From NCBI RefSeq assembly GCF_963675165.1, contig NC_087379.1, positions 5,907,442 to 5,971,441 of the forward strand: a stretch of 64,000 bases of DNA, read 5' to 3'. The notes under the pieces are model-generated. The model searched no databases. It was not told where the DNA came from and saw only the letters and a list, made by a program, of their open reading frames with translations. The position numbers and the translations under genes were made by a program. Shown one piece after another: positions 1 through 64,000 of the stretch; position 1 is the first letter of the stretch, and every line of letters begins with the position of its first letter. The DNA comes from Halichondria panicea (lineage: Eukaryota > Porifera > Demospongiae > Suberitida > Halichondriidae).

Positions 1-1813
1 AAATCATAAACTAATTTCGCTGGATGAACTCAAAGCTCAAGTGACTAGCCTGGTTCCCCCCAAGAAGGCCGTCCCCCATTGTCCCAAACACTTGGAGAAT
101 GCCCTTAAGATATATTGCGATACATGCTCCACTCTCATTTGCATGGACTGCACCATTCGTATCCACAAAGACCACAACTACGACCTGGTGGCTGATGTGC
201 TGACCAAGCACAAGGAAGAACTTGTCTCCAGTCTCAAACCAGTCAAAGAGAAGCTGGACAGTGTACAACGAGCTCTGAAGGACTTTGACACAAGAGCCAA
301 GGCAATCCACGATCAGAGGACCACGATTGAAGCCAACATCCACAATGAGATTGACGAACAACATCGACTGTTAGACCAACGAAGGGCAGAGCTTGTGGGA
401 GAGCTAGAGATGCTGACTCAGCAGAACCTGAAGGATCTGGCGGCACAGAGGGACCAAGTGGAGATCACTCAGGTGAAACTGGCCAGCTGTCTGGAGTACG
501 CTGAGGGTGGTCTCAAAACAGGCACAGATGGTGAAGTACTCGAAATGAAAATTTCCGTTATTAAGAGAGTCGAACAAGTTTCTACTGAATTCGAATCAAA
601 TGCTATTCAGCCAGAGACAAAAGCTGACATGGAACTGATCACTGAAGGAAAAGAACCTCTCCAACAAGCTTATCGAGAGTTCCTAGAGATTGAACAGTGT
701 GGATCAATCAGCTTAGTGAACAGCCACACGACAGGAGATGGTCTGAAAGGTGCTACAACTGGAGAAACAAAAACTGTATCCTTTCAAGCAATGACCAAGA
801 ACAACAAGAAATCCAACGGTAAACTCGACCTCAAAGCTGAACTTGTGCATATCGAAAGCAAAGATAAAAGTAAATGTGAAGTGGTGATTGTTCGAAAACA
901 TGGCCAACACAAGATCAACTATCGCCCTATGAAACGAGGAAAGCATGAACTACACATCACTGTCAATGGGGACGCAGTACGAGGCAGTCCATTCCCAATA
1001 GCTGTAGCCCCATCACCACAGAGCTTCATCAAGCCTTCCCGAGTTGTACGAGGTGTGAACAGCCCACGAGACACTGTCTTCAACAGTAAGGGACAGTTGA
1101 TTGTTGTTGAAGGAGCTACTGTCTCTGTATTGACACCAGAGGGTGAAAAGATACGAACGTTTGGTCAGCTGAATGATGGTATTGGAGTGACTGTGGACAA
1201 AGACAACAACATGTATGTGATGGAGTATGGCAATCATCGTGTGAATAAGTTCTCATCTGACGGAGAGTTTGTGGCAGCTGTTGGTAGTCTAGGCAATGGT
1301 AACCTTCAGTTTACTAACCCTGTTGGTATATGTTATAACAGAAGAGACAACAACCTGTATGTGGTTGATCAGAGTAAGCACAGAATAAAAGTGCTCTCTA
1401 CTGAACTGAAGTTTGTACGGTGTTTCGGTACACGTGGCAATGGGAACGGACAATTACAAAGCCCATTTCATGCATCATTTGATAGCGCTAACAACCTCTA
1501 TGTGACTGATCATCTTAACAATCGAGTACAAGTCTTCACTGCTGAAGGTCAATTCCTGAGAACCTTCTCACAAAAAGCCGACGGTCAGAAGCTAAGTCGT
1601 CCCTGGGCCATAGCCATCGACAGCAGTGACACAGTGTACGTCAGTGAGAATGGACCGCATCATGTGAGTGTGTTCACATCTCAGGGAGCCTACATCACCA
1701 CGTTTGGTGGGACGGAAAAGGGACAGTTTAATAGCATTTACGGACTCTCTATTGATCGCAATGACTCTGTTGTTGTATCCGATCAAGGCAACGGGCGACT
1801 GCAGATATTCTAA
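1..1813 (+). CDS. TRIM-NHL protein, copy T1 (5' partial)
   Basis: The reading frame is open from position 2 to the TAA at 1811-1813, so the window edge removes the RING and B-box 1. What remains starts at the end of B-box 1 (NHKL), followed by B-box 2 (CPKH...CDTC...CMDC...HKDH), a long coiled coil, a filamin-type immunoglobulin domain ending in GSPFPIAV, and NHL repeats to the C-terminal RLQIF. TRIM-NHL proteins are typically RING E3 ligases whose NHL propeller binds RNA or protein; that role is inferred here from the family. The B-box 2/coiled-coil part resembles T3 (VIKRVEQVSTEF), while the part after about 945 is the same protein sequence as T7. The NHL variable loops read LNDGIG, FTNPVG, VVDQSKHR, SPFHAS and TDHLNNR. 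A shared polyadenylation signal follows at 1946. Confidence 0.93.
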   Translation, partial: NHKLISLDELKAQVTSLVPPKKAVPHCPKHLENALKIYCDTCSTLICMDCTIRIHKDHNYDLVADVLTKHKEELVSSLKPVKEKLDSVQRALKDFDTRAKAIHDQRTTIEANIHNEIDEQHRLLDQRRAELVGELEMLTQQNLKDLAAQRDQVEITQVKLASCLEYAEGGLKTGTDGEVLEMKISVIKRVEQVSTEFESNAIQPETKADMELITEGKEPLQQAYREFLEIEQCGSISLVNSHTTGDGLKGATTGETKTVSFQAMTKNNKKSNGKLDLKAELVHIESKDKSKCEVVIVRKHGQHKINYRPMKRGKHELHITVNGDAVRGSPFPIAVAPSPQSFIKPSRVVRGVNSPRDTVFNSKGQLIVVEGATVSVLTPEGEKIRTFGQLNDGIGVTVDKDNNMYVMEYGNHRVNKFSSDGEFVAAVGSLGNGNLQFTNPVGICYNRRDNNLYVVDQSKHRIKVLSTELKFVRCFGTRGNGNGQLQSPFHASFDSANNLYVTDHLNNRVQVFTAEGQFLRTFSQKADGQKLSRPWAIAIDSSDTVYVSENGPHHVSVFTSQGAYITTFGGTEKGQFNSIYGLSIDRNDSVVVSDQGNGRLQIF

Positions 1814-1945
1814 CGAAATAAGTAGAAAAGTGGACAAAGTAGTATGTAGCTCTGTGTAGAAATAGTTGGTAGCGTTATTAGAATGTGAAATGAAACTATT
1901 ATCTGTTGTGTTGATGCAATTATAGTGGTAGGTAAAGATCATCAT

Positions 1946-1951
1946 AATAAA
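1946..1951 (+). terminator. Conserved AATAAA polyadenylation signal between TRIM and MED18
   Basis: AATAAA lies 14-15 nt before the MED18 ATG in every unit: 1946, 8465, 16549, 24655, 30631, 38296, 46036 and 52536 (first base of each). It is the only obvious poly(A) signal after the TRIM stop, so the TRIM 3' end and the MED18 5' end probably overlap. Confidence 0.6.
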
Positions 1952-1965
1952 AAGTAACATCCAGC

Positions 1966-2463
1966 ATGGCCATTCAGCAACCAAAGCCTCCTCCAAATCA
2001 GCAGCTGTATGAGTTTCTACTGTTTGGCAGTGTGTCTGACAGTGAACTGCCCTCTTTACTGCACCGACTGAGAGGACTGGCTGACTTTGCAACCTGTGGA
2101 GGCATAGCATTCATTGACAAGGAGCAAACTTATAAAATTGGTCCGTGACGTGTTAATAGTTTGTCCTGTACAGTATGTGATATATGCCACTGGTTATTTA
2201 ATACAGAAATAGGCAACACTCGTTCTGTCGTTAGAGTTCGACAGTCGCTAGACAATGCCAAGGCCCCCTTGTGAGTTACACACCCCCCACACGTGTACCC
2301 CCACCCCATACCATATACATGTTACTACCTTGTTCCCCAGGCAACTCATATACACTGGGCAGCTGGACCTGGGTGATGCTAACAGGCCGGCTGGAGTGAG
2401 GAGTTGTGTACACACTGCATGCAGTAACAACGCCGCAGAATGCCTCAAGGAAATGGGATGCTT
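1966..2463 (+). pseudogene. MED18: MED18 copy 1, exons 1-3 only
   Basis: Exons 1966-2140, 2207-2270 and 2341-2463 match Mediator subunit 18 (YEFLLFGSVSDSELPSLLHR, then RVRQSLDNAEAP-like and TGQLDLGD). The final two exons, carrying the FRKGQMKI and AEQLKP blocks, are absent: the sequence changes just after the exon 3 donor into DNA that precedes an IlvD fragment. A TGA at 2147-2149 falls inside the proposed 66-nt intron 1 and so need not matter. That intron has the weak donor GTCCGT but restores the expected spacing to human MED18. Exon 3 ends in GMGC-type sequence (EMGCL) instead of EMGFM. Non-functional as a full MED18. Confidence 0.85.
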
Positions 2464-3244
2464 GTAAGTACTTTAATACTAAAAATGGCCCCAGGGAACC
2501 TAGGTGCCCAGAAATATCATACCTCAATCTCACTGTCACACATTTGCGTATTGTATAGCCAGAATCCTGTGAAGATGTTGTGTTTTTGTGTGCCAAACCA
2601 TTATTTATAGAGATTGTAGTGTTACCGTATATTTTCTAGGACAGCAAAAAATAATTATATTGGAAATTGTCTGTGTATAGTTGGAACAGATTTTTATAGA
2701 GCATGCGAAGTGTCCGGAATAATTAGAACAAGCAAGCAGCTGCGTGCGAGCTAGCTAAGTTTAATAGAACAGTGTGCGACTGAATAGTTGCAATAGCCAT
2801 CTAAAACTAGCTACACAAAGCTATATAACTGCAGCACTCTAAGTCTTACTCTGCCGTTTATGAATGTAACTCAACTTTTCAATGTGTTGTCCGAACAAAT
2901 GTAATATTAAAGCACTGGAGTGTCCGTTGTATTAGAACAACGAAAATTGCTCAAAAGAGTGTCCGGGGTAATTAAAAGTGTCCGATAAATTAGAAGATAT
3001 ACGGTATATAAGTGTACGAAGTGGAGCAAAAAGTGGAGGGGGACCAAGTGGAGCACATGATGTACCAACGGTACCCAGTGGAGCAGCAAGTAGAGGACCA
3101 ATCTGAGCCACTGAAGATCCCAAGCAAAAAAGACATGGACATTTCCTGATTTCACACAGAGGGGGATCCCAGGCCCCCCCCCTCTGTATGAAACCCTGGT
3201 TGACATTTTCTTGCGATGTACACTCACAATCCTCACGCTTCTGA
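2464..3244. other. Short-type junction region, MED18 intron 3 to IlvD
   Basis: This is non-coding DNA between MED18 exon 3 and the first IlvD relic. It corresponds to 25133-25544 and 46554-47334 but not to the long units. Most of it is the transposon at 2625-3004. The rest (about 3007-3180) is rich in gtggagcaa-type purine repeats. No gene seen. Confidence 0.6.
2625..3004. mobile_element. 380-bp non-autonomous DNA transposon, TA target duplication
   Basis: Inverted ends CCGTATATTTTCTAGG and, on the other strand, CCGTATATCTTCTAATT are flanked by TA at 2623-2624 and 3005-3006. Unit 4 shows the unfilled site (gtgtTAtgtaag, TA at 25290-25291), which proves insertion. The interior carries several gtgtccg...attag motifs and no transposase. 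Mariner-type MITE by TA duplication; family not identified. Confidence 0.85.
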
Positions 3245-3710
3245 GGAGCCACTTTGTTGTCACTGGTGACAACGTACCATCCCCAGAGCTTCGGAGAGTA
3301 AGACACACACCAGGGAGATCATGACCAAGAATGTTATTAGGTGTCACCTACATTTAGAATCTTAATAGTCGATTTTTCTGCATGCAGGTGTTGGTGCTTG
3401 CAGTGGGTGGCTCTACCAATAGTGTGCTGCATCTGCTAGCTCTAGCAAATGAATGAGTTGGAGGATATCTAGTCACTGGGTTAGGGTTAGGTACCACAAC
3501 AATTGTAACTGATCTCGAAGTGGTCGCATGTGCAGATGGTTGCTTAGCCCCTAATTCAGTTCGACCCTAATACAAAATGTACTGAGTGTGTGCTGAACAT
3601 TATGATTATGTGTAGTGCTGATGTGGATTTGTGCATTGAGGACTTCAACAGGATTGCTGATCGTGTGCCTCGATCTGCTAGGAAATTTCAAGCCTCATAG
3701 AAAGGTTGTA

Positions 3711-4156
3711 CAGTAGAACCTCCATAAAACGGACACCATTGGGGAACAGCCTTTTGGCCGTTATAGAGAGGTGGTCTTCCTCGATTGCCATCTATGTATG
3801 CTCTCTGAGTCATTTTTTGCTGCAAATGAATCTTGGAGCTTTGCTAACTGCTTCTTTAGCTCATAAAAGCTTTGAAAAGGCTGTAGGGACAAGCTACAGC
3901 TAGGTTTTTACCATTGTGCAATAATGCTATCTCAGCAACAACTTTCTGCTAATTCTGGGTGTGGCTGTCCGTTCTGAGAGGTTATTTGCTAAAGCTGATT
4001 GGGGACTAGAAATCTGCTCGTTATACAGAGTAGAGAGGTAGCCATTCCTGAGAGGTTGCTTACATTGTAGTTTCAATCTGGACCTAAGCTCTTGGCCGTT
4101 ATATAGGCTAAGTGTGTGGTTGCTTTTGGAGGTGGTCATTAATGAAGGTTCCACTG
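3711..4156. mobile_element. 446-bp pogo/Tigger-like MITE
   Basis: The left end CAGTAGAACCTCCATAAA and the right end, read on the other strand as CAGTGGAACCTTCATTAA, are flanked by TA at 3709-3710 and 4157-4158. CAGT termini plus a TA duplication suit pogo/Tigger relatives. The interior has internal ggccgttata repeats and no transposase. It lies in the IlvD c-d intron of fragments 1 and 7 only. Confidence 0.8.
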
Positions 4157-4179
4157 TATTATATATACCGAGCACCCTC

Positions 4180-4290
4180 ACCACATACCCTTGTACACAC
4201 TGTGGTCAAGACAACCACATACCCTTGTACACACCGTGGTCAAGACAACCACATACCCTTGTGCACACATGATAATCACATACCTCTGTA
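4180..4290. repeat. About 30-bp minisatellite in IlvD intron c-d
   Basis: About three copies of a unit containing ccacatacccttgtacacac plus gtggtcaagacaa precede the exon d acceptor. The copy number differs between fragments: compare 11525-11600, 19690-19831, 26410-26480, 34105-34224, 41545-41620 and 48269-48380. Confidence 0.75.
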
Positions 4291-5525
4291 CCCACAGTAC
4301 CACATGGCAGACCTGCACACTGCTGGAGGCCTCCCTATACTCATGAAGGAGCTACTAGACGTAGGGCTCTTACATGGTGACTGTCTCACATTGACCGGAA
4401 AGACTGTGGCAGAGAATTTAGCATCTGTCTCCAAAGCATCTGATCTGACACAGGACGTTGTGTACCCTATCTCTAAACCCCTCTCCCCTCCCGAGCACCA
4501 CATTACCATTATCAAGGTGAGATGGATAAGCTGTGTGTATTCTCACCTATGCAATCATTGTGAGTAAGTTATTTTGTTTTGTGAATCCTGCATGTGCGTT
4601 TTATTGTTTTAACAGCTATACACAATGTTTACATTTAGACGTGATAATTATCAAAATAATAGTTATCCTCTCATGATTGCATCCCATCCCAGGGGTAGCC
4701 TGGCAACAGACAGTGCCGTGCTGAAGCTGAGTGGGAAAGTGTTTGACAAGCCGTTCAAAGGCCCAGTGAGTCTACACACCATGCATGGACACAATGCCTC
4801 CTTTATTGAGTGTGTCTGCTTGTTCTACTTATTTCGATGGGGAGGGGCCAGTCTATGATGCCATTATGGGGGGCCAGGTTAAACCAGGACAAGTGCTCGT
4901 GATACGATATGAAGGTCCCAAGGGAAGGTGAGCAAGTGTATTCAAATATTTATTAAGTTGCATTTAAATTCATGAAATTGGTTATTTGCTGCATCTGTCA
5001 CTATAGCTACAGTTTCATCACTTTCAGTTTCAGTTTACTATACAGTATATATACTTGAATACTTTCCCCATACATGATACACACCCCTCTCCTCCGTGTA
5101 GTCCTGGCATGCCTGAGATGTTGAGTCCAGGCTCTGCACTGGTTGGTGCCGGCCTGGGTAAGACCGTTCCCTTGATAACTGATGGACGCTTCAGTGGAGC
5201 ATCTCACGGGATCATGATAGGTCATGTGACACCTGAGGCATTCGTGGGCGGGCCTATAGCACTGGTGGAGAACGGAGATATGATAAGCATTGATGCTGTC
5301 AACAGGAGAGTAGATCTGGTGAGTGTGCAAATCATTATGAGCACTGTACATATGATGGATGCATACATACTCCCCCGCACACCCACGCAGGAGGTCAGTA
5401 AGGAGGTGTTGACGGCTCGGAAAGCTTGCTGGAAGATTCCCCAAGAGCGTCAGAAAGTGAAGGGTCTACTGGCGAAGTATCGACGCTCTGTGTCCAGTGC
5501 ACATACAGGAGCTGTGACCAGCTAA

Positions 5526-6087
5526 ACCAACTGAACATTATAGTAGAGACCAAAGTTTTAGTTTTGTCCTGTAGAGCAAAGATTTAATTGATGTATATAC
5601 ACTCTTATTATGCATGCTTGTATAAACCGTGTTTTGCAGCTATACATAATTATCATTGTGCACTAGTGTGGCCTAATGATGTGGAGTCTAATGTAGAACG
5701 TTTCGTTATCAAATGTGCGAATGATTTATTGGAATGTCTTCAGCACATGTTTCTTTCAAACTCTTCACTCGTTGAGCTACAATGTAGGTGTACATGTGTT
5801 TACCTTGTGTTTGTGGTTGTTTCTTCAGAACTTTTCTTATGGAATGTTGCTGTGAATATTGTTACCAATAATTACCGTACACATGACATACGTCACCCCA
5901 TTTTTCTTCAAGCGCGCTCAAAAGGAATTGTGAGTTCCTAGATCTTATATTTATAATAGGTACAGGTATCCCTGTGCATCACCTGTACTCTTCTTTGAAT
6001 ATCTATGTGTTATTTTGGCATATAACATTCAACAATAATTATTGTGTGTCCCCACAGAAAACAAACCTTACGATAATCCCCAAAGCC
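5526..6087 (+). promoter_or_regulatory. TRIM T2 5' flank: likely promoter, 5' UTR and leader intron
   Basis: No gene is recognised between the IlvD stop and the TRIM ATG. A leader intron is likely, with donor GTGAGT at 5930 and acceptor ccccacag ending at 6057, 30 nt before the ATG. A CRE-like near-palindrome, TGACATACGTCA, lies at 5884-5895; its sister copies include the perfect TGACGTACGTCA. The region is strongly conserved between units. Promoter function is inferred from position. Confidence 0.5.
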
Positions 6088-8319
6088 ATGGCTGAGAGAG
6101 TGACTACGAAAGAAGCTCTCAAGAAACTTGATGCTCAACTCGAATGCTCCCTTTGTCTCGACACTTTTAAGCAACCGAAACTCTTGCCTTGTTTTCATGT
6201 GTTTTGCAAGTCCCCGTGTCTGGAGAAACTAGTGACCAAGGATGGACGCTCCCTCACTTGTCCCACCTGTCGACACATTGTCCCACTGTCAGAGAGGGGA
6301 GTGGTTGGACTGCAATCAGACTTTCACATCGACCACTTGTTTGAGATACAAGATGCTTTCAACAAGGCCGAAGACGACAATAATAAGAACTGTGGCAGCT
6401 GTGAGAATGGCAGAGCCACCGGGTACTGTAACGACTGTGGGGACTTTTTGTGTGACAGGTGTCAAACTGCTCACAAATTTGTTAAACTTTCAAAAAATCA
6501 TAAACTAATTTCGCTGGATGAACTCAAAGCTCAAGTGACTAGCCTGGTTCCCCCCAAGAAGGCCGTCCCCCATTGTCCCAAACACTCGGAGAATGCCCTT
6601 AAGATATATTGCGATACATGCTCCACTCTCATTTGCATGGACTGCACCATTCGTATCCACAAAGACCACAACTACGACCTGGTGGCTGATGTGCTGACCA
6701 AGCACAAGGAAGAACTTGTCTCCAGTCTCAAACCAGTCAAAGAGAAGCTGGACAGTGTACACCGAGCTCTGAAGGACTTTGACACAAGAGCCAAGGCAAT
6801 CCACAATCAGAGGGCCGCGATTGAAGCCAACATCCACAAGGAGATTGACGAACAACATCGACTGTTGGACCAACGAAGGACAGAGCTTGTGGGAGAGCTA
6901 GAGATGCTGACTCAGCAAAAGCTTAAGGATCTGGCGGCACAAAGGGACCAAGTGGAGATCACTCAGGTGAAACTGACCAGCTGTCTGGAGTACACTGAGG
7001 GGGGTCTCAAAACAGGCACAGACGGTGAAGTACTCGAAATGAAATCTTCCGTTATTAAGAGAGTCGAACATTTTTCTACTGAATTTGAATCAAATGCTAT
7101 TCAACCAGAGACAAAAGCTGACATGGAACTGATCACTGAAGGAAAAGAATCTCTCCAACAAGCTTATCGAAATTTTCTACAGATTGATCACAGTGGTTCA
7201 TTCAGCTTAGAGAACAGCCACACGACAGGAAATGGTCTGAAAGGTGCTACAACTGGAGAAACAAAAACTGTGTCCTTTCAAGCAATGACCAAGAAAAACA
7301 AGAAATCCAAAAACAAACTCGACCTCAAAGCTGAACTTGTGCATATCGAAAGCAAAGATAAAAGTAAATGTGAAGTTGTGGTTGTTCGAAAACATGGCCA
7401 ATACAAGATCAACTATCGCCCTATGAAACGAGGAAAGCATGAACTACACATCACTGTCAATGGGGATGCAGTACGAGGCAGTCCATTCCCAATAGCTGTA
7501 GCCCCATCACCACAGAGCTTCGTCAAGCCTTCCCGAGTTGTGCGAGGTGTGAACAGCCCACGAGGCACTGTCTCCAACAATAAGGGTCAGTTGGTTGTTG
7601 TTGAAGGAGCTACTGTCTCTGTATTGACACCAGAGGGTGAGAAGATACAAACTTTTGGAAAGCTGAATAATGCGTATGGAGTGACTGTGGACAAAGACGA
7701 CAACATGTATGTGATGGAGTATGGCAATCATCGTGTGAACAAATTCTCATCTGACGGAGAGTTTGTGGCAGCTGTTGGTAGTCAAGGCAGTGGTAACCTT
7801 CAGTTTAGTAGCCCATTTGGAATCTGTTATAACAGAAGAGACAACAACCTGTATGTGCCTGATTGCAACAACCACAGAATACAAGTGATCTCTACTGAAC
7901 TGAAGTTCGTACGATGTTTCGGTACACAAGGCAATGGGAACGGACAATTACAAAACCCGTTTTGTACAACATTTGATAGTGCCAACAACCTCTATGTGAC
8001 TGATTACGATTACAGTAACCATCGAGTACAAGTCTTCACTGCTGAAGGTCAATTCTTGAGAACCTTCTCACAAAAAGCTAACGATCAGAAGCTGAGTCAA
8101 CCCTGGACCATAGCCATCGACAGCAGTGACACAGTGTACGTCAGTGAGAATGGACCGCATCATGTGAGTGTGTTCACATCTCAGGGAGCCTACATCACCA
8201 CGTTTGGTGGACCAGGAACAAAAGAGGGACAGTTTAATACCATTTATGGACTCTCTATTGATCGCAATGACTCTGTTGTTGTATCCGATCAAGGCAACAA
8301 GCGACTGCAGATATTCTAA
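6088..8319 (+). CDS. TRIM-NHL protein, copy T2 (743 aa)
   Basis: The start MAERVTTKEAL is chosen because every copy shares it just after a likely leader-intron acceptor; the open frame upstream is intronic. RING at about residues 20-61 (CSLC...CFHVFCKSPC...CPTC), B-box 1 about 102-139 (CGSC...CNDC...CDRC...H), B-box 2 about 163-194, coiled coil about 195-340, filamin-type domain ending in GSPFPIAV, NHL repeats over the last 240 residues. The role is probably a RING ubiquitin ligase with NHL-directed substrate or RNA binding, inferred from the family. Variable NHL loops: LNNAYG, FSSPFG, VPDCNNHR, NPFCTT and TDYDYSNHR, the last two residues longer than in other copies. The final 38 residues equal those of T5, suggesting exchange. 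Poly(A) signal at 8465; MED18 copy 2 starts at 8485. Confidence 0.95.
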   Translation: MAERVTTKEALKKLDAQLECSLCLDTFKQPKLLPCFHVFCKSPCLEKLVTKDGRSLTCPTCRHIVPLSERGVVGLQSDFHIDHLFEIQDAFNKAEDDNNKNCGSCENGRATGYCNDCGDFLCDRCQTAHKFVKLSKNHKLISLDELKAQVTSLVPPKKAVPHCPKHSENALKIYCDTCSTLICMDCTIRIHKDHNYDLVADVLTKHKEELVSSLKPVKEKLDSVHRALKDFDTRAKAIHNQRAAIEANIHKEIDEQHRLLDQRRTELVGELEMLTQQKLKDLAAQRDQVEITQVKLTSCLEYTEGGLKTGTDGEVLEMKSSVIKRVEHFSTEFESNAIQPETKADMELITEGKESLQQAYRNFLQIDHSGSFSLENSHTTGNGLKGATTGETKTVSFQAMTKKNKKSKNKLDLKAELVHIESKDKSKCEVVVVRKHGQYKINYRPMKRGKHELHITVNGDAVRGSPFPIAVAPSPQSFVKPSRVVRGVNSPRGTVSNNKGQLVVVEGATVSVLTPEGEKIQTFGKLNNAYGVTVDKDDNMYVMEYGNHRVNKFSSDGEFVAAVGSQGSGNLQFSSPFGICYNRRDNNLYVPDCNNHRIQVISTELKFVRCFGTQGNGNGQLQNPFCTTFDSANNLYVTDYDYSNHRVQVFTAEGQFLRTFSQKANDQKLSQPWTIAIDSSDTVYVSENGPHHVSVFTSQGAYITTFGGPGTKEGQFNTIYGLSIDRNDSVVVSDQGNKRLQIF

Positions 8320-9410
8320 CGAAATAAGTAGAAAAGTGGACAAAGTAGTACGTAGCTCTGTGTAGAAATAGTTGGTAGCGTTATTATTTTATTTGGAATG
8401 TGAAATGAAACTATTATTTGTTGCATGTGTTGATGCAATTATAGTGGTAGGTAAAGATCATCATAATAAAAAGTAACATCCAGCATGGCCATACAGCAAC
8501 CAAAACCTCCTCCAAATCAGCAGCTGTACAAGTTTCTACTGTTTGGCAGTGTGTCTGACAGTGAACTGCCCTCTTTACTGCACCGACTGAAAGGACTGGC
8601 TGACTTTGCAACCTGTGGAGGCATAGCATTCATTGACAAGGAGCAAACTTATAAAATTGGTCCGTGGCGTGTTAATAGTTTGTCCTGTACAGTATGTGAT
8701 ATATGCCACTGGTTATTTAATACAGAAATAGGCAACACTCGCTCTGTTGTTAGAGTTCGACAGTCGCTAGACAATGCCGAGGCCCCCTTGTGAGTTACGC
8801 ACCCCCCACACGTGTACCCCCACCCCATACCATATACATGTTACTACCTTGTTCCCCAGGCAACTCATATACACTGGGCAGCTGGACCTGGGTGATGCTA
8901 ACAGGCCGGCTGGAGTGAGGAGTTGTGTACACACTGCATGCAGTAACAACGCCGCAGAATGCCTCAAGGAAATGGGATTCATGTATACACTTTTAATGGC
9001 AGGAATGTGCCCAGCATTGTCTTGTATGGTGGCTATTTTCAATCCATAATCTCAAAACTAGAGCACTAAAGTGCTAACCCTCGGCCGGCTGTTGACATGA
9101 TCTCAAGTGTATAGCAACCCAAAGAGTGTTGCTGGCTATAAAGCAGCAAGTAACGTAACAGGCTGAGATTGAAGTTTTAGTATAATTATAGTACATGCAT
9201 TATTTGCCTGTTTATGACATCTGAGTTTTACCTCCATTCTGTATTCTATGGACTTAGCAAAGAAGCATGGAGTCTTAGAAATAATTTATGGCTCTTGGGG
9301 TATGCTGGTAGGAAAAGAAATAACAATCATAATTCTAGCTTTCTGCTTTAGTGACCCTGTTCTATTGTTCCTGATACAGGATCGCTTCAACTGTAATACG
9401 TATAGGCTAC

Positions 9411-9480
9411 CTCGAATAAAGGCCGCGTGTAGTTAGTTAGCTGCTAACGTGCAAGTTAGCTTTTGCTCGCTTTTATTCGA
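9411..9480. repeat. 70-bp inverted repeat (tcgaataaa arms)
   Basis: The arms tcgaataaa (9412-9420) and tttattcga (9472-9480) are perfect reverse complements. Counterparts are at 17501-17570, about 31546-31615, about 39259-39328 and about 53465-53534, the last with a decayed left arm. Possibly a miniature transposon relic. Confidence 0.5.
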
Positions 9481-9588
9481 CAACGAAGCTTTAACATCGA
9501 AATCTACCACTAATAACGTGTTGTGTGAAGGCTATCCATTCTGTAAACGCAGTGCTGTAGCATCCAGGTGAGGACTCACAATTACAAA

Positions 9589-9643
9589 CAGACAAACAAA
9601 CCAAACGACTACTATACCCTTGGCCGCCCACGCACGCCTCGGG
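9589..9643 (-). repeat. Interspersed repeat end, GC-rich (related to 11925-11999)
   Basis: Read on the minus strand this segment gives ccgaggcgtgcgtgg, gcggcc, a tatagtagtc block and tgtttgtctg. The insertion in IlvD fragment 2 begins with the same series of blocks. Family unknown. Confidence 0.45.
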
Positions 9644-10800
9644 TAATCAACACACAAATTTACCTTTTGTAATAACCTCTAAAATGTGGTAGAAACTACA
9701 TGTAGGCCTAAGAGGTGGTATATTTTTGTCTAGTCTAGAGGTGGTTAGTACCGACCACCACCGACCAGTGTGGTCATATCCCTACTTAAGTTTAACTACA
9801 CACACATTATAAATTCAACAGACACGATTCCAACAATTCAACATACATTTACAGTTTAGTTTATCAGTAATTACATAATTATTATATCTCCATGGGCAAC
9901 CCTGACAGTTTGTGCACACACTGACAGAGCTGTCTATGAGCTGATGAGTGAGAGGCTACGTGTTCAGAAAGGGGCAAATGAAGATTGCCGTCTTCAAACT
10001 CTATCAGGTGTGTGTTTATTTGTTGTTGCTAGCTGACACTAAACATTCCAGTGGGGACCATCCCCTTTACAGTCTAAATAGCTGGTGGCATTTAGAGTTG
10101 AACATATCTAACTTCCGTAGCATGTCTACAGTTTGGGTTGAACTACAAATACAGTTGAGTCCACCCTAGTTCAGGCGAGAGCACACACAGGATGGTAGTG
10201 GATGATTAGCATATACTGTTTGTAGGAGGAAACGTGTGAATTAATTGATGCTAACGAGTGCACCGTGTGGGTTGTGCTAGCCTACACAAGGGAAGATAGG
10301 TTGACTGCCTTTCCCTAATCCACCGATGTACCGGTAGTACATGTATGTGAAGGTGCACAGCTTAAAATGCATTCAAGAGTCTATATACATTTGTATATAT
10401 ATAATACAAGAGAGAGAAAAAAAGTATAGAAGGTAGCATAACCTTGCATCCGAAAATTAATGTAATCTCCTGCTTTGTAACAAAAGTGACCAATCTGAGG
10501 CCCAGAGCTGCTACTAATAAATTCTCATTAATTTGTTATGCGTTTCAGGCAGGAAGTCACGTGCTTTCCGAATTATTTCGGATGCACGGTTATACTACAT
10601 TCGATACTCTCTCTTATGGGCTTTTGATAATTATAGGGAAGTTTAGATAATTAAGCCTGTTGGGAAAAGTGCTACATAACGATAGGTAGATAAGGCAAGT
10701 TCTTGTTGTCTAGCAAGTACATAGCACTAAGTTATATGCCATTAAATATCGTGGTCAACATGGTAAATTTGTATTACTGTTCATACTACCCCTCCCCACC

Positions 10801-10824
10801 CACACACACACACACACACACACA
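10801..10824. repeat. (CA)n microsatellite abutting the MED18 exon 5 acceptor
   Basis: The CA run merges with the acceptor (cacacag|ccgtcagg). Its length differs in each copy: compare about 18939-18969, 32934-32950, 40314-40329 and 54869-54891. Confidence 0.85.
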
Positions 10825-10984
10825 GCCGTCAGGAGAAGGAGCTGGTGTGGCGGGTGCCCAGCTGTTGTCAGAGCACTACCTGGTGGAGTTGTCAGCTGTG
10901 ACCACATCAGGGCACGACAACGTTGGCATGGAGATGAGGGCTTTCGCTGAGCAACTCAAACCGTATCCTATGGAGCAATTGTGA

Positions 10985-11418
10985 ATTGTATTATGATTAT
11001 ACAGCTAGTGTACGTATGGTGAATTATGGGAGGTGCATATAATATCATAGCTAGCTTGTGTTAATTGGCTTGTGAAACAAACATTGTTTATAGCCAAGCT
11101 TGTAGGTAAACATCAGTTGCCTAAAGTATGTTTGTGTGCTCTGACAGTAGATGATGCTGTTTGCCTGGCTTTTAGTTGTACTTAGCAATGTAAATTAGTC
11201 CATTAGTAGTTGCCTGGCAATATGGTGCCAACCATACAGCTAGTGGATTCTGAAGCTGAAACTATGTGGTTGATTTAAACTAATAGCTATAACACACGAA
11301 TCAGACTCTCGGCAGCTAAAACAGCTTTGGCAGGTAACACGCAGTTGAACTTTGACCTAAGAAATGTGAGTCTAAAACACTTCCTTGACTCCCAGATGTC
11401 GTACTTCCTCTGGTGTAG
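10985..11418. other. Long-type junction: MED18 3' flank fused to IlvD intron
   Basis: MED18 3' flanking DNA, equivalent to 55052-55310 next to the terminal copy, runs to about 11250. There the sequence switches at ctagtgga|ttctgaagctg into the intron before IlvD exon c. Unit 3 has the same joint; units 5 and 6 keep about 450 bp more. No gene seen. Confidence 0.6.
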
Positions 11419-13412
11419 GGCTGATGTGGATCTGTGTATTGAGGACTTCAACAGGATTGCTATCGTGTGCCTCTGTTAGGCAACTTTAAGCCTCATGGAA
11501 AGGTTAGCATTATACCTGTACCCTCACCACATACCCTTGCACACACCATGGTCAAGATAACCACATACCCTTGTACACACAGCAGTAACCACATACCTCT
11601 GTACCCACAGTACCACATGGCAGACCTGCACACTGCTGGAGGCCTCCCTATACTCATGAAGGAGCTACTAGACGCAGGGCTCTTACATGGTGACTGTCTC
11701 ACAGTGACCGGAAAGACTGTGGCAGAGAATTTAGCATCTGTCTCCAAAGCATCTGATCTGACACAGGACGTTGTGTACCCATTCTCTAAACCCCTCTCCC
11801 CTCCCGGGCACCACATTACCATTATCAAGGTGAGATGGATATAAGCTGTGTGTATTCTCACCTATATATGCAATCATTGTGAGTAAGTCATTTTGTTTTG
11901 TGAATCCTGCATGTGCGTTTTATTAACCTAAGGCGCGTAGGCGGCCTCGGTTACAGTAGTCTGTCAGTATGTCTGTGTGTCTGTGTGCCCGTGTGTCTGT
12001 CGCTCAGTTTGGCTTACCTCGTGATTTAGGCATCACAATTTGTACATAGAGAAACTTGTAGCATTAAAACTAAGGCTTAAAATTTGGCAGATTTGCAAAG
12101 AAGTCTTTGTTTCGCAGAAAAGGCGATCTAAGCTTTTTGGGCTATTATTTGAAACATAAGCCAATAATTACTCATTGTTTGTGGAAAAGGGTCGATACAA
12201 AGAAAGCTAGAATTGTGTCTGGTTTGTCTCTGTTAGCTGACTCTGGGATCCTACTCCAGGAGCCATATACTTCTCTGCATGAGACTCCAGGCTTCTTTGC
12301 TGTGATCCTAGTCCACAGTGCATATAAAACTCTGTTCTCGAATGTTTCAGCATGCCTCCAGTCTGGTTTAGCTCCTGAGTTGCTATACCCCATCTCTAAA
12401 CCCCTCTCCCCTCCCGGGCACCACATTACCATAATCAAGGTGAGATGGATAAACTGTGTGTATTCTCACCTATGCAATCATTGTGAGTAAGTCATTTGTT
12501 CTGCATGTGCGTTTTATTTGAACACCTATTCAACATTTAGATGGTGAAAATTATATGCATTTTCTCATGATTGCATCCCAGGGTAGCCTGGCAACAGACA
12601 GTGCCATGCTGAAATTGTGTGGGAAAGTGTTTGACAAGCCGTTCAAAGGCCCAGTGAGTCTACACACCATGCATGGACACAATGCCTCCTTTATTGAGTG
12701 TGTCTGCTTGTTTCCAGGCGATTGTGTTCGATGGGGAGGGGCCAGCCTATGATGCCATTATGGGTGGCCAGGTTAAACCAGGACAGGTGCTCGTGATACG
12801 ATATGAAGGACCCAAAGGAAGGTGAGCAAGTACTCAAGTTGCATTTAAATTCAAATATTTATCCTGAATCCATGCCTTGGTTGTTTGCCTCATCTGTCAC
12901 TATAGCTACAGTTTTATCAGTGTCAGATTCAGTTTATTGTACAGTATAATTATACCCCCCACACATGATACACACCTCCTCCTTGTAGCCCTGGCATGTC
13001 TGAGATGTTAAGTCCAGGCTCTGCACTGGTTGGTGCCGGCCTGGGGAAGACTGTTCCCTTGGTAACTGATGGACGCTTCAGCGGAGCATCTCACGGGATC
13101 ATGATTGGTCATGTGACACCCGAGGCATTCGTGGGCGGGCCTATAGCACTGGTAGAGAACGGAGATATGATAAGCATTGATGCTGTCAACAGGAGAGTAG
13201 ATCTGGTGAGTGTGCAAATCATTATGAGCACTGTACATGTGATGGATGCATACATACTCCCCCGCACACCCACGCAGGAGGTCAGTAAGGAGGTGTTGAC
13301 GGCTCAGAAAGCTTGCTGGAAGATTCCCCAAGAGCGTCAGAAAGTGAAGGGTCTACTGGTGAAGTATCGACGCTCTTTGTCCAGTGCACATACAGGAGCT
13401 GTGACCAGCTAA
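11419..13412 (+). pseudogene. ilvD: IlvD/DHAD 3' fragment 2 with local duplication
   Basis: Exons c 11419-11502, d 11611-11829, e 12582-12653, f 12718-12821, g 12989-13205 and h 13278-13412. Exons d-h are open and in consistent phase and cover the C-terminal half of the dehydratase. Exon c lacks one base (gctatcg for gctgatcg), shifting frame. A second copy of the end of exon d, from tacccc near 12385 through AAG at 12439, plus following intron, sits after an inserted segment. The catalytic N-terminal half is absent, so no complete enzyme can be made from this copy alone. Confidence 0.85.
11925..12384. mobile_element. About 460-bp insertion of unknown family in IlvD fragment 2
   Basis: The intron d-e sequence is interrupted at gcgttttatt (about 11924) by unrelated DNA. 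It starts with a GC-rich block and tgtctgtg runs and ends at about 12384, where a second partial exon d begins. Other units lack it. No clear terminal inverted repeat or transposase was seen. Its start resembles, in reverse, the repeat at 9589-9643. Confidence 0.45.
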
Positions 13413-14182
13413 ACCAACTGTGTATAGTAGAGGCCAACGTTGTAGTTTTGTCCTGTAAAGCGAACAATTTTTAATTGATGCAGAATTGTATGCATGTATA
13501 ATTTAATATACTTGGACCGTGTTTGTAGAGTAGACTCTATATGATTGTGCACTTGTTGGTCTAATGAGTTGAGTAATGTGAAACGTTTCATTATCAGCTG
13601 TGCGAATGGAAATGTCATCATTCAGCACATGAAGTTGCTTTGTTTCTCGAGTTATTTTGGCTATTGTATCATGATGAACATTTTAATTTTGCTGCATCCA
13701 GAATCTACAATAATTTTTTATGTAGTCTCGAATTCCAGCCGAGGTTCTCATTGTAAGCGTGGGAGCATAGATACTGTACACTCCGAATGAATGTGAAACA
13801 CTTCCGCCCACTACCAAAAGTCCTGAAACACTCATTGCAACCGATGACACGGACGGAGTATCCGAGATTTCGTATTAGTATATTAGTATACATCTACAGT
13901 ATCTATGGTGGGAGGGAGAGAACTTAGGCAATATGTACATACTTGTGTTAATTTGTGGTCTCTACAAATCAGCTATGAATATCGTTAAGGATTTGACATC
14001 ACCGGCCATTTTTGCTTCAAGGCGTTCAAGCTCAAGGAATTGTGAGTTAATCAGTACATGCAGTGTGCATGACCTGTCTCTTCATAGTTTATTTGTTTGC
14101 TGTATGTTATTTTGGGGTATGTGTTTGACACAACAATATTGTGTGTCCCCACAGAAAAACAAACCTTACAATATCCAAAGCC
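13413..14182 (+). promoter_or_regulatory. TRIM T3 5' flank, divergent from other copies
   Basis: This 770-bp region keeps the leader-intron signals (donor GTGAGT at 14042, acceptor ending at 14154) but between about 13470 and 14030 differs strongly from the flanks of the other copies and lacks the CRE-like palindrome. T3 may therefore be regulated differently. No gene seen. Confidence 0.45.
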
Positions 14183-16414
14183 ATGGCCGAGAGAGTGACA
14201 ACAAAAGAAGCTCTCAAGAAACTCGATGCTCAACTCGAATGCTCCCTTTGTCTCGACACTTTCAAGCAGCCGAAACTCTTGCCTTGTTTTCATGTGTTTT
14301 GCAAATCCCCGTGTCTGGAGAAACTAGTGACCAAGGATGGACGCTCCCTCACGTGTCCCACCTGTCGACACATTGTCCCACTGTCAGAGAGGGGAGTGGC
14401 TGGACTGCAATCAGACTTCCACATCGACCACTTGTTTGAGATACAAGATGCTTTCAACAAGGCCGACGACGACAATAATACACACTGTGGCAGCTGTGAG
14501 GATGGCAAAGCCACCGGGTACTGTAACGACTGTGGGGACTTTTTGTGTGACAGGTGTCAAACTGCTCACAAATTTGTTAAACTTTCAAAAAATCATAAAC
14601 TAATTTCGCTGGATGAACTCAAAGCTCAAGTGACTAGCCTGGTTCCCCCCAAGAAGGCCGTCCCCCATTGTCCCAAACACTTGGAGAATGCCCTTAAGAT
14701 ATATTGCGATACATGCTCCACTGTTATTTGCACGGACTGCACCATTCGTCTCCACAAAGACCACAACTACGACCTGGTGGCTGATGTGCTGACCAAGCAC
14801 AAGGAAGAACTTGCCTCCAGTCTCAAACCAGTCAAAGAGAAGCTGGACAGTGTACAACGAGCTCTGAAGGACTTTGACACAAGAGCCAAGGCAATCCACG
14901 ATCAGAGGGCCACGATTGAAGCCAACATCCACAATGAGATTGACGAACAACATCGACTGTTAGACCAACGAAGGGCACAGCTTGTGGGAGAGCTAGAGAT
15001 GCTGACTCATCAGAACCTGAAGGATCTGGCGGCACAGAGGGACCAAGTGGAGATCACTCAGGTGAAACTGGCCAGCTGTCTGGAGTACGCTGAGGGTGGT
15101 CTCAAAACAGGCACAGATGGTGAAGTACTCGAAATGAAAATTTCCGTTATTAAGAGAGTCGAACAAGTTTCTACTGAATTCGAATCAAATGCTATTCAAC
15201 CAGAGACAAAAGCTGACATGGAACTGATCACTGAAGGAAAAGAACCTCTCCAACAAGCTTGTCGAGAGTTCCTAGAGATTGAACAGCGTGGATCAATCAG
15301 CCTAGAGAACAGCCACACGACAGAAGATGGTCTGAAAGGTGCTACAACTGGAGAAACAAAAACTGTATCCTTTCAAGCAATGACCAAGAACAACAAGAAA
15401 TTCAACGGTAAACTCGACCTCAAAGCTGAACTTGTGCGTATTGAAAGCGAAGATAAAAGTAATTGTAAAGTGGTGATTGTTCAAAAACATGGCCAACACA
15501 AGATCAACTATCGCCCTATGAAACGAGGAAAGCATGAACTACACATCACTGTCAATGGCGATGCAGTACGAGGCAGTCCATTCCCAATAGCTGTAGCCCC
15601 ATCACCACAGAGCTTCGTCAAGCCTTCCCGAGTTGTACGAGGTGTGAACAACCCACGAGGCACTGTCTCCAACAGTAAGGGACAGTTGGTTGTTGTTGAT
15701 GGTAATGGAGCTACTGTCTCTGTATTGACACCAGAGGGTGAGAAGATACGATCGTTTGGACAGCTGAATAATGCATTTGGAGTGACTGTGGACAAAGACG
15801 ACAACATCTATGTAATGGATCCTAATAACCATCGTGTGAATAAGTTCTCATCCGACGGAGAGTTTGTGGCAGCTGTTGGTGGTAAAGGCAGTGGTAACCT
15901 TCGGCTTGATAACCCACTTGGTATCTGTTATAACAAAAGAGACAACAACCTGTATGTGGTTGATGAGTGTAACCACAGAATACAAGTGCTCTCTACTGAT
16001 TTGACGTTCATACGGTGTTTCGGTACACCTGGCAATGGGAACGGACAATTACAGCAACCACTATATGCAACATTTGATAGTGCCAACCACCTCTATGTGA
16101 CTGATCGTGGTAACGATCGAGTACAAGTCTTCACTGCTGAAGGTCAATTCCTGAGAACCTTCTCACAAAAAGCCGACGGTCAGAAGCTAAGTCGTCCCTG
16201 GGGCATAGCCATCGACAGTAGTGACACAGTGTACGTCAGTGAGAATGGACCGCATCATGTGAGTGTGTTTACATCTCAGGGAGCCTACATCACCACGTTT
16301 GGTGGGCGAGGAACGGAAGAGGGACAGTTTAGAAACATTTATGGACTCTCTATTGATCGCAATGACTCTGTTGTTGTATCCGATCAAGGCAACGGGCTAC
16401 TGCAGATATTCTAA
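14183..16414 (+). CDS. TRIM-NHL protein, copy T3 (743 aa)
   Basis: Starts MAERVTTKEAL and has the full set RING, B-box 1, B-box 2, coiled coil, filamin-type domain and NHL repeats, all zinc ligands present. The coiled-coil and linker region (VIKRVEQVSTEF, FLEIEQRGS) belongs to the T1-type allele, differing from the HFSTEF/FLQIDHSGS type of T2, T4-T8. It is the most divergent NHL domain of the array: LNNAFG, DPNNHR, LDNPLG, VVDECNHR, QPLYAT, TDRGNDR, FRNIYG and a C-terminal GLLQIF where others have RLQIF. A two-residue insertion, DGNGATV, occurs in the first NHL repeat. Ligand unknown. Poly(A) signal at 16549; the intact MED18 copy 3 follows at 16568. Confidence 0.95.
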   Translation: MAERVTTKEALKKLDAQLECSLCLDTFKQPKLLPCFHVFCKSPCLEKLVTKDGRSLTCPTCRHIVPLSERGVAGLQSDFHIDHLFEIQDAFNKADDDNNTHCGSCEDGKATGYCNDCGDFLCDRCQTAHKFVKLSKNHKLISLDELKAQVTSLVPPKKAVPHCPKHLENALKIYCDTCSTVICTDCTIRLHKDHNYDLVADVLTKHKEELASSLKPVKEKLDSVQRALKDFDTRAKAIHDQRATIEANIHNEIDEQHRLLDQRRAQLVGELEMLTHQNLKDLAAQRDQVEITQVKLASCLEYAEGGLKTGTDGEVLEMKISVIKRVEQVSTEFESNAIQPETKADMELITEGKEPLQQACREFLEIEQRGSISLENSHTTEDGLKGATTGETKTVSFQAMTKNNKKFNGKLDLKAELVRIESEDKSNCKVVIVQKHGQHKINYRPMKRGKHELHITVNGDAVRGSPFPIAVAPSPQSFVKPSRVVRGVNNPRGTVSNSKGQLVVVDGNGATVSVLTPEGEKIRSFGQLNNAFGVTVDKDDNIYVMDPNNHRVNKFSSDGEFVAAVGGKGSGNLRLDNPLGICYNKRDNNLYVVDECNHRIQVLSTDLTFIRCFGTPGNGNGQLQQPLYATFDSANHLYVTDRGNDRVQVFTAEGQFLRTFSQKADGQKLSRPWGIAIDSSDTVYVSENGPHHVSVFTSQGAYITTFGGRGTEEGQFRNIYGLSIDRNDSVVVSDQGNGLLQIF

Positions 16415-16567
16415 ATAGAGAAGTGGACAAAGTAGTACGTAGCTCTGTGTAGAAATAGTTGGTAGCGTTATTATTTTATTTGGAATGTGAAATGAAACTA
16501 ATTATCTGCTGTGTTGATGCAATTATAGTGGTAGGTAAAGATCATCATAATAAAAGTCACATCCAGC

Positions 16568-18933
16568 ATGGCCATACCAAAACCTCCTCCAAATCAGCAG
16601 CTGTACGAGTTTCTACTGGTTGGCAGTGTGTCTGACAGTGAACTGCCCTCTCTTCTGCACCGACTCAGAGGACTGGCTGACTTTGCAACCTGTGGAGGCA
16701 TAGCATTCATTGACAAGGAGCAAACTTATAAAATTGGTCCGTGGCGTGTTAATAGTATATCCTGTACAGTATGTGATATATGCCACTGGTTATTTAATAC
16801 AGAAATAGGCAACACTCGTTCTGTTGTTAGAGTTCGACAGTCGCTAGACAATGCCGAGGCCCCCTTGTGAGTTACGCACGCCCCACACGTGTACCCCCAC
16901 CCCATACCATATACATGTTACTACCTTGTTCCCCAGGCAACTCATATACACTGGTCAGCTGGACCTGGGTGATGCTAACAGGCCGGCTGGAGTGAGGAGT
17001 TGTGTACACACTGCATGCAGTAACAGCGCTGCAGAATGCCTCAAGGAAATAGGATTCATGTAAGCACTTTTAATGGCAGGAATGTGCCCAGCATTGTCTT
17101 GTATGGTGGCTATTTTCAATCCATAATCTCAAAACTAGAGCACTAAAGTGCTAACCCTCGGCTGTTGACATGATCTACAAGTGTATAGCAACCCAAAGAG
17201 TGTTGCTGGCTATAAAGCAGCAAGTAACGTAACAGGCTGAGATTGTAGTTTTAGTATAATTATAGTACATGCATTATTTGCCTGTTTATGACATCTGAGT
17301 TTTACCTCCATTCTGAATTCTATGGACTAGACAGCAAAGCAAAGAAGCATGGAGTCTTAGAAATAATTTATGGCTTTTGGGGTATGCTCTGGGGTGGGTA
17401 GGAAAAGAAATAACAATCATAATTCTAGCTTTCTACTTTAGTGACCCTGTTCCATTTGTTCCTAATATAGGATCACTTCAGCTGTAAATACGTAGGCTAT
17501 CTCGAATAAAGGCCGCGTGTAGTTAGCTAGCTGCCACTGTGTAAGTTAGCTTTTCCTCGCTTTTATTCGACAACGAAGCTTTAACATCGAAATCTACCAC
17601 AGTTAAAATTAATAACTTATAGTTGTGTTAAGGCTATCCATTCTGTAAAAACGCAAGTGCTATGGCATCCAGGTGAGTAGACTCACAATTACAGACAGAC
17701 AAACAAACCAAACGACTACTATACCCGTGGCCGCCCACGCACGCCTCGGGTAATCAACACACAAATTTACCTTTTGTAATAGCCTCTAAAATGTGGTAAA
17801 AACTACATGTAGGCCTAAGAGGTGGTATATTTTTGTCTAGTCTAGAGGTGGTTAGTACCGACCACCACCGACCAGTGTGGTCATATCCCTACTTAAGTTT
17901 AAATAGTTTGTGACTCCACTACACACACATTATAAATTCAGCAGACACGATTCAAACGATTCAACATACATGTACAAGCTAGTACTTAGAGTTTATCATT
18001 GACTAAAATTATCTCCATGGGCAATCCTGACAGTTTGTGCACACACTGACAGGGCAGTCTATGAGCTGATACTGAGAGGCTACGTGTTCAGAAAGGGGCA
18101 AATGAAAATTGCCGTCTTCAAACTCTATCAGGTGTGTGTTTATTTGTTGTTGCTAGCTGACACTAAACATTCCAGTGGGAAACCATCCCCTTAACAGTCT
18201 AAATAGCTGGTGGCATTTTAGAGTTGAAAATATCTAACTTCCGTAGCATGTCTACAGTTTGGGTTGAACTACAAATACAGTTGAGTCCACCCTAGTTCAG
18301 GGGAGAGCACACACAGGATGGTAGTGGATGATTAGCATATACTGTTTGTAGGAGGAAACGTGTCTATCAGATGAATCAATTGATGCTAATGAGTGCACCG
18401 TGTGGGTTGTGCTAGCCTACACAAGGGAAGATAGGTTGATTGCCTTTCCCTAATCCACCGATGTACCGGTAGTACATGTATGTGAAGGTGCATAGCTTAA
18501 AAATGCATTCAAGAGTCTATATATATATAAAGAGAGAAAAGTATAGACGTAGCATAACCTTGCATCCAAAAATTAATGTAATCTCCTGCTTTGTAACAAA
18601 AGTGACCAATCTGAGGCCCAGAGCTGCTACTAATAAATTCTCATTAATTTATTATGCGTTTCAGGCAGGAAGTCACGTACGTTGCTTTCCGAATTATTTC
18701 TGATGCACGGTTATACTACATTCGATACTCTCTCTTATGGGCTTTTGATAATTATAGGGAAGTTTAGATAATTAGGCCTGTTGGGAAAAGTGCTACATAA
18801 CGATAGGTAGATAAGGCTATTTGGGGAAAGTTCTTGTTGTACTAGCAAGTACATAGCATTAAGTTATATGCCATTCAGCTTAAATATCGTGGTCAACATG
18901 GTAAATTTGTATTACTGTTCATACTACCCCCTC

Positions 18934-18970
<37 letters not shown>

Positions 18971-19129
18971 CCGTCAGGAGAGGGAACTGGTGTAGCAGGT
19001 GCCCAGCTGTTGTCAGAGCACTACCTGGTGGAGTTGTCAGCTGTGACCACATCAGGGCACGACAATGTTGGCATGGAGATGAGGGCTTTCGCTGAGCAAC
19101 TCAAACCGTATCCTATGGAGCAATTGTGA
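16568..19129 (+). CDS. MED18: MED18 copy 3, Mediator subunit 18 (intact, 197 aa)
   Basis: Exons 16568-16736, 16803-16866, 16937-17059, 18053-18131 and 18971-19129 join in phase, giving 197 residues plus stop; human MED18 has about 208. Recognisable blocks: SVSDSELPSLLHRLRGLADF, RVRQSLDNAEAP, TGQLDLGD, RGYVFRKGQMKIAVF, LVELSAVTT and FAEQLKPYPMEQL. Exon 1 lacks two codons (MAIPKPPP instead of MAIQQPKPPP) and has LLVGS for LLFGS. The role is in the Mediator head module, in the nucleus. The 66-nt intron 1 is inferred from alignment with human MED18, since reading through it also stays open. One of three intact copies in the window. Confidence 0.88.
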
Positions 19130-19565
19130 ATTATATTATGATTATACAGCTAGTGTACGTATGGTGAATTATGGGAGGTGCATATAATGTCATAGCTAGC
19201 TTGTGTTAATTGGCTTGTGAAACAAACATTGTTTATAGCCAAGCTTGTAGGTAAACATCAGTTGCCTAAAGTATGTTCGTGTACTCTGACAGTAGATGAT
19301 GCTGTTTGGCCTGGCTTTTAGTTGTACTTAGCGATGTAAATTAGTCCACTAGTAGTTGCCTGGCAATATGGTGGCAACCATACAGCTAGTGGATTCTGAA
19401 GCTGAAACTATGTGGTTGATTTAAACTAATAGCTATAACACACGAATCAGACTCTCGGCAGCTAAAACAGCTTTGGCAGGTAACACGCAGTTGAAGTTTG
19501 ACCTAAGGAATGTGAGTCTAAAACACTTCCTTTGAGTCGCAGATGTCGTACTTCCTCTGGTGTAG
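19130..19565. other. Long-type junction, unit 3
   Basis: Equivalent to 10985-11418: MED18 3' flank fused at ctagtgga|ttctgaagctg (about 19395) to the intron before IlvD exon c. Nothing else seen. Confidence 0.55.
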
Positions 19566-20194
19566 GGCTGATGTGGATCTGTGTATTGAGGACTTCAACA
19601 GGATTGCTGATCGTGTGCCTCTGCTAGGCAACTTCAAGCCTCATGGAAAGGTTAGCATTATAATTATATATTGAGCACATTCCTGTACCCTCACCACATA
19701 CCCTTGTACACACCATGGTCAAGACAACCACATACCCTTGTACACACCGTGGTCAAGACAACCACATACCCCTGTACACACATGATAACCACATACCCCT
19801 GTACACACATGATAACCACATACCTCTGTACCCACAGTACCACATGGCAGACCTGCACACTGCTGGAGGCCTCCCTATACTCCTGAAGGAGCCACTAGAC
19901 GCAGGGCTCTTACATGGTGACTGTCTCACAGTGACCGGAAAGACTGTGGCAGAGAATTTAGCATCTGTCTCCAAAGCATCTGATCTGACACAGGACGTTG
20001 TGTACCCATTCTCTAAACCCCTCTCCCCTCCCGGGCACCACATTACCATTATCAAGGTGAGATGGATAAGAGCTGTGTGTATTCTCACCTATGCAATCAT
20101 TGTGAGTACTAAGTATTTTGTTTTGTGAATCCTGCATGTGCGTTTTATTTGAACAGCTATACACAATGTTTACATTTAGATGGTGATAATATTA

Positions 20195-20404
20195 CCGTAT
20201 TACTAGAACATTTTACAGGTGAAAAACCTTTGCGAATGAGCCAAATCAGTCGAAATTTTGACCCTTTGCTATCTACCGTTCTGGCAAGGATCGTGTGTAT
20301 TTACTAGTAATCATTTAGGTTTTGCAGATTTTATTGTTGCGAATTGATCAACCCTCGCAAAATTCTCAAATGTTTGATGCTCGCAAAACATTCTAGTAAT
20401 ACGG
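20195..20404. mobile_element. 210-bp MITE, TA target duplication
   Basis: Inverted ends CCGTATTACTAGAA (left) and its reverse complement at 20391-20404, flanked by TA at 20193-20194 and 20405-20406. It is present only in unit 3, in IlvD intron d-e, so it inserted after that unit formed or was lost elsewhere. No coding capacity. Tc1/mariner-type by its TA duplication. Confidence 0.85.
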
Positions 20405-20841
20405 TATCAAAATAATAATTATCCTCTCATGATTGCATCCCAGGGTAGCCTGGCAACAGACAGTGCCGTGCTGAAGCTGAGTGGGAAAGTGTTTGACAAG
20501 CCATTCAAAGGCCCAGTGAGTCTACACACCACGCATGGACACAATGCCATCTTGTATTGAGTGTGTCTACTTGTTCCCAGGCGATTGTGTTCGATGGGGA
20601 GGGGCCAGCCTATGATGCCAATGGCATCATGCCATTATGGGTGGTCAGGTTAAACCAGGACAGGTGCTTGTCATACGATATGAAGGACCCAAGGGAAGGT
20701 GAGCAAGTGTATTCATTTATGTATTAAGTTGCATTTAAACAAATATTTAGCCTAAAATCCATGCCTTGGTTGCTTGCCGCATCTGTCACTATAGCTACAG
20801 TTTCATCAGTTTCAGTTTCAGTTTATTGTGCAGTATATATA

Positions 20842-21275
20842 CCGTATAGCGGGTATATTTCGAGGGTATACATTTTCGCGGATGGATCTCTACAAAGGAT
20901 TTCGCGGATTTATTTTCGTGGTTTGAGTTCCAGCCTTCTGGCGCATGCGCACATCAACATGCAGCTGTACCTCCACACCGTTAGCCTCAAATCCAGGCTA
21001 AGCCTGTATAAAATAATAGAATCGGTGAGGCACTATGTCCTCCACCTCTAGCAGAAGGTTTGCTGTGCAGGCCATTGTCAAGGGATACCACCAGTACAAA
21101 ACAATCTGGGCTATACCAGCGCCCTTGTCTCTTGATTCCTTTTTTCTTTCCTCTTATTGTCGATAGGTGTGGTCAATAATACTGAACACGCCTACTAATA
21201 GACTAGCATAAATTTTCGCGGTACAGGCTCAATCCACGAAAACCGCGAACATTTATACCCTCGAAATATACCTGG
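20842..21275. mobile_element. About 430-bp MITE, TA target duplication
   Basis: The ends contain ggtatatttcgagggtata in inverted orientation (about 20852-20870 and 21254-21273), followed inside by ttttcgcgg and its reverse. The right flank TA is at 21276-21277. Comparison with IlvD intron f-g of units 1 and 7 shows the unfilled site (atatatacttgaat). Present only in unit 3. No transposase. Confidence 0.8.
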
Positions 21276-21740
21276 TAGTTGAATACTTCCCCCACATGAT
21301 ACACCACTCTCCTCCTTGTAGCCCTGGCATGCCTGAGATGTTGAGTCCAGGCTCTGCACTGGTTGGTGCCGGCCTGGGTAAGACCGTTCCCTTGGTAACT
21401 GATGGATGCTTCAGTGGAGCATCTCACGGGATCATGATAGGTCATGTGACACCCGAGGCATTTGTGGGCGGGCCTATAGCACTGGTGGAGAACGGAGATA
21501 TGATAAGCATTGATGCTGTCAACAGGAGAGTAGATCTGGTGAGTGTGCAAATGAGCACTGTACATGTGATGGAATGCCTACATACTCCCCCGCACACTCA
21601 CGCAGTAGGTCAGTGAGGAGGTTTTGACGGCTCGGAAAGCTTGCTAGAAGATTCCCCAAAAGCGTCAGAAAGTGAAGGGTCTACTGGCGAAGTATCGACG
21701 CTCTGTGTCCAGTGCACATACAGGAGCTGTGACCAGCTAA

Positions 21741-22301
21741 ACCAACTGAACATTGTAGTAGAGGCCAAAGTTTTAGTTTTGTCCTGTAGAGCAAAGATTT
21801 AATTACATTAATTATACACTCTTATTATGCATGCTTGTATAAATCGTGTTTTGCAGCTATACATAATTATCATTGTGCACTAGTTGTGGCCTAATGATGT
21901 GGAGTCTAATGTACAACGTTTCGTTATCAAATGTGCGAATGATTTATTGGAATGTCTTCAGCACATGTTTCTTTCAAACTCTTCACTCGTTGAGCTACAA
22001 TGTAGGTGTACATGTGTTTACCTTGTGTTTGTGGTTGTTTCTTCAGAACTTTTCTTATGGAATGTTGCTGTGAATATTGTTACCAATAATTACCGTACAC
22101 ATGACGTATGTCACCCCATTTTTCTTCAAGCGCGCTCAAAAGGAATTGTGAGTTCCTAGATCCTATATTTATAATAGGTACAGGTATCCCTGTGCATCAC
22201 CTGTACTCTTCTTTGAATATCTATGTGTTATTTTGGCATATAACATTCAACAATATTGTGTGTCCCCACAGAAAACAAACCTTACGATAATCCCCAAAGC
22301 C
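21741..22301 (+). promoter_or_regulatory. TRIM T4 5' flank
   Basis: Same layout as the T2 flank: CRE-like TGACGTATGTCA at 22102-22113, a leader-intron donor GTGAGT about 40 nt later, and an acceptor ccccacag about 30 nt before the ATG. No gene seen. Confidence 0.5.
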
Positions 22302-24527
22302 ATGGCTGAGAGAGTGACTACGAAAGAAGCTCTCAAGAAACTTGATGCTCAACTCGAATGCTCCCTTTGTCTCGACACTTTTAAGCAACCGAAACTCTTG
22401 CCTTGTTTTCATGTGTTTTGCAAGTCCCCGTGTCTGGAGAAACTAGTGACCAAGGATGGACGCTCCCTCACTTGTCCCACCTGTCGACACATTGTCCCAC
22501 TATCAGAGAGGGGAGTGGCTGGACTGCAATCAGACTTTCACATCGACCACTTGTTTGAGATACAAGATGCTTTCAACAAGGCCGAAGACGACAATGATAA
22601 GAACTGTGGCAGCTGTGAGAATGGCAGAGCCACCGGGTACTGTAACGACTGTAGGGACTTTTTGTGTGACAGGTGTCAAACTGCTCACAAATTTGTTAAA
22701 CTTTCAAAAAATCATAAACTAATTTCACTGGATGAACTCAAAGCTCAAGTGACTAGCCTGGTTCCCCCCAAGAAGGCCGTCCCCCATTGTCCCAAACACT
22801 CGGAGAATGCCCTTAAGATATATTGCGATACATGCTCCACTCTCATTTGCATGGACTGCACCATTCGTATCCACAAAGACCACAACTACGACCTGGTGGC
22901 TGATGTGCTGACCAAGCACAAGGAAGAACTTGTCTCCAGTCTCAAACCAGTCAAAGAGAAGCTGGACAGTGTACAACGAGCTCTGAAGGACTTTGACACA
23001 AGAGCCAAGACAATCCACAATCAGAGGGCCGCGATTGAAGCCAACATCCACAAGGAGATTGACGAACAACATCGACTGTTGGACCAACGAAGGACAGAGC
23101 TTGTGGGAGAGCTAGAGATGCTGACTCAGCAAAAGCTTAAGGATCTGGCGGCACAAAGGGACCAAGTGGAGATCACTCAGGTGAAACTGACCAGCTGTCT
23201 GGAGTACACTGAGGGGGGTCTCAAAACAGGCACAGACGGTGAAGTACTCGAAATGAAATCTTCCGTTATTAAGAGAGTCGAACATTTTTCTACTGAATTT
23301 GAATCAAATGCTATTCAACCAGAGACAAAAGCTGACATGGAACTGATCACTGAAGGAAAAGAATCTCTCCAACAAGCTTATCGAAATTTTCTACAGATTG
23401 ATCACAGTGGTTCATTCAGCTTAGAGAACAGCCACACGACAGGAAATGGTCTGAAAGGTGCTACAACTGGAGAAACAAAAACTGTGTCCTTTCAAGCAAT
23501 GACCAAGAAAAACAAGAAATCCAAAAACAAACTCGACCTCAAAGCTGAACTTGTGCATATCGAAAGCAAAGATAAAAGTAAATGTGAAGTTGTGGTTGTT
23601 CGAAAACATGGCCAATACAAGATCAACTATCGCCCTATGAAACGAGGAAAGCATGAACTACACATCACTGTCAATGGGGATGCAGTACGAGGCAGTCCAT
23701 TCCCAATAGCTGTAGCCCCATCACCACAGAGCTTCGTCAAGCCTTCCCGAGTTGTGCGAGGTGTGAACAGCCCACGAGGCACTGTCTCCAACAATAAGGG
23801 TCAGTTGGTTGTTGTTGAAGGAGCTACTGTCTCTGTATTGACACCAGAGGGTGAGAAGATACAAACTTTTGGAAAGCTGAATAATGCGTATGGAGTGACT
23901 GTGGACAAAGACGACAACATGTATGTGATGGAGTGTGGCAATCATCGTGTGAACAAATTCTCATCTGACGGAGAGTTTGTGGCAGCTGTTGGTAGTCCAG
24001 GCAGTAGTAACCTTCAGTTTAGTAACCCTTGTGGTATATGTTATAACAGAAGAGACAACAACCTGTATGTGACTGATCAGAATAACCACAGAATACAAGT
24101 GCTCTCTACTGATCTGAAGTTTGTACGATGTTTCGGTACACGTGGCAATGGGAACGGACAATTACAAAACCCATTTCATGCAACATTTGATAGTGCCAAC
24201 AACCTCTATGTGACTGATCGTGGTAACCGTCGAGTACAAGTCTTCACTGCTGAAGGTCAATTCCTGAGAACCTTCTCACAAAAAGCCAACGGTCAGAAGC
24301 TGAACTTACCCTTGGCCATAGCCATCGACAGCAGTGACACAGTGTACGTCAGTGAGAATGGACCGAATTTTGTGAGTGTGTTCACATCTCAGGGAGCCTA
24401 CATCACCACGTTTGGTGGACCAGGAACGAAAGAGGGACAGTTTAATCACATTTACGGACTCTCTATTAATCGAAATGACTCTGTTGTTGTGTCCGATTGT
24501 AACAATGAGCGACTGCAGATATTCTAA
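22302..24527 (+). CDS. TRIM-NHL protein, copy T4 (741 aa)
   Basis: All domains are present from MAERVTTKEAL to RLQIF. The RING-to-filamin part is nearly the same as in T2, T6 and T8; a notable change is CNDCRDF in B-box 1 (G in the others), which leaves the zinc ligands untouched. NHL loops: LNNAYG, MECGNHR, FSNPCG, VTDQNNHR, NPFHAT, TDRGNRR, NLPLAI, ENGPNFV, FNHIYG and SDCNNER. It is distinctive in the last two blades, where the other copies are almost constant. The downstream DNA is also divergent, and the neighbouring MED18 copy 4 is badly decayed. Family role as for T2; ligand unknown. Confidence 0.95.
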   Translation: MAERVTTKEALKKLDAQLECSLCLDTFKQPKLLPCFHVFCKSPCLEKLVTKDGRSLTCPTCRHIVPLSERGVAGLQSDFHIDHLFEIQDAFNKAEDDNDKNCGSCENGRATGYCNDCRDFLCDRCQTAHKFVKLSKNHKLISLDELKAQVTSLVPPKKAVPHCPKHSENALKIYCDTCSTLICMDCTIRIHKDHNYDLVADVLTKHKEELVSSLKPVKEKLDSVQRALKDFDTRAKTIHNQRAAIEANIHKEIDEQHRLLDQRRTELVGELEMLTQQKLKDLAAQRDQVEITQVKLTSCLEYTEGGLKTGTDGEVLEMKSSVIKRVEHFSTEFESNAIQPETKADMELITEGKESLQQAYRNFLQIDHSGSFSLENSHTTGNGLKGATTGETKTVSFQAMTKKNKKSKNKLDLKAELVHIESKDKSKCEVVVVRKHGQYKINYRPMKRGKHELHITVNGDAVRGSPFPIAVAPSPQSFVKPSRVVRGVNSPRGTVSNNKGQLVVVEGATVSVLTPEGEKIQTFGKLNNAYGVTVDKDDNMYVMECGNHRVNKFSSDGEFVAAVGSPGSSNLQFSNPCGICYNRRDNNLYVTDQNNHRIQVLSTDLKFVRCFGTRGNGNGQLQNPFHATFDSANNLYVTDRGNRRVQVFTAEGQFLRTFSQKANGQKLNLPLAIAIDSSDTVYVSENGPNFVSVFTSQGAYITTFGGPGTKEGQFNHIYGLSINRNDSVVVSDCNNERLQIF

Positions 24528-24674
24528 CAAAATATGTGAGAAGCGGACAATGTATTTGTAGCTCTGTGTAGAAATAGTTGGTAGCGTTATGGAATGTGAA
24601 ATGAAACTTTGTGTTTGCATGGGCAATATGATAGTGGTAGGTAAAGATCATCACAATAAAAAGTCACCTCCAGC

Positions 24675-25132
24675 ATGGCCATTTCATGGTTATGGAATGG
24701 AATTTATACTATTTGGGAGTGTGTACGTGTCTTGACAGTGAACTACCCTCTCTTCTGCACCGACTCAGAGGACTGGCTGACTTTGCAACCTGTGGGGGCA
24801 TAGCATTCATTGACAAGGAGCAAGCTTGGTCTGTGGCGGCTTATAGTGTATCCTGTACAGTATGTGATATATGCCATTGATTATTTAATACAGAGGTAGG
24901 CAACACACATGTGGCAACACTCGCTCTGTCGTTAGCCAAGGCCCCCTTGTGAGTTATGCATTCCCACACCCCATGTACATATAATTACTTACTACAGTAC
25001 CTTCTCCCGTCTTGTTCCCCAGGCAACTCATATACACTGGGCAGCTGGACCTGGGTGATGCTAACAGGCCGGCTGGAGTGAGGAGTTGTGTAGTCAAAAC
25101 ATTGCAAAATACCTCAAGGAAATGGGATGCAG
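24675..25132 (+). pseudogene. MED18: MED18 copy 4, decayed, exons 1-3
   Basis: Relics: exon 1 about 24675-24828 with the proline-rich start lost but LLHRLRGLADFATCGGIAF kept, exon 2 about 24896-24948 shortened to a few codons, and exon 3 25023-25132, where the segment after AGVRSCV differs and is shortened (VVKTLQNTSRKW). Exons 4-5 are absent, as in the other short units. The oldest-looking of the MED18 copies. Confidence 0.8.
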
Positions 25133-25544
25133 GTAAGTACTTTAATACTAATATGGCCAGGAAGCCTAGGTGCCCAGAAATGTCATACCTCAATCTCACT
25201 GTCACACATTTGCGTTTTGTATAGCCAGAATCCTGTGAAAATGTTGTGTTTTTTGTCTGCCAAACCATTTTTTATAGAGATTGTAGTGTTATGTAAGTGT
25301 ACGAAGTGGAGGAAAAAGTGGAGGGGGACCAAGTGGAGCACATGATGTACCAACGGTACCCAGTGAAGCAGCAAGTAGAGGACCAATCTGAGCCACAGAA
25401 GATCCCAAGCAATAAAAAGACATTAACATTTTCTGATTTTATAGAAGGGGATCCCAGGACGCCCCCCCTTCTGTATGAAACCTGTTTAAAATTGTTTGCG
25501 AGCAAACACCTGCTCCACTGCGTGCTCACAATCCTCACGCTTCT
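25133..25544. other. Short-type junction, unit 4 (transposon-free)
   Basis: Equivalent to 2464-3244 without the 380-bp transposon; the unfilled TA site is 25290-25291. Purine-rich gtggagcaa-type repeats at about 25310-25390. No gene seen. Confidence 0.55.
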
Positions 25545-27714
25545 GATGAGCCACTTCAGTGTCACGGGTGACAACCTACCAGGCAGTGCCGTCCCCAGAG
25601 CTTCGGAGAGCAAGACACACACCAGGGAGATCATGAACAAGAAGGTTAGGAGGTGTCTCCTACATTTTAGAATATAATAGAGGAAAGTTGATTTTCCTTA
25701 TTTAGGTTTTGAATTTTCTGCAGGCGTTTGAGAATGCTGTGACTGTGGTGCTTGCAGTGGGTGGCTCCACCAATAGTGTACCTGCATGTGCTAGCTCTAG
25801 CAAATGAGTGAGTTGGAGGATATCTAGTAACTGGGTTAGGGTTACGGTACCATAACAATTGTAACTGATCCCAAAGTGGTCGCATGTCAAGCAGATGGTT
25901 GCTTAATTAGCCCCTAGCTAACTCAGTTCTACCCTAATATAAAATGTACTGACTGTGTGCTGTTGTGTAGGACCAGAGGAGGTACGACATCCGCAAGTCT
26001 TAAAGACCCAAATTCCTTATTATATCTGAGTTGTCAAAGTTTAATAGCACTTCAAACGAAGTGATACTCATAGCAACTCCAGGCATCCCTCCTGAAGATT
26101 TTGAAGCTGAAACTATGGTTGATTAAGCTAATAGCTATAATCTAGATCAAACAGTCCACGAATCAGACTCTTGGCAGCTAAAAATAGCCCAGTGCTTGTG
26201 TTTGGCGGGTAACACGCAATTGAACTTTGACCTAAGAAATGTGAGTCTAAACACTTTCTTTGACTCGCGGATGTTGTACCTTCTCTGGTGTAAGGCTGAT
26301 ATGGATTTGTGTATTGAGGACTTGAACAGGATTGCTGATTGTGTGCCTCTGTTAGGCAACTTCAAGCCTCATGGAAAGGTTTCTTTTACACATACTGAGC
26401 ACATTCCTGTACCCTCACCACACACCACGCAAGACAACCACATACCCTTGTACACACATGATAACCACATACCTCTGTACCCACAGTACCACATGGCAGA
26501 CCTGCACACTGCTGGAGGCCTCCCTATACTCATGAAGGAGCTACTAGACGTAGGGCTCTTACATGGTGACTGTCTCACAGTGACCGGAAACCTGGCAGAG
26601 AATTTAGCATCTGTCTCCAAAGCATCTGATCTGACACAGGACGTTGTGTACCCTATCTCTAAACCCCTCTCCCCTCCCGGGCACCACATTACCATTATCA
26701 AGGTGAGATGGATAAGAGCTGTGTGTATTCTCACCTATATATGCAATCATTGTGAGTAAGTCTGCATGTGAGTTTTATTTAAACAGCTATTCTCAATTAC
26801 ATTTAGATGGTGAAAATTATATGCATTTTCTCATCCTTGCATCCCAGGGTAGCCTGGCAACAGACAGTGCCGTGCTGAAGCTGAGTGGGAAAGTGTTTGA
26901 CAAGCCGTTCAAAGGCCCAGTGAGTCTACACACCATGCAAGGAAGGACACAACGCCCTCCTGTTTTGAGTGTGTCTGCTTGTTCCCAGGCGATTGTATTC
27001 GATGGGGAGGGGCCAGCCTATGATGCCATTATGGGGGGCCAGGTTAAACCAGGACAGGTGCTCGTGATACCATATGAAGGACCCAAGGGAAGGTGAGCAA
27101 GTTAGTGTATTCCATTATTTATTAAGTTGCATTTATTCAAATATTTATCCTGAATCCTTGCATTGGTTGTTTTGCCGCATCTGTCACTATAGCTACAGTT
27201 TCATGTAAATTTCAGTTTCAGTTTCTGTTTATTGTACAATAGTTAATACTTAATTCCCCCACACATGATACACCCCTCTCCTCCGTGTAGCCCTGGCATG
27301 CCTGAGATGCTGAGTCCAGGCTCTGCACTAGTTGGTACCGGCCTAGGTAAGACCGTTCCCTTGATAACTGATGGATGCTTCAGCGGAGCATCTCATGGGA
27401 TCATGATTGGTCATGTGACACCCGAGGCATTCGTGGGCAGGCCTATAGCACTGGTGGAGAACGGAGATATGATAAGCATTGATGCTGTCAACAGGAGAGT
27501 AGATCTGGTGAGTGTGCAAATCATTATGAGCACTGTACATGTGATGGATGCATACATACTCCCCCGCACACCCACGCAGGAGGTCAGTAAGGAGGTGTTG
27601 ACGGCTCGGAAAGCTTGCTGGAAGATTCCCCAGGAGCGTCAGAAAGTGAAGGGTCTACTGGCGAAGTATCGACGCTCTGTGTCCAGTGCACATACAGGAG
27701 CTGTGACCAGCTAA
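25545..27714 (+). pseudogene. ilvD: IlvD/DHAD 3' fragment 4, longest IlvD remnant
   Basis: Exon a about 25545-25644 (LPGSAVP ... TREIMNKK, then donor gttagg), b 25724 to about 25806 (AFENAVTVVLAVGGSTNSV, then a one-base insertion), c about 26295-26378, d 26487-26702, e 26848-26919, f 26989-27092, g 27291-27507, h 27580-27714. Exons d-h are open and in phase; d has one codon fewer (TGNLAENL for TGKTVAENL). Exon c has a changed acceptor (gtaag). Exon g has GRPIALV where the family has GGPIALV. It keeps the most complete exon b and shows that the gene is IlvD/Edd family. The N-terminal portion is absent. Confidence 0.87.
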
Positions 27715-28262
27715 ACCAACTGAACATTGTAGTAGAGGCCAAAGTTTTAGTTTTGTCCTGTAGAGCAAAGATTTAATTACATTAATTATACACTCTTATT
27801 ATGCATGCTTGTATAAACCTTGTTTTGCAGCTATACATAATTATCATTGTGCACTAGTTGTGGCCTAATGATGTGGAGTCTAATGTACAACGTTTCGTTA
27901 TCAAATGTGCGAATGATTTATTGGAATGTCTTCAGCACATGTTTCTTTCAAACTCTTCACTCGTTGAGCTACAATGTAGGTGTACATGTGTTTACCTTGT
28001 GTTTGTGGTTGTTTCTTCAGAACTTTTCTTATGGAATGTTGCTGTGAATATTGTTACCAATAATTATGACGTACGTCACCCCATTTTTCTTCAAGCTCAA
28101 AAGGAATTGTGAGTTCCTAGATCCTATATTTATAATAGGTACAGGTATCCCTGTGCATCACCTGTACTCTTTTTTGAATACTATGTGTTATTTTGGCATA
28201 TAACATTCAACAATATTGTGTGTCCCCACAGAAAAACAAACCTTACGATAATTCCCAAAGCC
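27715..28262 (+). promoter_or_regulatory. TRIM T5 5' flank
   Basis: Contains the perfect 12-bp palindrome TGACGTACGTCA at 28067-28078, a candidate bZIP (CREB/ATF-like) site, then the leader-intron donor GTGAGT and the acceptor before the ATG. It lacks the cgcgc-containing 7-15 bp stretches seen in the T2/T4/T6 flanks. No gene seen. Confidence 0.5.
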
Positions 28263-30485
28263 ATGGCTGAGAGAGTGACTACGAAAGAAGCTCTCAAGAA
28301 ACTTGATGCTCAACTCGAATGCTCCCTTTGTCTCGACACTTTCAAGCAGCCGAAACTTTTGCCTTGTTTTCACGTGTTTTGCAAGTCCCCGTGTCTGGAG
28401 AAACTAGTGACCAAGGATGGACGCTCCCTCACTTGTCCCACCTGTCGACACATTGTCCCACTGTCAGAGAGGGGAGTGGCTGGACTGCAATCAGACTTCC
28501 ACATCGACCACTTGTTTGATATACAAGATGCTTTCAACAAGGCCGAAGACAACAATGATACGAACTGTGGCAGCTGTGACGATGGTAGAGCCACCGGGTA
28601 CTGTAACGACTGTGGCGACTTTTTGTGTGACAAATGTCAAGCTGCTCATAAGATAGTGAAATATCTACGGAATCATAAACTAATTTCACTGGATGAACTC
28701 AAAGCTCAAGTGACTAGCCTGGTTCCCCCAAAGAAGGCCGTCCCCCATTGCCCCAAACACTCGGGGAATGACCTTAAAATATATTGCGATACCTGCTCCA
28801 CTCTTATTTGCATGGACTGCACCATTCGTATCCACAAAGACCACAACTACGACCTGGTGGCTGATGTGCTGACCAAGCACAAGGAAGAACTTGTCTCCAG
28901 CCTCAAACTAGTCAAAGAGAAGCTGGACAGTGTACAACGAGCTCTGAAGGACTTTGACACAAGAGCCAAGGCAATCCACGATCAGAGGGCCGCGATTGAA
29001 GCCAACATCCACAATGAGATTGACGAACAACATCGACTGTTGGACCAACGAAGGACAGAGCTTATGGTAGAGCTAGAGATGCTGACTCAGCAAAAGCTTA
29101 AGGATCTGGCGGCAGAAAGGGACCAAGTGGAGATCACTCAGGTGAAACTGACTAGCTGTCTGGAGTACGCTGAGGGGGGTCTCAAAACAGGCACAGACAG
29201 TGAAGTACTCGAAATGAAATCTTCCGTTATTAAGAGAGTCGAACATTTTTCTACTGAATTTGAATCAAATGCTATTCAACCAGAGACAAAAGCTGACATG
29301 GAACTGATCACTGAAGGAAAAGAACCTCTCCAACAAGCTTATCGAAATTTTTTACAGATTGATCACAGTGGTTCATTCGGCTTAGAGAACAGCCACACGA
29401 CAGGAAATGGTCTGAAAGGTGCTACAACTGGAGAAACAAAAACTGTGTCCTTTCAAGCAATGACCAAGAATTCCAACGGTAAACTCGACCTCAAAGCTGA
29501 ACTTGTGCATATCAAAAGCAAAGATAAAAGTAAATGTGAAGTGGTGATTGTTCGAAAACATGGCCAACACAAGATCAACTATCGCCCTATGAAACGAGGA
29601 AAGCATGAACTACACATCACTGTCAATGGGGACGCAGTACGAGGCAGTCCATTCCCAATAGCTGTAGCCCCATCACCACAGAGCTTCATCAAGCCTTCCC
29701 GAGTTGTACGAGGTGTGAACAGCCCACGAGGCACTGTCTCCAACAATAAGGGTCAGTTGGTTGTTGTTGTTGGTAATGGAGCTACCGTCTCTGTATTGAC
29801 ACCAGAGGGTGAGAAGATACAAACGTTTGGAAAGCTGAGTAATGCATTTGGAGTGACTGTGGACAAAGACGACAACATCTATGTAGTTGATTGTAACAAT
29901 CATCGTGTGAAGAAGTTCTCATCCGGCGGAGGTTTTGTGAAAGCTGTTGGTAGTCATGGCAGTAGTAACCTTCACTTTAATACCCCATTTGGTATATGTT
30001 ATAACAGAACAGACAACAACCTGTATGTGTCTGATCAGTGTAACAACAGAATACAAGTGCTCTCTACTGATTTGACGTTCATACGATGTTTCGGTATACG
30101 TGGAATTGGGAACGGACAATTACAAAACCCATTATATGCAGCATTTGATAGTGCCAACAACCTCTATGTGACTGATCATGGTAACAATCGAGTACAAGTC
30201 TTCACTGCTGGAGGTCAATTCCTGAGAACCTTCTCACAAAAAGCCAACGGTCAGAAGCTAAGTCATCCCTGGGCCATAGCCATCGACAGTAGTGACACAG
30301 TGTACGTCAGTGAGAATGAACCACATCATATGAGTGTGTTCACATCTCAGGGAGCCTACATTACCACGTTTGGTGGACCAGGAACAAAAGAGGGACAGTT
30401 TAATACCATTTATGGACTCTCTATTGATCGCAATGACTCTGTTGTTGTATCCGATCAAGGCAACAAGCGACTGCAGATATTCTAA
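28263..30485 (+). CDS. TRIM-NHL protein, copy T5 (740 aa)
   Basis: Complete domain set. B-box 1 is the alternative type shared with T7 (CDDGRATGYC, CDKCQAAHKIVKYLRNHKL) instead of CENGRATGYC/CDRCQTAHKFVKLSK. B-box 2 has SGNDLKIYC. Three residues are missing before the filamin domain (TKNSNGKLDL). Its NHL domain is unlike its neighbours in the first three repeats (LSNAFG, VVDCNNHR, FSSGGGFVKA, FNTPFG, VSDQCNNR, CFGIRGIG, NPLYAA, TDHGNNR) but identical to T2 over the last 38 residues. This patchwork indicates gene conversion or unequal crossing-over. Intact MED18 copy 5 follows at 30651. Confidence 0.95.
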   Translation: MAERVTTKEALKKLDAQLECSLCLDTFKQPKLLPCFHVFCKSPCLEKLVTKDGRSLTCPTCRHIVPLSERGVAGLQSDFHIDHLFDIQDAFNKAEDNNDTNCGSCDDGRATGYCNDCGDFLCDKCQAAHKIVKYLRNHKLISLDELKAQVTSLVPPKKAVPHCPKHSGNDLKIYCDTCSTLICMDCTIRIHKDHNYDLVADVLTKHKEELVSSLKLVKEKLDSVQRALKDFDTRAKAIHDQRAAIEANIHNEIDEQHRLLDQRRTELMVELEMLTQQKLKDLAAERDQVEITQVKLTSCLEYAEGGLKTGTDSEVLEMKSSVIKRVEHFSTEFESNAIQPETKADMELITEGKEPLQQAYRNFLQIDHSGSFGLENSHTTGNGLKGATTGETKTVSFQAMTKNSNGKLDLKAELVHIKSKDKSKCEVVIVRKHGQHKINYRPMKRGKHELHITVNGDAVRGSPFPIAVAPSPQSFIKPSRVVRGVNSPRGTVSNNKGQLVVVVGNGATVSVLTPEGEKIQTFGKLSNAFGVTVDKDDNIYVVDCNNHRVKKFSSGGGFVKAVGSHGSSNLHFNTPFGICYNRTDNNLYVSDQCNNRIQVLSTDLTFIRCFGIRGIGNGQLQNPLYAAFDSANNLYVTDHGNNRVQVFTAGGQFLRTFSQKANGQKLSHPWAIAIDSSDTVYVSENEPHHMSVFTSQGAYITTFGGPGTKEGQFNTIYGLSIDRNDSVVVSDQGNKRLQIF

Positions 30486-30650
30486 CGAAATAAGTAGAAA
30501 AGTGGACAAAGTAGTACGTAGCTCTGTGTAGAAATAGTTGGTAGCGTTATTATTTTATTTGGAATGTGAAATGAAACTATTATTTGTTGCATGTGTTGAT
30601 GCAATTATAGTGGTAGGTAAAGATCATCATAATAAAAAGTAACATCCAGC

Positions 30651-33110
30651 ATGGCCATACAGCAACCAAAACCTCCTCCAAATCAGCAGCTGTATGAGTT
30701 TCTACTGTTTGGCAGTGTGTCTGACAGTGAACTGCCCTCTTTACTGCACCGACTGAGAGGACTGGCTGACTTTGCAACCTGTGGAGGCATAGCATTCATT
30801 GACAAGGAGCAAACTTATAAAATTGGTCCGTGGCGTGTTAATAGTATATCCTGTACAGTATGTGATATATGCCACTGGTTATTTAATACAGAAATAGGTA
30901 ACACTCGCTCTGTTGTTAGAGTTCGACAGTCGCTAGACAATGCCGAGGCCCCCTTGTGAGTTACACACCCCCCACATGTGTACCCCCACCCCATACCATA
31001 TACATGTTACTACCTTGTTCCCCAGGCAACTCATATACACTGGGCAGCTGGACCTGGGTGATGCTAACAGGCCGGCTGGAGTGAGGAGTTGTGTACACAC
31101 TGCATGCAGTAACAACGCCGCAGAATGCCTCAAGGAAATGGGATTCATGTAAGCAATAAAGTGCCCAGAATTGTCTTGCCAGCTGGCTATTTTCAATCCA
31201 GAACATTGAATAGCTAACCCTCGGCTGTTGACATGATCTACAAGTGTATAGCAACCCAAAGAGTGTTGCTGGCTATAAAGCAGCAAGTAACGTAACAGGC
31301 TGAGATTGTAGTTTTAGTATAATTATAGTACATGCATTATTTGCCTGTTTATGACATCTGAGTTTTACCTCCATTCTGTATTCTGTGGACTTAGACAGCA
31401 AAGCAAAGAAGCATGGAGTCTTATGGCTCTTGGGGTATGCTGGTAGGAAAAGAAATAACAATCATAATTCTAGCTTTCTGCTTTAGTGACCCTGTTCTAT
31501 TGTTCCTGGTACAGGATCGCTTCAACTGTTATATGTATAGGCTACCTCGAATAAAGGCCGCGTGTAGTTAGCTAGCTGCCAACATGCAAGTTAGCTTTTG
31601 CTCGCTTTTATTCGACAACAAAGCTTTAACATCGAAATCTACCACTAATAACGTGTTGTGTGAAGGCTATCCATGCTGTAAACGCAGTGCTGTGGCATCC
31701 AGGTGAGGACTCACAATTACAAACAGACAAACAAACCAAACGACTACTATACCCGTGGCCGCCCACGCACGCCTCGGGTAATCAACACACAAATTTACCT
31801 TTTGTAATAGCCTCTAAAATGTGGTAGAAACTACATGTAGGCCTAAGAGGTGGTATGTTTTTGTCTAGTCTAGAGGTGGTTAGTACCGACCACCACCGAC
31901 CAGTGTGGTCATATCCCTACTTAAGTTTAACTACACACACATTATAAATTCAACAGACACGATTCCAACAATTCAACATACATTTACAGTTTAGTTTATC
32001 AGTAATTACATAATTATTATATCTCCATGGGCAACCCTGACAGTTTGTGCACACACTGACAGAGCTGTCTATGAGCTGATACTGAGAGGCTACGTGTTCA
32101 GAAAGGGGCAAATGAAGATTGCCGTCTTCAAACTCTATCAGGTGTGTTTATTTGTTGTTGCTAGCTGACACTAAACATTCCAGTGAGAAACCATCCCCTT
32201 TACAGTCTAAATAGCTGGTGGCATTTAGAGTTGAACATATCTAACTTCCGTAGCATGTCTACAGTTTGGGTTGAACTACAAATACAGTTGAGTCCACCCT
32301 AGTTCAGGCGAGAGCACACACAGGATGGTAGTGGATGATTAGCATATACTGTTTGTAGGAGAAAACGTGTGAATTAATTATGCTAACAAGTGCACCGTGT
32401 GGGTTGTGCTAGCCTACACAAGGGAAGATAGGTCGACTGCCTTTCCCTAATCCACCGATGTACCGGTAGTACATGTATGTGAAGGTGCATAGCTTAAAAT
32501 GCATTCAAGAGTCTATATATATATAATACAAGAGAGAGAAAAAAAGTATAGAAGGTAGCATAACCTTGCATCCAAAAATTAATGTAATCTCCTGCTTTGT
32601 AACAAAAGTGACCAATCTGAGGCCCAGAGCTGCTACTAATAAATTCTCATTAATTTATTATGTGTTTCAGGCAGGAAGTCACGTTGCTTTCCGAATTATT
32701 TCAAATGCACGGTTATACTACTTTCGATACTCTCTCTTATGGGCTTTTGATAATTATAGGGAAGTTTAGATAATTAAGCCTATTGGGAAAAGTGCTACAT
32801 AGATAAGGCTATTTGGGGGAAGTTCTTGTTGTACTAGCAAGTACATAGCACTAAGTTATATGCCATTCAGCTTAAATATCGTGATCAACATGGTAAATTT
32901 GTATTACTGTTCATACTACCCCTCCCCGCCCACCCACACACACACACACAGCCGTCAGGAGAGGGAGCTGGTGTAGCGGGTGCCCAGCTGTTGTCAGAGC
33001 ACTACCTGGTGGAGTTGTCAGCTGTGACCACATCAGGGCACGACAACGTTGGCATGGAGATGAGGGCTTTCGCTGAGCAACTCAAACCGTATCCTATGGA
33101 ACAATTGTGA
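30651..33110 (+). CDS. MED18: MED18 copy 5, Mediator subunit 18 (intact, 199 aa)
   Basis: Exons 30651-30825, 30892-30955, 31026-31148, 32063-32141 and 32952-33110 total 600 nt, giving 199 residues plus stop in consistent phase. It has all MED18 blocks, from MAIQQPKPPPNQQLYEF to AEQLKPYPMEQL. Splice sites: gtccgt (weak) / atacag, gtgagt/ccccag, gtaagc/ctgacag, gtgtgt/cacacag. TRIM T5 ends 165 nt upstream and shares the intergenic AATAAA at 30631. Which of the three intact copies is expressed cannot be told from sequence. Confidence 0.9.
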
Positions 33111-33974
33111 ATTATATTATGATTATACAGCTAGTGTACGTATGGTGAATTATGGGAGGTGCATATAATGTCATAGCTAGCTTGTGTTAATTGGCTTGTG
33201 AAACAAACATTGTTTATAGCCAAGTTTGTAGGTAAACATCAGTTGCCTAAAGTATGTTCGTGTACTCTGACAGTAGATGATGCTGTTTGGCCTGGCTTTT
33301 AGTTGTACTTAGCAATGTAAATTAGTCCACTAGTAGTTGCCTGGCAATATGGTGACAACCATACAGCTAGTGGAGTTCTCACAGTCGCTGTATTGTACCC
33401 TCTGTGACATCAGATGCTGATAAAGATTGTATAGGTGTTGATAAGGTGAAGACATTTTGTGCATGCCATGGGAACCAGGGCTGTAAGTAGTAGTACCTGT
33501 TCTATGATGCACCCACTCTTCGAATAGGCCAATTAATCCTGTCTCAGTGAAGAAGATTGCGTTAGCCCTAAGTTTGTTCCATACCGTGTATTTGTAGTTT
33601 TATGCATGATTATAATCATAGATATTCACTGAGACAACAATATTGTTACGGTGGATGTGTTTCCTTCATGAATGATTAGATTGGTGTCACCTTCCCCTTT
33701 CCATGCAGTTGACTGGTCTTGGGTACGTCATCCGCGAGTCTTAAAGACCCACATTCCTTATTATATAAAGTTCATCAAACGAAGTGATACTCATAGCAAC
33801 TCCAGGCATCCCTTCTGAAGCTGAAGTGGTTGATTTAAACTAATACCTATAACGCACGAATCAGAACTCTTGGCAGCTAAAACAGCTTTGGCAGGTAACA
33901 CGCAGTTGAACTTTGACCTAAGAAATGTGAGTCTAAAACACTTCCTTGACTCCCAGATGTCGTACCTGGTGTAG
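33111..33974. other. Long-type junction, unit 5
   Basis: MED18 3' flank equivalent to about 55052-55750 continues to about 33720. There it meets IlvD-derived DNA beginning gtacgtcatccgcgagtc, the counterpart of 25990 in fragment 4. No gene seen. Confidence 0.6.
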
Positions 33975-35456
33975 GGCTGATGTGGATCTGTGTATTGAGG
34001 ACTTCAACAGGATCGATTGCTATCGTGTGCCTCTGCTAGGCAACTTCAAGCCCCATGGAAAGGTTTCCATTACATAATTATACTGAGCACATACCTGTAC
34101 CCTCACCACATACCCTTGTACACACCACGGTCAAGACAACCACATACCCTTGTACACACCATGGTCAAGACAACCACATACCCTTGTGTACACAGCAATA
34201 GTCATGATAACCACATACCTCTGTACCCACAGTACCACATAGCAGACCTGCACACTGCTGGAGGCCTCCCGATACTTATAAAGGAGCTACTAGACGCAGG
34301 GCTCTTACATGGTGACTGTCTCACAGTGACCGGAAAGACTGTGACAGAGAATTTAGCATCTGTCTCCAAAGCATCTGATCTGACACAGGACGTTGTGTAC
34401 CCATTCTCTAAACCCTCTCCCCTCCCGGGCACCACATTACCATTATCAAGGTGAGATGGATAAGCTGTGTGTATTCTCACCTATGCAATCATTGTGAGTA
34501 AGTATTTTGTTTTGTGAATCATGCATGTGCGTTTTATTTGAACAGCTATACACAATGTTTACATTTAGACGTGATAATTATCAAAAATAATAGTTATCCT
34601 CTCATGATTGCATCCCATCCCAGGGTAGCCTGGCAACAGACAGTGCCGTGCTGAAGCTGAGTGGGAAAGTGTTTGACAAGCCGTTCAAAGGCCCAGTGAG
34701 TCTACACACCATGCATGGACACAATGCCTCCTTTATTGAGGTGTGTCTGCTTGTTCCCAGGCCATTGTGTTCGATGGGGAGGGGCCAGCCTATGATGCCA
34801 TTATGGGTGGCCAGGTTAAACCAGGACAGGTGCTCGTCATACGATATGAAGGACCCAAGGGAAGGTGAGCAAGTATTCAAGTTGCATTTAGATTCAAATA
34901 TTTAGCCTGAATCCATGCCTTGGTTGTTTGCCTCATCTGTCACTATAGCTACAGTTTTATCAGTGTCAGATTCAGTTTATTGTACAGTATAATTATACCC
35001 CCCCATACATGATACACACCTCCTCCTTGTAGCCCTGGCATGTCTGAGATGTTGAGTCCAGGCTCTGCACTGGTTGGTGCCGGCCTAGGTAAGACCGTTC
35101 CCTTGATAACTGATGGATGCTTCAGCGGAGCATCTCATGGGATCATGATTGGTCATGTGACACCCGAGGCATTCGTGGGCAGGCCTATAGCACTGGTGGA
35201 GAACGGAGATATGATAAGCATTGATGCTGTCAACAGGAGAGTAGATCTGGTGAGTGTACAAATCATTATGAGCACTGTACATGTGATGGATGCATACATA
35301 CTCCCCCGCACACCCACGCAGGAGGTCAGTAAGGAGGTGTTGACGGCTCGGAAAGCTTGCTGGAAGATTCCCCAAGAGCGTCAGAAAGTGAAGGGTCTAC
35401 TGGCAAAGTATCGACGCTCTGTGTCCAGTGCACATACAGGAGCTGTAACCAGCTGA
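33975..35456 (+). pseudogene. ilvD: IlvD/DHAD 3' fragment 5
   Basis: Exons c 33975-34062 (three extra bases, RIDCYRVPL), d 34233-34450, e 34624-34695, f 34761-34864, g 35033-35249 and h 35322-35456. Exon d lacks one C in its cccctctcccc run and so shifts frame; c and e-h are open. Exon g has GRPIALV like fragment 4. The stop codon is TGA, as in fragment 6. Confidence 0.86.
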
Positions 35457-35932
35457 ACCAACTGAACATTATAGTAGAGCAGCTATACATAATTATGATT
35501 GTGCACTAGTTGTGGCCTAATGATGTGGAGTCTAATGTACAACGTTTCGTTATCAAATGTGCGAATGATTTATTGGAATGTCTTCAGCACATGTTTCTTT
35601 ATAACTCTTCACTCGTTGAGCTACAATGTAGGTGTACATGTGTTTACCTTGTGTTTGTGGTTGTTTCTTCAGAACTTTTCTTATGGAATGTTGCTGTGAA
35701 TATTGTTACCAATAATTACCGTACACATGATGTAGGTCACCCCATTTTTCTTCAAGCGCGCTCAAAAGGAATTGTGAGTTCCTAGATCTTATATTTATAA
35801 TAGGTACAGGTATCCCTGTGCATCACCTGTACTCTTCTTTGAATATCTATGTGTTATTTTGGCATAATTTATAACATTCAACAATATTGTGTGTCCCCAC
35901 AGAAAACAAACCTTACGATAATCCCCAAAGCC
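35457..35932 (+). promoter_or_regulatory. TRIM T6 5' flank, shortened
   Basis: About 75-85 bp shorter than the other flanks: the segment between the IlvD stop and gcagctatacataatt is missing. A CRE-like TGATGTAGGTCA is at 35728-35739, and the leader intron is kept. No gene seen. Confidence 0.45.
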
Positions 35933-38158
35933 ATGGCTGAGAGAGTGACTACGAAAGAAGCTCTCAAGAAACTTGATGCTCAACTCGAATGCTCCCTTTG
36001 TCTCGACACTTTTAAGCAACCGAAACTCTTGCCTTGTTTTCATGTGTTTTGCAAGTCCCCGTGTCTGGAGAAACTAGTGACCAAGGATGGACGCTCCCTC
36101 ACTTGTCCCACCTGTCGACACATTGTCCCACTGTCAGAGAGGGGAGTGGCTGGACTGCAATCAGACTTTCACATCGACCACTTGTTTGAGATACAAGATG
36201 CTTTCAACAAGGCCGAAGACGACAATGATAAGAACTGTGGCAGCTGTGAGAATGGCAGAGCCACCGGGTACTGTAACGACTGTGGGGACTTTTTGTGTGA
36301 CAGGTGTCAAACTGCTCACAAATTTGTTAAACTTTCAAAAAATCATAAACTAATTTCGCTGGATGAACTCAAAGCTCAAGTGACTAGCCTGGTTCCCCCC
36401 AAGAAGGCCGTCCCCCATTGTCCCAAACACTCGGAGAATGCCCTTAAGATATATTGCGATACATGCTCCACTCTCATTTGCATGGACTGCACCATTCGTA
36501 TCCACAAAGACCACAACTACGACCTGGTGGCTGATGTGCTGACCAAGCACAAGGAAGAACTTGTCTCCAGTCTCAAACCAGTCAAAGAGAAGCTGGACAG
36601 TGTACAACGAGCTCTGAAGGACTTTGACACAAGAGCCAAGGCAATCCACAATCAGAGGGCCGCGATTGAAGCCAACATCCACAAGGAGATTGACGAACAA
36701 CATCGACTGTTGGACCAACGAAGGACAGAGCTTGTGGGAGAGCTAGAGATGCTGACTCAGCAAAAGCTTAAGGATCTGGCGGCACAAAGGGACCAAGTGG
36801 AGATCACTCAGGTGAAACTGACCAGCTGTCTGGAGTACACTGAGGGGGGTCTCAAAACAGGCACAGACGGTGAAGTACTCGAAATGAAATCTTCCGTTAT
36901 TAAGAGAGTCGAACATTTTTCTACTGAATTTGAATCAAACGCTATTCAGCCAGAGACAAAAGCTGACATGGAACTGATCACTGAAGGAAAAGAATCTCTC
37001 CAACAAGCTTGTCGAGATTTCCTACAGATTGATCACAGTGGTTCATTCAGCTTAGAGAACAGCCACACGACAGGAAATGGTCTGAAAGGTGCTACAACTG
37101 GAGAAACAAAAACTGTGTCCTTTCAAGCAATGACCAAGAAAAACAAGAAATCCAAAAACAAACTCGACCTCAAAGCTGAACTTGTGCATATCGAAAGCAA
37201 AGATAAAAGTAAATGTGAAATTGTGGTTGTTCGAAAACATGGCCAATACAAGATCAACTATCGCCCTATGAAACGAGGAAAGCATGAACTACACATCACT
37301 GTCAATGGGGATGCAGTACGAGGCAGTCCATTCCCAATAGCTGTAGCTCCATCACCACAGAGCTTTGTCAAGCCTTCCCGAGTTGTGCGAGGTGTGAACA
37401 GCCCACGAGGCACTGTCTCCAACAATAAGGGTCAGTTGGTTGTTGTTGAAGGAGCTACTGTCTCTGTATTGACACCAGAGGGTGAGAAGATACAAACGTT
37501 TGGAAAGCTGAATAGTGCATATGGAGTGACTGTGGACAAAGATGACAACATGTATGTGATGGAGTATGGCAATCATCGTTTGAGTAAATTCTCATCTGAC
37601 GGAGAGTTTGTGGCAGCTGTTGGTAGTCAAGGCAGTGGTAACCTTCAGTTTAGTAACCCTGTTGGTATATGTTATAACAGAAGAGACAACAACCTGTATG
37701 TGCCTGATCAGAGTAACCACAGAATACAAGTGCTCTCTACTGAACTGAAGTTCGTACGATGTTTCGGTACACGTGGCAAAGGGAACGGACAATTACAAAA
37801 CCCGTTTTGTGCAACATTTGATAGTGCCAACAACCTCTATGTGACTGATTACAGTAACCATCGAGTACAAGTCTTCACTGCTGAAGGTCAATTCTTGAGA
37901 ACCTTCTCACAAAAAGCTAACGATCAGAAGCTGAGTCAACCCTGGACCATAGCCATCGACAGCAGTGACACAGTGTACGTCAGTGAGAATGGACCGCATC
38001 ATGTGAGTGTGTTCACATCTCAGGGAGCCTACATCACCACGTTTGGTGGACAAGGAATGAAAGAGGGACAGTTTAGTAGCATTTACGGACTCTCTATTGA
38101 TCGCAATGACTCTGTTGTTGTGTCCGATCTGGACAATGGACGACTGCAGATATTCTAA
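35933..38158 (+). CDS. TRIM-NHL protein, copy T6 (741 aa)
   Basis: Complete domain set from MAERVTTKEAL to RLQIF; RING-to-filamin nearly the same as T2/T4 apart from ACRDFLQIDHSGS and KCEIVVV. NHL loops: LNSAYG, MEYGNHRLSKF, FSNPVG, VPDQSNHR, TRGKGNG, NPFCAT, TDYSNHR, SQPWTI, FSSIYG and SDLDNGR. The middle blades resemble T2 but without its two-residue insertion, and the last blade (SDLDNGR) equals that of T8. Function as a RING-type TRIM-NHL protein is inferred from the family. Poly(A) signal at 38296; defective MED18 copy 6 follows. Confidence 0.95.
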   Translation: MAERVTTKEALKKLDAQLECSLCLDTFKQPKLLPCFHVFCKSPCLEKLVTKDGRSLTCPTCRHIVPLSERGVAGLQSDFHIDHLFEIQDAFNKAEDDNDKNCGSCENGRATGYCNDCGDFLCDRCQTAHKFVKLSKNHKLISLDELKAQVTSLVPPKKAVPHCPKHSENALKIYCDTCSTLICMDCTIRIHKDHNYDLVADVLTKHKEELVSSLKPVKEKLDSVQRALKDFDTRAKAIHNQRAAIEANIHKEIDEQHRLLDQRRTELVGELEMLTQQKLKDLAAQRDQVEITQVKLTSCLEYTEGGLKTGTDGEVLEMKSSVIKRVEHFSTEFESNAIQPETKADMELITEGKESLQQACRDFLQIDHSGSFSLENSHTTGNGLKGATTGETKTVSFQAMTKKNKKSKNKLDLKAELVHIESKDKSKCEIVVVRKHGQYKINYRPMKRGKHELHITVNGDAVRGSPFPIAVAPSPQSFVKPSRVVRGVNSPRGTVSNNKGQLVVVEGATVSVLTPEGEKIQTFGKLNSAYGVTVDKDDNMYVMEYGNHRLSKFSSDGEFVAAVGSQGSGNLQFSNPVGICYNRRDNNLYVPDQSNHRIQVLSTELKFVRCFGTRGKGNGQLQNPFCATFDSANNLYVTDYSNHRVQVFTAEGQFLRTFSQKANDQKLSQPWTIAIDSSDTVYVSENGPHHVSVFTSQGAYITTFGGQGMKEGQFSSIYGLSIDRNDSVVVSDLDNGRLQIF

Positions 38159-38315
38159 CGAAATAAGTAGAAAAGTGGACAAAGTAGTAGCTCTGTGTAG
38201 AAATAGTTGGTAGCGTTATTATTTTATTTGGAATGTGAAATGAAACTATTATCTGTTGTGTTGATGCAATTATAGTGGTAGGTAAAGATCATCATAATAA
38301 AAAGTAACATCCAGC

Positions 38316-40489
38316 ATGGCCATACAGCAACCAAAGCCTCCTCCAAATCAGCAGCTGTACGAGTTTCTACTGTTTGGCAGTGTGTCTGACAGTGAACTGC
38401 CCTCTTTACTGCACCGACTGAGAGGACTGGCTGACTTTGCAACCTGTGGAGGCATAGCATTCATTGACAAGGAGCAAACTTATAAAATTGGTCCGTGGCG
38501 TGTTAATAGTGTGTCCTGTACAGTATGTGATATATGCCACTGGTTATTTAATACAGAAATAGGCAACACTCGTTCTGTCGTTAGAGTTCGACAGTCGCTA
38601 GACAATGCCGAGGCCCCCTTGTGAGTTACACACCCCCCACACGTGTACCCCCACCCCATACCATACACATGTTTCTACCTTGTTCCCCAGGCAACTCATA
38701 TACACTGGGCAGCTGGACCTGGGTGATGCTAACAGGCCGGCTGGAGTGAGGAGTTGTGTACACACTGCATGCAGTAACAATGCTGCAGAATGCCTCAAGG
38801 AAATGGGATTCATGTAAGCACTTTTAATGGCAGGAATGTGCCCAGAATTGTCTTGTATGGTGGCTATTTTCAATCCACAATCTCAAAACTAGAGCACTAA
38901 AGTGCTAACCCTCGGCCGGCTGTTGACATGATCTACAAGTGTATAGCAACCCAAAGAGTGTTGCTGGCTATAAAGCAGCAAGTAACGTAACAGGCTGAGA
39001 TTGGAGTTTTAGTATAATTATAGTACATGCATTATTTGCCTGTTTATGACATCTGAGTTTTACCTCCATTCTGAATTCTATGGACTAGACAGCAAAGCAA
39101 AGAAGCATGGAGTCTTAGAAATAATTTATGGCTTTTGGGGTATGCTCTGGGCCGGGTAGGAAAAGAAATAACAATCATAATTCTAGCTTTCTACTTTAGT
39201 GACCCTGTTCCATTTGTTCCTAATATAGGATCACTTCAGCTGTAAATACGTAGGCTATCTCGAATAAAGGCCGTGTGTAGTTAGCTAGCTGCCAACGTCC
39301 AAGTTAGCTTTTCCTCGCTTTTATTCGACAACAAAGCTTTAACATCGAAATCTACCACAGTTAAAATTAATAACTTGTTGTGTGAAGGCTATCCAGTCTG
39401 TAAACGCAGTGCTGTGGTATCCAGGTGACCAGACTCACAATTACAAACAGACAAACAAACCAACCGACTACTATACCCGTGACCGCCCACGCACGCCTCG
39501 GGTAATCAACACACAAATTTACCTTTTGTATAGCCTCTAAAATGTGGTAATAACTACACGTAGGCCTAAGAGGTTGGTATATTTTTGTCTAGTCTAGAGG
39601 TGGTTAGTACCGACCACCACCGACCAGTGTGGTCATATCCCTACTTAAGTTCAAATAGTTTGTGACTACACTACAAACACATTATAAATTCAACAGACAC
39701 GATTCTAACGATTCAACATACATGTACAAGTACTTAGTTTATCATTGATTATAATTAATTGTTGGTTGTGCTAGCCTACACAAGGGAAGATAGGTTGACT
39801 GCCTTTCCCTAATCCACCGATGTACCGGTAGTACATGTATGTGAAGGTGCATAGCTTAAAATGCATTCAAGAGTCTATATACATTTGTATATATATAATA
39901 CAAGAGAGAGAAAAAAAGTATAGACGTAGCATAACCTTGCATCCGAAAATTAATGTAATCTCCTGCTTTGTAACAAAAGTGACCAATCTGAGGCCCAGAG
40001 CTGCTACTAATAAATTCTCATTAATTTATTATGCGTTTCAGGCAGGAAGTCACGTACGTTGCTTTCCGAATTATTTCTGATGCACGGTTATACTACATTC
40101 GATACTCTCTCTTATGGGCTTTTGATAATTATAGGGAAGTTTAGATAATTAAGCCTGTTGGGAAAAGTGCTACATAACAATAGGTAGATAAGGCTATTTG
40201 GGGAAAGTTCTTGTTGTACTAGCAAGTACATAGCACTAAGTATATGCCATTAAATATCGTGGTCAACATGGTAAATTTGTATTACTGTTCATACTACCCC
40301 CTCCCCACCCACCCACACACACACACACAGCCGTCAGGAGAGGGAGCTGGTGTAGCGGGTGCCCAGCTGTTGTCAGAGCACTACCTGGTGGAGTTGTCAG
40401 CTGTGACCACATCAGGGCACGACAACGTTGGCATGGAGATGAGGGCTTTCGCTGAGCAACTCAAACCGTATCCTATGGAGCAGTTGTGA
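38316..40489 (+). pseudogene. MED18: MED18 copy 6, exon 4 deleted
   Basis: Exons 1-3 (38316-38490, 38557-38620, 38691-38813) and exon 5 (40331-40489) are open. About 400 bp spanning exon 4 and its flanks are deleted near 39760: the sequence passes from the intron 3 motif atcattgat directly to ggttgtgctagcctac, which lies in intron 4 of the other copies. Because exon 4 is 79 nt, joining exon 3 to 5 shifts frame and removes FRKGQMKI. A clean intragenic deletion in an otherwise well-kept copy. Confidence 0.88.
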
Positions 40490-41421
40490 ATTATATTATG
40501 ATTATACAGCTAGTGTACGTATAGTGAATTATGGGAGGTGCATATAATATCATAGCTTGCTTGTGTTAATTGGCTTGTGAAACACACATTGTTTATAGCC
40601 AAGTTTGTAGGTAAACATCAGTTGCCTAAAGTATGTTCGTGTACTCTGACAGTAGATGATGCTGTTTGGCCTGGCTTTTAGTTGTACTTAGCAATGTAAA
40701 TTAGTCCACTAGTAGTTGCCTGGCAATATGGTGACAACCATACAGCTAGTGGAGTTCTCACAGTCGCTGTATTGTACCCTCTGTGACATCAGATGCTGAT
40801 AAAGATTGTATAGGTGTTGATAGGGTGAAGACATTTTGTGCATGCCATGGGAACCAGGGCTGTAAGTAGTAGTACCTGTTCTATGATGCACCCACTCTTC
40901 GAATAGGCCAATTAATCCTGTCTCAGTGAAGAAGATTACGTTAGCCCTAAGTTTGTTCCATACCGTGTATTTGTAGTTTTATGTAAATGTATGCATGATT
41001 ATATATCATACATGTATGTTTCTCTGTTGTCAAAAGACTGTTAGCTAGATATTCACTGAGACAACAGTATTGTCACGGTTGATGTGTTTCCTTCATGAAT
41101 GATTAGATTGGTGTCACCTTCCCCTTTCCACACAGTTGACTGGTCTTGGGTACGTCATCCGCGAGTCTTAAAGACCCACATTCCTTATTATATAAAGTTC
41201 ATCAAACGAAGTGATACTCATAGCAACTCCAGGCATCCCTCCTGAAGATTCTGAAGCTGAAACTATGTGGTTGATTTAAGCTAATAGCTATAACGCACGA
41301 ATCAGAACTCTTGGCAGGTAAAACAGCTTTGGCAGGTAACACGCAGTTGAACTTTGACCTAAGGTGTGGGAGTCTAAAACACTTCCTTTGAGTCGCAGAT
41401 GTCGTACTTCCTCTGGTGTAG
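40490..41421. other. Long-type junction, unit 6
   Basis: As unit 5: MED18 3' flank to about 41150, then IlvD-derived intron DNA (gtacgtcatccgcgagtc). It has an extra stretch around 40985-41050 not seen in unit 5. No gene seen. Confidence 0.55.
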
Positions 41422-43132
41422 GGCTGATGTGGATCTGTGTATTGAGGACTTGAACAGGATTGCTGATCGTGTGTCTCTGCTAGGCAACTTCAAGCCTCAT
41501 GGAAAGGTTTCCATACATATACTGAGCACATTCCTGTACCCTCACCACATACCCATGTACACACCATGGTCAAGACAACCACATACCCTTGTACACACAT
41601 GATAACCACATACCTATGTACCCACAGTACCACATGGCAGACCTGCACACTGCTGGAGGCCTCCCTATACTCATGAAGGAGCTACTAGATGCAGAGCTCT
41701 TACATGGTGACTGTCTCACAGTGACCGGAAAGACTGTGGCAGAGAATTTAGCATCTGTCTCCAAAGCATCTGATCTGACACAGGACGTTGTGTACCCCAT
41801 CTCTAAACCCCTCTCCCCTCCCTTGCACCACATTACCATAATCAAGGTGAGATGGATAAGAGCTATGTGTATTCTCACCTATGCCAGGGCGGATACAGGA
41901 ATATTGAAAGGGGAGTGGGGCTAATCACCAGCTAAAAAAAGTCAACTGTTTTTCGAGTGTAGCAATTTCAGTAAAAAAATGTCGACCACCTTTTTGGTTG
42001 GGTACTGTATGGTAGCAGTGTTGCTGCATGCACATTAGGACCTGCACTGATTCAGATCAGCTTGCTCTTCAGCTTCAACAGTCTACAACTAAATGCAATA
42101 ATTGATTGCTGACGCCTAGCACGTGACTGATTGCTGAAAGTCCGCTGCTAGCTACAGTCCGTCTAGCTGAGGGGGGGGGGGGGGGGCTATGCAATCATTA
42201 TAAGTAGTCATTTTGTTTTGTGAATCATTCATGTTCGTTTTATTTGAACGGCTATACACAATGTTTACATAAAATAATAATTATCCTCTCATCCTTGCAT
42301 CCCAGGGTAGACTGGCAACAGACAGTGCCGTGCTGAAGCTGAGTGGGAAAGTGTTTGACAAGCCGTTCAAAGGCCCAGTGAGTCTACACACCATGCATGG
42401 ACACAATGCCTCCTTTATTGAGTGTGTCTGCTTGTTCTACTTATTTCGATGAGGAGGGGCCAGCCTATGATGCCATTATGGGCGGCCAGGTTAAACCAGG
42501 ACAAGTGCTCGTGATACGATATGAAGGTCCCAAGGGAAGGTGAGCAAGTGTATTCAAATATTTATTAAGTTGCATTTAAATTCCCTGAAATTCATGAAAT
42601 TGGTTATTTGCTGCATCTGTCACTATAGCTACAGTTTCATCACTTTCAGTTTCAGTTTACTATACAGTATATATACTTGAATACTTTCCCCCCCTCTCCT
42701 CCATGTAGTCCTGGCATGCCTGAGATGTTGGGTCCAGGCTCTGCACTGGTTGGTGCCGGCCTGGGTAAGACCGTTCCCTTGATAACTGATGGACGCTTCA
42801 GTGGAGCATCTCACGGGATCATGATAGGTCATGTGACACCTGAGGCATTCGTGGGCGGGCCTATAGCACTGGTGGAGAACGGAGATATGATAAGCATTGA
42901 TGCTGTCAACAGGAGAGTAGATCTGGTGAGTGTACAAATCATTATGAGCACTGTACATATGATGGATGCATACATACTCCCCCGCACACCCACGCAGGAG
43001 GTCAGTAAGGAGGTGTTGACGGCTCGGAAAGCTTGCTGGAAGATTCCCCAAGAGTGTCAGAAAGTGAAAGGTCTACTGGCGAAGTATCGACGCTCTGTGT
43101 CCAGTGCACATACAGGAGCTGTGACCAGCTGA
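41422..43132 (+). pseudogene. ilvD: IlvD/DHAD 3' fragment 6
   Basis: Exons c 41422-41506, d 41628-41846, e 42306-42377 (GRLATDS, serine changed), f remnant about 42447-42539, g 42709-42925 and h 42998-43132. Exon f has lost its acceptor and start exactly as in fragments 1 and 7 (gttctacttatttcgat) and has an in-frame TGA (gatgagg). Exons c, d, g and h are open. A 302-bp insertion ending in a G run lies in intron d-e. The shared exon f lesion shows common descent or conversion with fragments 1 and 7. Confidence 0.86.
41885..42186. mobile_element. 302-bp insertion ending in a run of 16 G
   Basis: Starts cagggcggatacagg and ends in gctga followed by 16 G. It is flanked by a direct repeat ctatgc (41879-41884 and 42187-42192), and the other units show the single uninterrupted ctatgcaatc site. 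The start resembles hAT-type termini, but no matching inverted end is evident, so the family is uncertain. No coding capacity. Confidence 0.7.
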
Positions 43133-43683
43133 ACCAACTGAACATTGTAGTAGAGGCCAAAGTTTTAGTTTTGTCCTGTAGAGCAAAGATTTAATTAATG
43201 TATATACACTCTTATTATGCATGCTTGTATAAACCGTGTTTTGCAGCTATACATAATTATCATTGTGCACTAGTGTGGCCTAATGATGTGGAGTCTAATG
43301 TAGAACGTTTCGTTATCAAATGTGCGAATGATTTATTGGAATGTCTTCAGCACATGTTTCTTTCAAACTCTTCACTCGTTGAGCTACAATGTAGGTGTAC
43401 ATGTGTTTACCTTGTGTTTGTGGTTGTTTCTTCAGAACTTTTCTTATGGAATGTTACTGTGAATATTGTTACCAATAATTATGACGTAGGTCACCCCATT
43501 TTTCTTCAAGCTCAAAAGGAATTGTGAGTTCCTAGATCCTATATTTATAATAGGTACAGGTATCCCTGTGCATCACCTGTACTCTTCTTTGAATATCTAT
43601 GTGTTATTTTGGCATAATTTATAACATTCAACAATATTGTGTGTCCTCACAGAAAAACAAACCTTACGATAATTCCCAAAGCC
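43133..43683 (+). promoter_or_regulatory. TRIM T7 5' flank
   Basis: Same layout as the T2 flank, with CRE-like TGACGTAGGTCA at 43492-43503 and a leader-intron acceptor tcctcacag. No gene seen. Confidence 0.45.
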
Positions 43684-45903
43684 ATGGCTGAGAGAGTGAC
43701 TACGAAAGAAGCTCTCAAGAAACTTGATGCTCAACTCGAATGCTCCCTTTGTCTCGACACTTTTAAGCAACCGAAACTCTTGCCTTGTTTTCATGTGTTT
43801 TGCAAGTCCCCGTGTCTGGAGAAACTAGTGACCAAGGATGGACGCTCCCTCACTTGTCCCACCTGTCGACACATTGTCCCGCTGTCAGAGAGAGGAGTGG
43901 CTGGACTGCAATCAGACTTCCACATCGACCACTTGTTTGAGATACAAGATGCTTTCAACAAGGCCGAAGACGACAATGATACGAACTGTGGAAGCTGTGA
44001 CGATGGTAGAGCCACTGGGTACTGTAACGACTGTGGGGACTTTTTGTGTGACAAATGTCAAGCTGCTCATAAGATAGTGAAATATCTACGGAATCATAAA
44101 CTAATTTCACTGGATGAACTCAAAGCTCAAGTGACTAGCCTGGTTCCCCCAAAGAAGGCCGTCCCCCATTGCCCCAAACACTTGGGGAATGACCTCAAAA
44201 TATATTGCGATACCTGCTCCACTCTTATTTGCATGGACTGCACCATTCATATCCACAAAGACCACAACTACGACCTGGTGGCTGATGTGCTGACCAAGCA
44301 CAAGGAAGAACTTGTCTCCAGTCTCAAACCAGTCAAAGAGAAGCTGGACAGTGTACAACGAGCTCTGAAGGACTTTGACACAAGAGCCAAGGCAATCCAC
44401 GATCAGAGGGCCGCGATTAAAGCCAACATCCACAATGAGATTGACGAACAACATCGACTGTTGGACCAACGAAGGACAGAGCTTGTGGGAGAGCTAGAGA
44501 TGCTGACTCAGCAAAAGCTTAAGGATCTGGCGGCACAAAGGGACCAAGTGGAGATCACTCAGGTGAAACTGACCAGCTGTCTGGAGTACGCTGAGGGGGG
44601 TCTCAAAACAGGCACAGACGGTGAAGTACTCGAAATGAAATCTTTCGTTATTAAGAGAGTCGAACATTTTTCTACTGAATTTGAATCAAATGCTATTCAA
44701 CCAGAGACAAAAGCTGACATGGAACTGATCACTGAAGGAAAAGAATCTCTCCAACATGCTTGTCGAAATTTTCTACAGATTGATCACAGTGGTTCATTCA
44801 GCTTAGAGAACAGCCACACGACAGGAAATGGTCTGAAAGGTGCTACAACTGGAGAAACAAAAACTGTGTCCTTTCAAGCAATGACCAAGAACAACAAGAA
44901 TTCCAACGGTAAACTTGACCTCAAAGCTGAACTTGTGCATATCGAAAGCAAAGATAAAAGTAAATGTGAAGTGGTGATTGTTTGAAAACATGGCCAACAC
45001 AAGATCAACTATCGTCCTATGAAACGAGGAAAGCATGAACTACACATCACTGTCAATGGGGACGCAGTACGAGGCAGTCCATTCCCAATAGCTGTAGCCC
45101 CATCACCACAGAGCTTCATCAAGCCTTCCCGAGTTGTACGAGGTGTGAACAGCCCACGAGACACTGTCTTCAACAGTAAGGGACAGTTGATTGTTGTTGA
45201 AGGAGCTACTGTCTCTGTATTGACACCAGAGGGTGAAAAGATACGAACGTTTGGTCAGCTGAATGATGGTATTGGAGTGACTGTGGACAAAGACAACAAC
45301 ATGTATGTGATGGAGTATGGCAATCATCGTGTGAATAAGTTCTCATCTGACGGAGAGTTTGTGGCAGCTGTTGGTAGTCTAGGCAATGGTAACCTTCAGT
45401 TTACTAACCCTGTTGGTATATGTTATAACAGAAGAGACAACAACCTGTATGTGGTTGATCAGAGTAAGCACAGAATAAAAGTGCTCTCTACTGAACTGAA
45501 GTTTGTACGGTGTTTCGGTACACGTGGCAATGGGAACGGACAATTACAAAGCCCATTTCATGCATCATTTGATAGCGCTAACAACCTCTATGTGACTGAT
45601 CATCTTAACAATCGAGTACAAGTCTTCACTGCTGAAGGTCAATTCCTGAGAACCTTCTCACAAAAAGCCGACGGTCAGAAGCTAAGTCGTCCCTGGGCCA
45701 TAGCCATCGACAGCAGTGACACAGTGTACGTCAGTGAGAATGGACCGCATCATGTGAGTGTGTTCACATCTCAGGGAGCCTACATCACCACGTTTGGTGG
45801 GACGGAAAAGGGACAGTTTAATAGCATTTACGGACTCTCTATTGATCGCAATGACTCTGTTGTTGTATCCGATCAAGGCAACGGGCGACTGCAGATATTC
45901 TAA
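43684..45903 (+). pseudogene. TRIM-NHL copy T7, nonsense codon in filamin domain
   Basis: The frame is continuous from MAERVTTKEAL to RLQIF except for TGA at 44983-44985, where every sister copy has CGA (arginine in VVIVRKHG). The open part before it would encode 433 residues with RING, both B-boxes and coiled coil but no NHL. B-box 1 is the T5 type (CDDGRATGYC). After about 45035 the sequence is that of T1. It could be a fresh pseudogene, a truncated product lacking the recognition domain, or a sequencing or allelic difference; everything else is well conserved, so the change is recent. MED18 copy 7 follows at 46056. Confidence 0.9.
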
Positions 45904-46055
45904 CGAAATAAGTAGAAAAGTGGACAAAGTAGTATGTAGCTCTGTGTAGAAATAGTTGGTAGCGTTATTAGAATGTGAAATGAAACTATTATCTGTTGTG
46001 TTGATGCAATTATAGTGGTAGGTAAAGATCATCATAATAAAAAGTAACATCCAGC

Positions 46056-46553
46056 ATGGCCATTCAGCAACCAAAGCCTCCTCCAAATCAGCAGCTGTAT
46101 GAGTTTCTACTGTTTGGCAGTGTGTCTGACAGTGAACTGCCCTCTTTACTGCACCGACTGAGAGGACTGGCTGACTTTGCAACCTGTGGAGGCATAGCAT
46201 TCATTGACAAGGAGCAAACTTATAAAATTGGTCCGTGGCGTGTTAATAGTTTGTCCTGTACAGTATGTGATATATGCCACTGGTTATTTAATACAGAAAT
46301 AGGCAACACTCGTTCTGTCGTTAGAGTTCGACAGTCGCTAGACAATGCCAAGGCCCCCTTGTGAGTTACACACCCCCCACACGTGTACCCCCACCCCATA
46401 CCATATACATGTTACTACCTTGTTCCCCAGGCAACTCATATACACTGGGCAGCTGGACCTGGGTGATGCTAACAGGCCGGCTGGAGTGAGGAGTTGTGTA
46501 CACACTGCATGCAGTAACAACGCCGCAGAATGCCTCAAGGAAATGGGATGCTT
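46056..46553 (+). pseudogene. MED18: MED18 copy 7, exons 1-3 only
   Basis: Exons 46056-46230, 46297-46360 and 46431-46553, the same as copy 1 except for TGG in place of its TGA inside intron 1. Exons 4-5 are absent and the short-type junction follows. Without FRKGQMKI and AEQLKP it cannot encode a full MED18. Confidence 0.86.
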
Positions 46554-46714
46554 GTAAGTACTTTAATACTAAAAATGGCCCCAGGGAACCTAGGTGCCCA
46601 GAAATATCATACCTCAATCTCACTGTCACACATTTGCGTATTGTATAGCCAGAATCCTGTGAAGATGTTGTGTTTTTGTGTGCCAAACCATTATTTATAG
46701 AGATTGTAGTGTTA

Positions 46715-47094
46715 CCGTATATTTTCTAGGACAGCAAAAAATAATTATATTGGAAATTGTCTGTGTATAGTTGGAACAGATTTTTATAGAGCATGCGAAG
46801 TGTCCGGAATAATTAGAACAAGCAAGCAGCTGCGTGCGAGCTAGCTAAGTTTAATAGAACAGTGTGCGACTGAATAGTTGCAATAGCCATCTAAAACTAG
46901 CTACACAAAGCTATATAACTGCAGCACTCTAAGTCTTACTCTGCCGTTTATGAATGTAACTCAACTTTTCAATGTGTTGTCCGAACAAATGTAATATTAA
47001 AGCACTGGAGTGTCCGTTGTATTAGAACAACGAAAATTGCTCAAAAGAGTGTCCGGGGTAATTAAAAGTGTCCGATAAATTAGAAGATATACGG
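46715..47094. mobile_element. 380-bp non-autonomous DNA transposon (duplicate of 2625-3004)
   Basis: Same element, same TA-flanked site, in the second copy of the long duplicate. It inserted once before the block was duplicated. Confidence 0.85.
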
Positions 47095-47334
47095 TATATA
47101 AGTGTACGAAGTGGAGCAAAAAGTGGAGGGGGACCAAGTGGAGCACATGATGTACCAACGGTACCCAGTGGAGCAGCAAGTAGAGGACCAATCTGAGCCA
47201 CTGAAGATCCCAAGCAAAAAAGACATGGACATTTCCTGATTTCACACAGAGGGGGATCCCAGGCCCCCCCCCTCTGTATGAAACCCTGGTTGACATTTTC
47301 TTGCGATGTACACTCACAATCCTCACGCTTCTGA

Positions 47335-49614
47335 GGAGCCACTTCGTTGTCACTGGTGACAACGTACCGTCCCCAGAGCTTCGGAGAGTAAGACACACAC
47401 CAGGGAGATCATGACCAAGAATGTTATTAGGTGTCACCTACATTTAGAATCTTAATAGTCGATTTTCTGCATGCAGGTGTTGGTGCTTGCAGTGGGTGGC
47501 TCTACCAATAGTGTGCTGCATCTGCTAGCTCTAGCAAATGAATGAGTTGGAGGATATCTAGTCACTGGGTTAGGGTTAGGTACCACAACAATTGTAACTG
47601 ATCTCGAAGTGGTCGCATGTGCAGATGGTTGCTTAGCCCCTAATTCAGTTTGACCCTAATACAAAATGTACTGAGTGTGTGCTGAACATTATGATTATGT
47701 GTAGTGCTGATGTGGATTTGTGCATTGAGGACTTCAACAGGATTGCTGATCGTGTGCCTCGATCTGCTAGGAAATTTCAAGCCTCATAGAAAGGTTGTAC
47801 AGTAGAACCTCCATAAAACGGACACCATTGGGGAACAGCCTTTTGGCCGTTATAGAGAGGTGGTCTTCCTCGATTGCCATCTATGTATGCTCTCTGAGTC
47901 ATTTTTTGCTGCAAATGAATCTTGGAGCTTTGCTAACTGCTTCTTTAGCTCATAAAAGCTTTGAAAAGGCTGTAGGGACAAGCTACAGCTAGGTTTTTAC
48001 CATTGTGCAATAATGCTATCTCAGCAACAACTTTCTGCTAATTCTGGGTGTGGCTGTCCGTTCTGAGAGGTTATTTGCTAAAGCTGATTGGGGACTAGAA
48101 ATCTGCTCGTTATACAGAGTAGAGAGGTAGCCATTCCTGAGAGGTTGCTTACATTGTAGTTTCAATCTGGACCTAAGCTCTTGGCCGTTATATAGGCTAA
48201 GTGTGTGGTTGCTTTTGGAGGTGGTCATTAATGAAGGTTCCACTGTATTATATATACCGAGCACCCTCACCACATACCCTTGTACACACTGTGGTCAAGA
48301 CAACCACATACCCTTGTACACACCGTGGTCAAGACAACCACATACCCTTGTGCACACATGATAATCACATACCTCTGTACCCACAGTACCACATGGCAGA
48401 CCTGCACACTGCTGGAGGCCTCCCTATACTCATGAAGGAGCTACTAGACGTAGGGCTCTTACATGGTGACTGTCTCACATTGACCGGAAAGACTGTGGCA
48501 GAGAATTTAGCATCTGTCTCCAAAGCATCTGATCTGACACAGGACGTTGTGTACCCTATCTCTAAACCCCTCTCCCCTCCCGAGCACCACATTACCATTA
48601 TCAAGGTGAGATGGATAAGCTGTGTGTATTCTCACCTATGCAATCATTGTGAGTAAGTTATTTTGTTTTGTGAATCCTGCATGTGCGTTTTATTGTTTTA
48701 ACAGCTATACACAATGTTTACATTTAGACGTGATAATTATCAAAATAATAGTTATCCTCTCATGATTGCATCCCATCCCAGGGGTAGCCTGGCAACAGAC
48801 AGTGCCGTGCTGAAGCTGAGTGGGAAAGTGTTTGACAAGCCGTTCAAAGGCCCAGTGAGTCTACACACCATGCATGGACACAATGCCTCCTTTATTGAGT
48901 GTGTCTGCTTGTTCTACTTATTTCGATGGGGAGGGGCCAGTCTATGATGCCATTATGGGGGGCCAGGTTAAACCAGGACAAGTGCTCGTGATACGATATG
49001 AAGGTCCCAAGGGAAGGTGAGCAAGTGTATTCAAATATTTATTAAGTTGCATTTAAATTCATGAAATTGGTTATTTGCTGCATCTGTCACTATAGCTACA
49101 GTTTCATCACTTTCAGTTTCAGTTTACTATACAGTATATATACTTGAATACTTTCCCCATACATGATACACACCCCTCTCCTCCGTGTAGTCCTGGCATG
49201 CCTGAGATGTTGAGTCCAGGCTCTGCACTGGTTGGTGCCGGCCTGGGTAAGACCGTTCCCTTGATAACTGATGGACGCTTCAGTGGAGCATCTCACGGGA
49301 TCATGATAGGTCATGTGACACCTGAGGCATTCGTGGGCGGGCCTATAGCACTGGTGGAGAACAGAGATATGATAAGCATTGATGCTGTCAACAGGAGAGT
49401 AGATCTGGTGAGTGTACAAATCATTATGAGCACTGTACATGTGATGGATGCATACATACTCCCCCGCACACCCACGCAGGAGGTCAGTAAGGAGGTGTTG
49501 ACGGCTCGGAAAGCTTGCTGGAAGATTCCCCAAGAGCGTCAGAAAGTGAAGGGTCTACTGGCGAAGTATCGACGCTCTGTGTCCAGTGCACATACAGGAG
49601 CTGTGACCTGCTAA
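47335..49614 (+). pseudogene. ilvD: IlvD/DHAD 3' fragment 7
   Basis: Same lesions as fragment 1: truncated exon b, insertion in c, extra G before e, lost acceptor of f. Exons d 48387-48605, e 48783-48854, f remnant to about 49016, g 49191-49407, h 49480-49614. Exon g has VENRD for VENGD, and the last residue is C (GAVTC) instead of S. From about 49360 on it departs from fragment 1 and resembles other units. Confidence 0.85.
47800..48245. mobile_element. 446-bp pogo/Tigger-like MITE (duplicate of 3711-4156)
   Basis: Same CAGT-type ends and TA flanks as 3711-4156, carried along in the long duplicate. Confidence 0.8.
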
Positions 49615-50166
49615 ACCAACTGAACATTGTAGTAGAGGCCAAAGTTTTAGTTTTGTCCTGTAGAGCAAAGATTTAATTACATTAATTATACACTCTTATT
49701 ATGCATGCTTGTATAAACCGTGTTTTGCAGCTATACATAATTATCATTGTGCACTAGTTGTGGCCTAATGATGTGGAGTCTAATGTACAATGTTTCGTTA
49801 TCAAATGTGCGAATGATTTATTGGAATGTCTTCAGCACATGTTTCTTTCAAACTCTTCACTCGTTGAGCTACAATGTAGGTGTACATGTGTTTACCTTGT
49901 GTTTGTGGTTGTTTCTTCAGAACTTTTCTTATGGAATGTTGCTGTGAATATTGTTACCAATAATTATGACGTACGTCACCCCATTTTTCTTCAAGCTCAA
50001 AAGGAATTGTGAGTTCCTAGATCCTATATTTATAATAGGTACAGGTATCCCTGTGCATCACCTGTACTCTTCTTTGAATATCTATGTGTTATTTTGGCAT
50101 ATAATATTCAACAATGTTGTGTGTCGACCCCACAGAAAAACAAACCTTACGATAATTCCCAAAGCC
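49615..50166 (+). promoter_or_regulatory. TRIM T8 5' flank
   Basis: Perfect palindrome TGACGTACGTCA at 49967-49978, then the leader-intron donor GTGAGT and an acceptor (gaccccacag, two extra bases) about 30 nt before the ATG. Very close to the T5 flank. No gene seen. Confidence 0.5.
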
Positions 50167-52398
50167 ATGGCTGAGAGAGTGACTACGAAAGAAGCTCTCA
50201 AGAAACTTGATGCTCAACTCGAATGCTCCCTTTGTCTCGACACTTTTAAGCAACCGAAACTCTTGCCTTGTTTTCATGTGTTTTGCAAGTCCCCGTGTCT
50301 GGAGAAACTAGTGACCAAGGATGGACGCTCCCTCACTTGTCCCACCTGTCGACACATTGTCCCACTGTCAGAGAGGGGAGTGGCTGGACTGCAATCAGAC
50401 TTTCACATCGACCACTTGTTTGAGATACAAGATGCTTTCAACAAGGCCGAAGACGACAATGATAAGAACTGTGGCAGCTGTGAGAATGGCAGAGCCACCG
50501 GGTACTGTAACGACTGTGGGGACTTTTTGTGTGACAGGTGTCAAACTGCTCACAAATTTGTTAAACTTTCAAAAAATCATAAACTAATTTCGCTGGATGA
50601 ACTCAAAGCTCAAGTGACTAGCCTGGTTCCCCCCAAGAAGGCCGTCCCCCATTGTCCCAAACACTCGGAGAATGTCCTTAAGATATATTGCGATACATGC
50701 TCCACTCTCATTTGCATGGACTGCACCATTCGTATCCACAAAGACCACAACTACGACCTGGTGGCTGATGTGCTGACCAAGCACAAGGAAGAACTTGTCT
50801 CCAGTCTCAAACCAGTCAAAGAGAAGCTGGACAGTGTACAACGAGCTCTGAAGGACTTTGACACAAGAGCCAAGGCAATCCACAATCAGAGGGCCGCGAT
50901 TGAAGCCAACATCCACAAGGAAATTGACGAACAACATCGACTGTTGGACCAACGAAGGACAGAGCTTGTGGGAGAGCTAGAGATGCTGACTCAGCAAAAG
51001 CTTAAGGATCTGGCGGCACAAAGGGACCAAGTGGAGATCACTCAGGTGAAACTGACCAGCTGTCTGGAGTACACTGAGGGGGGTCTCAAAACAGGCACAG
51101 ACGGTGAAGTACTCGAAATGAAATCTTCCGTTATTAAGAGAGTCGAACATTTTTCTACTGAATTTGAATCAAATGCTATTCAACCAGAGACAAGGGCTGA
51201 CATAGAACTGATCACTAAAGGAAAAGAACCTCTCCAACAAGCTTATCGAAATTTTCTACAGATTGATCACAGTGGTTCATTCAGCTTAGAGAACAGCCAC
51301 ACGACAGGAAATGGTCTGAAAGGTGCTACAACTGGAGAAACAAAAACTGTGTCCTTTCAAGCAATGACCAAGAAAAACAAGAAATCCAAAAACAAACTCG
51401 ACCTCAAAGCTGAACTTGTGCATATCGAAAGCAAAGATAAAAGTAAATGTGAAGTTGTGGTTGTTCGAAAACATGGCCAATACAAGATCAACTATCACCC
51501 TATGAAACGAGGAAAGCATGAACTACACATCACTGTCAATGGGGATGCAGTACGAGGCAGTCCATTCCCAATAGCTGTAGCCCCATCACCACAGAGCTTC
51601 GTCAAGCCTTCCCGAGTTGTGCGAGGTGTGAACAGCCCACGAGGCACTGTCTCCAACAATAAGGGACAGTTGGTTGTTGTTGAAGGTGGTGGAGCTACTG
51701 TCTCTGTATTGACACCGGAGGGTGAGAACATACGAACATTTGGAAAGCTGAGTAATGCACATGGAGTGACTGTGGACAAAGACAACAACATGTATGTGAT
51801 GGAGTATGGCAATCATCGTGTGAACAAATTCTCATCTGACGGAGAGTTTGTGGCAGCTGTTGGTAGTCCAGGCAGTGGTAACCTTCAGTTTACTAACCCT
51901 GTTGGTATATGTTATAACAGAAGAGACAACGACCTGTATGTGGTTGATCAGTGTAACCACAGAATACAAGTGCTTTCTACTGATTTGACGTTCATACGAT
52001 GTTTCGGTACACGTGGCAATGGGAACGGTCAATTACAAAGCCCACTATTTGCAGCATTTGATAGTGCCAACAACCTCTATGTGACTGACCACGGTAACCA
52101 TCGAGTACAAGTCTTCACTGCTGAAGGTCAATTTCTGGGAACCTTCTCACAAAAAGCCAACGGTCAGAAGCTAAGTCGTCCCTATGCCATAGCCATCGAC
52201 AGTAGTGACACAGTGTACGTCAGTGAGAATGGACCGCATCATGTGAGTGTGTTCACATCTCAGGGAGCCTACATCACCACGTTTGGTGGACCAGGAACGA
52301 AAGAGGGACAGTTTTATGGCATTTATGGACTCTCTATTGATCGCAATGACTCTGTTGTTGTGTCCGATCTGGACAATGGGCGACTGCAGATATTCTAA
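50167..52398 (+). CDS. TRIM-NHL protein, copy T8 (743 aa), terminal copy
   Basis: Complete domain set; RING-to-coiled coil as T2/T4/T6, with small private changes (SENVLKIYC, ETRADIELITKGKE, INYHPMKRG). NHL loops: EGGGATV, LSNAHG, MEYGNHR, FTNPVG, VVDQCNHR, SPLFAA, TDHGNHR, SRPYAI, FYGIYG and SDLDNGR. It mixes T1-like (FTNPVG), T5-like (LSTDLTFIRC) and T6-like (SDLDNGR) segments. It is the last unit before single-copy DNA and is followed by an intact MED18, so it may be closest to the ancestral locus. Function inferred from the family; ligand unknown. Confidence 0.95.
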   Translation: MAERVTTKEALKKLDAQLECSLCLDTFKQPKLLPCFHVFCKSPCLEKLVTKDGRSLTCPTCRHIVPLSERGVAGLQSDFHIDHLFEIQDAFNKAEDDNDKNCGSCENGRATGYCNDCGDFLCDRCQTAHKFVKLSKNHKLISLDELKAQVTSLVPPKKAVPHCPKHSENVLKIYCDTCSTLICMDCTIRIHKDHNYDLVADVLTKHKEELVSSLKPVKEKLDSVQRALKDFDTRAKAIHNQRAAIEANIHKEIDEQHRLLDQRRTELVGELEMLTQQKLKDLAAQRDQVEITQVKLTSCLEYTEGGLKTGTDGEVLEMKSSVIKRVEHFSTEFESNAIQPETRADIELITKGKEPLQQAYRNFLQIDHSGSFSLENSHTTGNGLKGATTGETKTVSFQAMTKKNKKSKNKLDLKAELVHIESKDKSKCEVVVVRKHGQYKINYHPMKRGKHELHITVNGDAVRGSPFPIAVAPSPQSFVKPSRVVRGVNSPRGTVSNNKGQLVVVEGGGATVSVLTPEGENIRTFGKLSNAHGVTVDKDNNMYVMEYGNHRVNKFSSDGEFVAAVGSPGSGNLQFTNPVGICYNRRDNDLYVVDQCNHRIQVLSTDLTFIRCFGTRGNGNGQLQSPLFAAFDSANNLYVTDHGNHRVQVFTAEGQFLGTFSQKANGQKLSRPYAIAIDSSDTVYVSENGPHHVSVFTSQGAYITTFGGPGTKEGQFYGIYGLSIDRNDSVVVSDLDNGRLQIF

Positions 52399-52555
52399 CG
52401 AAATAAGTAGAGAAGTGGACAAAATAGTAGCTCTGTGTAGAAATAGTTGGTAGCGTTATTATTTTATTTGGAATGTGAAAGGAAACTATTATCTGTTGTG
52501 TTGATGCAATTATAGTGGTAGGTAAAGATCATCATAATAAAAAGTAACATCCAGC

Positions 52556-54859
52556 ATGGCCATACAGCAACCAAAGCCTCCTCCAAATCAGCAGCTGTAC
52601 GAGTTTCTACTGTTTGGCAGTGTGTCTGACAGTGAACTGCCCTCTTTACTGCACCGACTGAGAGGACTGGCAGACTTTGCAACCTGTGGAGGCATAGCAT
52701 TCATTGACAAGGAGCAAACTTATAAAATTGGTCCGTGGCGTGTTAATAGTGTGTCCTGTACAGCATGTGATATATGCCACTGGTTATTTAATACAGAAAT
52801 AGGCAACACTCGTTCTGTAGTTAGAGTTCGACAGTCGCTAGACAATGCCGAGGCCCCCTTGTGAGTTACACACCCCCCACACGTGTACCCTCACCCCATA
52901 CCATATACATGTTACTACCTTGTTCCCCAGGCAACTCATATACACTGGGCAGCTGGACCTGGGTGATGCTAACAGGCCGGCTGGAGTGAGGAGTTGTGTA
53001 CACACTGCATGCAGTAACAACGCCGCAGAATGCCTCAAGGAAATGGGATTCATGTAAGCAATAAAGTGCCCAGAATTGTCTTGCCAGCTGGCTATTTTCA
53101 ATCCAGAACATTGAATAGCTAATCCTCGGCTGTTGACATGATCTACAAGTGTATAGCAACCCAAAGAGTGTTGCTATACACTCTATAAAGCAGCAAGTAA
53201 CGTAACAGGCTGAGATTGGAGTTTTATAGTACATGCATTATTTGCCTGTTTATGACATCTGAGTTTTACCTCCATTCTGTATTCTATGGACTAGACAGCA
53301 AAGCAAAGAAGCATGGAGTCTTAGAAATAATTTATGGCTCTTGGGGTATGCTCTGGGCCGGGTAGGAAAAGAAAATAACAATCATAATTCTAGCTTTCTG
53401 CTTTAGTGACCCTGTTCCATTGTTCCTGATACAGGATCACTTCAGCTGTAAATACGTAGGCTACCTCGAATAACGGCCGCTTGTAGTTAGCTAGCTGCCA
53501 ACATGCAAGTTAGCTTTTGCTCGCTTTTATTCGACAACAAAGCTTTAACATCGAAATCTACCACTAATAACGTGTTGTGTGAAGGCTATCCATGCTGTAA
53601 ACGCAGTGCTGTAGCATCCAGGTGAGGACTCACAATTACAAACAGACAAACAAATCAACCGACTACTATACCCGTGACCGCCCACGCACGCCTCGGGTAA
53701 TCAACACACAAATTTACCTTTTGTAATAGCCTCTAAAATGTGGTAGAAATTACATGTAGGCCTAAGAGGTGGTATATTTTTGTCTAGTCTAGAGGTGGTT
53801 AGTACCGACCACCACCGACCAGTGTGGTCATATCCCTACTTAAGTTTAACTACACACACATTATAAATTCAACAGACACGATTCCAACAATTCAACATAC
53901 ATTTACAGTTTAGTTTATCAGTAATTACATAATTAGTATATCTCCATGGGCAATCATGACAGTTTGTGCACACACTGACAGAGCTGTCTATGAGCTGATA
54001 CTGAGAGGCTACGTGTTCAGAAAGGGGCAAATGAAGATTGCCGTCTTCAAACTCTATCAGGTGTGTTTATTTGTTGTTGCTAGCTGACACTAAACATTCC
54101 AGTGAGAAACCATCCCCTTTACAGTCTAAATAGCTGGTGGCATTTAGAATTGAACATATCTAACTTCCGTAGCATGTCTACAGTTTGGGTTGAACTACAA
54201 ATAGAGTTGAGTCCACCCTAGTTCAGGCGAGAGCACACACAGGATGGTAGTGGATGATTAGCATATACTGTTTGTAGGAGGAAACGTGTGAATTAATTAT
54301 GCTAACAAGTGCACCGTGTGGGTTGTGCTAGCCTACACAAGGGAAGATAGGTTGACTGCCTTTCCCTAATCCACCGATGTACCGGTAGTACATGTATGTG
54401 AAGGTGCACAGCTTAAAATGCATTCAAGAGTCTATATATATAATAATACAAGAGAGAGAAAAAAGTATAGAAGGTAGCATAACCTTGCATCCGAAAATTA
54501 ATGTAATCTCCTGCTTTGTAACAAAAGTGACCAATCTGAGGCCCAGAGCTGCTACTAATAAATTCTCATTAATTTATTATGTGTTTCAGGCAGGAAGTCA
54601 CGTTGCTTTCCGAATTATTTCAAATGCACGGTTATACTACATTCGATACTCTCTCTTTCTTTTATTATGGGCTTTTGATAATTATAGGGAAGTTTAGATA
54701 ATTAAGCCTGTTGGGAAAAGTGCTACATAACGATAGGTAGATAAGGCTATTTGGGGAAAGTTCTTGTTGTACTAGCAAGTACATAGCACTAAGTTATATG
54801 CCATTAAATATCGTGGTCAACATGGTAAATTTGTATTACTGTTCATACTACCCCCTCCC

Positions 54860-54891
<32 letters not shown>

Positions 54892-55051
54892 GCCGTCAGG
54901 AGAGGGAGCTGGTGTACCGGGTGCCCAGCTGTTGTCAGAGCACTACCTGGTGGAGTTGTCAGCTGTGACCACATCAGGGCACGACAACGTTGGCATGGAG
55001 ATGAGGGCTTTTGCTGAGCAACTCAAACCGTATCCTATGGAACAATTGTGA
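52556..55051 (+). CDS. MED18: MED18 copy 8, Mediator subunit 18 (intact, 199 aa)
   Basis: Exons 52556-52730, 52797-52860, 52931-53053, 53982-54060 and 54893-55051 total 600 nt in consistent phase. All MED18 blocks are present; exon 5 has one private change (GVPGAQ for GVAGAQ). It is the only copy followed by unique sequence rather than an IlvD fragment, so it most likely keeps the ancestral 3' end and is a good candidate for the functional gene. Role: Mediator head module, RNA polymerase II transcription. Confidence 0.9.
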
Positions 55052-56528
55052 ATTGTATTATGATTATACAGCTAGTGTACGTATGGTGAATTATGGGAGG
55101 TGCATATAATATCATAGCTAGCTTGTGTTAATTGGCTTGTGAAACAAACATTGTTTACAGCCAAGCTTGTAGGTAAACATCAGTTGCCTGAAGTATGTTC
55201 GTGTACTATGACAGTAGATGATGCTGTTTGGCCTGGCTTTTAGTTGTACTTAGCAATGTAAATTAGTCCACTAGTAGTTGCCTGGCAATATGGTGGCAAC
55301 CATACAGCTAGTGGAGTTCTCACAGTCCCTGTATTGTACCCTCTGTGACATCAGATGCTGATAAAAATTGTATAGGTGTTGATAGGGTGAAGACATTTTG
55401 TGTATGCCATGGGAACCAGGGCTGAAAGTAGTGAGTACCAGGTTTGTCTGTCCTAAGATCTTTGTGATGCACCCCACTCTTTGAATAGGCCAATTAATCC
55501 TGAAGAACATTGCACATTGAACATTGTGTTTTAGCCCTAAGTTTGTTCCACGCCGTGTATATTTGTAAGTTTATGTATGCATACATACTGTACATGATTG
55601 TATAATTATGTTCTATGGGGCTCTCTGTTGTGAGCACACTATATTCACTGAGACAACAATATTGTCACGGTGGATGTGTTTCCTTTATGAATGATTAGGC
55701 AACTTTGGATTGGTATCAACTTCCCCTTTCCATGTAATTGACTCATCTTGGGTTCATTCAAATCTAGATGTGATTTAATGAGCATTCAATGTACTTAATT
55801 CTCCTACATGTACCAATTAAGAAAGCATAATAATTATGAGTGTGTAGGTAATAATGATTGTACTTGTGACATCAGGGCGTACCAAAGTGGGCACTGTGAG
55901 ATATAAGGATCAGTGACACCTGCTTACATCATCGTGAATTCCATACATTACATACCATAGTGGCCTGGTAACACTCATGAATTTAGTTAGCCTGAAATGC
56001 CTTTTTATGGGGCTGCATGCATAATTAGGATATTTCATTTTGTGATGCTTTTCATTGGAATTATTCCTTAATTTCCACTACCCAGTATTGTAACTATGGA
56101 GAAAACAGACGGCGTAAGATGATGTCACCAACTCCCACCTGTAATACGATCACATCACGTCTATGTTAGGAAGACTCCATGCAAATTGTGTACAAGCTAG
56201 CTTAACTGTTTTTCATTGCTCACTTACTAACTACAGCTGTGATTATGACTGTGTGAGATGTTTGTTCTCTCTTTGTGCAATACATATCAGTACAGTACAA
56301 GAATTGTTGTCTGTGCTCACAAATGGTGGTGGCGCTATTGTGGAATGCAGTTTGCAATGTTGTTGTAATGATATTCATTACAATGTTTAGCCCACATAGG
56401 TCAAGAATTACCACACATTATAAAAGCGTTACTCCAACTGTGTCTGTCATTATTACGACAGTTTCAGAATTAACTGCTACTATAATAAATCCTAGTTGTG
56501 CAAAGTACGTACTAAAACAACAGCAAAT
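55052..56528. other. Intergenic: MED18 3' flank, then single-copy DNA
   Basis: To about 55745 this matches the 3' flank seen in units 5 and 6; after that it is unique to the window. The short frames here do not resemble known proteins. The promoter of the dystrophin-family gene should lie in the last few hundred bases, but no specific element is recognised. Confidence 0.55.
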
Positions 56529-57150
56529 ATGAACACTCTTTTGGGAGAAATTGGTGAGTTTATAGTGGAGCTAGGAAGCCTCTAGAGCTAGCTAGCTGCA
56601 TGCATGCTATATTATATTTATCTCTTCCCTGTCATTGTTGTGAAGCTTGTTTACACGTTTATACTCCAACTCATAGACAATCAATGCTTGCTTGATGATT
56701 GCATTCAGATATTTAAACTGCATTTCTCTGTTCCCTCCCTGTAGCCACCCTCAATGATGTTCTGTACCCAGTCTACAGAGTGGCCTTCAAGTTTAGGAAG
56801 CTGCAGAAAGCCTTCCTCTGTGAGTTCAGGGTATATATATTATTGTGTGCATGGTGCATTGCCTGAGGCAGCTTGCTGATTGCTCCAGGAGGAGTGGGCT
56901 AAACAGTTTATCCTCATTAAATTTATTTAGCACCTCCACAGCTGAAAGCCTATGGAGATTATTATAGATATGTAGTTGTATCACAAGAGCTTTGCACCAT
57001 TGTATTTGGAATGGTTGCACCGTTTTTGTATTGTGCTCCCTGAAACTCTATACTGGAGACTATATTCTCTCCATTGAGTGGGGCTCTGCATATTCACAAC
57101 TCCGATGACATTCACACATGCACACACTATAGATAGTAGTCTGTGCTCAC

Positions 57151-57197
<47 letters not shown>

Positions 57198-60100
57198 ACA
57201 GTGGATCATATTGAAGTGGCCACACTGCAAGAAGCCCTCCACCAGTCTGGTATCCATAGCCTGGGGCGCTCCGATCCCGTCCCCCTGAGCCAACTACGCA
57301 GCTTCATCACAGAGCTATACTCGTGCCTCAAGGTGCAGAAGCCCTCGTTGGGAGCCAACAAGCTACAGCAGGCTCAGGAGCTCTTCTTTAACTGGTGTCA
57401 GATGGTTTATCTCACCTCCACTGGAGGCTATATTGGAAGTGGTTCTCTCAAGATACTCATCTGTCTGTTGTCTGGGACCAAGCCCTTCGACAAGGCGAGA
57501 AGTGAGTACAACTAGAAGTTTGAATAGCACTGTCAGTGATCTAGTTAAGGGCAGCTGTTGGTATACATGACTGTATATATTATATTTAGATACAATTGGG
57601 AAGTGTCTATAGATACATTTTGACATGGTCATCTAGTGTACTATTTACTATACTTGCATTCCGTTGATAACAATGATTCTATTATCTTTCCTTTCCTCCT
57701 ACAGTTATATTCAGTATGCTGTCCACCCAGAGTGGCACTGTGGAGCCATCTGGAATAGCCTACTTCTGTGAGGCCACTCAGCAGATCGGAGACAGTATGC
57801 AAGAGAACCTGTACATAAAGTGGAGCGTGGACGATATTTTCCGCGACTGTTTGGCAGCTGTTCGTTCGGCAGAAGACATTGAAGATGAGGAGGAGCTTGA
57901 TGGTGTTGTTAGGAGGCCGTGGTTGTCTCAGTTTGAGTTCACAAAGATGTTCACTGCTGCACAAGCGCCAAAGTTCCTAGCCTGGGTGACACTCTACCAC
58001 AAACTGCCCTCTTTGGAGAATGGTACGTACCATCATTTTACTTGCTGCCTTAGTATTATAATTATATGTGGCTACCAGTACAATAGGCAAGTATCTTTCA
58101 TTAGTGAAAGAGTGCACTTTTTATTCAGTAAACACTGGGGTGCTAAACACTGGGGTGCATGTAGAGTAAATGCATGTAGATTGTAAGCTGTTTTGTGAGT
58201 TATGGAGTTGGAATTCATGAAGTATTCTGTCTATTTGCCCTCCTTGGTATTCCCCTTATTATGACATGTGGAGTAAAAATGGTGTCTAGTGGTTTTGATT
58301 ACTTATCAGTTTTGGTGACCACAGCTTGTTTTAGGGGTCAACTCGATCACTGTTATCAGGCAGTCACTGTCACTGCTAGAGTGGCTACGTACCTGTAACC
58401 TACATCATGACAGTGTGTCATTTACTGTATGGTTTCTCTACTGCAGAAGTGCATTCTGTGAGATGCTGTGACTGCACACGCAAGCCAATCATAGCCATGA
58501 GGTGAGCTTCGAACGATGTTGTCAAATACTCCTCTGGTGGTCGAGTATCCTTCCGAAATAACATTTTCAACCATACTACATGTACCTGAAAGTAAATATA
58601 GGAAACCGTCCATTGTTTTAGTGTGCTTCTACTTTCACTGTTTTTCTGTTTTCATCAACTAACTAACACACGCACACGGTCTTTCCCTGCACAGGTATCA
58701 ATGCACCCAGTGCCCCAACTACAACCTTTGCCAGGTGAGAGTCAGTTCTGAGAAGATCTCTGTAAAAGCCATATACTCGTCTTAAATTGTTGCTGGCTAT
58801 TAGTACCCTTTATGGCTCCTAGTATACACATGTAGCCATTATAGAGAAAGGTTACAGTAACTACGGAAATGTTGATAGTCTGCTTATGGTTATGTTTCTG
58901 TCGTGTGCCCATGCTCAATCTTGTTTAGTGACAGAGTTGGCATACGTTTATGCCACATGTCACTGTAACGTTATTAATGTTTTTAAAGGACTCAAAATTT
59001 ATGCCATTTTGTCTGCTGGTGAGCATTTAATGACTGGGAAGCCTCTAATCTGATTAGATCACCACACAGATGTGTGTTTGTGGCTAGCAGTTCTGAGGTT
59101 TGTGCGAGCTATATACAAAACTTTAAAGTCTTGGGTAAAGTAAACATTTGACCCAACATTCACCCACTCTCTCTCTCTTTCTGCTGCAGATGTGCTTCCT
59201 GAAAGGACGAACGAGTGATAAGCATCTGGAGTCTCACCAGGTGCTCGAGCACACCACAGGGGGCAAAGGTCACAAGGGATGGCGTCAGCGGCTTATGGGT
59301 TCCAAGCATCAGGAGGGTGTTCCATTCACTGAGAGCAAAGAGGCATTCGTGTACTCACCAAGAACCTCCAGGCCTAGGTGAGCTAGACCTTATAATAAGA
59401 AAGAATGAACTCTGTTAGTTCTTTAGATGACTTTACTCAGTTGTGATTATTTTTCGAGCATCATTCTAACTTGCCCCGCCCACACACAGCACTCCAGCCC
59501 ATGAGCACATTGACTCTCCTATGAGCTCCATCACTCACATGTAAGTGTTACATACAGTAACTGTTTATAGCTCAAGTGACTGTATAGAAGCGGCATATAG
59601 TCATATAAACTTGCATGTTAACCCACTCTCTCTGTTACTGCAGGCTGAGCCATACTCAACAGAATAGTGGACAGAAGTTGAAGTGAGTTAACAATTATAC
59701 GCACAATAGATTTATCATTTATCATCAGGAATTCTGTTAGCCTCCTGGGAATTTTACAATCGTTTTCAAGTAGCAATGTTTTGGTTCACCATACACTTGT
59801 GGTTTCTGCTCGTTGATTTTGAACCATCTGCAAATCAATTAATTTTTATGGGTATTTTTATTCAGTCTCATATTCACATTTGACAACAATGTCTTCTCTC
59901 TCACCTACAGCACCATTCCTCGTACCCACCTCCCTGCAATGATACGCATCAGCAGTGACGAGGCACCCTCCAAGACCACTCAATCACGACCAACCTCTCA
60001 GCTAGTCAACGGCAAATCTGCCGGCAAGCCGATGAAAGCATTCAAAGATAGCTCCTCGAAACGAACCAGTTTGAGCAGCTCCGGGGGTTCACCTGACTCT

Positions 60101-63100
60101 GCCTCTAGCGGGGGAAAGTTCAGCTTTGATAATGGAAGTGATATGGTGTGGCGGAAATCGTCGCTAGGCAACCTATCGAACAGCACCACGGGTTCGGATA
60201 CCCACTCATCACCTACTCATGACCCGGTGGTGGGGAGGAGCTCTAGAAAGTCAAGTGCTGGCTCAGAGGAACTCACGGAAGTTAACAGGTAGGTATAATT
60301 AATTATCAAAAATATATACATGTACATGTAATCATTATTAATACAGTGCTTTTCAAGTACTGTATTTGCATTTGCATTTGAATGTTGAATGCAAGCCACT
60401 ACACCACAAAGCTGTGACAGCCACCCAGCTTTGCGGTGTAGTGGCTTGTAATTGGATGGAGTACTCACTTCAACATTCAACTTAGAATGATCTTCAACCC
60501 ACTTGAAAAGCACTGTATTGAGTCTTACACAGTGTTGTATTGTCTAAGTGGTGGCTTTGTTGTGTCAAGAGCTAAGTGGAAGTTTTCCCAAAATTTAATA
60601 ATGAGACCAATTGTGGTTGCCAACAGTATTAAATACTTGTGTGGAGTATTAGACAACAGAGTCCATGCAGTTTGTGTGGCCCAAGTTGGGTGGCCTGGCC
60701 GAGCCATTATGGTCTGGAGCATATGGTCTCAGAATGCATACAAATGCTATCACAATGAGTTCACTAATGTTTTTGTAATTATCTCACTGGTAAACCTGCA
60801 TTGTGGTGAGAGGCCTCAGTGCTGCAGGAAATACCACAAGTGTAACCTATGCTCCCTGATGGACCTCTCAATTTAGATACATATTTGGCATACTGTTTTG
60901 GTTACGCTAGCAGACCACAGCTAGACTAACTGGCAACACTGCGGTAGTGGTAGTGGTGTCGAGTGAGCTAAGGACAAAATAATTTATAGTGATCTATAGT
61001 TATGATTGGAATCTTTAAGTCAATGATACGCTAATGTATCTCAATTGCTTTAATACCTGCTTTACACAAATTTAAGTACCATCATGCTTTCTTGTTCATT
61101 CCCACTACTGTTAAGTGTTTTTGCATTCTGATGTGCGGTATGTGTAGGACGTCGTGTTTGTGTGATATATGATGCTGTCACATTCCTGTCCTAACATGGA
61201 ACGATGATGCCCACGTAGACACTCACCATACCGCACGCACACGCATACCACCACTTCTCGTGTGAAACGCTATGTGTACTCATGCTCATTCAAACGAATG
61301 CAACTCTATACAGCTTGTCTGACATTCACGATTTAAGTGGCCTATTCAATTTCTTGTCGTCGGTATGTGAACATACATACAAGCATTTTGCTGTTGACAG
61401 CAGCTCAGATTAGTGCATGCAAGTACACGTACAATATTATAGTCTATATGAAGAGCAACATCTTCTGATACGTGACACACACACTCTATTCCTCTCTTTT
61501 CATCTGCAATTGAGTCGTACATGAGCATGTTATGTTGTTAACATATCTGACCACTTCGAGCACCCCCACTGTCACTTGTACGGCTATCAATAGACTCAAT
61601 TACAAAACAACAAAATACACTCTCGATTTTTAAAGGGATAACTCCACTAACTGCATGCCCATTCTATTTGCGTATATAATTATACGTACTCCCACAGAAC
61701 TGATGGCTTTGATCTAAAATTGTTTATCTCTATACAGAATCCCAGGACAAATTTTTTCTTGCAACTAAATATGATATTGTTTGTATCAACTGTGTGGTTT
61801 CGTGCTTGGAATGAGGGTGTGGTGCATACACACACTTACCCCCACCCTCCATCTTAGGTGTTCGTATATGGGGGCTTTTTAGTAGATTCCAAGTACAGAT
61901 AGGTGTGAATGTGAGACATGTCCTCCCCTGTCCAGCCTCAGGCAATCTGTCTCTAATAGCATTGGCAAATCTGCCTCAAACTTCGGTTTTCTAGATACTT
62001 AGCTGTGGTCACTTAAGCGCACACTAATTTGCATGGTAAATGTTGAGGTACTTGATTAGCGTAGACCCAACAGAAGCCTGCATATAGCTATAAGTACGGG
62101 GAACTAAGTACAACCTGCATAGCTTCCCAAGAAGGGCTTTCAGTTGGTAAACAGAAAGCACAAAGGTGACACTGTACTTGTTTACTGTGAACATGCACCC
62201 AGTAAATATTGTTCTAGGAAATCAAATATCTTAATGTATGTGTCATTATTCTTTGAAGTTATTTGATAGCTACATATATGTACGTTTTGTCTGTTGAAGT
62301 ATTTGTATCCTATGATTGGCAGTCAGTCTCTCTGTTTGTGTGTGTCCTTGGGTGTTAGAATGACTGGCTGGTTTAACAGTGCCATATTGCCAGGATTATG
62401 TATGCAACATTAAGTGCGGTAACAGACCATTTCATTACCTCCTTCCTCCTCCGTACCAGTTAGAGTATTTACCACATTACCTATGCATGCAAACCCTCTA
62501 ACCCTCCTCCCTCTCACCCTCACAGACGTCTGAGCATAGAGGTGGATCAGCTTCTTAGTCAACTACCTCCTGCCTCGACTCAGCCCAAGCTCAAACTGGG
62601 CCCTAGCAGCGTCTCCAAGCTGCAGCTGGAACAGAGGGCACTGAAGGGCCAGGTCAACTCTCTCTCTGGGCGTAGGGGAAAACTGTCCGGGGAACTCAAC
62701 GGTCTCCTCTCACAGGTGCGTGTTACTATGGGTATATAACGATTTGTTGCATGGTTACTAGCTATAGGTATCTTGAGTGTATATATCCTTTAGATTTTAT
62801 CCTGTCAAGAATACCATTAATTTTGTTGTTTAGTCCACTATAAGTATTACATGCAGCCTAATGGGGTACGCTCTAGTATCTCACGGGTTTTGCTATCTTC
62901 ATAGACTAGTGGTGTTGCTGTGAATAGCCATTATTATGCGAGCATAAATGCACACCTAAAATACTGAAAATTGGTAAATGACCAGACTCTTTATCCAGTG
63001 TAAAGTGTTGATGTTAGCCCGAGTGAGGGGGAGTGTGTTTGCTCTATAGAAAGCTGTATACACTCAAAAAATCACACTCGCAGATTAACTCTTGCATATA

Positions 63101-63485
63101 GGCTTTGCACAAAAGGTTATTATACAATGTAGTCATTGTTTACACAATAAAATTAACCTAACAATTATTTTTGTTAACGTTATTTTTTCTCGCCTTTCAG
63201 CTTCAGAGGATACAAGTAGAGGGTAGCAACCCAAGCCTGGATCCTACCTCCTACATGATGTCTTCTCACTCCCGCTGTGACTCTGCTCCCATTGACCCGT
63301 ACACTCGTATCGGATCAACTACGCCCCCTTCCCCACCTACACTCCGAATCAAGTCCCCCGAGATCCACAAGTCGCTGAGCAAGCTCCATGGGTCCCAGCA
63401 CCTCCTTGATCCTCTGGTGGACTTTACACCTGAGCAGTTGAACATGGTGTCTCCTGAGAGTCACCGAATGTCTGTGGCTTGGTGA
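56529..63485 (+). CDS. Dystrophin/dystrobrevin/dystrotelin-family protein (647 aa, 12 exons)
   Basis: Exons 56529-56553, 56745-56819, 57202-57501, 57705-58022, 58447-58501, 58695-58734, 59190-59377, 59490-59540, 59644-59682, 59911-60288, 62526-62715 and 63201-63485 sum to 1944 nt with all phases matching. Residues about 1-240 match the EF-hand-like regions of dystrobrevins (YRVAFKFRKLQKAF; IIFSMLSTQSGTV; FLAWVTLYHKLPSLEN). Residues about 240-295 form a ZZ zinc finger (CCDC...CTQCPNYNLCQMCFLKG...H...H). Then a Ser/Thr-rich linker (exon 10), a coiled coil (KLQLEQRALKGQVNSLSG, exon 11) and a tail ending HRMSVAW. No WW or spectrin repeats. Family members link membrane glycoprotein complexes to the cytoskeleton or act as scaffolds. 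The ZZ end (CQMCFLKG) resembles dystrotelin, while the coiled coil resembles dystrophin/dystrobrevin, so the exact orthology is open. Upstream exons cannot be excluded. Confidence 0.88.
57150..57196. repeat. (AC)n microsatellite in intron 2 of the dystrophin-family gene
   Basis: An AC run of more than 20 units ends just before the exon 3 acceptor (accacag). Same arrangement as the MED18 intron 4 repeats but unrelated sequence. Confidence 0.85.
60289..62525. other. Intron 10 of the dystrophin-family gene (2.2 kb)
   Basis: The longest intron of the gene. It holds the MITE at 60344-60515 and a weak inverted repeat at about 61132-61232 (gtgcggtatg arms). A 129-codon open frame at 60487-60876 overlaps the MITE end and resembles nothing known to me. 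Confidence 0.6.
60344..60515. mobile_element. 172-bp hairpin MITE, TA target duplication
   Basis: Perfect inverted ends CAGTGCTTTTCAAGT (60344-60358 and 60501-60515) flanked by TA at 60342-60343 and 60516-60517. A second, internal palindrome (ccactacacc / ggtgtagtgg) lets nearly the whole element fold on itself. CAGT ends suit a pogo/Tigger relative. Confidence 0.85.
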
Positions 63486-64000
63486 ATACACATTTTGACT
63501 AACATTATAGTACTTTGCTATAATCAAAAAAAAGAAATTTTATTCACTTGTGTTTTTGTTCATTGACATGCAATTTTGTTCAATTGCCGACTACATTTAT
63601 AATTTCTGCATTTTTTTTTATTATTGATCAATTAATGTTATAACGTTATATAATGCTTTATATTAATTATTATATTATTATTATCAGTTACAATTTAAAT
63701 TGTGAACGACGTGAAGCCTTGATCGAGGTATATCCTGTTTATTGCTTATAATTATCTCTATAATTATAGCTACTAGCTGAATGAGACCCTTTACTATAGT
63801 CTGGATATGTGTACAAAAATAGCAGCCAAATTTTGTGAGCTAGGACCTATATATAGGACCTATAATAATAATTATATCCTGTACAATGCTAGAATTCATA
63901 TAATTATGATTTCTTGATATAAGTGTATAGCCTTGTACAGTATAATACTGTATAATGATTGTATAATTATATCTGGTTGACAAACATTATTTTAACAACA
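63486..64000. other. AT-rich 3' flank of the dystrophin-family gene
   Basis: Very AT-rich with poly-T and ATTATTATT runs. No canonical AATAAA was noticed close to the stop. No gene seen. Confidence 0.5.

What the first reader, a model, noticed from the sequence alone, without database searches (positions are those of the whole stretch)
6088..52398. NHL-propeller diversity confined to one face across a tandem TRIM-NHL array
Comparing copies T1-T6 and T8, most differences in the NHL domain fall in two recurrent positions of each repeat: the segment before the P-x-G (FTNPVG, FSSPFG, LDNPLG, FSNPCG, FNTPFG; SPFHAS, NPFCTT, QPLYAT, NPLYAA, SPLFAA) and the loop before the arginine (VVDQSKHR, VPDCNNHR, VVDECNHR, VTDQNNHR, VSDQCNNR; TDHLNNR, TDYDYSNHR, TDRGNDR, TDRGNRR). 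In the NHL fold these are the D-A and B-C loops, which lie on the same face as the ligand/RNA surface known from Brat-type NHL domains. The A-B and C-D loops (DSANN, DRNDS, TAEGQ, TSQGA) are almost invariant. The RING, B-boxes and coiled coil are also near constant. This is the pattern of a recognition repertoire with a common effector end, possibly for foreign RNA or protein.
Basis: partly seen in the sequence, partly recalled or inferred. Interest (0 to 1): 0.9.

Follow-up and report, generated by a model that had tools for sequence, protein, structure and literature searches.

The report
Sponge TRIM-NHL recognition gene array
A sponge genome carries large tandem arrays of TRIM-NHL ubiquitin-ligase genes whose copies share a conserved ligase end but differ, under positive selection, at the ring of propeller positions that a related animal protein uses to grip RNA, which looks like a repertoire of recognition proteins with unknown targets.

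Summary
The window lies on a contig of 8,483,533 bases, the length listed for a protein named Halichondria panicea, a sponge. It holds 8 of at least 35 copies of one TRIM-NHL family, 32 of them at C3:5.88-6.31 Mb. In 30 NHL copies, codon models with varying synonymous rates reject 'no positive selection' (2dlnL 105 on one tree, 84 on three; 30 null simulations with recombination reached at most 26). The signal stands out in the NHL domain, on the D-A/B-C face: omega 1.4-1.7 against 0.4 for A-B/C-D loops. All 14 DrLIN41 RNA-contact residues that PMC5908797 names fall at five recurring positions per blade; 19 of the 26 most variable sponge sites fall in the same set. Two other families in this genome repeat the pattern. 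New here: ligase half and propeller recombine (R4/R6 share the ligase half but not the propeller, T1/T7 the reverse). The ligand is unknown; the variable face is poor in Lys/Arg, which argues against LIN41-like RNA binding. An immune role is inference.

The parts
2..1813 (+). T1, TRIM-NHL gene, cut by the window start (match starts at C3:5907035); NHL 1004-1810
6088..8319 (+). T2, open 743-aa TRIM-NHL (RING, two B-boxes, coiled-coil region, filamin, NHL); NHL 7498-8316
14183..16414 (+). T3, open TRIM-NHL; NHL 15593-16411
22302..24527 (+). T4, open TRIM-NHL; NHL 23712-24524
28263..30485 (+). T5, open TRIM-NHL; NHL 29664-30482
35933..38158 (+). T6, open TRIM-NHL from the conserved MAERVTT start (stop-to-stop frame begins at 35843); NHL 37343-38155
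43684..45903 (+). T7, TRIM-NHL with one in-frame TGA (44983-44985); NHL 45094-45900 has no difference from that of T1
50167..52398 (+). T8, open TRIM-NHL from the conserved MAERVTT start; NHL 51577-52395 (residues 1-273 of the modelled domain)
51751..52095 (+). T8 NHL residues 59-173 (blades 2-4), where variation is densest; contact-equivalent residues here: 59, 60, 62, 77, 78, 106, 107, 109, 125, 126, 154, 155, 157, 172, 173

Best explanation
The array is a repertoire of TRIM-NHL ubiquitin ligases in a sponge. Each protein has the same effector half (RING, two B-boxes, coiled-coil region, filamin), kept by purifying selection, and a six-bladed NHL propeller. On one face of the propeller about five positions per blade (the two residues before strand a's proline, the x of P-x-G, and the two residues after the B-C aspartate) are diversified by positive selection. 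These are the positions that contact RNA in LIN41. Recombination between copies exchanges the propeller relative to the ligase half, and blade motifs occur in new combinations. Shown: the copies, their predicted fold, positive selection, its place, recombination, and two more families doing the same. Inferred: that the face binds ligands that change (microbial, viral or transposon proteins most likely; RNA less likely), and that binding recruits ubiquitination by the RING, as in TRIM5alpha or finTRIM but with an NHL propeller in place of B30.2.
Against: No ligand, expression, ligase-activity or population data. NG86 for whole top loops gives only 0.94 (0.67-1.34); the class mean exceeds 1 only with codon models or with the contact set, where one tree gives 1.30 and three trees 2.34. 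Some signal lies outside the top loops: 2dlnL of the remaining positions is 23, 14 and 11 on one, three and six trees, which is within the null range but not nil; strand a gives 26-28, and B-box 1 has two sites above 0.9 on one tree, none on eight. Single-site calls are unsafe: null simulations gave on average 5.6 and at most 29 sites above 0.9. Contact codons also have raised silent divergence (pS 0.27 against 0.13), so part of the signal comes with imported or multi-base changes. The tests of families C11 and D used one tree and had no null simulations. The codon model is my own script, not a published package. An immune role rests on analogy.
Confidence: 0.62

Rival explanations
1. RNA reading: the propellers bind many different RNAs (host mRNAs, or transposon or viral RNA), as Brat, LIN41 and Mei-P26 do, and the loops set RNA specificity.
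For: The variable positions are the RNA-contact positions of LIN41. PMC5908797 (sections 8 and 10 read) reports that NHL surfaces evolved distinct RNA modes.
Against: The 30 positions hold 8.2% Lys+Arg in the sponge copies against 32% of 25 in DrLIN41; net charge is on average +1.3 over 30 against +5 over 25. A Brat-like base-reading mode is not excluded.
Confidence: 0.2
2. Ordinary structural constraint: in any NHL propeller D-A and B-C loops are free and A-B/C-D turns tight; the copies drift after duplication.
For: Bottom turns carry conserved G and D/N in NHL repeats, and top loops vary between NHL families (established knowledge of the fold). No single-copy NHL family was analysed here as a control.
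Against: Drift gives omega up to 1, not 1.3-2.4 at the contact set or 2.9-8 in the top loops of the other families; the ligase half is under purifying selection (pN/pS 0.38), so the genes are not decaying.
Confidence: 0.07
3. Mutational or conversion-driven hotspot, even a targeted diversification mechanism, raises change at these codons without selection on the protein.
For: Silent divergence is also about twice as high at contact codons; 49% of differing contact codon pairs differ at two or three bases against about 10% elsewhere; at some sites the third base hardly varies (position 107: 11 residues, third base C in 30 of 30).
Against: Excess change at codon positions 1 and 2 over 3, and sharp placement on one face at non-contiguous codons, fit selection. 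Codons of the AAY type, expected of adenine-directed retroelement diversification (recalled), are 0-19 of 30 per site.
Confidence: 0.06
4. Self/non-self or partner recognition: the faces bind polymorphic host proteins (allorecognition, or copy-specific pairing) rather than foreign molecules.
For: Sponges have allorecognition (recalled); positive selection and gene conversion among paralogues are common in such systems (recalled).
Against: The domain content is that of intracellular TRIM proteins, an unusual place for allorecognition. Signal peptides and membrane segments were not looked for.
Confidence: 0.1

Closest known systems
finTRIM genes of teleost fish (PMC2657112; listing and 12 passages seen) and primate TRIM5alpha (as described there)
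   Same: Large, duplicated TRIM family; C-terminal ligand domain under positive selection in the loops of one binding surface; recombination detected.
   Different: finTRIM/TRIM5 use the B30.2 domain, in TRIM5alpha a virus-recognition surface; here an NHL propeller in a sponge, with the gene in one open frame; ligand unknown.
TRIM71/LIN-41 (NHL bound to an RNA hairpin, PMC5908797)
   Different: Most of LIN41's contact residues are identical between species (PMC5908797) and its face is basic; here the same positions differ between copies (29 distinct combinations in 30) and are not basic.
Drosophila Thin NHL domain
   Different: Not known to me as a multigene repertoire (recalled).
NLR and SRCR receptor expansions in sponges (PMC8242945 passages; PMC10855680, PMC12909245 listing only)
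   Same: Large families of recognition proteins in sponges.
   Different: Other domains. The 12 of 18 passages seen in PMC8242945 name NHL repeats only in a figure legend and describe no TRIM-NHL repertoire.

Membership tests
TRIM class VII / Subfamily C (filamin-NHL TRIM) | RING finger with zinc-ligand pattern | tested here: met
   Pfam PF00097; pattern in 23 of 23 family-1, 7 of 7 C11, 5 of 5 D sequences fetched
TRIM class VII / Subfamily C (filamin-NHL TRIM) | B-box zinc fingers | tested here: met
   PF00643, two stretches; B-box2 pattern in 23 of 23
TRIM class VII / Subfamily C (filamin-NHL TRIM) | Coiled coil | tested here: inconclusive
   No coil predictor was run; residues 162-352 align with TRIM3 chain 8amr, whole-sequence E 2.9e-33
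TRIM class VII / Subfamily C (filamin-NHL TRIM) | Filamin domain and six-bladed NHL propeller | tested here: met
TRIM class VII / Subfamily C (filamin-NHL TRIM) | E3 ligase activity | not testable with these tools
   Needs a biochemical assay
LIN41/TRIM71-type RNA binder | Basic face with conserved contact residues | tested here: not met
   8.2% Lys+Arg at the 30 positions, and the positions are variable; DrLIN41 32% of 25
finTRIM-type diversified TRIM repertoire | B30.2 (PRY/SPRY) domain | tested here: not met
   No B30.2 family among the 13 listed for T2 or T8; filamin and NHL instead. Works like it, is not a member
finTRIM-type diversified TRIM repertoire | Many copies with positive selection concentrated in ligand-face loops | tested here: met
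Adenine-directed retroelement diversification (DGR) | AAY-derived variable codons, template repeat and reverse transcriptase (recalled) | tested here: inconclusive
   AAY codons are 0-19 of 30 per site, which fits poorly; template and reverse transcriptase were not searched

The most novel reading that the evidence does not exclude
Sponges have a germline-encoded, intracellular recognition repertoire of about a hundred or more TRIM-NHL ligases, in which the face that other animals use to bind RNA in development has become a hypervariable, blade-by-blade recombining binding surface for foreign molecules, aimed at destruction by a shared ubiquitin-ligase half.
Probability: 0.42. Interest if true: 0.92.

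Novelty: new variant of a known kind. Interest (0 to 1): 0.8.

Why it matters
NHL-type TRIM proteins are known as conserved regulators of development and RNA. A large family whose NHL face is the target of positive selection would extend the 'one ligase, many recognition heads' design of TRIM5/finTRIM to another domain and to an early-branching animal. It gives a concrete set of 30 positions to test for ligand specificity, and natural swap pairs (same ligase half with different propeller, and the reverse) that separate recognition from effector function.

Tried and rejected
Relaxed constraint or drift: rejected as sole cause, since omega exceeds 1 at the contact set on one, three and six trees, and in the top loops of two more families.

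Recombination artefact: 30 null simulations with three histories, analysed on one tree, reached 2dlnL 26 at most, against 105. They also gave false single sites (mean 5.6, maximum 29 above 0.9), so single-site lists are not relied on.

Identity-tract test on 160 silent columns: only 2 of 231 pairs passed a global 5% threshold (T1/T7, R4/R6). Other recombination rests on segment trees (lnL -6480 against -6791, with two more trees of 57 branches) and on domain contrasts. Silent divergence did not rise smoothly towards contact codons, so no hitchhiking gradient is claimed.

LIN41-like RNA binding as a shared function: not supported by composition.

In print: ten library searches listed no paper on such a repertoire in sponges or on positive selection in an NHL domain. 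The lists were capped (for example 12 of 305 papers, 20 of 504), I saw titles, abstract starts and the passages cited, and the library holds no bioRxiv collection and few subscription journals.

Counting the C11 and D families by whole-genome protein search did not complete, so their sizes are only seen through NHL and filamin matches.

Full report
WHERE IT IS. The window is G000:C3:5907442-5971441 of a 131-Mb genome in 39 contigs. Contig C3 has 8,483,533 bases, the same length as the contig listed for protein P0015, named 'E3 ubiquitin-protein ligase TRIM71-like [Halichondria panicea]'. The window is therefore most likely from this sponge.

WHAT IS THERE. Eight copies, T1-T8, lie head to tail on the plus strand. 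Pfam finds RING, two B-boxes, filamin and NHL in T2 and T8. A search of the genome with T2 lists 35 places at 77% identity or more (36 rows; two belong to one gene, R4), 32 of them at C3:5.88-6.31 Mb. Of the 35, 29 are open over nearly the whole length (one of these lacks a match to the first 20 residues) and 6 are broken or partial. This is a lower bound, as 60 of 334 candidates were scored. The array runs plus (10 genes), then minus (8 genes), then plus again. NHL matches elsewhere cluster at C3:0.07-0.80 Mb (family D, with more at 1.87-1.92 Mb) and C11:0.86-1.34 Mb (family C11); 150 scored matches of 830 candidates fall at 106 places more than 1.5 kb apart. Not all of these need be whole TRIM genes.

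DATA USED. 22 full copies and 8 NHL-only copies: 30 of the 35 places. T7's stop codon was masked.

VARIATION. Mean entropy: D-A 0.84, B-C 1.10, A-B 0.30, C-D 0.37, strands 0.16-0.48. Of the 26 most variable sites 19 are among the 30 contact-equivalent positions (five in each of six blades), p 3e-16. The other seven are mostly at D-A and B-C loops too. The 30 copies show 29 distinct 30-residue combinations; T1 and T7 are alike.

SELECTION. Pooled NG86 dN/dS: top loops 0.94 (0.67-1.34), bottom loops 0.27, strands 0.41. A grid codon model with separate synonymous and nonsynonymous rates, written here, gave 2dlnL 105 (one tree), 84 (three trees) and 68 (six blade trees, 29 copies without T7). Thirty null data sets simulated with three histories and analysed on one tree had a mean of 11 and a maximum of 26. 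Class omegas: top 1.41/1.72, bottom 0.43/0.41; contact set 1.30/2.34/2.44, remaining non-loop positions about 0.42. In 22 full-length copies the NHL domain stands out: 88 or 59, against at most 8.7 or 3.3 in any other domain. Sites above 0.9: 29 (one tree) or 16 (three trees), of which 14 and 10 are in the contact set; because null data gave up to 29 such sites, only their placement is used. Some signal remains outside the top loops (2dlnL 23, 14, 11 for the remaining positions), within the null range. Codon positions 1 and 2 differ more than 3 at contact codons (0.346, 0.388, 0.265), the reverse of the rest (0.057, 0.042, 0.113).

REPLICATION. Family C11 (7 copies fetched): top loops omega 3.15, bottom 0.46, RING-to-filamin 0.47; family D (5 copies fetched): 8.0, 0.52, 0.46 (one tree each, no simulations; the RING-to-filamin/NHL border of D is rough, because the T8 reference aligned early, and shifts some filamin columns into NHL but not into loops). 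NG86 pN/pS at contact codons is 1.82 and 2.41. With a separate model of a C11 propeller (pLDDT 95.1), 26 of 29 positions with three or more residues lie in D-A/B-C, p 1.4e-11, omega 2.93 against 0.53. Two of the groups may be haplotypes of one another. Those are proteins only, so no dN/dS.

RECOMBINATION. R4 and R6 have 0 differences over 1407 RING-to-filamin nucleotide sites but 20 silent and 30 nonsynonymous ones in NHL. T1 and T7 have 0 in NHL but 40 and 38 in RING-to-filamin. T2/T4/T6/T8: silent divergence 0.011 in RING-to-filamin, 0.080 in the non-loop part of NHL, 0.29 at contact codons. The T1/T7 switch falls near +1350 from the ATG, close to the filamin/NHL border at +1410, and the identity goes on for more than 2 kb past the stop. 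R4/R6 are alike from the ATG to about +1500, differ by 6-13% over +1650 to +2100, and by 1-3% for about 600 bp after that; further out there are insertions and stretches of higher divergence. Motif distances of different blades are only weakly correlated (-0.05 to 0.29), so blades vary almost independently.

READING. The design is one conserved ligase half and many propeller faces. It works like finTRIM and TRIM5alpha (PMC2657112 passages) but is a filamin-NHL TRIM by domains. The face is polar and aromatic (46% N/Q/S/T, 14% F/W/Y) and low in Lys+Arg (8.2% against 32% in DrLIN41), so protein ligands are favoured over a LIN41-like RNA grip; a Brat-like mode remains open. That the ligands are foreign is inference from the form of selection.

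Noticed in passing
window 5007-5522 and six further units (ORFs starting at 12969, 21212, 27247, 35013, 42629, 49096): Each of the units T1-T8 carries a 3' exon of a dihydroxy-acid dehydratase (PF24877) mostly 0.6-0.9 kb upstream of the TRIM gene. Of 19 matches in the genome 18 lie at C3:5.883-5.957 Mb and one beside the C9 copy, so the exons are passengers of the repeat unit or part of an odd gene.
   Followed up: partly
C3:6111342-6121247 (L025/L026): Five tandem minus-strand ORFs of 537-556 aa downstream of the minus array; the one scanned is a UDP-glycosyltransferase (PF00201).
   Followed up: partly
C3 about 5988900-5993900 (L013/L014): 5,000 N between the plus and the minus array; a gap or a withheld stretch.
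   Followed up: no
C5:5.62-5.80 Mb: A further group of filamin or NHL matches in long open frames (six places together); one was fetched (L046) but none was analysed for selection.
   Followed up: no
NHL residue 107 of T8 numbering (blade 3): Eleven residues in 30 copies, all with codon third base C; the first two bases take all four letters. Selection can explain it, but it is unusually clean.
   Followed up: partly
window 2-11251 and 44092-55320: A direct duplication of 11.3 kb at 96.8% identity that spans part of T1 plus T2, and part of T7 plus T8.
   Followed up: partly
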